Shown here in pieces: positions 1-64,000 of a stretch of DNA of 64,000 nucleotides. This DNA is from Allacma fusca (Eukaryota; Arthropoda; Collembola; Symphypleona; Sminthuridae). The stretch covers positions 8,184,001 to 8,248,000 of the forward strand of contig OX359246.1 of assembly GCA_947179485.1 (NCBI GenBank), written 5' to 3'. Each line of letters begins with the position of its first letter. The stretch's first letter is position 1. The notes under the pieces are model-generated. The model was not told where the DNA came from. It worked only from the letters and a program-made list of their open reading frames with translations, and did no database searches. The position numbers and the translations under genes were made by a program.

Positions 1-430
1 AGTTGAAACGTCATTTCAAAACTGAAGATCTGGACAACGTAGAGTCTTTGATGCGGAATAAAATTGAGGAAACTTTCAGTCAGGAACTTACTGGAGGTAG
101 ACTTGTTGTGTTCTCTTATGAAGAATGATGTTCTTATTCCTAGGTTCAGTGTATTGGTAATGGCACGGCCATCAAAACTAGTGCTCTATATATTGCTCTA
201 TTTGTTTTGCAGGCGAAAGTATAGCCAATAAACATGATTTCGTCCAGGCTATGATGATAATTCAAATTAGTGAAGCTTCCCAGTTTTGTGCTCGGAATGT
301 AATACTACATTTTATTTACAAAATATCTTAAATCCAGTGATTGTGAGCTGATATTATATTTAATGTGAAATGTTGTTTCATTTAGGTTTGCAAATTGGAT
401 GCATCCAGGAACGAAAATGCTCGACTGTAG
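1..430 (+). CDS. 3' end of a copy of the array family (cut by window edge)
   Basis: Last three exons of a family member whose 5' part lies outside the window: exon 6 tail 1-96, exon 7 213-298, exon 8 386-430 with stop TAG. Splice sites and phases (phase 1 after exon 6, phase 0 after exon 7) match the intact copies. The reading frame is open. It keeps the motif LMRNKIEE in exon 6 and ends in ENARL, like the copy at 10901-12717, its closest relative in the window. An AATAAA polyadenylation signal lies at about 489-494. Function unknown; whether the whole gene is intact cannot be seen here. Confidence 0.8.
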
Positions 431-740
431 AAAATATTATACACATGTTCTGAATCCCATCTTGTGTCCTCAAACCAACTTCATTTAAAATAAATGTAAT
501 TTATTTAGTGTCGTTACCTGTCCTACATGTGAATCCTTTCTCATTTCTTTGTGATCAAAAGGGCTCACTACTGCAAATACAAACAAAATTATAAAAACAA
601 TTTGCCCTTCATGTAATTACAAAAATATCATCACATATAAAACATCATTATACTCCAGATTTTGGCAAATATTGCCTCCATAAATCCGTTGAAATGAAGT
701 CAGTAAATGTTATAAAGTATACATGCAGGGATTCACACTA
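1..740 (+). repeat. Segmental duplicate of 12283-13020
   Basis: The sequence from exon 6 through exon 8 and about 300 bp of 3' flank is near-identical by eye to 12283-13020, including non-coding text such as the run around 600-660. The two array units therefore arose by a fairly recent duplication of a block that includes flanking DNA. Confidence 0.8.
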
Positions 741-829
741 GAATGTGTCCTTTTTGAAATATATTTGCGTCTTTGTTTAGTATTCTTCCGAGAAGACTAA
801 AACTCTGCCAGAATCAAGATATTCTTGAA

Positions 830-1005
830 GGCTATTATGATACTTCAAATTGGTGATGCTTTTAAGGAAACTGCAAGGAATGTAATACTCATTTTTGGTT
901 TACAAAATGTCTTGCATCCATTGAGTTGCTAATATATTTAAATGACTTCGTTTCTTTCAGGTTTGCAAATTGGACGCATCCAGGAAAGAAAATTCTGGAG
1001 TGTAG
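830..1005 (+). pseudogene. Exon 7-8 fossil of the array family
   Basis: Only the end of exon 7 (about 830-881, followed by GTAATA) and a complete exon 8 (961-1005, ending GGAGTGTAG) remain. Both align to the intact copies, and the intron between them is still bounded by GT and AG. No upstream exons are recognisable. The sequence 5' of it (about 740-830) resembles 23125-23215, so a truncated duplicate carried its flank with it. Not expected to encode protein. Confidence 0.75.
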
Positions 1006-1677
1006 GAAATATATTTTACAGATTTTCCGACAGCGTCCATATGGCGTCCCCTCAACTTGAATGTCAAATAAAATAAATAACTTTAGTTCATGCAAATAAT
1101 CGCAGTAAAGTTGAATGCTTGCTCATCCTCATTGCGATAATTTTGGGGCTCACTATATAGCGCGCAAATACAATCATAACCATTAATCTTAATAACAATT
1201 TCAATTTCATATGCAATAAATTAATAGCTAAAAAAGTTAAAACAGAAGTTGCTTTTGCGCCCTCAAAAGTTAAAAACAAGTTTTCTGGTTGGATTTGTCA
1301 AAGGAATCAATATTCTGTTACTCAAAATGATGAAAACGCTTGAAACGACGAAAAGCAACGCTACGATATGTGTTAGCTGTTTTAGCTTTTTTAGCTATTA
1401 ATTTATTTCCAACTTTTTGATTCAAAAGCACAGATTACAATGGTATCCAATGCTAAGGGGAAAAACGATTTTCACGTCCAGTAATGTTAACAACACAGGA
1501 AAACAAATTATTTATTTCAACCATCAACAATATTAAACTAAAATATTCCTATATATATAAGCTCTGGATAATTTCCATTCCATGCCTGTTGGTTAACATT
1601 AGTTGTTCAATATCAGTTGCATATCCCGACCCCGACGGTGCTTTCAGTTTGAGGGAATTATTATGGCTTGCTTAGAT

Positions 1678-2391
1678 TGCCGGTGTCCGTTTGAAATCAC
1701 CTTCGTTCATCCTTCAGAAGGGGAACCGTTTCCAATTACCCGTTCCTTCATTGTTCAGTAAAATGAAGCCTTCTGAATATTTACCCATCCTTCGCCCTTC
1801 CTTCATTCAAATCCTACTATAATCCTTCTTTCAGACTTCAAAAATATTTAAATGCCCTTCATGCGTTACCTTCCTTCCATGTTCATTCAACACAAGTCAC
1901 AAAATCAGAGCTTTAAAATTCAAACTGCTTACCGCTGAAAAACTAATAATATTAACTGCAATTATTATTGCAGAGTATCAGTATTACTTAATGTACAGTG
2001 AAGGGAATAGAATGCTTACATGCTCCGGGTATCACGCTGCCATTGTGAGATAAGTTTTTCTAGAACAACATTAAGTAGGTCCACCAGAAAAATGTTTTTC
2101 AGTTGAGTAGCAGTGTACGTATGTATATATAATACGGTGTACGTATATGCACTTTAGTTACGGAAGGATTTTTTCTAAAATATAGGAAATGGGATTACTA
2201 GTTCCAACTTCCAACGGCGTTCGAAGGCTGTAAAATTAACATGCTCCTTCGCATTCGATTATTTCTGCAAAGAGCAGAGGCCTTCGTGCAGCCTTCCTTC
2301 CGCTCCCTTCATAATTGCCAAAGCTAACGCTTAATTCGTTCAAAGAAGCCTTTTTTGAAGGAAATCCTTCGAGAGATAGACACCTCTGGAT
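1678..2391. repeat. CCTTC-rich inverted-repeat element
   Basis: A stretch full of CCTTC and GAAGG iterations. Its ends are loosely inverted (GGTGTC near 1682, GACACC near 2383). No exact target duplication was found. It probably belongs to the same class of non-autonomous elements as 3150-4290 but is older. No gene is seen between 1005 and 3150. Confidence 0.4.
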
Positions 2392-3149
2392 TGTAGCATA
2401 TATTATGCAGATACGTCTGCTTAGCTGAATAGCATTAAGTTTAGGATTTTAATAATTTTTTTAATAGACGAATATGCATTATAAATTTGTTATCGTTTAG
2501 ATTGCAAGAATTTATGAAATTTATTAATTTTAATATTTATTGTTCAGAAAGTTAAAAATGTTGTTGACAATGATTGTTAAGGAAAACTATATTTAAGGGC
2601 TGATACCTTAAAGATCACAGTACCAAATTTTTATACTAAGGTCCTAGTTACGAAAGTCACCCTCATGAAAAATTTCAAAATCAGGGATTTCGTCCATGAA
2701 ACAGGGATTGCATCCTGTTGAAAATCCCTGGAAAAGGGAAAAATGCAGACATCGGAATTGATCAACAACGAAATCTTACTTACATTTGCTGTTACGGGTG
2801 CAAAATTCCTGTCACAACCGACTTTGTGATCCAGTGCCACTACGTTTTCCTGGACAGTATGTTGCTCATACAAATATTTTGCACAACAAATATTTATATT
2901 TGGTCAATTCAGTGTTTAGAGGCTCGGTGATGGTTCAAACGTATTCAATAGCATAAGCGGATCTCAAATGATGTTTTTTTAAAAGTCGGCATACAAGATT
3001 TCTAGGAATGTATTTTTAAATGGTCAAAACCAGGCCAGGTATTCGATCGGTTTAAAAGCATTTATTTAAGTTCCTAGTGTGTCATTGAAGAAGTTTGAAT
3101 CATCACCGAACCTCTAATGATAGAATTTACCAAATAGCCTGGGCGTACC

Positions 3150-4290
3150 TAGGGTATGTCGATTTGAAAATGCCCGGCATTTTGGGCAACTCGCCCGCCC
3201 AAAATGCCAGGGCATTTTGGGCATTTTCATTTCAGGGCGAGGGCAGATTGGGCATTTTGGGCAGAATCGTGGAATATAATAGAACAATCTATACAATTTG
3301 ACAATGAATTTGAAAATTTCTTTGTAATTTTGGAGAAAAAGCGTTCGAAATTATCTTGAAAATTTTATTCTGTATGTCATTATTTTGACGAAGTTAGTTC
3401 AACCGGTGATGAAATACGTTTGGATATCATAGGTCATATTGAACATTACAATTTGTGAAACACCTGTACAGTACACGATACGGCTATAAATTAAAATATT
3501 CTAGGAACTATTTTTCCAAACTGCAGACGATGTAAAATGAACCTCCACCATCCTGGGAATATTCACATACCCCTATGCATGTATGTATATTACTGTGATC
3601 AGAAATGTCTTTTCGGCTATTTGAACCCATACGGTAATTGCTTTATACACTATAAAACTACAAACAACAATATTTGGGTGACCCGTATGGAGGATGTATA
3701 TTGGTTTCTACTCGAGCCATTTTTGACTGATCGTTGCAAACTGCAGACAATAGTTATGTAGAATAAAAGGAGTATAAAATTCAGCTACATCACCCATTTA
3801 AATTTTGACTGATCCATTACCATCAGATTTTTACTTTAGGAGTTCGTACTTCAAAAGAAAATAGTACTTCTGCCCGCCCGTCCGTAACGCATATGGAAAT
3901 TTATTTCATATTATTGTTTACGCAGAAATTTACTTTCGTAGAATAAATAAATGATATCACCTCATGTCAATGAAATTAAATTGATTTGACTGTTTTTGCC
4001 ATTAAAATATGCGCGAAGAAGCGAATAACCAGACATTCACATTTGTAACTTACCCTTGGCTGGGCTTTCATGCATTTGGAGGGATATTCTGAATACAAGT
4101 ATGCTAGTAAACCAATTTTGGTGCCATGAAAATGCCAAAAATGCCCAACTTGCCCTGCCCAAAATGCCCAAAATCAGGGCATTTTCAAAAGCTGCCCACA
4201 TGCCCAGTTTTTGGGCTTGTGGGCAGGCATTTTGGGCATTTTCAGCTGGGCGGGCAAATACTGCAGGGCATTTTCAATCGACATACCCTA
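3150..4290. mobile_element. hAT-like non-autonomous element, TSD GGCGTACC
   Basis: The ends are inverted repeats beginning TAGGGTATGTCGA and ending TCGACATACCCTA. The element is flanked by an exact 8-bp duplication GGCGTACC (3142-3149 and 4291-4298), the size made by hAT transposases. Sub-terminal parts are packed with inverted GGGCATTTT iterations (3165-3265 and 4125-4275), so the two ends can fold on each other. It encodes no transposase; short ORFs inside are by-products of the iterated motif. Confidence 0.8.
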
Positions 4291-4362
4291 GGCGTACCAC
4301 ATCCCTTCCCTTTTAGGATCTCCGGTCATTAAGATTAAGGGAAAATCCTGCTAGCAGTACTT

Positions 4363-4690
4363 ATGCCTGATCTACACTACATTAAATGTAATAATGTACG
4401 AACTACGAAACGTAAAAGTAGCAATAGAGATGGCGCTTGTATTGCATCAGCGAATCGTTTTTGTATTGTATCAAAAACCAGCTTGGATATTATGCAAGAG
4501 ATCATCGCAGAAGATAACTACACAAAAACATTTATTATATTCCTTGTCAATTCTTTTCTGCGAACTCAAGACATAAAATCTAATACAATTATTGTCATAT
4601 GCAACCCTTTGACAACCCACATTATTGCATCGCAACAATTCATCACAAAATCTTCCAATTTCGAAAGTTTCGCTTTCCTGTACCAGCCAG
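4363..4690. repeat. Dispersed repeat shared with 34700-34985
   Basis: About 320 bp matching 34700-34985 over most of its length, including the segment around TTATTATATTCCTTGTCAAT and a shared end GAAAGTTT-CACTTTCCT or its variant. ORFs of 60-110 codons across it (both strands) are not conserved between the two copies, so it is treated as non-coding. Confidence 0.55.
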
Positions 4691-5067
4691 CGTAAATTCA
4701 TCGGGATCGAACGGATGTTTTTTCGTTTCGTTCAATCATGCCTTAAATTTCTGATTCTAGGAATAAGAGTTTTGGCTAACGTTTTATATATTTTAATTTG
4801 CACTACATTGCAGTAAAAATGCTGACGAATAAGATAATTAACACCATTTTATTATTTGCTTGTAAATTTAAAAAAAATAAAGTTCATACAGTAATCTGTT
4901 ACAGTAACTCGTTACAACAGTATTCTGGAGTGCACTATTTTGTAGACCGTCCATTTCAGTTGGATTGTGTACAATTGCAATTCATTCGAGGGCATATTTT
5001 AATTGTGCTAAGCAGCATATAAAATGCTTTATTGGTAATGATGGTTTTGATTGAATAACTATTGAAT

Positions 5068-5256
5068 TTCACCAAGGTGTATTCTGTAAACAAGCATAAA
5101 AACCTATTTCAAGGCTTTTATTCTAATTTATCACTGACAAGAATTTAAAGTCTCATTTCAAATCTAACGTATGTATAAACACGTTTGCGTTTCGAGATGC
5201 GGTTTTATTCCATTCCTGTCTCTTCCTTATATGTTATAATATTTTTCCTTTTCGTG
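5068..5256 (+). pseudogene. Promoter and exon 1 fossil of the array family
   Basis: A recognisable core promoter (TTCACCAAGGTG at 5068-5079, then a decayed TATA at about 5097) precedes a degraded exon 1 starting at ATG 5197. Text such as TTATTCCATTCCTGTC and ATAATATTTTTCC matches the signal-peptide exon of intact copies. No exons 2-8 follow before the next complete gene at 6181. It is a dead 5' end left by unequal exchange or deletion. Confidence 0.65.
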
Positions 5257-6067
5257 GTTTTAAGTAAATAGTTCAGGAAAACGTTTTGGTAACATTGCAG
5301 GCCAATCCAGTTAACTTGTTGTAATTTGGGTTCAGAACATAGTCGCAGGTCAGTGGGTTTTGGTAAGATTACAAAAAATTGAAAAGGAAATCATTAAATG
5401 TCATATTACCGAACCCGTCAAAACTAGAGCAGTTGCAGCAACACATTTTATTCGAGAAGAAAGTTTCCGTCACATTTATTAAATTTTGCTTGTAGTGAAA
5501 AGTTACAAGTTTGTATTTTACAGCTTGAGAATACCCTCCATGGCCTGTTACACTGTTTCTGGGTCATACAAACGACATTAGCTGTCATGTGATTCCGGGG
5601 TCAAAAGATGAGCATGAGATCATTCGTTAATATTTAATTTTCTGGAGGCAGCATTTTAGATACACTCATTTTCAGCTTGCCGATTACCATAAGTTTTGTT
5701 ATATCTATTTTGGTATATCATGACCACATTTAATCCCGATTGGAAGCATACACTTAAAAAAGACACTGCAATGAGCCCTATATGCTTTCGTAATGTTACT
5801 TATAGCAATTAATAATTGAATGCTTAGTGAGTCGACTAATTTCCAAAATTGACATTTTCCACAATATATAATATAATGTTATAATAATAATTCCAAGCGT
5901 TTATGGAAACTGAACAATCCTAAGCAATTGTGGAAAATGCAAGTTGTCACTTCAGTGCTTCCATATCAAAAAGGGGTACATTTTATATAGAAACTCATAC
6001 AAAGGGATTGCATTAAATGTTAAATTACTGGTATACAGTCGTGCATTTGCTTGACTGACTCTTGATC

Positions 6068-6105
6068 TTCACCAAGGTGAAGTACTTTGTGAATGAGTAT
6101 AAAAA
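6068..6105 (+). promoter_or_regulatory. Core promoter: palindrome plus TATA box
   Basis: TTCACCAAGGTGAA at 6068-6081 followed by TATAAAAA at 6098, spacing 16 bp. This arrangement recurs upstream of nearly every copy in the array and lies about 85 bp before the ATG at 6181. Confidence 0.75.
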
Positions 6106-6180
6106 CCGTTCCCAGGTTTTTTCAGTACAATTATGAACAACCATTAAAAAATCTGAATCCATTTGTTACGTTCCGACACG

Positions 6181-8569
6181 ATGGTATCATTCCACTGCCT
6201 TCTGATCGTTATAATATTGTTCCCTTTTGCGGTAAGTTCATTGATAATAATAAAATTATTGATAATAAGGCACCAATCGTGGGAAACACTTTTGAATTGT
6301 ATTCGAAAATAATTTTTTAATTAAATTGAATTCCTGAATATTGTAATCATTATTCATACTTTTAATTTTCCTGACGTAATGATACATGAATTTCTAAATT
6401 TAAAAATATTTACTTCAATTATTACAAACTACAATTAGCTTGGCAGGGACAACCTCAACTGTGCTAATACAACTGGATTTCATAATTGGGAATTATGTTG
6501 TGGTGATGATATTTACTTTATGCGAGATCACATTGAGGCAATGGACTCTTGTGACGTCGAACCCCAAAATGCAACTTTAAAATTTGCGGATTCCGCAGTA
6601 AGTTTTTGGGATTTGTGTGTTTAGGAATTTAGTTAGTTGTACAGATGAAGGTAATTATTTAGAAAAATTCTAAATCTTTCAGTGGCTTGCCTATGACTGC
6701 AACGTAAGGAAACGGCTTAACTCCTCTGATCTAACGCCGAAATCTTACTTTAACTTGGTGTTACGTGGCCGCAATTCCAGTCAGAGCCTGCTTTGGAAAA
6801 CATTGACATCCCAAAATAATATTTACAAAACTTCAGCTGGTGAAGGCGAATATGACAGGATTCAAGCTATAAAATCGTATCGAAATGAATTTTTGAAATC
6901 TGCTGAGCAGGTCTGGTACATCGTTTGTACTTCCAAATCTTTCTAAACAAAAGTCGCTTACAAGACACTGTCAGCTAACAAATAGTGCATTTGTTTCAGG
7001 TGTGTGTCTTTGGGGACGCGGAATCCAATTTAGGGAAATCAGGACTAAGTAAGGTGATTATGCCGATACCAGGGGTCCACATTTTTCCAATATGAGTTGA
7101 AAGGACTTCGTGGCAATACCAATGATTTTATAATATTTTATCTTAGATGAGAGATATTAAAACTAATAATTTAATGATTTGATATTCTGTCCATAGACAA
7201 CCTTGGATTTTAAACAAAGATTTTTCAACACCCAATTTGCTATTGAGTGTAATGAAGAAATGTTACCCCATTCTGCCTATTTTGCTGGGAGATCCGACAG
7301 TGACTCATCTTACCAGCATTACATGAAATGTAAAGAGGAATTTAATCATACACTAGGGGTTGCTACTTTCGAAAGACATACTTACAGCATTGTAAGTTTT
7401 TTTTGATGGGGACGGTTTTCGTTTTTACGCGTTAATTCCTAAATACTTCGTGTCGAATTTTATACTACATTCATATAGCTTCACAAATTAAACTAGAAAA
7501 TTACATGCATTTTTGTTCTTTTTTGTTTCCAGTTCAGAATGTGTCGAGTAATAGGTTCACGTTTTGACAGAATACAAGCAGAAATCAGAAAGCCGTCGAT
7601 AGATTTCGAAACTATTGCCAGAATCATCTGCCCTGGATTTTGGTCCAAATGGGTCAAAAATTCCGTTGTAGATTCCATCCTTGAGAGGTTGAATCAAGAA
7701 TTCAAAGCTGAAAATCTGCAAAACCTGGAGTCTTTGATGCGAAACAAAGTTGAGGAGAAGATCAATCTCGAGCTTTCTCAAGGTATGCATAATTTGAATT
7801 CATAATATTACTGGGTACGAGTAGATAGTACAAGAGTAAATGGAGAAGGTTAAAAGGTTAGACAGCGGTCCAATTTACCGGGCTTTCAATGACGCTAAAA
7901 AAAGAAAAATTTCAATAGGGGTTCCCGAAATTGACTTGAACTAGCTTCATCGGGAGCGTATAAAGTAAATTATTTTCAGACATGAGAAAAAAGTTCATAC
8001 AAAAATATGAGTTTGTTAACTTCCAGCCAGACCCATTTGTTATATCTACAAGTACTCGAGGAACTACAGGACACTAATAGAATCTGAGGTATAGGTACAC
8101 GTTTCGAGTACATTACCCATACGGTTAAATTGTGGGTGCATGTACTTTAGTTTATTGTTAATTTCAAGTATTGGGCAAAGGTACTGAACCAGTTGGTACG
8201 TGCAAGAGTACAAGGTTTCTATACCCAGTTCGAGTACTCGGTTGAGTCATGAAAAAATTATACTAAACTTTTTAATTCTATTTTTTCTTACGGCTTGATT
8301 AAATTTAGGGAATTATTCCAGTATTACTTGATGTGTTTTATTATCCGATTTATTTTACAGACGAAAGATTAACCAACAAACGTGAAGTCGTACAGGCTAT
8401 AATGGTCCTTCAAATTGCGGATGTTTTTGTGAAAACTTCAAATAATGTAATATTCATTTTTATTAACAAAATCCGTTAAAATGTTTCGCATGTTAATATG
8501 TTTATTGTACTTCGTTTCTTTCAGATTTGTAGATTTGATGCAAACAAGAAGGAAAGTGTTGGAGTGTAG
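6181..8569 (+). CDS. Array family member 1: secreted cysteine-rich protein, intact
   Basis: Eight exons: 6181-6231, 6439-6597, 6683-6910, 7000-7053, 7197-7391, 7533-7782, 8361-8446, 8525-8569. They give an open frame of 355 residues. Exon 1 is a signal peptide (MVSFHCLLIVIILFPFA). Exon 2 has an NC, a CC pair and SCDVEP. Exon 3 starts WLAYDCNVRKRL. Exon 5 holds CNEEMLPHSAYFA and a second Cys. Exon 6 holds the Trp-rich FWSKWVKNSV and LMRNKVEEK; the last exon adds a final Cys. Sequons such as NSS suggest glycosylation. The exon 4 donor (AAGGTGATT) is weak, but it is the only one that keeps the 54-bp length and phase seen in paralogues. I do not recognise the family. An extracellular, disulphide-rich protein is inferred; function unknown. 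Confidence 0.85.
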
Positions 8570-10760
8570 GGAATATTAAACGCATTCTGGTGTAGATATC
8601 TCAACTTGTGTCCTCAATAACTTCCTATAAAATAATTTAATTTAAATTAATGTTAATACTATAGTAATTACCTGTTGTAAAGACGGATGTTGGCGCATGC
8701 TCTGAGACTAATTCAATCAAAATTATAATAAATTAAACATTGAAATTTGACTTGCACAGACGAAATTTAAATGTTTTAACGTTCAAGATACTAGACTCAA
8801 GGACGTTCTCATGTCCTCATAAGTAAGTATAGTATTTCTTTGCACTGTACTTATGTATGTCGTATGTCCTATGAAACTTTCAAATGGCTGATATTATCTT
8901 GGCAATGTACTTAGCTTGTTTCTCTGGCTTCTAGGTTCTGTGACGGGCAGAGGCCTACGACCTTTTTCCTTGCAAAGTACTTCATAGGTCTATAATAAAA
9001 GGATTTTATCATTTTAATCGCTTTAAGCGAAAACTTAATTGTTCCTGACAGTCCGTAGTAACATTTATTATTTAGTTTTAAAATGTAAATTAATGTATTG
9101 TGGGGCGTTGTGGTTGTTATGATAATAAATCAAATTTAATAAACATTATTCCTGTTATAAGTTAAATGCTGCATGTTGCCTCGTTTTATGGTAAGACGAC
9201 GGCTAACCAATCATCAACATAATTGATAAACGATTCGGAAAAATGAAATTTCAAAGAAATCTAACGGGTTGCGGTTTCCTCTTTAGAAATAATGGACGTT
9301 GTTGTTGAAGCTATTTTTGTTGGCGAGACAAGCTTAATGTTCCTGGTTTTGTCATTTTGGTACATAGCTCTGCTGGTAAAGGTAGTTTGGTGTCTGGCTT
9401 TGTCGGTACTGTGCATAATTTTGTTTGCGTGATCAGTTTGATCCATGGATTTGTTGACATATTTGATGTTTTAGGTTTGGTCAATGTGGCCAGCGGTTTG
9501 CCCAGTTTTGTTCATTATTCTGTTCACATCGTCAGTTTTGTTTAATTGATAACACTACCGGGGTTTGGCTTTCTCAGTTTTGTAGGACAACCAAACTATT
9601 GGACCGATTTTGTGCAATTGGTCCGTTTTGAAAATAGTAGACCTTCATCAATATAACAAGAAATTTAGCAAAAAAAATTAATTGAATATTTCCTATATAG
9701 GCTAGACAGTGCAAATTTTATAAACCGGGCCCTTTCATTTTAAGAATATACCGATTTCCTAATCATTGAAATAATTCGCCGTCTCCAATGTGTAAATGCA
9801 GAAATTTGAGGATATCTGTAGATTTATCAGTGTCATATTTTCTTAATGAACAAACACTCCCGGATTTTCCATTTATTGTATTATGTTGAGCTCATTTCAC
9901 AAATTTACGTTACAAAATGTGAAATTAGACAATTTGTAACACATTTGAAATTTAGAAAATTTGTGCAAAAAATAATGTTAGCAGTACTGACTGGTATATG
10001 TTCAAATATTTTATTGAATTCAGTGGAACAGTTCTGGAGAAAACAAAGATTTTTTTGGGTTTTAATTTTTATGTACGAACACGCGGGCCGATTTCAACCA
10101 ATAACGAACTCATTCGAAGAAGTTACCTAAAGAATGTTCACAAAAAATTTGAGCAAAATTAATCGAGCATTTTTGGAGAAAAAATGTGGGAAGCACAGCT
10201 TTTTTTTTACGCCCGAACACTCCAACCGATTTCAACCAATAACGAAATCATACGAGTTTTCGACCTACAAAATGTTAACACAAATTTTGAACGAAATCAG
10301 TCCAGTAGTCGTTTTAATTTTGTTACGCCCGAACAAGCCTACCGTTTTCAACCAATTCCGAAAAATCATCTAAGTTTTTGGCCAAAAGAATGCTATCAAA
10401 AATTTTGAACGAAATCGGTCGATTAGTTTTAGAGGAAAACCGCGAAACAAACGGACCCACGGACAACACTATTTTACAGTATAAGGGGGCGGACGCAGCC
10501 CCAAAAAGTTGGCTACACCTACATTTAATAAATTTACAGAACAAAAAAATTTTACATGTTCTTTAAATGTTGAAGTACAAGTACTTTGAAATCCACAAAT
10601 TGACAATGTTTCATTACAATAATATTTTTGAGTGTTTAGTGGAACTCAAGTATAAATTTTGTAAACTCGGAGTTTGTCACGTTATTGTTTGATATCACTA
10701 GAGGACATACTTTAATAAAATTACGTATGAAATGTTGAATAGGTAGTCAAGGTTTTGCTT
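8570..10760. repeat. Intergenic DNA with degenerate tandem repeat (about 10085-10440)
   Basis: No gene seen. From about 10085 three degenerate units start with a CCGATTTCAACCAAT-like motif (10088, 10226, 10342), 115-140 bp apart. The array ends in a GGACCCACGGACAACA-like tail near 10470. ORFs of 60-94 codons across it follow the repeat and are not supported. The promoter block of the next gene begins at about 10600 with TTACAATAATATTTTTGAGTG. Confidence 0.5.
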
Positions 10761-10776
10761 AAGGGACTCTTGAACC

Positions 10777-10813
10777 TTACCAAGGTGAAGTATTCTGCAA
10801 ACGAGTATAAAAA
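10777..10813 (+). promoter_or_regulatory. Core promoter: palindrome plus TATA box
   Basis: TTACCAAGGTGAAG at 10777-10790, one change from the array consensus in the left half-site. TATAAAAA begins at 10806. It serves the gene starting at 10901. Confidence 0.75.
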
Positions 10814-10900
10814 CTGATGCCATGCTGCCTACGTATAATTATTAAGAAGAATTGATGCCTTATTTCAGAACTGAAGAACATTCTTCTACGTTTCCACATC

Positions 10901-12717
10901 ATGGCTTCATTCCACTATTTTCTACTCGTTACGACACTGCTCCCTTTTGCGGTAAAAACTTTCAATAAATAACGACTTTCCTATTATACTTGAAAGTATT
11001 TTTAAGTTCGAATATTGTAATTATACTCAAACATTTTACAAGTTCCCTGACAAAATGATACAGGAGAATCTAAGATTAAACATATACTTCAATTGAGAAT
11101 TGAATTTAGCTCGGTGGGGACAACCTTAACTGCTCCAAGATAATTAAACGGGAGGAAATTTGTTGCGATGGAGATGTTTACAGTATTGTGGAACCCATCT
11201 GGCCGGAGGAGTCTTGTAACGTCGAACCCAAAAATGAGACTTTGACATTTGCCGATTCCGCAGTGAGTACCAGGGATTTTTGTATTTAGCAATTTGATTG
11301 GATGTATCACTGAAAATAGTTGTTTTTTTCAGTGGCTTGCTTTTGACTGTAACGTTAGACAACGTCTTAACTCAACTGGTCTAACGCCGAAATCTTACTT
11401 AAATTTGCTGTTACGTGCGCGGAATTCCAGTCAGAGCCAATTTTGGGAAACGTTGAAATTCCAAAGTGAGAATTCTAAAGAGACCTTGGGTGATGACGAA
11501 TATGATAAAATTCAAGCTATAAAATTGTATCACCGTGAAAGTTTTCAAACTCTGGAGCAGGTCAGAATTGTCGTGTTAAGTCTTCAATTTTACATTCCAA
11601 AATCAGTTTCTACAAACTTTGAATTTACAAATGATGCTCCTTTTACAGATTTGTAGTTTTGGGGATGGAATTCCTACCTCTGGAAAAGCACACTTTAATT
11701 TCGTGAGTATCCTTCCTGCTAACCTTTCAATATAAATTTGAATTACTTCGTTGGAATACTAAGTGTATAATATAATGTAAACTTTATTTTAATGAGAGAT
11801 GTTAAAACTAAAGTAAATTAACTTATTTGATGCTTCATAGGCACCCACTAAATTTACAACCAGATTTTCCCGCATGCAATATTCCAGAGAGTGTAACAAC
11901 GAAACGTTACCATATGCTGGATATTTTGCTGCGACTGGCTATAGTAACGAAGGTTATGAGAATTCCAAGAAATGTGAACATGAATTTAACCAAACTCTGG
12001 GGAATCCCACTTACCACAAATTTTTTAACAGCATTGTTAGTTCTTTTGATGACGATCATTTTTTATATTTAGTTTACACGTTCTTATCTTTTAAACCGAA
12101 AACAATATATGCATTTATTTTGGCCGTTTCCAGTCCATGCTTTGTCGATCCATTGGTTCGGAAAGTTTTGACATAAAGCCGCATATCGTTAGGCCAACGT
12201 TAGATTTTGAAGGTATTGTCATGGGCTTATCTCCTACATTTTGGTCTAAATCGGTCAAGATTTCCGTTAAAAACTACATTTTGGAGGAGTTGAAACGTTA
12301 TTTCAAAACTGAAGATCTGGACGACGTGGAGTCTTTGATGCGGAACAAAATTGAGAAAAAGTTCAGTCAGGAACTTACTGCAGGTAAACAAGTTGTGTTC
12401 TCTTATGAAGAATGATGTACATACTTATTGCTAGGTTCAGTGTATAGGTAATGAATGACAAGACCATCGAAAGTAGTGCTCCATTGTTCTATTTGTTTTG
12501 CAGGTGAAAGTCAAGCCAATAAACATGAGTTCGTCCAGACTATGATGATAATTCAAATTAGTGAATTATTCCAGTTTTGTGCACGCAATGTAATACTAAA
12601 TTCTATTTACAAAATGTTTTAAATCCATTGAGCTGAGCTGATATTATATTTAATGTACGTTGTTTCATTTAGATTTGCAAATTTGACGCATCCAGGAAAG
12701 AAAATGCTCGACTGTAG
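10901..12717 (+). CDS. Array family member 2: secreted cysteine-rich protein, intact
   Basis: Exons: 10901-10951, 11110-11262, 11333-11560, 11649-11702, 11841-12035, 12134-12383, 12504-12589, 12673-12717; 353 residues, no internal stop. The signal peptide is MASFHYFLLVTTLLPFA. The mature part starts LGGDNLNC, then CC and SCNVEPKNETLTFADSA in exon 2, WLAFDCNVRQRLNSTG in exon 3, CNNETLPYAGYFA in exon 5, and PTFWSKSVKISV with LMRNKIEKK in exon 6. The C-terminus ENARL matches the partial copy at 1-430. The donor after exon 5 is GTTAGT. AATAAA lies near 12776. Secreted role inferred; function unknown. Confidence 0.85.
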
Positions 12718-13145
12718 AAAATATTATACACATGTTCTGATTCCCATCTTGAGTCCTCAAAGCAACTTCATTTAAAATAAATGTAATTTTTTCCGTATTG
12801 TTACCTGTTGTACATACGGATGCTTTCTAATTTCTTTGTGATTAAAAGAGTTCAATACTGCAAATACAAACAAAATTCTAAAAACAATTTGCCCTTCATG
12901 TACAAAAATATCATCACACATAAAACATCATTATACTCCAGAGTTTTGCAAACACTGTCTGCATAAAACCGTTGAAATGAAGTCAGTAAATGTTATAAAG
13001 TATACATGCAGGGATTTATGCGAAAAAATTATTTGAAATCCAGTCTCGACGAATGGAAAGCAAAAGAGAAACTTTTTTGCTCTACGAAAAGTTCAGATTT
13101 AGAAAATCCTTGTGGTACTTGATTATACTGGAATGTGCCCTTTTT

Positions 13146-13482
13146 AGAAAGTGAAACTTTCTTATAGACGATTCATTTCCGTCCGTCCGTCCGTCTGCAA
13201 AATCTTGTGAGTCGCACAACTCAACAACGGAATGACATACAGACATGGTACTTGTCCCAAAATATCGGACATACATTCTAGATGTGCCTTTTGATATTTT
13301 CCCTGACCCAGGGTCAACCGTTTGACCTCTGAAAATTATTTTCTGGATACAATTATCAAAAAATCTTGCATTTGCTATACCTTTCCAACGGATTCATGTA
13401 TGGACATGCGTCCTTTACAGATAACAATCAAACTCTATTTCCCTACCCTACTAAAAATCTTTAAATATAAGTTTCACTTTCC
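13146..13482. mobile_element. MITE with GAAAGTGAAACTT ends
   Basis: A roughly 337-bp repeat with inverted ends (GAAAGTGAAACTT at left, AAGTTTCACTTTC at right). Most of it recurs at 34320-34627 almost word for word, including the GTCCGTCCGTCC run. It encodes nothing. Family unassigned. Confidence 0.6.
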
Positions 13483-13495
13483 TGCACGTGCAAAC

Positions 13496-14311
13496 TAGAC
13501 ATGTTCATACCGTTCTTGTTTAAAATACCGTAATTACCGTTACCGTAAAGTGGAAAAACTCCGGTAATATTTTTAAGGTACGGTATCGTAAATTAATCCG
13601 ATTATGGTAAAAACACGAATATAAGTCGATTTTTATGGTATGTGTGTAAAGATATGAAGTAAAAAATCCAACATCAGTTATTCAACAATCAGTTTAGCGT
13701 CTTTGATGTCAATTAATGTGAGAGTATTAAATGTGCAGAAATTCCTTTTAAATTTACTGTAAGCTAGTTTGAAAAAAAATCAAATTTCCTTTTTTACATT
13801 CGTATGAAAAATATGAAAATCATAAAATATAGAAAACGATACTGAATTCTTCGATCTATCTTCTAGTAATTTTTCCTAAACTAAATCTTTACCGAATTCG
13901 GTCGTACTTACATTAATTTAGGAAGTGACTTCCCATCTCCTTCTCATAACAGGTGAAGTGCCATCATGCCGTCAGACCGACTCAAAAAATGACTCCAAAC
14001 ACTTGAATTACTAGACGCACGACTTGGTTTAGATTCTTAATAATCAGTTCGATTAAGTTTTTTTTCCATTTTGACACTACACACAATCTTTATTGTCGAA
14101 CGAATTCCTTTCATTTTTGAGTTTAACTCTTTTTAATGAAAATTCGAGTATGTAACACCACAATTTTATGAGCCTTCCGCTGGATTGACGATATCGTATG
14201 GAGTTACGATATCGCTTCAAAAAACCGAGAATTATCGTACCTAAACCGTACCTAAATTTTTTACGGTAATTACGGTATTACCGTACTACGATACCGTAGT
14301 TGACATGTCTA
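13496..14311. mobile_element. hAT-like non-autonomous element, TSD GTGCAAAC
   Basis: Ends are TAGACATG at left and CATGTCTA at right. Flanks carry an exact 8-bp duplication GTGCAAAC (13488-13495, 14312-14319). The sub-terminal DNA is made of TACCGTAATTACCGTA-type iterations. The matching place in the related repeat at about 34625-34645 has no insertion (GCACATGCAAACAAGG), which confirms the boundaries. No coding capacity. Confidence 0.85.
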
Positions 14312-15034
14312 GTGCAAACAAAGTTGATTTTAGTTATAACTATGAATTTGCCGTTGCCCTATCCTTTTGTCAATAAATAGTCAATCATATAGTAACGTAT
14401 AATTTGCGAAAGACTCATCCTCTCCCGGTAAGTTTTTTAAAGACAATAGATTTCGCCTTTAGAAATGTACAATAATTGTAGAAACCAAACGTGGAATTAT
14501 TTTGCAATTAGAACGGCTGTATCGTAAATATATTCAGTAGGCTCAATAGTTTATATTAACTATGGAATTTTTATGAGAGAACATTGAGGGTGGTTCAACA
14601 ACATATATAAGTGTTTTGGAATTTTCAGGGTGGTAGAAGGTGCTATTTTTTGCTCCATTCAGTCCCCACTGATTGGGTGTACCATTAAAACTGAATGATT
14701 AGAGTAATTATCCTGTTTTTCAAAATGCAACCATGAAATTGTTAGCCCCTCCAGTTATTTAAAACTAATACACTACCTTAACTACAAACGTGTAAAAATA
14801 TGCACGAGATCTAGAATGCTGGAAAACAACTACTGTGAAATATACAGATTTAGAATAATTTATTACATTATTATTTTGGAGTGTTTCTCCAAATAGTTCA
14901 GTACAGTTGTGCAAAGATAAAATTAGACACGTCGCAGTGTTTCCATATCACGAAGGGATATATTTTAATCATGTTAGCTGCATGAAATGTTTAATCGGTA
15001 GTCCTGTGTTTATTTGAATGACTCTTGAACTTGC

Positions 15035-15776
15035 TAAGTCAAGTTCAAGAGTATTCTGCAAATGAGTATAAAAACTGATTATAAAATTGTCAGTGAATTT
15101 ATTTAGAAGCATTTAAGTCCCATTTCAAATCTGACAGCCATTTTAACACGTTTTTAAATGATGGTTTCATTTCACAATTTTCTGATCCTTGCAATATTCC
15201 GACCTTCTGTGGTAAGTGTATTAACAAGATTCAATAATTAAACCAATCGTATAGGAAACAATTTCAAAATGAATTTAAGTCAGTGCTTTTGCAAACAATT
15301 TAAGTACTGTGATCATATTGACACCTTTTGAATTTTTCTTGCATATACGTAAAGCCTAAAAATAAATGTAAGGACTTTTATTAAAGCCAACGTTGAATTT
15401 AAATGGTCTTGTTGGAAGCTCCTTTACTACATTTTGGTCTAAACGGGTCCCAAATGCCTCTAAAAATTCCATCTTTGAGGAACTGAAAGAAGTTTACAAT
15501 ATCCAAGATCTTGGAAACCTGGAGTCTCTGATTCGAAACAAAATTAAGAAAAGGATCATTCACGAAGTTGCTGAAGGTATACATGGTGAGTTTTGTAATA
15601 AGGAATTATTCTTGTTGCTAGATTAGATTGAAGTAATTATTATCATCATCAAATCCTCATTTCTATTATCCGGTTTGTTTTGCAGACAAGAGTTTAATCA
15701 ACAAACGTGAACTAGTACATGTTATCTTCATTTCATATTTAGTATTAATATTGTGCTTCAGGCAACCACATCAAAT
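15035..15776 (+). pseudogene. Broken copy of the array family: exons 1, 6 and 7 only
   Basis: A promoter remnant has TATAAAAA at 15068 but an altered palindrome: the GGTGAA half has been replaced by a CAAGTTCAAGAG stretch. Exon 1 is 15158-15211 (MMVSFHNFLILAIF...). Exons 2-5 are deleted. A partial exon 6 follows directly at about 15384-15576 (FWSKRVPNASKNS, LIRNKIKKR), then exon 7 at 15686-15776, about 5 bp longer than normal and out of frame. Exon 8 is absent. It is most like the intact gene at 24250-26148, and its upstream region also matches. Functional protein unlikely. Confidence 0.8.
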
Positions 15777-15948
15777 GTAATACTCATTTTGTTTCCCTGA
15801 ATCCCTTGAGCTGTTCTTGTATTTAATGAGAATTATAGGGTAATTAGTAGTGAAAATGGATTTTGACTCATTCTCTAATTGTCAGACTAATTTAATCAAA
15901 ATTATAATTTAAAATTGGAATTTGGTTTCCAAAGACACAGAAATTTAA

Positions 15949-16117
15949 TGATTATAATTTCGACAGACATTTAATGATTAAAATTTCCACAGACATTAAA
16001 TGATTAAAATTTCCACAAACATTTAATGATTAAAATTTCCACAGACATTTAATGATTAAAATTTCCACAGACATTTAATGATTAAAATTTCCACAGACAT
16101 TTAATGATTAAAATTTC
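15949..16117. repeat. 26-bp minisatellite, about 6.5 units
   Basis: About six and a half head-to-tail units of a 26-bp motif (ATTTAATGATTAAAATTTCC plus ACAGAC) with few differences between them. No spacers of constant length and unique sequence, so this is not a CRISPR array. Confidence 0.85.
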
Positions 16118-16119
16118 CG

Positions 16120-17840
16120 ATAAAATAATTAATAAGACGCAAGACGTTCCTATTTTCTCATAATAGCAAGTAGTATTTTTTTGCACTCAATGTTGTCTGT
16201 CCTAACGGCTGTTTAGGTGACTGATATTATTTTGTCAATATATCTTGTTTCCCTGGCTTCTATAGGTTCTGCAGTTTGGCGAAACATATGAGTTTTAGTT
16301 GCTTATTATTAAATGTTATTGATGGGTCTATTGGGTTTTATGAAACTTGGAGGGGTTTCACTCACACTGTAGATCAGATATGTATAAAGCACGTGCAAGT
16401 AAAGGGGTACTGTCTGCTTGACGCGGATATTTTGGAAGTGAAATATGATTTGGAAAGTATAATAAAATGTGATATATACTTGATAGAATATTCTTCTGTA
16501 ATATACTTTTTTACTAACAAAGATATATCAAACTTGTATTCTTTCACAAGATTCTATTGGTGTAATATATGGAAGTAATCCAACGGACAATTAGTTTTTC
16601 ATAATCCATTGAGTGTAATTAACTTAATAACTTCTTAATAATTATTAATAATTGATGTTGAAAACTATATATTCTTTGTAAATATGCATGAGGGCACTAA
16701 CGGTAAAAATGAATTGATGACAGTCAGCCCAGGGCTTGTGTTGCACTAAATCGGGATTACTGAAAATAGGCTGAAAGAGTAATCTCAATCTGTAATCCAT
16801 TCGGGAAAATTTTACAGGTACTTTACCTTTACTGTAATCCCGTGCAGTTAAACGTAATCCCACATAAAATGTATTCAACTATGATCTATGTATTCCCCCT
16901 AAATTAGTAAATGTAATCCGACAACACCTAAATAGTTCGTTGATTTTATATTCTACCCTGTGCACGTGTAGCTGAAATCTATTCAATTAGGACTGCTCAC
17001 AACAAGAAGTAGTAGTTATAACTTACAGTTTCAATTACAACTTCAAGTCAACTTCAATTTATAAAAAAAAGTTTCTATTGAAGTCAACTTCAATTTAAAA
17101 AAAAATATTAATTGCACATTCAATTTCAATTCAACTAACAAAGCTTTTCATTTGAGAAGCATAGTCAATTAAACTTCAATTTGCTGAAGTACAAATAATT
17201 GGCAGTTGAAGTTGATCTATTGACAATTTGTGAACGAATTAAATATGCGCGTTGGAAAAATTTTTGTAGTAAAATAAAAATCCACCGGTAGCTTTACTTA
17301 GCTGAATAAAAGACACTGCGCAACGCAGCTGGGAACGCATAGCTCTTGAAATCTCGTTCGTACACAATCTATTTAATTGACTATCAATTAAAAAATTGAT
17401 TTACAATTGTTCAAATACTACGAGGCTAAAATTTAGTTGAAAATTCAATTTCAAGTGGAACTTCAAGTTCAAATGACTTGAGTTGTGAGAAGGTTAACAA
17501 CCTTCTGTTGCTCTAATTCGTTTCAAGCAATAGCGATCTGTAATCCTACATTTTTTATTCTACGTGCTCTGCCCACCCCTGATGATAGCAAGAAATTCAA
17601 AGTAACTAACTATTAACGTCATTGATTTACATTTGACATTAAAACTTCATTTCGCTCAACGTTGTCCCCACAGACGGAACTAACTGAACTTGCACTTGCA
17701 TCAATACGACGGAAACCAAATATTATCATAGCACAGCTGAAATAATTCTGAATCTCCCAGTAATTACTTTTAATCAAATTTATAAAAAGTTACATTCCAA
17801 ACTTGAGTGGTATTTTTTAAGTACATAAGTTACTGAAAGA
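16120..17840. other. Intergenic; low-complexity AACTTCAA-rich element at about 16985-17490
   Basis: No supported gene. A 100-codon ORF at 16276-16578 has no recognisable features. From about 16990 to 17490 the DNA is rich in AGTTGAAGT and ACTTCAACT iterations. Its ends are weakly inverted (CTCACAAC at left, GTTGTGAG at right), in the style of the other non-autonomous elements here, but no target duplication was found. Confidence 0.4.
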
Positions 17841-17861
17841 CCTGCTAACCACAAAACGAAA

Positions 17862-19175
17862 ATGTATTCTGAACACGTGACAAAGTACATGTACAAAGCA
17901 TTTTCTTGGAGCAATTATTTGTACTGCAGTCCTTACCAATGGAATTCACAAGAAAAATATTTTTCCTGCATAAAATCAACCACTGGCAAATTGATGTGGC
18001 ACTTGAACATTTTAGAACTGGCCCTTTTTGAAATATTTTTATGTATACGCCTTGCATTTTTGGAAAAGGATGAAAACTATATCATTAATCAGGCTCTTTT
18101 AATCTTACATATATCTACATATCTCCTTATTTTATCATATAATTTTTTTCTACTGTGTTCATGCACAAAATTTCCACCACTACTGCAAGCCATTGATGTA
18201 TTCGCAAAAACTTATCAAGGTATCACTTCCATTTGCAAATACAAATTGTGAGCGAAATATTGAAAATTTCATGTTGACAGTGGACTCCGTTCGGTTACGA
18301 AATGCACATTTAATCAATTTATCCAAAAAATATTGCAAACATGCCAGTGATATATGTTTATTTGTAACATTTTGGATAAGATAATTCTTTATTTTTGACA
18401 GGACAATTTTCTCAGAAAATAGCATCCAGGGGGGAAAAAAATTCTAAATGTCTTGACAAATGCAGTGTTTTTGTGCCGTTATTGTATTATGATTTAATAA
18501 TTTTATCTGTGTTCGCCACTGTTATGGTATTATTTATTCCCCAACATCCGATTTTGTTCACATCACTCCCTCAACACACAAGAGTTCCGTCATGGGGTAT
18601 TTACATCATGGAAGGGATTTTCGTACAACATTTGCATCTGACATGCCCCGTGACTTCCCTGATAGTTGGCCTTCCGTTGGTTCCCTGGTTTTTTTATGGA
18701 CCTCAAATTTTGAGTGATCTGGTTCAAGACCGCTGGCTCAAAAAACCCCTGGGTTCACCATTAGCATTTACAAACGTTTACAGGAAATTCCAAGTTCTTC
18801 AGAAAGTTTTTGGACTTTTCGTTAGTCCAGTTATATTACCAAGTATTCAGTATTGTACAATGGCAATGGCAATCTACGCTACGTATGGAGTAATTCGATT
18901 ACAAGGATTGCAGCTCTCATGTTATTTGTTGTAGCTTGCACTGTATTCTTTTTGATATTGCTAATCTTCCCTCTCTTGGCTGGGTTTAGTCGCAATTCCA
19001 CGCGGGTTTTAGCATCTTGGAAATCAAATACAAAGGATGTTCGTTTAAAAAAACTCTTAAATCATTTGTTCCAGTTCGCATCTACGTGGGGCAGCAGTAC
19101 TACGCGGATGAAGGCTTGGTGTTAACTATGATTTCTGCGATTATTGCGAACATTGTCAATTTGCTTATGTTGTAG
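17862..19175 (+). pseudogene. Seven-transmembrane chemoreceptor (gustatory/odorant receptor-like), frame-disrupted
   Basis: Exon 1 is 17862-18219 and exon 2 runs from 18402 (TATCAA-G joins GA-CAATTT) to the stop at 19173-19175. Hydrophobic segments number seven: two in exon 1 and five in exon 2, the last being LVLTMISAIIANIVNLLML at the C-terminus. Total length would be about 377 residues, normal for arthropod Gr/Or-type receptors. Motifs such as YCSPYQWN near the N-terminus and VPVRIYVGQQYYADEG before the last helix fit that superfamily. The frame slips twice within exon 2, near 18890-18910 and at the A-run near 19047-19056. It is therefore either a young pseudogene or carries consensus indel errors. 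Ligand unknown. It interrupts the secreted-protein array. Confidence 0.6.
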
Positions 19176-20496
19176 GTATGTCTGACAGTATATTTACTGA
19201 CATACACCGAGCATCAAAAAAATTAGGAATTTTAAGGAACTTCAAATAATAACAATAATATTTGCAGAGTTGAGGGAAATTTCTTTCGTGCAGCACTCAC
19301 TCATCTAAAATTACCTCAATTGGCTAATCCATTTACCCAATCTCAGCTCAGTTCATACATACATAGGTCCTTTTGCGTGAGGCTGTACGAAAAATTTTAA
19401 AAATCCTATTATTACGTGTCCTCTGATCTACTTAGACACAATACATAAGTTCCTGAAAAGTGTAACCGTTAGGTTTGTGGAGTATGAATTCAGTGATATT
19501 TTCAAGGAACGTTTCCAACTCCCGTAGGGGTGGGGGAGGGGAAACCCAGATCAAATCGGAACTATGAATTATGATGGGTCTTACAATTTTACCTGAAATT
19601 TAAACCCACACTAAAGTTCGTGCCATTTCGAGCCAGTTCTAGGATAAGAGATCACAAAATCTGAATTAATTCTAGCATACACAACGAAGGACCACACTGC
19701 CTCAGCTAAAATTTAACATTTAATTGCATAAGAATTACAAATCGTTTCCGGAATGTAAGTCAAATAGACAGCTATAAATTATTATTAACTATATAGGGAA
19801 TAACTGCAAAAGAGAATACTTTATCACTACGAATATATGTACATACATAATATACAGATTACTCGTTCCTTAAATACATTACAATAATTTTCTTTCCTTG
19901 AATATTGAGGTAAACAAATGTGCTGTTGCTATTGTTATTGATGATTTCATTTATTGAAATTTTCCAGGTCTCAAAAATAATGTCAAACAAGTTAACAAAA
20001 AGTTGTATTTTCAAGTTTCATGGTTTTTTTGTGAGATCATAAGTTACCGTACCGTAAGAACTGCTTAATAAGGGTGTAAGAAATGCATCCTGCACAATGG
20101 AACACACAACCCTGTGCAATCGGTTTTATTATTATCAGTCATTATGTGTATTCAGTGTAACATATTGTCATTCCTTATTGTATATAGCTTTTATGGTACT
20201 TTTCAAACGTGTACAACAATGTTTTTCTCTTCCTTTTTGTCCATTTCTCGCAGCTAATAAACTTATTGATGTACTGACATAGTGCAAAAAATTTTTTGAT
20301 TCAGATATAACTAGCATACAATGGGGCTTATACCTGGTCGCACGTGTTTCCATTGAATTTTATAGACCATAAAATGTAAATGAATTGTTCCAGGATAGTT
20401 GGCTCACAAAGCCGGAATTCCAAATTAAAGGTTTTCTTCAGAAGCAGTTTTCAATACCTTGTTCTCTGTTCGGAAGGAAAATATAATGCCTCTAGC

Positions 20497-21572
20497 CAGG
20501 CGCGTAGCCAGGAATTGGCCAAGGGGGGGGGGCAACATTAATTAGAACGTACATATGTAAACTGACACATTCTATGGGAAATCCAATTCACGAATGTAAA
20601 ACGCATCAAATTTTGCAAACTGAATTTCAGATTTTAAAATTCTCCACGTTTTACGATTCCATCAAATTTGAATAATTTTGGAGCAGATTTTTATTGGGCT
20701 TGATCCGATTTCGGAGAATTTCGAGACCTGGGTTCGCTTCTATCGTTTCAGCTGGTGCTTAACCTACTGTTCCTGTGACACACGTCTTTGCTTCGAAAAG
20801 AAACTGCGGATATCAGGCGTGCTTGACCTTTTCATAATGAAGAATTAAATACATTTCACTAATTTAATAATTCTATCCAGCTTAAAAATTCCCTCGAAGC
20901 GATGCGTGTAAGTTACAGAAGCTAAAAGCTTTTAATATGAAAATATTTAAAGCCGCTGTTACCATACTTTTGTTGCCGTTGAAGGTTGAAGTCAAATCGA
21001 CGAGGCAAAGGTCAAAGTGAAATCAGGATTTCGCAAATCACCCGCTAAGCAAGGATGAACACAATAAAAATATACTCTAGAATCACCCAAAACGTCTTTT
21101 TATTGAATGGTTTATTACCCACGGCTTCTTCCCGTCAAAAGTTGACCCATCCATACTCGCGAAAATCGTATCGAAATGCTTTTCCATTTCGATAGAAATT
21201 TATTGATCTAGAAATCCTTTGCTCTCGCAATGAACAAACATTGCGATACGATTTTCGCGCGTATGGATGGGTCAATTAATGATGGGAGGAGCCGTGGGTA
21301 ATAAATCATTCACACGAAACATGCAAATTTCATGGGTGATTCTAGAGTTATGCTGTTTATACGCAGACATTTACATGGAATACTGCATATGTTGAGTTTC
21401 GAAGTGATTTTGTTTACAAATAAAAAACATTGTACTGTCAAATCACTAAAAAGGTTTGCATGTCTCGGTATGGACTGATTTATTTTTAACTTTTTGAGTG
21501 ATTTGGGAGTATTTTATTTCGAATGGGGGGGGCAATTGCCCCCTTTGCCCCCCCCCCTTGGCTACGCGCCTG
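20497..21572. mobile_element. hAT-like non-autonomous element, TSD CCTCTAGC
   Basis: Ends are CAGGCGCGTAGCCA at left and TGGCTACGCGCCTG at right, followed inward by long G and C runs. The exact 8-bp duplication CCTCTAGC lies at 20489-20496 and 21573-21580. No transposase is seen. A smaller inverted-repeat element is nested at about 21074-21348. Confidence 0.85.
21074..21348. mobile_element. Nested fold-back MITE
   Basis: Inverted ends ACTCTAGAATCACCCA and TGGGTGATTCTAGAGT with TAT on both flanks. The inner arms around 21145-21180 and 21240-21275 are also inverted (GACCCATCCATAC and GTATGGATGGGTC). It is nested inside the 20497-21572 element and so is younger than it. Confidence 0.65.
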
Positions 21573-21829
21573 CCTCTAGCTATTATTTAAATGAACCCGG
21601 ACCAGTACTGGCCCACCATTTAAATAGATCAAATTTAAAATTTTTTTCGCGCTGAATTTTCTAATGTAAAGTCAAACCTTCCAATAATGTGGAAATACCA
21701 AGGAACTAAGATATTCATGCTAGCATTATTATAATTATAATTATTCTCATCCATTATGGATGTTTGACCCGAAAACTCATTAAATTCAATGAAAATTACA
21801 ATAAGTAATTTATGCGTACTGGGGAGAGG

Positions 21830-22738
21830 TGTGAAATATTTTGAAATACATATTGTATTTGAAATACATTTAGTATTTAGTATTTGGTATTTTTTTAGAC
21901 GTAAATTATTTAAGGTATTTTGTAATTCGTAATTTGTCAGCACCAACATATCTATTGTATTTTGTATTTCGTATTTTGAGGATTACGAATGTGGCAATAT
22001 TTTGTATTTATTTATCTTGTAAAATTTACCGATGACAAACAATTTACAAATGACTCTGGAAATTGTTAAGGTCGTCTCTAAAAAATCCTCAAATAAATAT
22101 TTTGAATGCAAAAGCACTAATTTAAAACGTTTTGAAACCAATTTTTGAAACTTGTTTGGCGGGTTTGAACTTACTGGGTAACTACATAAAGTCCAATGTA
22201 TCTGAGAACTATAAAGTTAGCTAAAATAACACAAAACCTAAATGAATACATTACCCAGGAGTTATAAGATTATTTGTTTAAAGGAAAAATATTCTGTACC
22301 TGGAGCCATGTTAATTTACTTTAATGCACACAAATGCACAACTAGTCTAATACTGTAAAGTAACGTGTCTGTTACCTTACGTTTGCTGATTAATTTTTAA
22401 ATATATAGTATTATTTGGCCAAATTATACAAAGCACTTTGAGAGAATAAACTTTAGGTACATCTCAGATATTTACTTTGAGATAAATTTGAGAGTATTTT
22501 CAACGTGTATTTCGTATTTCAAATACGATATTCTCATTTCATATTTTCCTTTTTAGCTGGAAGCAAAGTATTTTACTTTGTATCTTGCCCAAATGACTCC
22601 GGATATTTGTATTTTATTTTTTATCTTAACTAAGTTACACCTGGTATTTGTATTTTGTGTTTGTATTGTAACTTTTCTGGAAAAGTATTTTTATTTTGTA
22701 TTTCAATAGTTAATTTCATGTATTTTCCACACCTCTGT
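21830..22738. repeat. TTTGTATTT-rich inverted-repeat element
   Basis: The left end reads AGAGGTGTGAAA and the right end TTTTCCACACCTCT. Both flanking zones are dense in GTATTTTGTATTTC iterations in opposite orientation. The layout is that of the hAT-like elements, but no clean target duplication was found. No coding sequence. Confidence 0.5.
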
Positions 22739-22840
22739 TTAGTTCAAAGAATGTATAATACCCATTTTTGTATTTACCAATTGTCTTAAATTCACTGATT
22801 GTGAGTTGATACTTTATTTAATGTACGTTGTTTCATTTAG

Positions 22841-22885
22841 GTTTGCAAATTGGACACCTCCAGGGAAGAAATTGGTCAATTGTAG
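22841..22885 (+). pseudogene. Exon 8 fossil of the array family
   Basis: A complete exon 8 equivalent (starts GTTTGCAAATTGGAC, ends TTGTAG) behind a normal TTTCATTTAG acceptor. The exon 7 end just upstream at about 22750 is barely recognisable. The rest of this copy is lost, apparently displaced by the repeats at 20.5-22.7 kb. Confidence 0.65.
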
Positions 22886-22889
22886 GAAA

Positions 22890-24100
22890 TATCTTACACA
22901 TGTTCTGATATCTGTACCTTCCACCTTGCGTGTCTTTAAAGCAAGCTTCATTTATTTCATATATCCGTTAAAATGAAGTCAGGGAATGTTAGAAAGTACA
23001 TTTACAGGGATTCTTGTGTAATAATTATTTAAAATATAGCCGCGTCGGATGGAAACCAAAAGAGGAATATTTTGTTCTACAATAAGTTCAAATTTAAAAA
23101 ATTCCTGTGGAACTTGATTACACCCGGGGGAGAGCTTTTTGAAATACGTTTGCAGCGATTAGTATTGTTCCCAGGGGATTAAAGCAGTACCAGAATCAAG
23201 CAATTTTGATTTTAGTTATAACATAACTATGGATTTGCCATTGTCCTGTACTTTTGTTTCAACAAAGATTTCCTGTATTTTGTGATGCATTAAAAGTATC
23301 TTTGAAGCGTCTTACAGAGATTTTCTCAATTTAAAAAATTCTTATCAAATGTTATGCATTTGTAATGCTTATCAATTAATAGCTGAATGTGTATCGTTTT
23401 GCCAGAATAAATATCCTTGGTGCAATTCTATATCTATTTATATCTTGACTGAATATCTAAACGTGCTCAGTAATAATCGGATAGTTTACGTAGCTTATGT
23501 TGCTGTGCATAACTTGGTTGAACCAATCCAAAATAACAGTCAAAACTGTTCCGACTCGCTTAATAGTTTGTATTCGTACTCAGTCACATATGGGTCTGCT
23601 GGGCGTTTCGTTAACAAAATTAGGCATTCAGTCCGCTATATGATTTTTATTAACTATGACATTTTTATGTGAGACTATTAAAGGCGGTTCAACAACATAC
23701 GTACATATGTTGTACTGTCCTGGAATTTTGAAGGTGTTAGAAGGTGCCATGTGTCACTCCATTCAGTCGCCACTTATTTATTGGGTGTTGTACCACCATT
23801 AAAACTGAATGCACAGAGTATCCTATTTTCCAAAATGCAATAATGAAATTGTTAACCACCTCAGCTATGCTTAATAACTACAAACGTGCAAAAATATGTA
23901 CGGGATCTAGAATGCTGGAAAATAACTACTTATTTGTAATCTGTAGATTTACAATAATTCATTGCAATATTATTTAAAGTGTTTTTCCTAACAGTTCAAT
24001 ACAATTGTGCAAAGATAAAATTAGTCACGTCGGTGTTCGAATATCAAGAAAGGGGCATATTTTTAATCACGTTAGCTGCAGAAAATGGTCAATCGGTAGT
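22890..24100. other. Intergenic; duplicated promoter-distal flank
   Basis: No gene supported. Much of 23020-24100 resembles 13040-13140 and 14320-15010, that is, the flank of the broken copy at 15 kb. An ORF of 107 codons at 23349-23672 falls in this duplicated flank and is not conserved in the sister block. Confidence 0.5.
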
Positions 24101-24128
24101 CGTGTGTTTGGTTGAATGACTCTTGAAC

Positions 24129-24166
24129 TTGACCAAGGTGAAGTATTCTTCAAATGAGTATAAAAA
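24129..24166 (+). promoter_or_regulatory. Core promoter: palindrome plus TATA box
   Basis: TTGACCAAGGTGAAG (24129-24143) then TATAAAAA from 24159. An upstream conserved block (CATTGCAATATTATTTAAAGTG, about 23950-23975) also recurs before other copies. Confidence 0.75.
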
Positions 24167-24249
24167 CTGAGGACAAAATTGTCATTGAAATTATTAAAAA
24201 GCATTGAAGCCTTAGTTCAACTCTGACGGTCATTCTAAAACATTTTCAA

Positions 24250-26148
24250 ATGATGGTTTCATTCCACTATTTTCTGATCATTGCAATATTGCTCCCTTCT
24301 GTGGTAAGTGCATTAACAATTAACAAGATTCAAAAATTTATTATTAAACCAATCGTACAGGAAAAAGTTTCAACGTAAATAGCAAAAAAAAACTATTTTG
24401 TAAAAATTCAAATATTGTGATCACGTTAACACCTTTTGCCCTTTTCTGACATACGTGAAATCTAAAAATAAATGTAAGGCCTTTTTTTGAAAATTTGAAT
24501 TTAGCTCGGTGGGGACAATCTGAAATGTATCAATAAAACTGAAAGCATTTTACCCTCTGAATTGTGTTGTGATGGGGATATTTACACTTTGGATTACCTC
24601 ATTCGGCCGGTGACATCTTGTAACGTGGAACCAAAAAATACGACTTTGACATTTACCGATTCCGCAGTGAGTTTCAGGGATTCATTTTTCGGATATGTAA
24701 TTGATTGAACTCATGAAGATAATTATTTAGAACACAATTATTTCATTCAGTGGCTTGCCTTTGACTGCAACGTAAGAAAACGGCTAAATTCCACCGATCT
24801 GACGCTAAAATCATACTTCAATTTGCTGGTAAAAGCTGTCAAACCCAATAAGAGCTTGCTTTGGAACAAATTGAAATTCCAAAATGACATTTCTCAAAAG
24901 ACTGCCAGTGAAGACGAATATGATAAAATTCAAACAATAAAACTGTATCAACGGGAATTTTCAGAAGCTTTGGAGCAGGTCTAGTATACCGTATTATGTC
25001 CAAGATGTTTTCAAACCAAAATGTGCTTACACAAAAACGTTTATTAATTATTTTGCTGCACGTTTTACAGACTTGTACTTTCGGGAGTATGAAATCCAAT
25101 TCCAACATGCCCATAGATTTGGTGAGTATCCTAAAATATGTTTTCTCGAATTTTTTAATAAGAATTGAAACGAATCCACACAAATAATAGCTATTTTGTT
25201 CTGTATAAATGTATGCATTACTTTTGATAATAAATTTCAAAAATAAAATAATTTAACCGCTTTTTGATAATCCACAGCTATCCATGTCCTTTAAAACCAG
25301 ATTACCTTTCTTGCAACATAACTTCCCATGTAACGGAGAAATGTTACCATTTTCTGGCTTTCATGCTGCGTATGACGACAGAAAGCTTCCGCAAGGACAT
25401 GAAATTAAATGCAGCCAGGAATTTTATAATATGCTGGGGAATGCGACGCATCACCGATATCGTTACAACATTGTAAGCACTTTTGACAGCGATTGCTTTG
25501 AGCTGCATTTTGTACCAAGTTCACACGTTGTGACATCTGAGAGCCAAAAAGTACATGTATTTTCCGTTGTTTGGTTTGTAGGTCATACTTTGTCGACCGA
25601 GCGGTCGCCAAAATTTAGATATAATAAAAGCGGAAATCAAAAAGCCAAAATTAGATTTGGAAGGTATTGTTCGAAGCTTCCTTCCGTCATTTTGGTCTAA
25701 ATGGGTTAAAAATGCCGTTCAAAATTCGATCTTTGAGGGACTGAAAGAAGAATACAATATTCAAGATCAGGGAAATCTGGAGTCTCAGATTCGAAACAAA
25801 ATTGAGGAAAGGATCAATCACGAAGTTGCTGAAGGTATACATGGTGAGTTCTGTAATACAGAATAATTCTTATTACTACATCAGATTTAAGTAATTATTC
25901 TACCGTCAAATGCTCATTTCTATTACCCGGTTTGTTTTACAGGCACGAGTTTAACCAACAAACGTGAAATAGTACAGGCTATCCTCATATTTAGTGTTAA
26001 TGATGTGTTTCGGGCAACCACAAAAAATGTAATTCTCATTTTTTATTGAAATTCCTAAAATCCATTGAGCTGTTCTAATATTTAATGTTCTGGCTTCTTT
26101 CAGATTTGCAGAATTGATGCTGATAGGAAGGAAAATGCTGGGGTGTAG
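24250..26148 (+). CDS. Array family member 3: secreted cysteine-rich protein, intact
   Basis: Exons: 24250-24303, 24505-24666, 24751-24978, 25071-25121, 25278-25472, 25582-25834, 25943-26028, 26104-26148; 357 residues with no stop. Two ATGs stand in tandem (24250, 24253); either can start the signal peptide MMVSFHYFLIIAILLPSV. Exon 2 encodes LGGDNLKC, ELCCDGDIY and SCNVEPKN. Exon 3 encodes WLAFDCNVRKRLNST. Exon 5 keeps CNGEMLPFSGF and a second Cys; exon 6 encodes ILCRPSG, FWSKWVKNAV and IRNKIEERI. Exon 8 ends RKENAGV. Exon 4 is one codon shorter and exon 6 one codon longer than in most copies, both in frame. AATAAA is near 26211. Family not recognised. Confidence 0.85.
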
Positions 26149-26519
26149 AAAATATTGTTTTGATTTTGAACATTTCCATCTCTTACTTCCACGCATAGAT
26201 CTTATGAAGTGAAATAAATTAGCGCATGCAATAAATTACCTGTTGTAAAGATGGAAACAAACTCATCCACTGTTTGTGAGATTTATGTGGACCACTAGCA
26301 CAAATGCCATCACAATCGTAATTCATAATGGCCCCAATATGTTGAATTTATTTCATACACGAAAATGTCCCGCATAGTTCTAATATAAAATTTAGTGTAC
26401 ACAAGAAAAGAATTATTATAGTCTAAACGTAAAATTGTATCCCGAGGTTCAGCTCAAGGAACTGCGCTTGGGATAAGAATACATACGTGCTACAGTATAC
26501 TTATTCTACATATTTTTAG

Positions 26520-26805
26520 AACACTTAAGATGTATTTTTACGAAGATGATTTTTTACTGACTCGCAAAAAATAGAATTTTCAACTTTTGAAAAATTCGTT
26601 GCGGAAAAAAACGCAAAGCGTAGATATGCACTTACCCCCCCCCCCCCTGAAAAAAAAAGATTTGAGGATAACTTCTACACCCTTTGACCAAATAGTGCAT
26701 ATCTACGCTTTGTGTTTTTCCCCCAACGGATTTTTCAAAAGTTGAAAATTCTATTTTTGCTAGTCAGTAAATAAGCATCTTCGTGAAAATCATGTTACCG
26801 TACGT
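26520..26805. mobile_element. Long hairpin MITE
   Basis: Two arms of roughly 100 bp (about 26526-26626 and 26688-26795) are near-perfect inverted copies, containing AATTTTCAACTTTTGAAAAA and its complement. They are separated by a short loop with a C-run (26635-26647). No coding sequence. The surrounding 26150-27940 shows no gene. Confidence 0.7.
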
Positions 26806-27952
26806 TATAACTATAGTTTACAATTTTACTAGGGTTGTGCAGCTAGCTATTACATACAACTATTTACTGCCTTCCCTATTTACATTTCCCTCACTGACAA
26901 TGAGCCAGCAATTGCTGGTGGTGCAGTGCAGGTTTAAATTAAATTACTTTTGATGAGTTAAATTAATTTAAATTTAATCGAACTAATTTGTTATTAATTT
27001 TTTTATTATTTTGAAATCCATCAGTGTAATGAGTTCCGCTTACCTTTCTTCCACTTCCTGGCTATAAGTCATCCGCATACAATAGTTCGTCTGAGCTATA
27101 AACATTATATAAAAGCTACAGGTTGAGGCCGTACGGGCGTGTATTAAACCCTTACCGACGCCCCCACACAGCACGTTCTCCCTATTGCGAGTGTCGGAGC
27201 GTCTGATTGCATTTTCAAACGATAGTTGTCAAATCGAGGACACCAGGAAACTCGTATATTTTGTGGGGGTAGATTAGATAAAAAGTAAAAAACCATTAGT
27301 TTTTGAAGGAGATGTGGTCATTTATTTGACAACAAAAAATTACAAGATGTCCAGTATAAACACGTGAAAATACATATGTACAGAAACTGGGAAGTAAAGC
27401 TTGCACCATCTATAGTTGGGTTTGTCGTTCACATTAAATTATCCTTTCCATGAGCCGGTAGATGTCGCATGAACTCGCACATGCATAATTTAAATATTAC
27501 TGTAAACGTTTTTTGGAAATTTAATGGGTGCATACTTGTTACAATTATTAGAGGCTGGAATTTTAAATTAAATATCAGTTTAATATCATGCGCTCACTGG
27601 TATTTGTACATATAGACCTTTTAGAGTATTTATAGGAAAACGAATAGTTAGCAACTTATTTTGTGTGCTATTGTTATTTCTACAGTGGTGTTTCGTCGCT
27701 TAGTGACTTAGCTCGTTGTAGTAGTAGCTCGGCAAACAATTCAACATTTGGATACTCTGAAAGCTACAGGTTTATAATAATTCCTTACAATAATATTTGC
27801 GAGTGTTTTGTGAGAACCGAACACTGAAGCGGATGAAAATACAAGTGGTCACTTCAGTGTTTACACATTATCATTGAAGGGCATATTTAAATTGCGCTGT
27901 CTGCCTAAGTTGCTAAAACGATAATCGTGCTTTGATTTGAATGACTCTTGAA

Positions 27953-29249
27953 CTTCACCAAGATGAGGCATTCTGTAAAGGGTTATAAAAACCCATGTCA
28001 TGGCTTTCAGTGAAATTATTAACATGCATTGAAGTCTCATTACAGATCTGACAGTCATTATATCACTTTTCCACATGATGGTTTCATTCCACTACTTTCT
28101 GATTCTTACAATATTGTTCCCCTTTGCTGTAAGTGTATTACATAATACATAATATCTAATAATTAAATTTATTAAAAAAAATAATAAAATATCGGGAAAA
28201 GCTTCCGGATTGTTTTTAAAACCATATGTTTCATGTGAAAATATTGTAATATATTCACAGGCTTTACATTTTTTGCTGACGATCTTAAACAAATTTAGCT
28301 CGGCGGGGACAACCTGAATTGTTCCAATAGAGCAAAGAGCAATAAACCTTTGGAACTTTGTTGTAATGGGGATATTTATCAAGTTGCATACCTCATTTGG
28401 CCGCATGAGTCTTGTGACGTAGAGCCCAAAAATGAGACTTTGACATTTGCCGATTCCGCAGGTGAGTACCAGGGATTTTTGTATTTAGCGATTTAATTTG
28501 ACGTATGTATGTACTATTGAAAATAATTAATTGTTTTAGTGGCTTGCCTATGACTGCAACGTAAGGAAACGGCTCAACTCCACTGCTCTAACACTGTCAC
28601 TGTATTCTTACTTAAACGTGTTGTTACGAGTGCGCAAGTCCAGCCACAGTCAGATTTGGGAAATATTGAAATTCCAAACGGAAATTTCTGAAAAGATTGC
28701 TGGTCAAAACGAACGGGATAAAATTCGAACCATAAAAATGTATCACCGTGAAAGTTTGCAAGCTCTGGAGCAGGTCTGGATTATTATCTTACTCCAATTT
28801 TACAAAACAAAATCAGATTCCATAGACTTTTTTAGGTAACGTTTTGCTCCCCTTTGTACAGGTTTGTTCTATTGAGTATGGAAATATTACCGTTGGCAAT
28901 TTTAATTGGGTGAGTGTATCAGTTTTCTTGAAAATTTCTACCTTAATTTATTAGCATTGTCAATTGATTACATTCTTTGATGCGAAATTTTAAAGATGAA
29001 ATAAATGAACTGATTTGTTACTCCGTATAGACATCCATGGATTTTAAAACCATGTTTGCTGGCATACATATTTTCCAGAAGTGTAACGAAGAGATGTTAC
29101 CATTTACTGGATATTTTGCTCTATATTACAAAATGAAGAACCCAAAAGGGCAGTCTGCTAAATGTAAACAGGAATTGGTTGATATCCTTGGGAATTTTAC
29201 TTATTGTTATAAAATTTTAGACGTACGAGACATGAGCAATACGGGATAA
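27953..29249 (+). pseudogene. Broken copy of the array family: exons 1-5 only
   Basis: The promoter TTCACCAAGATGAGG (about 27954-27968) and TATAAAAA (27984) precede exon 1 28075-28128 (MMVSFHYFLILTILFPFA). Exons follow at 28299-28460, 28540-28773, 28862-28909 and 29031 to about 29249. Exon 2 ends GCAGGTGAGT instead of GCAGTGAGT. The extra G moves the usable donor by one base and would throw exon 3 out of frame at once. Exon 3 has a two-codon insertion. Exon 5 decays after YCYKI, and exons 6-8 are replaced by repeat DNA shared with 32.9-33.2 kb. Cysteine pattern otherwise conserved. Probably a pseudogene. Confidence 0.75.
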
Positions 29250-29289
29250 TTATTTAGACACGATGACACAATATTATATGATTTTTGTT

Positions 29290-29780
29290 TCGAATCGAGC
29301 CGAGCCTAATCATTTCTATACTTATGTGTTTATTATGTACTCTATAATATAATAAGGATCCAACGATTAATTAAAATTCCCATGTGTAATCGTAAACAGT
29401 ATGTGCACACAAATTTTTTAAAAAACTTTAGCACTCATTTTCTGATTACGCATGTGCAAGCTCGTGCAACACCTACTGGTCGATATGAGAGACAATTTGA
29501 TGTAGCACAAAATGCAATAATAAATAATAGATGGCGCAAGCTATGCTTCCCACTTTCCTGTACGTATGTATTTTCATTTGTGTATACGTGATTTAATTTA
29601 ATTTTTTGAGGTCAAACGGATACAACGATCTCATTCAAAAACAATAGGATTCTTACTGTTTAGCTAGCTTGTCTCTACAATAAGTTTGAATTGCTTGGTA
29701 TCATTGGTTCGGTAGTTTTTAGTGGCTGACAAGACGACAAGTAGACAAGCCATGGGTAATTTCTGTCCGCACAGATAACT
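29290..29780. repeat. Repeat shared with 32880-33240
   Basis: The block contains CGATTAATTAAAATTC, TTTAGCACTCA, CGCATGTGCAAG and ATGCAATAATAAAT in the same order as 32950-33185. It has replaced the 3' half of the preceding broken gene. The ORF at 29382-29591 is not conserved in the other copy. Confidence 0.6.
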
Positions 29781-30017
29781 ATTAAAACCAAAATTTGAAG
29801 TGCTCTTAAATATTGGTGGACAACTAGTTTTTAGTCAACAATAATATTTTGGAGTGTATCGTGTAGACCGAGGATTTCGATGCATTGTGTAAAAGTGGAA
29901 TTTGCACATCGCAGGCAGTATCTCCAATTCATTGATGGACATATTTTAATTACGCTTTACAGTATATATTAAAAAGATGATGTGGTAGTCGTGATTTTGC
30001 TTGAATGACTTTTAAAT

Positions 30018-30055
30018 TTCACCAAGGTGAAGTATTTTGTGAACGAGTATAAAAC
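30018..30055 (+). promoter_or_regulatory. Core promoter: palindrome plus TATA box
   Basis: A perfect TTCACCAAGGTGAA (30018-30031), 16 bp, then TATAAAA at 30048. The upstream block CAATAATATTTTGGAGTG lies at about 29839-29856. Confidence 0.8.
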
Positions 30056-30127
30056 CCGATGTCAAGCATTTCACTGTAACTATTAACCAGCATTGAATTT
30101 CAAATCTGGCGTACATTCTTTTAATTC

Positions 30128-32116
30128 ATGATGAAAGTTCCATTCCTTTGTTATCTGATCGGTGTAATTTTTTCCCACTTAACGGTAAGTATATTTTAAG
30201 AAGATCCAATTATAAAACCAACCAACTTGTAAAGGTTTTCCGATTAAATTTAAAAAGGGCTATTTGTGGTAGTTCATTAGCGAGTATTGCAATGAACGAA
30301 CACTTTTATAATTCAGAACATACGATGGAGTAAACGCTAAGACTAACCATCATATCGGAAAAATTCTAAAGAGAAACAATGGTCTATGCGCGCATGCTTT
30401 CGTATAGCTTTTAGACCATATTGCTTCTAAATGACGACATGAACTTCAATTAAAAACTGAATTTAGCTCGGCGAAGACAAATTCAACTGTACCAGAGAAA
30501 CTAAACGGGAAGAACTTTGCTGCGGTGGTGATGTTTTCCAAATTGCAGAAAGCATTTGGTCAGATCCGTCTTGTAACGTCGAACCCAAAAATGCGACTTT
30601 GACATTTGCCGACTCGGCTGTAAGTTTTAGGGATTTTCTTATTTATAGGAATTCTGGTTTTTGTTTTTACTCTGATAGATAAATCTTTAGAACAAACATA
30701 ATTTTTCCAGTGGCTTGCCTACCACTGTAACATAAGGGATCGGCTTAACTCTACTAAGCTAACGCTGCAATCTTACATGAGTTTGTTGCTACGGGTGAGG
30801 AATTCCAGTCAGAGCGTCTTTTGGGACGCATTACCATTCCAAAGTAAAATTTCCGAAAACACTGTGGGTGATGACGAGTATGATAAAATTCAAACCATCA
30901 AATTGTATCAACGTCAATATTTGCACGCTGTTAAGCAGGTCTGGTAAATCCCACGTAATTCCACAAATTTACGAACCAACATCAGATGGTACAAATGCTT
31001 TGATTTAACATACGATACATTATTTCCAGGCTTGTATTTTCAAGAATGCGACTTCTACCCATGGAAATACGGGCTTTAATTTGGTGAGTTTCCTGGTTTC
31101 CGTTTTCTAGAATTATTCAGTAAGAAATAATTACATTGCATATGAACTACAATACTTTATATTATATTTAATTTCTTTATATTTAGTGAGAGATCTTGAA
31201 GCTAATCTAAATGATTCCATTTGATACTTCTATAGACATCCATGAATTCTATAACCAAGGTTCCCGGCATGAAATATTCCGAACGGTGCAACGAAGAAAT
31301 ACTGCCTTATTCTGCTTATTTTGCTGGGAATGGCTTTAGCGACACAATGTACGATCATTACAAAAAATGCCTACATGCATTTAATCAGACTCTGGGGAAG
31401 TCCTTTTCTTCCAAACTTGATATGAGCATTGTAAGTTGCTTTGGTGATGCTAATATTTGTAATTTTTGGTTTACACGCTCTTACAATTCAAACCGAGAAA
31501 TCATGTGAACTTCTTTTGTTAACTTCCAGTTCGTATTTTGTCGAGCAACTTCTTTCAATTATTTGGTTATCAAAACCCAAATCAGCAGGCCAACGTTAGA
31601 CTTTGAAGGTATTGTCAGGGGCTTATCCCCTGCGTTTTGGTCTATATCGGTGAAGAATTCTGTTAAAGATTGGGTTTTTAACGAGCTGAAGCAAGAATTC
31701 GAAACTCAAGATCTGGAAACCCTGGACTCTTTGATGCGACATAATGTTGAGGAAAGGGTCAATCATGAAATTTCTAAAGGTGCATTTTCTCACATGATGA
31801 TTTATTACTGCTCGATCGGGGCAATTATTCCGTCATTAAAAGATGTTTCTAACATTATATTTGTTTTACAGGCGAAAGCGTAACCAACAAACGTGAAGTA
31901 GTGCAGGCCCTCATGATACTTCACATTAGTGACATTTTTGAGACAACAGAAACAAATGTAATATTACAAGCTTACTGTTAAAATCATTACATGTTAATAT
32001 TATTTTTTAATGATAAAACTTCTTAACTGGATTCAGCTGTCCTCATATTTAATGCGCTTTGTTTCTTTCAGGTTTGCGGGTTTGACGCAAGCACGAGGGT
32101 AAATTCTGGAGTTTAG
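30128..32116 (+). CDS. Array family member 4: secreted cysteine-rich protein, intact
   Basis: Exons: 30128-30184, 30467-30619, 30711-30938, 31030-31083, 31236-31430, 31530-31779, 31872-31957, 32072-32116; 355 residues. The signal peptide MMKVPFLCYLIGVIFSHLT is the most divergent of the intact set. Exon 2 has NCTRE, ELCCGG and SCNVEPKN. Exon 3 begins WLAYHCNIRDRLNST. Exon 5 encodes CNEEILPYSAYFA and the Cys in YKKC. Exon 6 encodes VFCRATS, FWSISVKNSV and LMRHNVEERV. The end, VCGFDASTRVNSGV, is shared in style with the next gene at 35490, its closest relative. All splice sites are GT-AG. Function unknown. Confidence 0.85.
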
Positions 32117-32119
32117 AAA

Positions 32120-35100
32120 ATATTATGCATACGTTCTGATGATAACCACTTTGTGAGCTCAAATCGAACTTGATATAATATAATAATATAAATATATTTA
32201 TTGCATGCAATTTACGCGTTGTTTCAAAATGGATACTTGCTCATTCTTTTGGATTGATGGGGTTGTATAATATCCAATACAAATTACGAATAGTTACTCT
32301 GAATGGTTTCCAAAATGGTTGCGAGTAAATTCTTCTTAAACATATGTACCTCGCACATTTAATTTTTGTTTACATAATTACGTACTGAAATTCTTTATTG
32401 ATATTTTTTTTAAAATGTGGAACAGCACAAATTCTGTTCAGTATACCTCAAATCGATTTAACTACCATTTGGCCCTGCAGCCTGTGATGCTCAACACGTA
32501 TAACATAACTAACAATGCGAATATTTTGCAGTAAACATCGATGGATGACATTCCTGTTAGCAATACAACAAATAAGTTCAGAAATACTAACAAAAATTAG
32601 TTTTGCTGTGTTTATTCTTGTGCTTGTTCACAAAAACTTTGAAATCGATTATGCAATTATAAATTTTATATATATATATATATATATAGAATTTGGGATA
32701 CAAAGTTTATGAAATACACAACGGCAAATTGCTGAATAATGCGTGGCAAGAGAAGGGTATGTCAAGTTCAACTGTCAATAGTCAACATCTCATTTACTTT
32801 TCGGATGTCAAGCGGATGACCCCTTCTCCTTCAAAAACATTAATATTCTTACCTTTTAGCTAATTTGTCGTTACAAAAAGTTTGAATTGCTTAGTATCAT
32901 TGGTTCGGCAGTTAACATATGATCTATATGTGTATAGTATAGCTACAGTATATTGATCTAACGATTAATTAAAATTCTCACGTGTAATCGTAACCTGTTT
33001 GCATAATAATACTTTAACCAAAACACTTTAGCACTCACATTTTAATTACGCATGTGCAAGTTCGTGCAGCATCTACCGGTCAACACGAGAAACAATTTGA
33101 TGTTAGCACAAAATGCAATAATAAATTACAGATGGCGAAAGCTATGCTTCCCGCTTTGCTGTACATATGTATTTGCATTTGGTTAAATGAGACGTAATCT
33201 CATTTAATTTTCAAAGGTCAAAAGGACGATCCAATCTTCTTCGAAGACTACAATTTATTCTTACTTTTTAGAGAGTGAAACTTTCTTATCAATTCGTTCG
33301 ATCCGTCCGGTTGCGAACCAAATGTTTGTGAGTTCGATCTTTCCTACAATATCTAACGTACAAACTTTGTATTAGTTCCAACCACTATACGTTTAACTGT
33401 AGTTGCCCCTTTTTAGGGCAGCGCAGCGCCCTTATGCAACTGTGATGGACGTACGTCCGTATGCCTGTACGTCCGACACTTCGAACACGAATACTCACGA
33501 ACTACCAAACCGATTTGAACCAAAATTTACTCAGCAAAGCGTAGTGAGCTAACGTACCCTGGGATAGATTTTGGTCAAAATCGGTCGATCAGTTTGACCT
33601 GAAAAAATTATTTCATCTCAGGTCACTTGCCTTCGACCCCAAATACTCAGAAACTGCTTAACCGATTTTAACCAAAAATTACGAAGCAAAGAATCGTACT
33701 TAAGCGACCTCTGTGAGAGTGTACTTATGCGACATTTTAGTGTAGATCGGTCAAACCGTTTGACCGTAAAAATTATTTCTAGTTATACTATGCATTTTTA
33801 TGCCATTTCCTATCAGACTTCAACCAAACTTTATATAGTGACTTTACATACCATAAGCACCTGAGTCGCTGATTGTGGTCAAAATCGTTCACGCAGTTTG
33901 ACCGTAAAAAATTATTTCATAAACATTTAAACTTTAAGTGCTTAAAATTTAATACTTTATTACAAATTAACAACAAACACTACTTATAGCATCAATACAA
34001 AGCATTATGGAGCAGAGGCAAATCCCAGAGACTATAACACAATCAACAAATCAATATGGTAGTACGAGCAATACGATTATTGCCAACAAAGTACACGGTG
34101 AGTGTATCATTTTGTGCATAAATTATTTTGGCATATATTCTCCGATCAACTATCATCCTCTCTACACAAATTTTACTTTATTTAAAAACTTCTACAAAGC
34201 TGCGCTGCCCTTCGCAGTGCGCCCCGTGAGGGGCGCGTTGAATTGTTGCGAAGCGACGATTTTTGTATTTTCACTCCAATTTTTGTTGCAAAGCTGAAAT
34301 TAATTAAAATTTATAATAATTGTCATTTCCGTCCGTCCGTCCACAAAATCTTGTGAGTCGCACAACTCAACAACGGAATGACATACGGACATCGGTCTTG
34401 TCCCAAAAAATTGAACATACATTCTAGATGTGCCTTTTGATATTTTCCCTGACCCAGGGTCAACCGTTTGACCTCTGAAAATTATTTTCTGGGTACAATT
34501 ATCAAAAAATTTTGCCTTTGCTATACCTTTCCAACGGATTGACGTATGGACATGCGTCCTTTACAGTTAACAATCAAACTCTATTTCCCTACCCTACTAA
34601 AAATCTTTAAATATAAGTTTCACTTTCCTGCACATGCAAACAAGGTTTGCCCAAATCAGTGCAGTGCACGGATTTTTTCATTGCATTGCATGCACAGGAC
34701 ATATAGCACTTAATGACTAAATGTAATAATTTACGAGCTGGAGCTTAAAGAGCTGCAACGACTGGTTTTATTGTAGCTATCATAATCCAGCTCGGATATT
34801 TATGCACAAGAGGTGCTAGAAGATAACTACATACATTTATTATATTCCTTGTCAATTTCTTTCTCTGGACTCAAGAAATAAAATCTAATACAAATGCCAT
34901 ACGAAAATCTTTATCGGCCCACGTTATTTCCAACAATTGATTACAAAATCTGCCAGCTTCGAAAGTTTCACTTTCCTACCCCATTAAACACGTAAATTCG
35001 TGCAGGGCATGATTCTTTTGCTAATATGTCCCTGCGAAAAAATGTACCTGGTGTCATTGGTTCTGCAGTTATCGTGATGACGAACGAGCAGACAAACTAT

Positions 35101-35340
35101 GGCAAATTTCTGTTCCTATGGTTATTAAAGACAAACAAAAACAAAATTTTAAGTGCTCTTAAATATTTGTGGGCAACAAGTTTGAATTCTACAATAGTAA
35201 TTTGGAGTATGTCGTGTAGTCCGAAGACTTATATGTATTGTGTAAAAGTGCAATTTGCACAATGCAACCAGCGTTTCCAATTTAATGATGGACATTATTT
35301 AATTAAGCTATACAGTAAATATTAAAAAGATGATATAGTC
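32120..35340. repeat. Repeat-dense intergenic region
   Basis: Contains a TA microsatellite (32668-32690), a block shared with 29.3-29.8 kb, and a MITE with GAAAGTGAAACTT ends whose left end is at about 33275 and right end at about 34627. That MITE is interrupted by another sequence, about 33410-34270, bounded by AGGGCAGCGCAGCGCCC and GCTGCGCTGCCCT. The insert holds a degenerate repeat of about 150 bp built on ACCGATTTTAACCAAAA (about 33510, 33660, 33815). It also holds a possible exon at 34007-34098 (MEQRQIPETITQS...) followed by a GTGAGT donor. No complete gene. Confidence 0.5.
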
Positions 35341-35367
35341 GTGATTTTGCTTTGATAGCTCTTGAAT

Positions 35368-35405
35368 TTCACCAAGGTGAAGTATTCTGTGAACGAGTAT
35401 AAAAC
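35368..35405 (+). promoter_or_regulatory. Core promoter: palindrome plus TATA box
   Basis: A perfect TTCACCAAGGTGAA (35368-35381), then TATAAAA at 35398, again 16 bp apart. Confidence 0.8.
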
Positions 35406-35489
35406 CCAATGTCATGCATTTCACGGTAACTATTATTAACAAGCATTGCAGTCCAATTTTAAATCTGGTGTGCATTCTTTTAATTTAAA

Positions 35490-37501
35490 ATGAAGGTTTC
35501 ATTCCATTGCATTCTGATTGTTACAATATTTTCCGATTTTACGGTAAGTATATATTTAAAAGATCCAATAATAAAACCAAACTTCCCCAAAACGTTTTCT
35601 GATTTTATTTAAAAACAATTGTTGTGTAGTTCATTATTGAATTTTGTAATTACATGCAAACTTTTACAATTTACAACAGACGGTAAAATAAAAACTCAGA
35701 CTAACCATCGTATCGTCATTCAAAAGGAAAAATGGTCTACGTCCGCATGCTTTTGTATAGCACTTATTGTTAGATCATTTTGCCTCTTAAACGACGATAT
35801 ATACTTCAATTAAAAACTGCATTTAGCTCGGCGAGGACAAAATTAACTGTACCAGTGAAACTAAAAGTGGGGAAATTTGCTGCGGTGGCGATGTTTACAA
35901 TAATGCAGAAAACATTTGGCCAGACGAGTCTTGTGACGTTGAACCCAAAAATGAGACTTTGACATTTGCCGACTCCGCTGTAAGTTTCAGGAATTTTCTT
36001 GTTTATAATATTTTTGACATTTGTACTGTTGCATATAATTTTTCAGAACAAACCTAATTTTTACAGTGGCTTGCCTACCACTGTAACGTAAGGAAACGGC
36101 TTAACTCAACTGATCTAACGCTGCAGTCATACTTAAACTTGATGTTACGTGTGCGCAATTCAAGACAGGACTTGTTTTGGAAAGCAATTACATCCCCAAT
36201 AAACATTTCCAAAATTCCTGGGGATGAGGAGGAATACGCTAAAATTCAAACCATGAAACTGTATCACCGTCAATATATGCACGCTGTGGAGCAGGTCTGT
36301 TAAATCCCACATAATTTCACAAATTTACGAACCAACATCAGATGGCGCAAGTACTTTGATTTAACATTTCGTGCATTATTTCCAGGTTTGCACTGTCGAG
36401 GTTGCAAACGCTACCTCTGAAATCCCGAATTTTAATTCGGTGAGTTGCCTAATATCTGTTTTCTCGAATAATTCCCTACGAATTTAAATTATTACATTGC
36501 AGTATGAGCTGTAATACTTTATATTATATACTTGTATACTTTATATTTAGTGAGAGATCTTGAAACTAAAATAAATTATTCCATTTGAAACTCTTATAGA
36601 CATCGATAAATCTTAAAACCAGATTTCCCGGTATGAAATATTCCCAACGATGCAACGAAGAAGCGTTGCCGTATGCTGCGTATTTTGCTGAGAATAGCTT
36701 TAGTGACACAATGTACGATCATTACAAAAAATGTCTACAAGAATTTAATCAGACTCTGGGGAAGTTCTTGTTTCCCAAATATCGTGTCAGCACTGTAAGT
36801 TACATTGATGTTCCTAATTTTTGTTATATATAACCTATGCGCTCTTACAGCTCAAGCCCAAAAATCATGAGAACTTCTTTTGTCCATTTTCAGTACGTTC
36901 TTTGTCGACCAATTTCTTCCAAATATTTGGACATCAAAACCGAAATGAGTAGGCCAACGTTAGACTTCGAAGGTGTTGTTAGTGGCTTATCCCCTGGGTT
37001 TTGGTCCAAATCTGTAAAGACATCCGTTAAAGATTGGATTTTTGAGGAGCTGAAACAAGAATTCCAAATTCATGATCTTGAAAGCGTGGAGCCTTTGATG
37101 CGAAAGAAATTCGAGGAAATGGTCATTCAGGAAATTCCTGAAGGTACATAATTACAATATTTTCTCTAATGATGAATTATTGTTCTTATTGTATGATTGA
37201 GTTAAGGTAATTATTCCGTCATCAAATGCTGTATCTATCATTTCATTTGTTTTGCAGGCGAAAGTGTAACCAACAACCGTGATTTAGTGCAGGCTTTAAT
37301 GATACTTCACATTAGTGACATTTTTGAGACAACTGCCACAAATGTAATATCTCCAGTTGAATATTAAAATTATTAAATGTAAAATTATTTTTTAATGATG
37401 AATTTTCTTGAATGTAGAGAGTTGTTTATATATTTAATGCAATTTGTTTCTTTCAGCTTTGCGGGTTTGACGCAGACAGGAGGGTTAATTCTGGAGTTTA
37501 G
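35490..37501 (+). CDS. Array family member 5: secreted cysteine-rich protein, intact
   Basis: Exons: 35490-35543, 35827-35979, 36067-36294, 36386-36439, 36600-36794, 36894-37143, 37258-37343, 37457-37501; 354 residues, open throughout. The signal peptide is MKVSFHCILIVTIFSDFT. Mature features are LGEDKINC, EICCGGDVY and SCDVEPKNETLTFADSA (exon 2), WLAYHCNVRKRLNST (exon 3), CNEEALPYAAYFA and YKKC (exon 5), and VLCRPISS, FWSKSVKTSV and LMRKKFEEM (exon 6). The C-terminus LCGFDADRRVNSGV pairs it with the gene at 30128. The two genes also share upstream and intron text, so they are a duplicate pair. Secreted, disulphide-rich protein inferred; function unknown. Confidence 0.85.
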
Positions 37502-37701
37502 AAAGTATAATGCGTATGTTCTAATGGTAACCACTTTGTGTCCTCAAATTGAACTTGATACAATATAAATAAATTTATTGCATGTAATTATCGTGTTGTT
37601 TCAAAATGGATACTTGTTTATTCTCTCGGATTCATGGGGTTCAGCAGCGCACATTCAATGATTATTGTAATTCGTAATAGAAGAACATCTTCAAAATTCA
37701 T

Positions 37702-38184
37702 ATGCAATTTCTTACAACTCTGGCTAAAGATATTGAAGAAAGTAGAATTTTGTTGGGCATTGTTTCCCCCTCAATGCAAGATCTTTTCGGAGAATTGATT
37801 CGGATCAATGAAACTTTAGTTTTTTGCTACACTACTTATACTAACGGGAAGTTCTATTTTAGCATCATGCGATACAAGCATCCGTTTATAAATGCCAAAC
37901 CTGTCTTTCCACGGACATTCTTATTTCACGTGACAATACTTAATTATTTAAAATATAACTTTAAAAGTGTGGTAACAGAAACGTATAGCATTATAATAAT
38001 TATACAAAATTTGAGTACCAAATATTGTCATTCATATCTTTGGAATAACTGGAAAATAATCATCTTCAGGCACAAAACAACAAGTGATAACAAAAACCTA
38101 TTTGATCTTAAAAATACATTAATGCCTTCGTTTTCTAATAATTCAGATGTCAAAAAACATTTAAAATTAAACTCATATTTTTGA
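37702..38184 (+). CDS. Hypothetical single-exon ORF, 160 codons
   Basis: The longest uninterrupted frame in the non-array plus strand between 36 and 43 kb. It starts MQFLTTLAKDIEESRILLG. The N-terminal third has balanced composition, but the rest is rich in Ile, Asn, Tyr and Lys, as expected of AT-rich non-coding DNA. No signal peptide, domain or paralogue was recognised. It lies 200 bp after an array gene. It may be chance. Confidence 0.2.
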   Translation: MQFLTTLAKDIEESRILLGIVSPSMQDLFGELIRINETLVFCYTTYTNGKFYFSIMRYKHPFINAKPVFPRTFLFHVTILNYLKYNFKSVVTETYSIIIIIQNLSTKYCHSYLWNNWKIIIFRHKTTSDNKNLFDLKNTLMPSFSNNSDVKKHLKLNSYF

Positions 38185-38279
38185 AATAAGAGGGTTCCAA
38201 GTTTCATTTTATAAAAAACCTAAGTTAACATTCTTTATTGATTTTTCCTCTGTCCGTTGATTGATGAGATCTTTTAAGA

Positions 38280-39425
38280 TTTTGAAATTTCTTGATGACT
38301 GCCAGCACACAAAGTAAATGCCCGTACCTGGTAATAGGTACATGTGAAGGACAGGTGAATGTACACACTATGGTTCACACACAAATATACGATTACGTTA
38401 TTCCAATAATCTGAAATCTGAATTATGTTCGTTATGTTAGTTTATAATCCCAAAAACACTAGGAATAAACTACTTTTTCTATTTACAAGTTTTAGAAAAG
38501 AATATTTTTTTAAAAGTACAAATATGAATGCAATTGAAAATATTTACTAAAACCAATGATAACTTCGGAAGGGATATTTTATGCAATACCAATTCGAATA
38601 CAAATGCTAAATACATAATTGAAATACCGATACAAATACCAAATGAGACCCCCATCGCAGTTTTGCACCTGGATGCAATTTTGCATATACATGTGCAAGG
38701 ATATCGCATGGAAATTTTTGAATTTTTAAAACTTGTTCCGAATATCATGCAAGCAATTTTAATATTTCAAATAATGGTCTTCTGTAATTTATTATTGATC
38801 CAAACGCACCCTTTTTCATACTTTTAATGAAATTGTCAAACTGCTCAAATTACTTTCACTAGAACTGAAATCGAGCCTACTAGCATTTGAGCCTGCAGCC
38901 TGTGCTACAGAGCGCATACATTTATCATTATCGTGTGTTACCAATAGTTGCAAGAACTACTAATACTGTGCAGTACGACTTATTTGAAATAAATGCCGAT
39001 TTAGTACCTATACGTGGATGGATGGTAATCTGAGTCTTTACTTGACGAAAACAAACAAAAATAAATTTGCTGTGTTGTCCACAACTACTCTGAACTGCAC
39101 TTTATAATAATTCATTACAATAACACTTTGGAGTGTTTCCTGCAAATCCGAATGTTATCATACCATTGTGTTAAAATCCATTTTGTCACGCCAGCTTCTC
39201 CATATAATTAAGAGACATATTTGAATGTATTTATTGCATTATACTAGTATATTAAAGAATGAATAAGGTAGTCGGGCTTCTGCTTGAATGACTCTTGAAG
39301 TCTTGAACTTCACCAAGGTGAAGTACTCTTCTAAAAGGGTATAAATATCGACGCCAGGGATTTAAATCTCATTATTAACAAGAAGATTCATAAAAGCTGA
39401 CGTAAATGTTTTGGACGGTACGACA
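38280..39425. repeat. 5' flank of array member 6, duplicated at 55.53-59.40 kb
   Basis: Phrases such as TTTGAAATTTCTTGATGAC, AGCACACAAAGTAAATGCC and CTAGCATTTGAGCCTGCAGC recur in order at 55530-55600 and 58850-58870. The sister block carries a 2.7-kb insertion (55945-58679) that this one lacks. No gene lies here; ORFs on both strands around 38480-38830 are shadows of the same repeat. Confidence 0.7.
39309..39348 (+). promoter_or_regulatory. Core promoter: palindrome plus TATA box
   Basis: A perfect TTCACCAAGGTGAA (39309-39322), then TATAAATA at 39340, 17 bp apart. The upstream block CATTACAATAACACTTTGGA lies near 39113. Confidence 0.8.
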
Positions 39426-42163
39426 TGTCGGCTTCATTTCATTGCTTCCTGATCGTAACAATATTCTTCCCATTTGCAGTAAGTACACTAAGGAGATACT
39501 ATAATTTCCGACCATAATAATTTCCATATAATTACCATATAATTTCCATAATTTTGGAAGACTTTTTAAAATGTATTTTAAAAACGATATTATAAGATAT
39601 TTAACGATATTTTATTTAAAGATATGATAAGATATTTAACGATATTTTATTTAAAGATATGATAAGATATTTAACGATATTTTATTTACCGATATTATAT
39701 GTCAAATATTATAATCATTTGGATACTTTTTAAACTTTTCCTGCAAAAATGACACTAAAATCTAACACTAAACGTTTTTATTTAATTTTGAATGTGTTAG
39801 CTCGGCGGGAACAACCTCAACTGTGGCAATAAAACTGAAGCTAAACCCTGGGAACTTTGTTGCGATGGCGAAGTCTACCTTATTGCAGATCCCATTCGGG
39901 CGTCGGAATCTTGCAACGTAGAACCCAAAAATGCGAATTTGACCTTTGCGGATTCCGCAGTAAGTTTTAGGGATTTTTTTCTGGTACGGTTGTTGACAAT
40001 TATTTACAAAGAAACTAAATCTTTCAGTGGCTTGCCTATGACTGCAACATAAGGAAAAATCTTGGCTCAACTGAGCTAACGATGCAATCTTATATGAGTT
40101 TACTGTTAAGGGCTCGCAATTCCAGTCAGAGCATCTTTTGGGAAGCATTACCATTGCAAAGTAACATTTCCGAAAATACTGTGGGTGAAGACGACAATGA
40201 AAAAATTCACACAATCAGATTATATCACCGTGAAGGTTTGCAAGCTCTTGAAGAGGTTAGGCATTTCGCATTTATTTCCACAATAATTTCGCAAATCATC
40301 ATCAGCTTCCCCACGGACTTTTAGTTAGCAAATCTTGAATTTTTTATAGTCTTGCACTTTTGGGGGTGATACTTCTACCGTTGGAAGAAGCGGCTCTAAT
40401 CCGGTAAGTGTTCTCTTTTCCAGGAAATTCATTATTTATTGGATACGTGCGATAACATTTATTACAATATTAATGCACAACTTCCTTTGACTGTTTGTGC
40501 TTTATCTTTGATGAGTGTTTTTAAAACAAGTACAAATCATCCCATTTGATACTCCATTAGATGTCCGTGGATTTTAAAACCAGGTTTTCTAGCATTCAAT
40601 TTTCTCAGGAGTGTAACAATGAAATGATACCACCTTCTGGCTATTTTGCTGAGAGTTACAATAGAGACTCAACCCACGCAAATTTCTCTAAATGTATAAA
40701 GGAATTAAATTATACTCTGGGGAATGTTGCTCAACATAGGTATCGTGGCATCATCGTAAGTTGTTTTGATGGAATTACTTTCAACCATTTTCACCTACTT
40801 TCTCATTGTTACCAGTGCAAATTTAACATGAATTAAGGAGTTCTTACAACTGAAACCGTGCTGGAATGTGTGTTGTTCGTTCCCAGTATCCACTTTGCGA
40901 AATAGTTCATTTTCAAGACATGGACCTAGTAACTTTACAAACGCAAATAAAAACTGAAGCGTTAGATTTCTCGGTTGTTGTCCCAGGATTCTTCCCTGCA
41001 TTTTGGTCTAGATGGGTCAAAGATTCTGTTAACAATTTGATGCTTGAGGAGCTGAAGCTTGAATACAAAGCGCGAAATCTGCTAAACCTGAAAGTGTTGA
41101 TGCGCCAGAAAGTTGAGGAACAGATCGATCAGGAATTTTCTAATGGTAAATGGGGTGAGTTACCTTGTATAAATTCTGCTTTAATAAGTTCAAATGAATA
41201 TTCCATTCTCACAATGTGTTTATAGCTCCTTATTGAGTGATTACCTTGCGGAACCGTACTCGAACTCGTACTCGAAATCGAAGCATCGAGTATGGACTCC
41301 AATCCAAGGTACTCGTACTCGCCACATATACGAGTACTCAGGAAAATACTTGAAATAAGCGGCCGAGTTCCAGTTCAGAACCCGAACTTGTTTCATACTC
41401 GCGAGTACGGAACTGTGAATACCGAAATCCCGTACTCGTACTCGTGCCGTGACTCGAGTCTTCATACTCGAGTATTTAATAATAACAAGACCACAATTGA
41501 ACATTGATTTTTAATTAACTAATTGTTTTAAATTTAATAGTAATGTACTAAATGGAGAGAGAGTATACTTTGAAACCTGAGAGAGTCGTGACTGGTGGAT
41601 ACAACGATTTTTTGTGATAATTTCATATTAGCGCCTTCGTCTCTTTACTGGAAATTCAAAAGTTTGCAACACTTGTGTGCACGTGTACGCGTATTTGTAT
41701 ATTGAGCATGTGATACCCGAACTCGAACTCGATAACCCTTATGAGTATTTTTGTAGGACTCGTACTCGTTTGATACTCGTACTCGTAAGTATGTAAAAAA
41801 TCGTTACCCGTACTCGAAACCCATTTCAAGTATTGAGTATTCACAAAAATTTGACCGTACTCGACTCGAACTCGTACTCGTACTCGATACTCGCCGGTAT
41901 ACTCGAACTCGATAAGGAGCTATAAATGTGTTCTATTTTCTCATTTCTTTTCCAGGTACACGTATAACCAACAAAAATGAATTAGTGCAGGCTATTCGGA
42001 TCCTTAATGTTTATGATGCTTATCGGAAAGCTGCTGGGAATGTAATACTATTTTTTGTTGTCGAAATTGTATTACGCGATTGAGCTGTTCTTGTATTTAT
42101 GGTATTTTTTTTCAGGTTTGCAGACTTGATGCATACAGGGAAGAAAACGCTGAAGTTTTGTAA
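39425..42163 (+). CDS. Array family member 6: secreted cysteine-rich protein, intact
   Basis: Exons: 39425-39478, 39801-39959, 40028-40255, 40350-40403, 40561-40755, 40887-41154, 41956-42041, 42116-42163; 363 residues, no stop. The signal peptide is MSASFHCFLIVTIFFPFA. Exon 2 encodes LGGNNLNC, ELCCDGEVY and SCNVEPKN. Exon 3 begins WLAYDCNIRKNLGST. Exon 5 encodes CNNEMIPPSGYFA. Exon 6 is six codons longer than in other copies (a DMDLVTLQTQ insert) and keeps FWSRWVKDSV. Exon 8 is one codon longer and ends EENAEVL. Intron 6 is stretched to 801 bp by a transposon at 41221-41924, leaving the splice sites untouched. Intron 1 holds a 35-bp tandem repeat (39582-39690). The sister gene is at 59400. 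Confidence 0.85.
39582..39690. repeat. 35-bp tandem repeat in intron 1
   Basis: About three units containing AAGATATTTAACGATATTTT and ATTTAAAGATATGAT. The array is absent from intron 1 of the sister gene at 59.5 kb, so it expanded after the duplication, or was lost there. Confidence 0.75.
41221..41924. mobile_element. hAT-like non-autonomous element in intron 6, TSD AATGTGTT
   Basis: Ends are TATAGCTCCTTAT at left and ATAAGGAGCTATA at right. The exact 8-bp duplication AATGTGTT lies at 41213-41220 and 41925-41932. The interior is almost wholly GTACTCGAACTCG-type iterations in both directions, so ORFs on either strand are artefacts. The sister gene has the unoccupied site CACAATGTGTTCTATT at about 61021-61036. 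A related piece lies at 62373-62465. Confidence 0.9.
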
Positions 42164-42467
42164 ATAATATTTATATGTTCAAATGGTTATTCCGTCTTGT
42201 GTCCTCAAAAAGAAGTTCATGTAGAATAAAAGAATGTAGTGCTTGTAATTGCCTGTTGTAAAGACAGATGTCTCTTTCTCTGAGATTAATGGTATTTTCC
42301 ACTACTTATATAAAGGAAACACCACGGACTGATTCCCGGAAATCAATGAAATAAAACCTTTTCTTTACAGGTAGGACTGCACAATTTTATGCATAAAATG
42401 TAATACATATTTTACGACGGAATTTATTTAGTTGGGGAATCTATGTTTACCTTGAATTTGTAGACAG

Positions 42468-43350
42468 TAGGGTTGGTCATATCGTTAACGTTTGAAATAT
42501 CGGTAATATCGTTATCGTTCATAAATATAATCCCGATAACGATATGCTAGAACGATAAAAACGATATAAAATATAAATTGAAATAACAAGGAAATTAAGC
42601 AGTAAAAAGTATTTAATAAATATTGATTTAGTAAAAGTTACATGAGCAATAAAAATAAACCGAAATAATGCTTCAGTTTCACTTATTCACTTTTCCAAAT
42701 GCCTGTTTAACCCTTCCTTCTAGTGCTCGGACCAATTCAATTCTGAATTGGAAATTTTTGGCTCAGTTCAATTCTGTTCAAATCAATTCACTGCTTTTTT
42801 GATTCAATTCAAGAAACTGAATCGAATTATTCAGTTCATAACTTTGAATTGAACGTTGTCCTTGAATTAAATCTCAAAAGCATCATTCTGTTCCAAATAT
42901 TTTGGCAACAAACTAACCATTTACAAACTCTCCAGATATCCAAAATAACGATTTGTTCCCTTATCTGAACTGCCTTCTGTTGTAGGCTTGGAAAATACTG
43001 CTGTCATTCCAAGAAAGCGTATTCTTTAACTTTATCTGAGAAACCGTTGTTTTCAATTTAGTTCAGAATTTTGAACTAAAATGAATTGAACTAGTTTTTA
43101 CTGGAACGGAATTGGGAAAAAACTGACCTGAATTGAACCATTCCGAACACTCCTTCCGGTTCAGATGACACTTTCTAGGGCACGAAATGCGTCAACATGC
43201 AATTTTTGACGATTATACCTTCTTAGAACGATATTAAAATTGCACGATATATTGTGTGAAATATACGAGAATCATCGTAGCATATCGGTACTCCAAATTG
43301 AACGATATTAACGGTAATATCGTATCGTTATATCGGTATGACCAACCCTA
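42468..43350. mobile_element. hAT-like non-autonomous element, TSD GTAGACAG
   Basis: Ends are TAGGGTTGGTCATA at left and TATGACCAACCCTA at right. The exact 8-bp duplication GTAGACAG lies at 42460-42467 and 43351-43358. Sub-terminal DNA is built of ATCGTTATCG and CGATAACGAT iterations. The sister unit shows the empty site (TTTGTAGGCAGTAATCG near 61568). A second element is nested at about 42719-43150. Confidence 0.9.
42719..43150. mobile_element. Nested AATTCAATTC-rich element
   Basis: Inverted ends AGTGCTCGGA and TCCGAACACT, with an interior of GAATTGAATT iterations. Flanks are CCTTCCTT and CCTTCCGG, a near match consistent with an 8-bp duplication that has mutated. It lies wholly inside the 42468-43350 element. 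Confidence 0.6.
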
Positions 43351-43559
43351 GTAGACAGTAATCGTTTTTGAACAAATGTTTCATTATACGCTCAAAACTA
43401 ATTTATGCTGCTGCAACTGCAAAACAGTTACTAAAATAATAAATATTACAGTAATCACAATATATTTGTACTACCCTGGTACGTTCTATTTTCAACCAAA
43501 TTTACCCCTCCAAAACGACGCACCATGTTAAAATGTTGCAAAACAAGTTCATTTTCCCC

Positions 43560-44780
43560 TAATGCGACGACCACCTAGCGACCAAATATGGGCCCCTGCC
43601 CAGATTCTAGGCCCTATAATAGGTTAAGGCTCTAGGATGCTGCAAGTTGGGATATAAATCTAGGCGAGGTTCTAGGCTGGGCAATCACCACTACAAAATA
43701 GGCTAAGGGAAAATCTAGGATATTCAGATATTTCCGAAAAAAGGACTGGGCTATTCAGGCAGGCTACAAGGGAGCATTCAACAATTATGTCATCAAATTT
43801 TGCCTAATTTAGGCCCCGTACCCCCCCTTAAATCATTACACGTGATTATCTAGTGCCCCCCCACCCCTATAATGACATCATTCACTGATATCCTTGGTTG
43901 CACGATTTACCGCTAACATTGAAATTCAGACTGTACTAACTGCTGCTCTAAAGATATTTATAGCTTCTAACTTCAAAATTTTGACTAAAAAGCAGTAAAA
44001 AATAACTACGTAAATTCCCTAAACCTACGGCATGGAGAACTTTGAAAAATATATTTCGCGCGTATGAAATTACTATTTTACTCCATGTTATTTATGAATT
44101 AAACGGCGTCAATATGTGACGTCATTATCCGCTGGACCCCTCTACCCTCTACGTCATTGTTTGTCAACATTTTTTGGGACCCCACTCCCCCTTTTAGTGG
44201 TGACGTAATATTTGAATGCTCCCCAAGTTCGTTCAAGTAAAGGCTATAGGCAATAGTGATGAGCGGAACATTCTCAAAGCACCAATTTGTTAGTACAGGA
44301 TTACAAACGTTGGGAAAACGTTTGCAGAGACGGGCTGAAAATGAGGCGGGAATTACTTGAAACCAGTAATTACCAAAGTATATGCACATGTGTACCATAG
44401 TATATGCATAATTGCCCCATATGTTATTATTCTCACTGGATCCTATGTATTTTACTACAGCATTAATCAAACCCCTACATTGATATTCCAATTGAATGTT
44501 GCATGTGATCATTGTATACGGCTTGCACTATCTAAAGCTCACAATTATATCGCCTGTATAGGCTGGCAAAGCGCTGTCAGAAGCTGTACAGTAAATATAG
44601 GCAGGCAAGCAATGCACACTAGGACAGATATAGGCTAATAGGCAGGCAGTTAAAATACTTGACCCGTGGTACATATTACGGCTCTTCCTTTCGTTGGAAC
44701 ATCCTATTAGCCTATATAGGATGGTGATATTTTTTGAAAGAAAATAGGCAGGCTATTATAGGCTTAGGCATTTCATTTGC
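43560..44780. repeat. TAGGC-rich composite repeat
   Basis: Both ends (43600-43700, 44540-44770) are rich in TAGGCTAATAGGC-type iterations, in mainly opposite orientation. The centre is occupied by the MITE at 43770-44224. The minus-strand ORF of 137 codons at 44099-44512 runs across the junction of two repeats and is not credited. No target duplication resolved. Confidence 0.45.
43770..44224. mobile_element. MITE with GGGAGCATTCAA ends, TSD CAA
   Basis: The left end is GGGAGCATTCAA and the right end TTGAATGCTCCC. CAA is present on both sides (43767-43769, 44225-44227). Inner text ATTATGTCATCA and GGTGACGTAATA is also inverted. The 3-bp duplication fits PIF/Harbinger-type mobilisation, but family assignment is inference. 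Confidence 0.65.
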
Positions 44781-45059
44781 CCATCTTTGCTAGCAGCCCT
44801 AAAAATTGTTAATTATAGTTTCTGACAAGAAACAAGGGGAAATATTTTTGATTTCGAAAAATTTTACTGATGTCATCCAAGCCTTAATAAACGGTTAAAT
44901 GAGATATATCTATATTTATGAAAATAATTACCATAAAATCTATTAAAACACCTTTATGAAAACATTATTTTCGAATAATCAATGTCAAATTTCATTGTAA
45001 GTAATATTATTTCAGTGGCGATTGGCGATAGTGTGCTACATCATCCGATTTATTTTGCA

Positions 45060-45630
45060 GGCGACAGTTTAACATACAACCGTATAAACGCAATCAGGAT
45101 GCTTCAAATTCCTGATGTTTTACGGAAAACTACAAAAATGTAAAACTTATTTTACATTTAGTGTACTTCATTTGTTCCAGTTTTCCACATTGCATGACAG
45201 GGGTCGTATTTTGGTGGGAGTGCGCGTAGATTATTTACAGAGAAAAACATTTTCTGACAGGGAAATATCAAAGGGAAGGGAATTAGTTTTACGAACAGGA
45301 AGTTTTAAATTGGTTGACATTTTCATTCACAGGGATTTTTAAATTTGTTGACGTGCTTAAGGGATATTTGTTGTACAAACAGGGAATTTTACATTGGTTG
45401 ACCTAATTTGGCAGGGATTTGACGTCTTATAAGGGAATGGTTTTTGTCGACAGGGATTTTGAAAATCTTTGACCATGTTTTCAGCAGGAATTTTGAAATC
45501 GTTGATGACCTCCATGCAGGGATATAATTTTCAGTAGGGAAATTCAGAAATGATCTTCCAGGGAGATCTACAAAAATCCGACCCCTGTGGGACGCATACA
45601 GGAAAAAATATTCTGGAGTGCATGGAATAA
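45060..45630 (+). pseudogene. Exon 7-8 fossil of the array family, split by an insertion
   Basis: An exon 7 relic (45060-45141: GCGACAGTTTAACATACAAC..., then GTAAAA) is preceded by a good TTTTGCAG acceptor. Exon 8 is represented by TTTTCCACATTGCATGA (from about 45181) and, beyond an insertion of about 390 bp, by GACGCATACAGGAAAAAATA (45591 on). A further degenerate exon-7 acceptor region recurs near 45735-45775. Not functional. Confidence 0.6.
45198..45587. mobile_element. hAT-like MITE inside exon 8 fossil
   Basis: Ends are CAGGGGTCG at left and CGACCCCTG at right. The interior repeats CAGGGATTTT and TTGAC units. It sits exactly within the exon 8 relic. No target duplication survives. CAGGGGTCG-type ends are common among hAT elements (established for the superfamily). 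Confidence 0.6.
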
Positions 45631-46333
45631 ATTTAGTTGCAAAGATTATCCCAGCTGATTCATAGGTAAGCTAATATGAATATTTTTATTTTGATACCAT
45701 TGTAAAGTAAATCTTATTGCAGAACACGATGGTGTGCTACATCATTCAATATATTTTGCAAGCGATTGTTAATTTTAAAGCGAATTATGCTAGAAGGAAA
45801 CTAATTGTAACCCGAACTTAGAAGGAATTAAACTGTACTTAAATTGTGTAAAAACGAAAACTTAGCTGCATTTTTATCGTTTACGATACCGTTTTCGCTA
45901 TCATGAAAATATGATTATCGTATGTGTTTACCTAACTGAAATATTTTCGGTTTGAGTTTCCGTTGTCAAAACCCTTAATATTAAAATCCCGTAGTGTTTA
46001 CCGTCTGATTCAAAGCACTTAAATGGGAACTATTATTATTATGGGCGGTCAGTAATAGCACTTCAATTATTTTGAAAATTGTATTTAATACCTCCTGGGA
46101 CAGAATGTGTAGCTAAATTACGTCCCTGTAGATATCTTGGATATATGTACTGAAGTTCTTTAAACTATGTTACTATACAAATATATGAAAATGCCTGTCG
46201 AACTGAAAATGACCGAAACGTCGAAATTGCCATGAAAATACTTACTGTGAAAATGTCCCGCATTTTTGTATTACCTAATTTATAAGTATACTGATTAATT
46301 ATTAAGTATTCTGTGATAGTAGTCTTTAGTGTA

Positions 46334-46551
46334 TAATGGGTGTACACACATAAAACACGTTCCTTCCGTAACCGTAAATATTTTAGTCGGCATCACGGAA
46401 GAAACTAAACGGAAACAACATTCCAACCGCTTACGAACAGACATCTCACAATCACACTCACGTAACGAATTATATACGGTATGAACTTATGTGAGAGGTA
46501 TTTCCGTAACCGCGAAAAGTTTTACGTACGCTTTATGTGAGTACACCCTAA
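46334..46551. mobile_element. Short MITE with GGGTGTAC ends
   Basis: Inverted ends GGGTGTACACACATAAA and TTTATGTGAGTACACCC, about 212 bp, with TAA on both flanks (left one base further out). Inner TTCCGTAACCG occurs near both ends. No coding sequence. Confidence 0.55.
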
Positions 46552-46599
46552 GGGAGATTTTCGTGGAAACAGAAAGTTTATGACCAGCTAACAGTTTTC

Positions 46600-47040
46600 A
46601 CCAATTTTTCATTCTCTCGGAGCTGTTACCCTGATGACCTTTGACATTGCAGCAAATGTCAGGGAATTCATGTTAGTGTGTGTGAGCCGATCCATAAGGA
46701 GATAGTGCGTACTCAGGTGTCTCCATTTTGAGCGTGTAGGTTTATTGTCGATAATTCGGCAACATACCTAGGACCCTGTCAAATGTAATTACGTGGGTCA
46801 CAGTTACAGGTCATACCGTTCCAACGCGTGGAACATGACATGGGCCACATGTATTTGGGACCATTGAGCTGCAACAACGCAGCACCCAGGAAAACAATAT
46901 ACCGTTAGGTCACTGAGCTGTGACCCTGGTGATCTTTGACATTGTAGCAAATGTCAGGGTATGTTTGTGTGACATGGGGTTTGTGATAGCATGTGAATAC
47001 GGGCCCAAAAATACAGGTTTTTAGAATAACATACTGCACG
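46600..47040. repeat. Two copies of a 70-bp motif, 300 bp apart
   Basis: The text around TTTGACATTGCAGCAAATGTCAGGG (46637-46661, here named by its middle) recurs at 46933-46960 with the same CTGTGACCCTG-like lead. Origin unknown; no gene. Confidence 0.4.
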
Positions 47041-47060
47041 GAAAATTTAGACGGAAGCCC

Positions 47061-47471
47061 TTGATGGCTTTTCTGGAGGTGCCCATCTATGCCGCAGTTG
47101 ATGTTCCTGCCCGCGTGTTTGCAAAAGCTATTGTCAAGAAAGTGTCTCTCTATAGTGCAATATCCTTTTTAGCAGTGCATACGTTCACCTGTTACATACA
47201 ACTTGTTATCAAGTCTCGTATAATTCCTGTCGGCAGAGCTCCCAAAAATCAAGGAACACCTGCAACTACTGCAAAACACCACAAAGCTCCAGGTGCATTG
47301 AGTCATTTTCAAAATCAGTTAAACCTCCTACAAACCTTGGGCTGCTCAATTTACAAGGCAAATTTCCAGAACAACGAAGAGCTACGAAGTCACATTTACG
47401 GCATGTGTGACGAAGTCCCCAACGAAGATACGAATCAAACTGTAGTAACATCTTGTGACACCTACACTTAA
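47061..47471 (+). CDS. Orphan ORF, 136 codons
   Basis: Open frame from MMAFLEVPIYAAVDVPARV to SCDTYT. Composition is balanced, unlike the Ile/Asn/Lys-rich chance frames nearby, and there is a moderately hydrophobic stretch (about residues 27-50) with AISFLAVHTFTCYIQLVI. Cysteines occur mainly in the second half. No family is recognised. A TTTAG just upstream (about 47045-47050) could be a splice acceptor, so this may be an exon of a longer gene rather than a whole gene. The neighbouring minus-strand gene at 48128 is convergent. Confidence 0.35.
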   Translation: MMAFLEVPIYAAVDVPARVFAKAIVKKVSLYSAISFLAVHTFTCYIQLVIKSRIIPVGRAPKNQGTPATTAKHHKAPGALSHFQNQLNLLQTLGCSIYKANFQNNEELRSHIYGMCDEVPNEDTNQTVVTSCDTYT

Positions 47472-48127
47472 TATATGACAGGAATGAAGTCCAATGCATT
47501 GAAGTACATGAGCATTAACGAGGTCAAATGCTGTGCAATAATAGTTCACATTTTTAAAACTTGTTTATTAACGGGTTTGCTTTCAGACCGATTTGATAAT
47601 GAGCATTAGCTTCAACGTTTGTAAGTACAAACTTTCTTGCAGTAATTACGACGTAACGCGTAATTAGTAACGGCTCAACAATTTTTACTGATTTTCGAAT
47701 ACATACACTGGAACAGTTTCAGAACGTCCTCGTGTTAAATCTAAATTAAACACATCGGCAACAAGCTTGTTGAAAGGGAACAAGTCATCATTTTAGTTTA
47801 CATAGATGGTCGGTGGGAGTATCTCGCCGTGACCACCATACATAGTCTGACTGAATCCTAAAATACCAAGGAAATTTTCTGCAGCTTTTCTGTATATAGA
47901 CAAATAACTACAAAAATACATGGAATATTCGTTTCATGTGGATTGGGCTTCTTATCTGTCAAAGCCAACTTTTCTATATTTTCGAATTCTGCTCCAATTC
48001 GTTTTTTGTTCTGTTGAGATGTTTGTGCAAAACAGATATCGTCAGCTAAATTCTAAAAGTACCATTTTCATTTGCGAACCCGTTTAAAAAGCACAGGTTG
48101 TGAAATGAAAATGGCACTTTTTAGAAT

Positions 48128-48867
48128 TTAGCCAACGATATCCTTATCCGTTGCTCTCTTGCAAAACTCCACCCTTGTTCCGCCGGACAAACTTATCTTA
48201 TTAGCATTGCCTCCTTGTTCATCATTAAGACGCTTTCCCTCTTTCGCTAATTTTTGAAATTTCGTATTTTTCCGCACCAAATCAAGTGTTAATGGCTTTC
48301 CAAGCTTCAAAAAATGTTCGTTGGATTCTTCGTCAATCTCGCTCGCAACCACACATGAAATTTTTGCAAGCTTCCGATGTCCCCGGTTTATTGGATCTTC
48401 GGACCTGACCGGAGTATTGGCGAGAGTCATCGATCCTGATGTTGATACGTGATGCACTCGTCTGAAAAAATTTGGAAACGGGATCTCGGCTTTACTTGAA
48501 CATCCTCGATGACGCGAAATTTCACCTTAAAGAAAGCCGCCGGACATTTGATTTCTACATCTTGTAACCCTGTTTTAGGGTTGCTTCGTTTGTATTCCAA
48601 GCTTGTTTGAACGTGCTTTAGAAAGCATTTTACATGGGTCACGTGCTCACAATGAGACAAAACCGGAGGTCGTATCTTAACGATGGCGTCAAAGGACCAA
48701 TCATTAGATGTACAGTTATCACACCGCACCATAAAATCCGGCTTCGGTTTTAGAATTCTATGAAGAGGTTGTAACTTCACTTGGGCAAATAGTGCTGATC
48801 CTTCCGTGAAAATATTTTTTCTGCATTTGGTGCAGACCCATTCTTTTACTTTGCGTATTAAAAGCAT
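48128..48867 (-). CDS. Orphan zinc-ribbon-like protein, probably one gene with a frame slip
   Basis: Two overlapping minus-strand frames, 48867-48427 (146 codons) and 48457-48128 (109 codons), meet at a run of six T (minus strand, about 48468-48473). A one-base indel there would make a single protein of about 240 residues. The N-terminus has WVCTKC and, after about 40 residues, RCDNC: two CxxC knuckles suggesting a zinc ribbon. A later HCEHVTHVKC adds possible ligands. The spacing loosely recalls 3CxxC zinc-binding proteins, but this is uncertain. The second half is Lys/Arg/Glu-rich and probably soluble. No signal peptide. It could be a host gene or a relic of a mobile element. Confidence 0.45.
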
Positions 48868-48869
48868 AT

Positions 48870-51450
48870 TTGTATGATGTTGAAAGTGGAGTTACTTTGT
48901 TAAAATAGTTTCAAATAAAACCTCCACGAGTTGAGAAAGTCACTAGCATAAACAATAATAAATATTATTATTAAAAATGAAAACAAACAGACTGACTTAA
49001 AAAAGCAAGAACTCTCCTGCTATTATAGTTTCCAGTGATAACATTGTTCTCGGCATTTCCACATCTCAGGGAGTTTGACCAGACTCACAAAAGAGATTAT
49101 TATGAGTGACTCGTTAGGAAACCATGATGATAATGTCTCATATTATGTATTCTAGTAGGTTTTCCTTTTATCTGTCATATTATATAATTTTAGCGTAATT
49201 TATGGAAGCCTTTTAATGTCATTATGACAGGGAAATTTGTAAAAACTAGAAAATGGTAGAAGCAAGTTTGTTGCCCGCTGGCAGTAGAGCTGCAAGACAT
49301 TTGAAAATAGTGCGTAAATATGTAGTAATTACAATAGCTTTGGTACGATCTTGGTATGCTATGGGGATCTACTTAATATTAATTGTAGTGCACATTCAGT
49401 ATAGCAGCAGTAGTAGTAAGCATAATTGATTTTTAATTAACTTCGGGATAATACAATTTGTAAACATAATGATTTGCCGTTAAATTTGTCTAAAGAGATA
49501 CATGATTTTTGTCTGCTTCAGTAATGTAAGCAATGATTAGAGCAATGCACAGGAGAATGCTGCTTACTTACTCAGATAAGCAGTAAAAAATATAACATGT
49601 TGTAGTCAAACTAAACGTTTTCCACAAGTGTAATTTATTTAAGTACTGATTTTTAAATTACAATCCCTGGTACAAATTAAGCTACGACTATATTAATGAT
49701 AGGATCGTTCCCCATACCTTCAATCACTTAGCAATTACCAACTTCATAAAATAATTGACCTATCGTTACGTTAATTTAGTAATAAAAAATATAAATGTAA
49801 ACCTAGCTGAACATAAATTATTGTTTTGTAAGCATTTCTGTAAGCACAACTTCTGCTGAACAATAGCAAAAGATTTGTGTGCGGTTTAGCAGTTAAACGT
49901 GGTCTACTCGCTGTCGTCCACACGAGAAACTCGTAACTCTCTCAGCTCAGTAGATTTTTCTTGGCTCTCTGAGTTAGTATTCCCAGACGCGTCAGATCGT
50001 GGTTATTGTTCTAAGTCGTTAATTTAGCGCTTAAGTTCCCACTTCGTGCTCACTGCTGTCCCAGTAGTCCACAGTTTAGCGATTGGTTTCGGGGACTAAA
50101 ACTGTACAATTCTGAAATTCGGTTCCGATTGTCGTAAACCCTGAAATCCTCCGCACCAACTCTTGATATTCAGGTAGAACATAGGGAATATTTGAAATGT
50201 CCCCGTAAGTTTCCCACGTAGTAGCTTCACTAAAAATATCAGTAATATTAATTTCCTTATTCTTTATATTGCTCTATATATAATTTTTAGTTGTGCCAAA
50301 ATAATGATAGAATCAAAATGCTTACGTCGGATAACCGTCCCACAAAATGTTGTACACAATTTTATTGCATTTGTCAAAAAGGCTAGCAGTAACAATAATA
50401 GCCTTTACTCGCCTTCGTTTGGATTGATTGATTACAGGAGTTTTTGTTAATCTGTGATCGGAGGAAGAGTCATCAGAAGTTCAATATAGGTTGAGGGGTT
50501 GGCTATGGAATTGAATGTTGTGATTTCCCTATGCTGCTGAAGTAGTGCACCCGGCATTGTAGCTAATTTATCTTTTATTATAAACAAATATTAATATTGA
50601 CAGAAGTAACAGTTTAAATAATTTTAGTCCGTAAAACTACTTTGGGAACATACAATCGAGAGCAGACCGGAAGTCAGCTTTGAACTTCGTTATAAATTTT
50701 GTCTCTTGAGTTTAAATTCCCGCTTCTTGTTCAGAATATTTTTTTGTATGTTATTGTGGTGTCGATAAATAACTGAACTTATTGTCCCTTAACTTTGTAA
50801 TATTTACCTGAAACGCATATGTTTTCGACGAAGACATGAGTAAGATAATTGCATTAAACATAAGTCGGGAATTAGTGATCGTTTCAATTCAATATAGTTG
50901 TTCTTTAGTCGTGTTACTTAAGATTATAATCTGGCTTTGAGAGCAGCAGGATTACGATTTGTATTCAATCAGCTTTGTATCGCTCTTGGAATTATTTTTT
51001 AACATTTGGATATTATATATAACATCGATCATTTCAATGACTTGTGCTGAGTATATGTTAGCTGGGAAATACAAACTTTGAGATCTCTGTGCAATTCCTG
51101 AACCAAGATTCAAGTGATTCTAAAAGCACGTAGTTTAAAGATAAAGTAGCTCAACGAGGTAGTCACACGTCAATTGTGGATGCAAATCTTAAGACAGTCG
51201 AGTAATGTCAATGTTTTAACTAATCTTTTCGAACAATGATTAAGTAATAACTATGTATGTTTAATAATCACGTTGTTTTATTTGCAGATTATAAGAGACA
51301 TAAATGAAACAGAGAACGAGACACAGAGGGAAAAATCGTCCGTATTAATTACCCGTCCTTACAAGTCGATCGGTGAGCTTCTTTTACCTTGCGTGGTGGC
51401 TGCACGCGCGTGGATATGGTGGACGGAATTTATCTTAAAACGGATGGGGA
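48870..51450. other. Gene-poor interval, possible 5' exon at 51287
   Basis: No supported gene. At about 51277-51286 a TTATTTGCAG acceptor precedes an ORF (from ATTATAAGAGACATAAATG) that would read to 51453 on the plus strand. It overlaps the 3' region of the minus-strand receptor-like gene and is weaker than that. A CCCCGTAAGTTTCC donor at about 50201 could belong to an upstream non-coding exon. Both are speculative. Confidence 0.25.
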
Positions 51451-54400
51451 ATTAGGGAACGTCAGCATGACACACGATACGATAACGCAAACGGTAATTT
51501 CGGTTCGCGCCAAGCTATGACGTCAAAACGTGACTTTCACCTGGCCGTAGCGTTTTCGTTTTAGCGGAAAACGTTAGTACGAACGATAAAGCATGGGAAT
51601 TATCGTGGAATTATCGGTCTCGCATTTCCTTGTGATTTTGAAGCTGTTTAAACTGATTTTTCTTGTAATTTGAGTTTTCATTAAGAAGATATATTTATTT
51701 TGTTACTGTATCTGTGTTTTGTGTCTTCATTTGTGTCCTATAATGGGTAAAAGAAAATCAGAGAACCAATTAGTTCGATTTGTATGGAAGAGAAATCCCA
51801 AGTTTGATCTTGTGCTCCTAAATGAGGTTGAGGGAAAAAATCCCTTTACATTTAAAAATCAAAAACCAGTGTGGAATGAAATAGCGACAATTTTGCAAGA
51901 ATCAAGTCTGAAAATGAAGGTGACTGAGCGAAGCTGTCGTGACAGGGTCTCTGAACTTTTGAAAAGTCATCGGCAAAACGAGCTGCAAAGCTTAAGGGCG
52001 TAAGTCTGATTCTTTTTACTTTATTTGTATAGTTGTAATTTGATAACGCAGGTCTTAAACCTTGCAGGAACATATTCAGTCACTGCTAAAAATGCTTGAC
52101 TGTAAAAATATATTTTTAATTTTATTTTAAAAATACTTCACAAATGTAGGAATAGCTTAAGAACATTTTAAGAATAGCTTTTTATCAAATAATTTAAGAC
52201 TCAACATAAAACTGAAACTGCTTGTTGAAGGTTGTAAGGGCCCAGGCCAAATGATCGCCCTGAATAAAGATTATAGTCACAAATTTAATTCAAGTTGGTA
52301 ATTATAAATGGATAAATGTTAAACTGTTGCTGATATTATTTTATTATAGGTCGGGGATTTCTGAAGAGGAAACGACGGAGTTGGAGAATTTGCTGACAAG
52401 TATTTCAAAGTTGCAGGAAGCAAAACTTGATAAAAAGGTTAAAGCGTTGTATTCCCGGAAAGATCAAGCTGAGGCTCAGGCTTTGCGGGCAACCGCTTTA
52501 ATTGAGGTTAGAGAATCTGACAGTTCCGGTGATGAGGATTCGTTTGGAAAGCAAATGGATCCAAAGGCAGTTGATTTAGAAGGAGACAAGAGTGATGATG
52601 GGATTGATTGTGACCCAAGAAAACGCAGACGTTCGAATCCAAAAAAGGATCTAATTGTCTTTCTCGAAAAAAAGTCAGAAGTAAGTTCGGAAAATTAGAA
52701 ACGATTTAAATATTATATAGAGCGTATAGTGAAGTCAAAAGTTTGGTTAAAATGTTTCCTTTGTCTGTTAATTGCAGAAAGAAGGTGAACTACGTAAAGA
52801 AGAGATGCGTATTCGAGAAATAGAGGCCAACAATAAGAAGATGGAGCTGGAAATTTTACGCCTTAAAGCAGAAGCTGAAAATGACGAGAGAAAGAAGATT
52901 ACCCAGTTACTGGTGAAGTTAGCGTCGCGAGAATAATTCCCTGATGTATTTATTGTGTTCAATTTAGTTGCAATAAATACAAAATTTAAGATAAATTTTA
53001 GATTTGTAAGTATTCATTCAACCCTGGTGGTTCACATTCAAAATATTCTGAAACTTGACTACCATATAAGCATGTATGACAGTTTGTCAGAAGAGCTCCA
53101 ACTTTGTAATAGTTTGCTACCTGTTGTTTGTATATTTTGAGGTTCTTTTTGAAATCTAAGAACGAAAACAGCTCAATGATTTTGCCAAATCCCCACTCTA
53201 CGGCTTCTCTCAATTTACTCATTTTCTTGTTGAGGATTTTTTCCTTCCTGTTTAATGAACCTTTGAAAGGAACAATCAGGAATTTTCGAAGTGGGTAAGC
53301 TGGATCTCCATAAATGTAAGGGTGGGATGGATGGCCTTCGAATTTTCTCTGAAGCTGGGTGATGATCTGACTTTTCGCTAAAATATGTGCGTCATGTCTC
53401 CTACCTTCAACAGGGCCGTACAAGTTTGCAATAATTCCATTTGGTAATATCAACGATTGAAATTTTAAAGCATGAACTCTCTTGTGTCCATTATAGAACT
53501 GCAATCCATATAAAAATAAGTGAATATTGGCTCTTGCATGAAATATAAATTCGTAATTTGTCTACCTCTCTTTGTTTATAGCTTGGACGGCAAATAGCCC
53601 GAACTGTTCCGTCAAGAAATCCAAAACAACGCTTGTATGGTGACCCTTTTTGAATTAAGCTTTGACACAAGAGTTCTAACTATCTTCTGACAGCCAAGAA
53701 GCATTAAGGTTCTCCATAACGCTACCTTTCTCACGTAAAACATGATCTACCATGCAATTAACTATTGCACTCATAGCGCTGCGCCCCCTGGGGAAAAATT
53801 GCATTAGATCGGAGTACCTAAAGAAAGGATGTAAACATGTAATTGTGACCATGATACAAGCAACGGACTAGTCCTACTCCTATTTTCTGTCTAACCTGTT
53901 GGGATAGGCTAATCTCTTGAGTAATATGCCTAATGCTTCTTCCCCCGACACATTGATCCTCGTCTTCAAAATTAATTCTTCTGGAATGTTTAAAAGAACT
54001 CTGTCTCCGAATGTCGTCCTTATAGAAGCGAAACTGAGTGAAGCAATAACTGTCCTCTAACTTGTCCAGTTGAAACGTCCAATGAGCTTTGTCCAAGTAA
54101 TGGTAATACCGGTTTTTAGTGTTGAGAATCGTGTCGAATATGACCAGTTCTGTGTCATTTTCTGCTAACAATGGTGCAAAAATCTCCATGACGGCTAACC
54201 ATTATTTTTGCAACCTGGAGAATTAGTTCAGAACTGGCGCCGAATTTACCGTTTCCGTTTTTGGTTAGCGTGCTGACGCTCTTAAGAGACGGCAACAATA
54301 ACGGAAACGGAGTTTCCCTTTCACCCGAAATTACCGTTTGCGTTATCGTATCGTGTGTCATGCTGACGTTCCCTATTATATAAAGTGACATTACTGTATC

Positions 54401-54616
54401 CGTCCGATTCGGATGATTCCCCTCCGTCGTCAGCAACATTATCGCTCTCAAATCCACCACCCCTTTCAGCGTCATAATTTGGATTGTTTAGTTCGACTCG
54501 AGAAGTATCTTCGCGGAAGGATTTACAACATACAAGTATCCTGCCCCAATATTTACACACGAACGCCGATAGCAATATCAACAGCATAAATATCAGCGAC
54601 ACCAGAAGAGTAATAC
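51430..54616 (-). CDS. Last exon of a membrane receptor-like gene, split by a Harbinger element
   Basis: On the minus strand an acceptor (TTTTAGTATAG) at about 54617 opens a frame at 54616. It encodes a single transmembrane helix (about GITLLVSLIFMLLILLSAF), a basic-Cys stop-transfer region (CKYWGRILVCCKSFR), then an acidic Gly/Ser/Asp tail. The tail contains NPNYD, an NPxY-type sequence, and GYSNVTLY, a YxNV-type sequence. The tail meets the transposon at 54375. Beyond the transposon the original frame resumes at 51450 with SPSVLR and a stop at 51430. In the occupied allele the frame instead runs 17 codons into the terminal repeat before a stop. Upstream exons would lie above 54.6 kb but were not recognised. 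Type I membrane protein is inferred. Confidence 0.5.
51743..52936 (+). CDS. Harbinger Myb/SANT-like DNA-binding protein
   Basis: Three exons, 51743-51999, 52350-52680 and 52778-52936, joined at GC-G and at a phase-0 GTAAGT donor, give 248 residues without a stop. Residues 8-80 (VRFVWKRNP... to SCRDRVSELLKSH) form a trihelix/Myb-like DNA-binding region. The middle is acidic and Ser-rich with a basic patch (PRKRRRSNPKK), a likely nuclear signal. The C-terminal exon (KEGELRKEEMRIREIEANN...) is a coiled coil. In PIF/Harbinger elements this protein partners the transposase, binding terminal DNA and aiding nuclear import. It appears intact, unlike the transposase. Confidence 0.85.
52998..54189 (-). 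pseudogene. Harbinger DDE transposase (HARBI1-like), decayed
   Basis: Reads on the minus strand from about 54189. Family hallmarks appear in order: FRFYKDDIRR; ILLKRLAYPNRL in another frame; DLMQFFPRGRSAMSAI; CFGFLDGTVRAICRP (first Asp); an intron at 53565-53499; YNGHKRVHALKFQ; GRRHDAHILAKS; IYGDPAYPL (second Asp); and REAVEWGFGKI (Glu). All three DDE catalytic residues are visible, but the frame changes between the KDDIRR and LLKRLAYP segments. In-frame stops follow LDRK and occur again near SWLSEDS and NSCVKA. At least four lesions make this copy non-coding as it stands. The last exon (52998-53498) is clean. Confidence 0.85.
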
Positions 54617-54639
54617 CTATACTAAAATATATAATAAAC

Positions 54640-54780
54640 TATAATATATACTATATTAGCAGTATAGTGTTAGTAGTATATACTATACTACTAATAAACT
54701 ATTGTATTTCGATGAATTTAAATCAATATTCCAATCAGCCTTGTTTGTCATTTTGTAAATTATATAACGGATAAAATCCG
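54640..54780. other. AT-rich palindromic tract
   Basis: A run of TATACTATA/TATAGTATA repeats (54640-54710) precedes the receptor-like exon, within its intron. It can form hairpins but shows no other signal. Confidence 0.4.
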
Positions 54781-54819
54781 TTACGTGCATACAACGGAAA
54801 TTTTGTATAACGGACAAAT

Positions 54820-55350
54820 TTTACCAGTCCCCTGGGAATTCCCAGTCTATTCGAATGATTTTTAGGTACCAAAAAAGGTATGGGTAAGGTATTGACCTCG
54901 GACGTAACAGCTGGGTCATCCTTTCACTAACTAGAGCCAAACTCGGCACACGTTTAATATGTGTCTAGTCAAATCCCTAGTTCTAATCTGGGCGTGTTTC
55001 ATCACTGTTTAGATCATGTCACCCGTATCGACGCTACTTGACTTCTTGAGGTCAGTATCTTCGGATTTTGTCGTCATATTTCGCTAAAAATTTGTTTGCA
55101 CCTTATTTTTATTCTTGCCTTTTTTGAAGTTATATTGCGAATTATCACTGTTTGAATTTTTATAAACCCATGAGACCCCCTCATTTTTTGCTAACTTTGA
55201 CCCGGGATATCTCCAAATCCCGTTGTCACATTTTATTGGGGCATTTATCAAAAATGATCTACGCTATAAGGCGCACACTGCAGTAATTTATTTGTTAAAA
55301 TCAAACAGACGGCATTTTCTCGTAAGGATTGTGCGGTGTCCTTTTTCCTT
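54820..55350. repeat. Dispersed repeat shared with 62480-63190
   Basis: Shares GGTACC, GGTATGGGTAAG, TATTGACCTCGG, CAGCTGGGTCATC, CTTGAGGTCAGTATCTT and TTTGACCCGGGATATCTCC in the same order with 62640-63060. The copy at 62.5 kb has its first part duplicated. ORFs on both strands in this repeat differ between copies and are not credited. Confidence 0.7.
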
Positions 55351-55944
55351 TGACTGTTGAATGATGTGGTGTTCTGCTATGTTGCGTAAGATTGAATTAG
55401 TATCAATATCTCATTTTAAAGAAATGATTGCAATAACAACAATAGTGATTGATATTACATAATTGATTTTTATTTTGTCAAAACTTAAAGCGTACTCAAG
55501 TGCTGCCGAATTTTTAGTTCTAAGATTTTGAAATTTCTTCATGACTGTCAGCACACAATGTAAACACCCGTACCTGGTAATGTAGGTACAAGTGAAAGGC
55601 AGGTGAATGTGCTTCATTCCGTTTGGTTCTCACACAAATACGATTACGTTATTCTATTAATCCAAAATATGTTCCTTTTGTTAGTTTATATTCTCAAGAA
55701 CACGAGGTATAAAAAATACTTTTTCAATTCACAAGTATCGGAAATAAATATTTTTTAAAAATATAAATACGAATGCGATTATAAATATTTAATATACATA
55801 CACCTTTGGAAGGAATATTTTTTTAATACCAATTCGAACACAAATGCTAAACATATAATTGAAATACAAATACAATTACCAAATGAGACCACCATTGCAG
55901 TTTTACACCTGGACACAATTTATATGCACATAGATGTGCGTAGG

Positions 55945-58679
55945 CCCAGTCAGCAAAATAATGTCGCCCCAACGTTAGTTCAACGTTGAGAGTAATTTTA
56001 ATGTTCGCCCGCGCCTATGTGTTCGCTTTTCGTCCAAATACAATGTCAACTTAACGTGGCTTCAAATGCATTGCTTTAACGTTAGCCAAGTGCCATATTT
56101 CAACGTTGTATTGATGTATGTAATTGCAACCAGGGACGGGATATCGGAAACATATGGATTTAAATACTGATTCGAATACTTTCTAATTTCGATTTCAATT
56201 TTAATTACTTTTTTTAATACTTAAAAATTTGAATTCCGATACGAATTCTAATATATTTGAATACTTCTGGAATTTGGATTCCGATTCAAAAACATTTTTG
56301 GGATATTCTTACAAAAAATGGGAATTTATTTAAACGAACAATTTAATCGCAAAAACATAAGCTATACATAGCGCATCAAGCGTTTCTAAGCTAAATTACC
56401 ACGCAAATCATTTAAGATAATTTAAACGCAAAAAACACACGCTCAAGAGAAATTTGAGTAATCGGGAAAGCAAGGAGTGATTCCATAACATTTCTAAAAA
56501 ATTCGGAGCAATCTGTTAACCTGCCTGACTACTTCATACTACATGATGAGATCAAAAAGTAACGAGGAACTTGATTCACTTAATAGTCCTGTAAGACAGA
56601 CACCATACGGCTATCTCATCCTGTTTGTAAGAATTTTTGCAAAACGGACTTCATCTCACTGCCCATTAACAAGCAAACACTTTTCGTTTGCCAAACGTTC
56701 GTTACTTAGCCTTTGGATTTTATAATAATTGCATATTGCATGTGTGCGGCTTCAAAAAATGCTTCCTATGAACATTTTATCGCACGTGGCAGTATAAACC
56801 CCAATGAAATCGATACTTTATTGGAATCGGAATTCATAAAAAAATATTCGAATACCGATTCGAATACCCTTGTTTTTATTACAATCCAATTTTGGATAAA
56901 AATACCTTTGTGAATTTTTTTCCGATTCCAAAATCGATTCGGATACCCAAATTTTTTGAATATAATTCCAATTCTAATTCCGATTCGAATTCGAATTCCC
57001 GTCCCTGATTGCAACAATCATTAACGACGCCCCACAACACAGATCCAGCATTGTTAGCACTTCGCGCAGGCAACGTTACCCCACGTTTGCTAGCATTTCT
57101 CTAACGTTCGCAAAAATTTAACGTACAATCAAACACTCGTGCTTTTTTCTTTTACTTTAGCCATTACTTCAGTTTCTCATCTCGGCATGGCCAACATGTC
57201 TTCTCCCGTTTGTAAAGTTACTACGAAGCCATTTACTGTTAAGTTGTTATTTAAAAACGCTGCATGTGTTGTTCCAAGTAAATAGGTTTGTATTGACCGT
57301 CAGTCATGTCAATGGCCAGAATTTTCTGGGTCAAGTTTACCAAAATAATTTCAACCCGAACTGCAAACCTAACATCAAGAAAGGAAATTATATTCCAGCA
57401 ATGTATTAGCTATATTTACTAAGTGTTTTTTAAAACCGAGTACTAATGAAATGATTTTCAATACATAAATGCCTCAAGCAAAAAATGAAGGTATGCTAAT
57501 AAATTTTTTAATTTAGTTTCAGACAATCTCGCGTCAGACCGAAAAGCAGAAGATAACCCTCTAGACACATTTTGCGTGGAAATTGATTTGGAGGAGGAAC
57601 CAGTGCCAACAAAACACTGAACGCGCCGACCCAAACAAAACCATGCCGAAATCAAAGCCGGAGGAGTCGAAGGGCGACGCAAATACGTTTTAAGGCAAGA
57701 AATCATATCAGAGAATTCTATTACCATTAGTATGTTTATAATTATTCAATGTTAGGTAGTAATTGATAATATTGTTGCAGGAGAGATGTATTTCTTTCTA
57801 TTATTAAATATATAATAATCTATTTAACTTTATACTAAATGTAGATTTGGTTTGCAAGTGTAAAACAACTCGCACTTTGACGTTTATTTAAATGTTTATA
57901 TCTTTCAAAGGTTCCTCAAGTAGAAGCCATCGAAGTGAATCATCACTTGGATTCTGGAACAACTAGTGACTCCGCATTTCAGGTAGACGTTCCCCAGTAA
58001 TTTGAAGAAATTATTTCTCAGAATAAAATTACAGTGGAAAAGTAGAACCAAACAGATTCATCAGGGGAATTGATTAAGCAAATACTGGAATGTCGGAGAA
58101 TACATATGTATCATACAGTGAACTTTCTATAAGGGAACCCCCTATAAGATGATTTTCAAATAATGGTTTCGAAAAATGTGAAATGTATTTTTAACACTAG
58201 AAGGGATATTTTTAAGTTATTGTATATTTATATTGTTCACCACAATAATATATTCACCTTTAGTAATTTTAAATTTTAGTACAATAAAATGTAAATATAT
58301 ACTTCTTCCATTAGATTGTGATGGTGAATACACTTTCATCCCATTTGTGTATTCAATAGTGTCGAAAGAAATAAAATTGTAATAATTCATTTTTTTGAAA
58401 ATTAAGTTGTTTTTGAAATCGCTCGATATTTATCAGCATACATATAACCAACGTTGTCATAGCATCGCCCCTGTCGTCATAGCGACATCGCCCAGATGTT
58501 CATCTTGAGTAGCCTATATGTATATAATTGACTCTACAGCATGTCTAAGTACAACTTCCTGGCAACGTTGCTGCGCTAACAGTATTTATGGTATGCAGGC
58601 GCGGCCATTACTAACTCGAGCCTAACGTTAGCGTTTCTACGTTGGATTTACGTTGCAGTGCTGCCCTTTGCTGACTGGG
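55945..58679. mobile_element. 2.7-kb element with 13-bp inverted ends, AACGTT-rich
   Basis: Ends are CCCAGTCAGCAAA at left and TTTGCTGACTGGG at right. Both sub-terminal zones (55970-56110 and 57040-57130; 58440-58660) are rich in CAACGTT and AACGTTAG motifs. The sister flank at 38.70 kb lacks it, confirming an insertion. No clear target duplication. A plus-strand coding remnant at about 57515-57620 (SDNLASDRKAEDNP... to KH stop) is unassigned. The element itself is interrupted by the hAT-like element at 56131-57007. Confidence 0.7.
56131..57007. mobile_element. hAT-like non-autonomous element, TSD ATTGCAAC
   Basis: Ends are CAGGGACGGGA at left and TCCCGTCCCTG at right. The exact 8-bp duplication ATTGCAAC lies at 56123-56130 and 57008-57015. 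The interior near each end is made of GATTCGAATTCCGATTC-type iterations in opposite orientation. The ORF at 56766-57017 (minus) is a by-product of these. Confidence 0.9.
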
Positions 58680-59281
58680 GGTGTTATAGTTATAAAATTT
58701 TTTAAGACTTGTTCCGAATATCATGCAAGCAATTTTAATTTCAAATAATGGTCTTCTGCACTTATTGATCCAAATGCACCCTCATTCATACTTTTAATGA
58801 AATTGTCAAACTATTCAAATTCCATTCACCCAACCTGAAATCTCGTTTACTAGCATTTGAGACTGCAGCCTGTGCTACAGAACTCACATTGCATATTATA
58901 GTGCTACCATTCATTGCAAGAACTATACCAATACAGTACGACATATTTACAATAAAAGTCGATTCAGTACCTGTACGCGGATGAATGAGAATACTGTCTA
59001 GTTGACGAAAACAAACAAAAATAAGGTTAAATGTGTTCATTGTTGTGTTGGTCAACAACTACTTTAAAATTTACTTTATAATAACTCATTACAATAATCT
59101 TTTCGAGTGTTTCCTGGAAGTCCCAATATTACCATACCATTGTGTCAAAATCCAGTTGGTCACGCCAGATTCTCCATATATTTAAGAGACATATTTGAAT
59201 ATAATTATTGTATTATGCTAATATATTAAAGAATGAATTGGTAGTCGTGCTTCTGCTTGAATGAATTTTAAAGTCTTGAAC

Positions 59282-59321
59282 TTCACCAAGGTGAAGTACT
59301 CTTCTAAAAGGGTATAAATAT
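59282..59321 (+). promoter_or_regulatory. Core promoter: palindrome plus TATA box
   Basis: A perfect TTCACCAAGGTGAA (59282-59295), 17 bp, then TATAAATA at 59313. It is almost identical to the promoter at 39309. Confidence 0.8.
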
Positions 59322-59399
59322 CGACGCCAGGGATTTCAATCTCATTATTAACAAGAATATTCATTTAAAAGCTGACGTACATTTTTTGGACAGTACGAC

Positions 59400-61267
59400 A
59401 TGTCGGCTTCATTCCATTACTTCATGATCGTAACAATATTCTTCCCTTTTACAGTAAGTACACTAAGGAGATACTATACTTCAACCAATCATTGGGAAGA
59501 CTTTTTCAAATGTACTTTAAAAACGATATTTTCTTAAGGTCAAATATTATAATCATATCATATTTATACTTTGCCAGCAGAAATGACACCGTAAAATCTA
59601 GCACTAAACTTTTATATTTAATTTTAAATGTGTTAGCTCGGCGCGGACAACCTCAACTGTGGCAATAAAACTGAAGCTAAACCCTGGGAACTTTGTTGCA
59701 ATGGCGAAGTCTACCATTTTACATCCTCCATTCTACCGTCGAAATCTTGCAACGTACAACCCAAAAATGAGAATTTGACCTTTGCGGATTCCGCAGTAAG
59801 TTTTAGGGATTTTTTTCTGGTACTGTTGTTGACAATTATTTACAAAGAAACTAAATCTTTCAGTGGCTTGCCTATGACTGCAACGTAAGGAAAAATCTTA
59901 GCTCAACTGAGCTAACGCTACAGTCGTACATGAGTTAGCTGTTGAGAGCTCGCAATTCCAGTCAGAGCGTCTTTTGGGAAGCATTACCATTCCAAAGGAA
60001 CGTTTCTGAAAAGACCGTTGGAGAAGACGACTTTGTAAAAATTCAAACCATCAGAAAATATCACCGCGAAGGTTTGGAAGCTCTTGACGAGGTTAGGCAT
60101 TTCCCATGTATTTCCACAATAATTTCGCAAATCATCATCAGCTTCCCCATGGACTTTTAGTTAGCAAATCTTGATTTTTTATAGTTTTGTACTTTTGGGG
60201 GTGAGAATTCTACCGCTGGAAGCAGAGGTCATAATTCGGTGAGTGTTCTCATGTTCAGGAAATTGATTATTTATTAGAATAATAATTTACAACTTTCTTT
60301 TATTGTTATACTTTACCTTTGATGAGTATTTTTAAAACAAGTTTAAATCATCCCATTTGATACTCCATTAGATGTCCATAGATATTACAACCATATTTTC
60401 TGGCATTCAATACTACCAGGAGTGTAACAATGAAATGATACCACCTTCTGGATATTTTGCTGGGAGTTACAATAGAGACCCAGCCTACTCAAATTTCACT
60501 AAATGTAAAAATGAATTAAATTATACTCTGGGGAATGTTACTCATTTCAGATTTCGTAGCATCATCGTAAGTTTTTTTTATGGAATTACTTTCAACCATT
60601 TTCACCTACTTTCTCATTGTTAGTAGTGCAAATTTAACATGAATTAAGGAGTTCTTACAACTGAAACCGTGCTGGAATGTCTTTTGTTCGTTTCCAGTAT
60701 ACACTTTGCAAAATAGTTCAGTTTCAAGACATGGACCTAGTAACTTTACAAGCGCAAATCAAAACTGAAGCGTTAGATTTCGCAGTTGTTGTCCCAAGAT
60801 TCTTCCCTGCATTTTGGTCTAAATGGGTCAAAGATTCTGTTAAAAATTTGATGCTTGAAGAGCTGAAACTTGAATACAAAGCGCGAAATCTGCTAAACCT
60901 GAAAGTTTTGATGCGCCAGAAAGTTGAGGAACAGATCGATCAGGAATTTTCTAATGAAGAATGGGGTAAGTTATCTTGTATAAATTCTGCTTGATTAAGT
61001 TCAAATGAATATTCCATTCTCACAATGTGTTCTATTTTCTCATTTCGTTTCCAGGTACACGTATAACCAACAAAAATGAATTAGTGCAGGCTATCCGGAT
61101 CCTTAATGTTTATGATGCTTATCGGAAAGCTGCTCGGAATGTAATACTAATTTTTTTCTGACGAATTTGTGTTACTGAATTGAGCTGTTCTTGTATTTAT
61201 AGTATATTGCTTTTTTCAGGTTTGCAGACTTGACGCATACAGGAAAGAGAATGCTGAAGTTTTGTAA
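59400..61267 (+). pseudogene. Array family member 7: one nonsense codon, otherwise intact
   Basis: Exons: 59400-59453, 59637-59795, 59864-60091, 60185-60238, 60372-60566, 60698-60965, 61055-61140, 61220-61267, matching the gene at 39425 one for one, with the same long exon 6. All splice sites and phases hold. The only lesion seen is TAG at 59936-59938, codon 96, where the sister has TTA. Without it the product would be 363 residues. Cysteines, the WLAYDCNVRKNLSST motif, CNNEMIPPSGYFA and FWSKWVKDSV are all kept. It is either a very young pseudogene, a null allele in the sequenced individual, or a base error. Introns are nearly identical to the sister's, while exons 2-5 differ much more. Confidence 0.8.
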
Positions 61268-61269
61268 TT

Positions 61270-62050
61270 ATTATATGTATGTTCTAATCGTTTCAATCTT
61301 GTGTCCTCAAAAAAAACCTCTTGTAGAATAAAGGAATGTAGTGCTTGTAATTGCCTGTTGTAAAGACAAATGTGTCTCGTTCTCTGAGATTTAAGGTATT
61401 TTGCAGTACTTATATAGATATAAAGGAAACACCAGGGACTGATTCCCGGAAATCAAAGAAATGTAACATTTTCTTTGCAGGTAAACATGCACAATTTTAT
61501 GAATAAAATGTAACAAAAAGGTTATAACGGAATTTATTTAGTTGGGGAATCAATGTTTACCTAGAATTTGTAGGCAGTAATCGTTTTTCACCAAATGTTT
61601 CATAATACCCTCAAAACTAATTTACGCTGCCACAGCTGAAACGCAGTTACTAAAACATTAAATACAGTAATCGCAATACATTTTTCCTCACCTGGTACGT
61701 TCTATTTTCAAGCAAATGTGCACCCACCAAAAGGGCGCACCATGTTAAAATGTCGCAAAAATATTTGTTCTCCCTTATTGTGACTACCCCCTATATAGAG
61801 ACTTAATAAAAAAATTATTAAAGCTTGGGGCAAGAATAAAAGGAAAATATTTTCGATTTCCTAAAATTTTACTTGTTTAATGTCATACAAGCCCCATAAA
61901 AGGGTTTAATTGGTTATTTCTGAAACTAATTACCCTTAAAAATTATTGAATGCATCCTGGGTGCTTCGAAATATTAAAACACCTTCAACAAAACATGAAT
62001 TTTGAATATTCAACATCAAATCGGTCGAAAATAATTTACATTACAGCCTA
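61270..62050. repeat. 3' flank duplicated from 42165-44900
   Basis: Text such as GGAAACACCA, GGGACTGATTCCCGGAAATCA and GTTGGGGAATC recurs at 42310-42440. Later parts match 43360-43560 and 44820-44900. The sister block is longer because of the insertions at 42.47-43.35 kb and 43.56-44.78 kb. No gene. Confidence 0.65.
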
Positions 62051-62327
62051 AGGTGTCAATCACCCGATTTATTTACCATAGTAAGGAAAACCTACTCGCT
62101 CCCTCCTCATTGAATATGCCAAAGCACATAGCTCGAAATTACTATGCCAAAACGTATGATAGAGCAACGCATTTTGAAGAACGAGATTACGCCGGTATGT
62201 GTCATCACCTGTCATCCCAGCTGAGTCATAGGAAAGTAAACATGAATATTTTTATTCTTATGCAATTGCAAAGTAAATCTTATTGCAAAACGTAATGGTG
62301 TGCTACATCATCGGATTTATTCTGTAG

Positions 62328-62376
62328 GCGGCAGTTTAACCAACAAACGTGAAGTGTTACACTCTATTATAGCTCC
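62328..62376 (+). pseudogene. Exon 7 fossil of the array family, cut by a repeat
   Basis: After a TTATTCTGTAG acceptor, GGCAGTTTAACCAACAAACG and GTGAAGTG match exon 7. The match ends at TATAGCTCC (62373), where DNA related to the 41221-41924 transposon begins. The unit corresponds to the fossil at 45060. Confidence 0.6.
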
Positions 62377-62470
62377 TCACGAGTACGAGTAGATACTCGA
62401 GTTTCGAGTTCGAGTACGAGTAGATACTCGAGTTTCGAGTTCGAGTACGAGTACGGGTCGAGCACGGTAT
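62373..62470. mobile_element. Fragment of the CTCGTACTCG element family
   Basis: Begins TATAGCTCCT, as the element at 41221 does, then GAGTACGAGTAGATACTCGA iterations to about 62465. The right end is missing; the dispersed repeat shared with 54.8 kb follows. Confidence 0.6.
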
Positions 62471-62479
62471 CAACTTAAA

Positions 62480-63190
62480 TTGGTACTTGTACTCGTCGGT
62501 CTAGTACAAGATCTACCTTATTTGCGGGCAATTCGAATGACTTTTGGGTACCAAATCCGGTATGAGTGTAATATTGACCTAGGAGGTCACAGCTAGGTCA
62601 TCGTGTCACAAAGTGGAACCAAACTTGACAGGCAACTCATCTGGGCTTACACCAAAAGTTCTACTCTATTTGCGGGCAATTCGAATGATTTTTAGGTACC
62701 AAATCCGGTATGGGTAAGATATTGACCTCGGGGGTCACAGCTGGGTCATCGTGTCGCAAACTGGAACCAAACTCGGCACACGTTTAATTTGTGTCTAATT
62801 AAAGCCCTAATTTCAATCTGGGCCAGTTTTGTCACCGTTTAGATTATGAAACAGGTATGGACGCTCTTTGACCTCTTGAGGTCAGTATCTTGGAATTTTG
62901 AGGTCATATCTCGCTGAATTTTTTTTGCACGTTGTTTAATTTTTATTCTTGCCATTTTTGAAGTTATATTGCTAATTTTCAGTTTGAATTTTTTGGTACC
63001 CCATGAGCCCCCCCCCCCCCCCTCATTTTTCGCTAACTTTGACCCGGGATATCTCCGAATCCCGTCGTCAGATTTTTTCGGGGCAATTATCAAAAATGAT
63101 CTACGCATCAAGGCGCACCCTGCAGTAATCTTTTCGTTGAAATCGAACAGAGGGCTTTTTCTCGTAAGGATTGTGCGGTGTCCTTTATTG
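62480..63190. repeat. Dispersed repeat shared with 54820-55350, partly duplicated
   Basis: Two head-to-tail copies of the first 170 bp (62515-62640 and 62655-62800) are followed by the remainder, including a C-run at 63008-63022. ORFs of 109 and 124 codons on opposite strands at 62839-63298 are by-products of the repeat. Confidence 0.65.
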
Positions 63191-63869
63191 CTTATTATGT
63201 TCGTTGACACCACAGAATTTGTGGATACTTCGTACGGGTCTCGTAAGGTTTCGGAAATGTGGCATTACTGTCGTACTATAAGTTTCAATACGCTATAGGT
63301 GGAGTCCTTATTAATGATATTTGTTTGATAGAGACGGTATAATGACGACAAGCTTCAAACGAAGTATAGGCTGACATTCAGCAAAATTTAAAAATTTCAA
63401 TAATAATTGAAGTTGTTCATACAGATTGTGCGAACACCCAATGAACACCCGTGAACATATTGAACGGGATCGGGTAACTGCACGCATTTTTACGTATTTC
63501 GAACTCACAAAAACTCCCAAAAAATCGAAGGTTACAAAAATTTTGAACCCCCATCGTATCCGAACACGATTACGATCCCATTCAGACGCTACTTAAGTTA
63601 ATACAAATATTAAGCAAAATAAGTTTCAATAAGTCCTTAAGTTTTGGATGGTTCACAACTACTTTAAATTGCATTTTATAATAATTCATTGCAATAATGA
63701 TTTCGAGTGTTTCCTGGAAGTCCGAATATTATCACGGCATTGTGTCAAAATCCAGTTTGTCACGCCAGCTTTTCCAAATAATTAAGAGACAAACTTGATT
63801 GTAATTCATTGTTCTAGTATATGTAAAAGGATGAAATGGTTGTCGTGTCTCTGCTTGAATGACCCTTGA

Positions 63870-64000
63870 ACCTCGCCAAGAGAAGTACTCTTCCAAAAGG
63901 GTATAAATACCGAGGCCAGGGATATCAGTGTCATTATTAACGAGAACTCTCATTTCAACTCTTAAATACATTTTTTAAACGGTACGACATGGCGGTCTCA
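63870..64000 (+). CDS. Start of a further array family copy (cut by window edge)
   Basis: CCTCGCCAAGAGAAG at about 63870-63884 is a degraded form of the promoter palindrome. TATAAATA lies at 63902, and ATG at 63989-63991 opens MAVS, matching the MSAS or MVS starts of exon 1 in other copies. The upstream block CATTGCAATAATGATTTCGA at 63690 also matches the 39 and 59 kb units. Only four codons lie in the window, so whether the gene is intact is unknown. Confidence 0.65.

Follow-up and report, generated by a model that had tools for sequence, protein, structure and literature searches.

What does a 64-kb stretch of springtail DNA that is lined with copies of one gene encode, and do its products belong to any known family? 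Springtail genomes are thinly annotated, and the window analysed here (this whole 64-kb stretch of the Allacma fusca genome) had been described from its letters as holding a gene family that could not be placed. We consider it likely that the window contains a tandem array of secreted, N-glycosylated, disulfide-stabilised and probably mostly helical proteins, known so far only from A. fusca.

The array consists of related eight-exon genes arranged head to tail, every one on the plus strand, with proteins of about 355 residues. We counted 11 gene loci and about 7 fossil places. Of the loci, B, C, E, G, H and I are intact, J is near-intact, D and F are broken, and A and K run off the ends of the window (Table 1). 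This agrees with the tally of the original prediction, which gave no position for the fossil at 5061-5260. When 61 exon peptides were searched against the window with tblastn (E<=1e-4), we obtained 268 non-self matches, none of them on the minus strand; a control of 21 sequences (20 shuffled, 1 reversed) gave a single match. Seven copies are full-length (B, C, E, G, H, I and J). Their 49 introns are all of the GT-AG type, with phases 0,0,0,0,0,1,0 in each copy; the identical phases and common orientation claimed earlier are confirmed. Single E-values of the fossils, given without correction for the 21 queries, lie between 0.0004 and 0.023, with the exception of the exon 8 piece at 45588 (E 12). 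The remaining rows for exons 2, 3 and 5-8 with E > 0.03 were discarded as chance. We retained the exon 7 remnant of copy D because the surrounding DNA (15383-15828) is 82% identical to copy E. The window also carries, near 18 kb, multi-pass open reading frames that resemble chemoreceptors by their look alone.

Table 1. Gene copies and fossils of the array in the 64-kb window
Feature	Positions	Strand	Evidence
Copy A, cut by window edge: exon 6 end (3-98), exon 7 (212-298), exon 8 (386-427)	3-427	+	tblastn E 6.8e-08, 9.4e-13, 4.5e-05
Fossil exons 7 and 8	825-996	+	tblastn E 0.001, 0.0004
Fossil exon 3 piece	2765-2845	+	tblastn E 0.008
Fossil promoter and exon 1	5061-5260 (about)	+	promoter motif at 5068, 3 mismatches; weak exon 1 match at 5202, E 0.91; by-eye reading
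Copy B, intact, eight exons, 355 aa	6181-8569	+	splice sites, phases, translation
Copy C, intact, eight exons, 353 aa	10901-12717	+	gene structure; deposited partial model P0008 100% over exon 2
Copy D, broken: exon 1 (15158-15205), exon 6 part (15384-15578), exon 7 remnant (15688-15741)	15158-15741	+	E 0.003, 4.7e-15, 0.12
Fossil exon 8	22841-22882	+	tblastn E 0.023
Copy E, intact, eight exons, 356 aa	24253-26148	+	gene structure
Copy F, broken, exons 1-5 only; donor after exon 2 shifted one base	28075-29195	+	tblastn and splice-site reading
Copy G, intact, eight exons, 354 aa	30131-32116	+	gene structure
Copy H, intact, eight exons, 354 aa	35490-37501	+	gene structure; deposited fragment P0005 98-100% over exons 1, 2, 4
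Copy I, intact, eight exons, 363 aa, intron 6 of 801 nt	39425-42163	+	gene structure
Fossil exon 7 piece and doubtful exon 8 (at 45588)	45060-45620	+	tblastn E 0.009, 12
Fossil exon 2 piece	58530-58598	+	tblastn E 0.003
Copy J, eight exons, in-frame stop in exon 3	59400-61267	+	gene structure
Fossil exon 7 piece	62327-62380	+	tblastn E 0.007
Copy K, edge-cut: 5' flank with TATA box and first codons	63649-64000	+	flank 80% identical to that of J; flank alignment

Ten cysteines are invariant across the six intact copies, in exactly the layout that had been proposed: exon 2 holds NC, CC and C, exon 5 holds two, and exons 3, 4, 6 and 8 hold one each. Motifs quoted as conserved, such as SCNVEPKN, FWSKWVK and LMRNKIEE, are likewise present. 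The most hydrophobic stretch of all eight joined proteins (B, C and E-J) lies at the N terminus (residues 3-20), where hydropathy peaks at 2.05-3.17 versus 1.38-1.89 for the runner-up stretch; on hydropathy, then, the claimed signal peptide is supported in each. Every intact protein also has 5-7 sequons, which are putative N-glycosylation sites. We propose that the N-terminal signal would take the protein into the secretory pathway and be removed near residue 19, that the ten cysteines would pair into up to five disulfides, and that the mature protein would be released from the cell. Structure prediction, which had been suggested as a check, was run on the deposited relative P0001 (mean pLDDT 56, pTM 0.32) and on exon 6 (mean pLDDT 65, pTM 0.36). 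Both models predict helices, weakly, and both are too weak to show a fold.

Could the family nevertheless be a known one? Not one of the six intact copies, nor of six deposited relatives (P0001-P0006), scored as high as a Pfam cut-off, and copy C had no match whatever. The strongest Pfam match, to Bin3 (E 0.00025), was confined to copy E, where its 22 bits fell short of the cut-off of 27. We treated it as chance, as we did the other matches below the cut-off: RPA_interact_N and HTH_Mga in copy H, Nlig-Ia in copy G, DUF5497, CT_584-like and DUF4817 each in single deposited proteins, and three more in single exons. We likewise read as chance methan_mark_9 in NCBIfam (one of eight members, E 0.0064) and six chains in a PDB profile search (best E 0.78). 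Foldseek with the weak P0001 model returned 15 matches, none at E<=0.001, and Rfam at gathering scores found nothing in the window. A literature search found no title or abstract opening that describes this gene family. With no Pfam cut-off reached and only isolated weak NCBIfam and PDB matches, the view that the family cannot be placed stands in these searches.

Searches of 5.8 billion proteins found eight relatives in total (P0001-P0008), all of them unnamed proteins of A. fusca, and lineage-specificity is thus supported within what that database holds, its springtail share being uncontrolled. Where covered, the exon order and cysteines of these proteins are the same as in the window family. 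P0008 corresponds to gene C and P0005 to gene H; P0004 groups with C, and its exons 7 and 8 are close to A by eye. The other five (P0001, P0002, P0003, P0006 and P0007) have best identities of 53-67% to window copies over exon 2 and are probably family members encoded outside the window.

Unlike our gene models, all eight deposited models are truncated or gapped and lack the interior of exon 3. Perhaps the true product is shorter, with the exon 3 interior and part of exon 6 spliced out? Five of the deposited models end directly after a conserved Cys-Asn, where six of eight window copies have a GT, and the other three end slightly earlier in exon 3, at a point where another GT occurs in C, G and H. 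However, the protein sequence of the exon 3 interior is conserved (pooled pN/pS 0.43 versus 0.64 for the exon flanks), the GT after Cys-Asn is absent from G and I, copy I has neither GT, and the deposited models restart at differing places after the gap. We regard a shorter product as very unlikely and read the exon 3 shortening in all eight deposited models as wrong.

The 5' flanks are conserved among copies. Most contain a near-palindrome roughly 120 bases upstream of the start codon, with a TATA box after it. With up to 3 mismatches allowed, the promoter motif occurs 14 times (0.17 expected), and 8 of these occurrences sit 113-125 bases before the start of a copy; at 3 mismatches the near-palindrome was not found in copies D and K. 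A scan with the TATA consensus gave 4 matches against 1.68 expected, which is not above chance; it is the alignment of the flanks that supports the TATA box. Because most copies carry their own promoter with the common near-palindrome and TATA box, they are probably expressed in one tissue.

Overall pN/pS among the copies is 0.68 (bootstrap 0.61-0.75), indicating weak purifying selection. Two windows nominally exceed 1, at the exon 5/6 junction (1.10) and late in exon 6 (1.03). Duplication tracts join G and H (2.5 kb at 79%) and I and J (1.5 kb at 89%). Unequal crossing-over between neighbouring copies may have enlarged the array, while stops and deletions would remove copies from it. The family had been called lineage-specific and expanding. 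The first term is supported within the database; birth and death fits better than the second, since the six intact copies stand beside three that are broken or interrupted and about seven fossil places. Our best reading from the sequences is of a lineage-restricted, fast-evolving family of putative secreted glycoproteins under birth-and-death evolution.

What might such proteins do? By analogy, they would probably serve in a secretion that is external or reproductive. The likeliest single role, though with the odds somewhat against it, is that of components of a secretion released to the outside or into the gut, where it would encounter microbes, food or predators and where many slightly differing copies would be advantageous. 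Reproductive proteins made in the accessory glands of either sex, and driven apart by sexual conflict or sperm competition, would also come as tandem copies with secretion signals and with single windows of pN/pS near or above 1, as here; the whole-gene value, clearly below 1, argues against this reading, which we think rather unlikely. Still further down the scale, and highly improbable in our view, is a dead or transposon-derived array with no functional product. The numerous broken copies and fossils, the weak constraint and a Harbinger-like transposase within the same window would all suit it, but six copies are open across eight exons with canonical splice sites, pN/pS stays below 1 over its whole bootstrap range, and the 5' flanks are conserved among copies.

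A bolder form of the secreted-family reading is possible, if short of likely: a new extracellular family with a previously undescribed disulfide-bridged fold would have arisen within the globular springtails, its copies switched on together by the palindrome-TATA promoter, and would serve a trait special to that group, for example courtship with sperm transfer, or a secretion for defence or from the collophore. A mating or defence role, if shown, would tie the gene family to globular springtail biology. For now the array is of a common kind, another orphan family of secreted proteins. It is a sizeable one whose deposited gene models are all incomplete, and correct models would make expression and proteome data readable. 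With such models, the array would also be a convenient case for following the birth, copying and loss of genes in an orphan secreted family.

Finally, might the family be a branch of some known family of helical carriers or hemolymph proteins that has diverged too far for sequence comparison to reveal? Arthropod odorant-binding proteins are, like the predicted array products, secreted, helical, cysteine-bridged and often tandem; they have a six-helix fold with a buried ligand pocket. Takeout-like families form tandem arrays as well, and the sequence features of secretion and the helices of our weak models would fit either. However, odorant-binding proteins have 120-150 residues and six conserved cysteines, against about 355 residues and ten cysteines here, and their classical spacings (C2-x3-C3 and C5-x8-C6) are absent from all six intact copies. 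Together with the absence of any intact copy above the Pfam cut-off and of Foldseek matches to the poor P0001 model at the threshold above, this makes such a branch unlikely, more so than the accessory-gland reading. Pfam models of the 27-kDa hemolymph glycoprotein and of takeout-like proteins were absent among the matches of every intact copy; these insect families nonetheless share with the array proteins the predicted secretion, a broadly similar size and frequent duplication.

The window holds an array of one gene family, whose copies we letter A to K in window order, and every copy lies on the plus strand. Eight exons were located in each of seven copies (B, C, E, G, H, I and J). In these full-length copies all 49 introns are GT-AG, and the phases 0,0,0,0,0,1,0 are common to all seven. 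Intron lengths range from 68 to 322 nt, apart from intron 6 of B (578 nt) and of I (801 nt), both enlarged by inserts with GTACTCG-like motifs; intron 6 measures 89-120 nt in the remaining five. A comparison of 61 exon peptides with the window gave 268 non-self matches at E<=1e-4, none of them on the minus strand, while 20 shuffled windows and one reversed window gave a single match. The copy tally of the original prediction is correct, and some seven fossil places were located as well.

Features of the array and of other elements in the window
Feature	Position	Strand	Remark
Copies A, K	window edges	+	cut by edge
Copies D, F		+	broken
Copy J		+	single stop, exon 3
Near-palindrome	e.g. 6068-6084		upstream of eight copies, 5' of TATA box
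Enlarged intron 6 of B	7783-8360
Enlarged intron 6 of I	41155-41955
315-bp element, two copies	13182-13495, 34328-34641		95% identity
26-bp satellite	15936-16118		seven copies, 94%; shortly 3' of D
Three ORFs between D and E	17862-19125	+	resemble pieces of a multi-pass membrane protein
Harbinger/PIF-like transposon parts	51719-53504		the two ORFs below
Myb/SANT-like ORF	51719-52003	plus	match below cut-off
DDE_Tnp_4 endonuclease ORF	52998-53504	minus	E 5e-22

The six intact copies encode products of 353-363 residues. Counted from residue 20, these have masses of 38-39 kDa, pI values of 5.2-8.3 and five to seven N-glycosylation sequons each. The N-terminus is hydrophobic in all eight joined proteins (best 13-residue mean 2.05-3.17), and the next-best stretch reaches 1.38-1.89, below the N-terminal values. 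Ten cysteines are invariant across the intact copies, as had been tallied before, with one extra in B and one in C; their inner spacings are nearly constant (0, 16, 20, 71, then 32 or 33, 26 and 23). Overall pN/pS is 0.68 (bootstrap 0.61-0.75). Constraint is tightest at the exon 2/3 junction (0.26, codons 61-85), and values nominally above 1 occur in two single windows, one at the exon 5/6 boundary (1.10) and one late in exon 6 (1.03).

How far does the family extend? We searched 5.8 billion proteins once with a single sequence and twice with a profile (E<=10); these searches found two, six and eight proteins, eight different ones in total (P0001 to P0008), all labeled A. fusca. Within the proteins searched, the family provisionally appears restricted to the A. 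fusca lineage, for which a chromosome-level assembly of 392.8 Mb is reported (PMC10427803). Over exon 2, P0008 matches gene C at 100%; P0005 matches gene H at 98-100% across its exons 1, 2 and 4. From these matches the window almost certainly belongs to Allacma fusca, a globular springtail. Five of the eight proteins probably represent family members from beyond the window. A tree was built from 15 rows, four of which were filled to less than half. It joins C to P0001, P0002, P0004 and P0006 with strong support, I to J, and G to H and P0005; placement is poor for B, E, F, P0003 and P0007. None of the six intact copies, nor any of P0001 to P0006, reached the Pfam cut-off, the strongest match below it being Bin3, in copy E alone. 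We also predicted structures for deposited proteins and single exons. The P0001 model (with 35 further rows, mostly partial; mean pLDDT 56, pTM 0.32) has, at low confidence, a beta hairpin around the CC pair followed by helices, and exon 6 modeled alone forms four helices (pLDDT 65). Neither model supports a fold assignment.

All eight deposited proteins lack the interior of exon 3; P0001 to P0004 are also missing a portion of exon 6, and in P0008 exons 4 and 5 are translated in a different frame. Five deposited models end exon 3 directly after a conserved Cys-Asn, where a GT is present in six of eight window copies and absent in G and I. The other three end slightly upstream, at a site that carries a further GT in C, G and H; copy I has none at either site. 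Resumption points after the gap differ between models, and conservation is higher in the interior (pooled pN/pS 0.43) than in the flanks (0.64). From these sequence comparisons, we take the exon 3 cuts to be prediction errors.

Upstream of the genes, ten aligned 5' flanks share 40 invariant columns of 207, including the TATA box core. A window scan with a TATA consensus of our own gave 4 matches versus 1.68 expected, not above chance. The near-palindrome TTCACCAAGGTGAAGTA (CTTCACC-AA-GGTGAAG), a possible binding site, has 14 matches at <=3 mismatches versus 0.17 expected. Eight of these occur 113-125 bases upstream of a start codon (in B, C, E, F, G, H, I and J), and a ninth precedes the fossil at 5.1 kb; two come from reading the palindrome on the opposite strand, and three lie elsewhere on the minus strand, inside exon 7 or its fossil. 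At this threshold, D and K have none. The motif is retained before stop-bearing J and, at 3 mismatches, before broken F.

Copies may arise through repeated unequal exchange, which would be expected to leave paired similar tracts. Such tracts join G and H (2.5 kb, 79%), I and J (1.5 kb, 89%) and the 5' flanks of D and E (0.9 kb, 77%). The two copies of the 315-bp element are closer to each other than are the array's gene duplicates. Perhaps the three ORFs between D and E belong to a chemoreceptor gene; no receptor family matched them in Pfam, and the one compared with PDB had no match there.

We conclude that the array represents a genuine secreted gene family of one springtail lineage that looks active, evolves fast and most likely serves in an external or reproductive secretion. 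The titles and abstract openings in the literature searched give no description of it. Gene families of this sort are common in animals.
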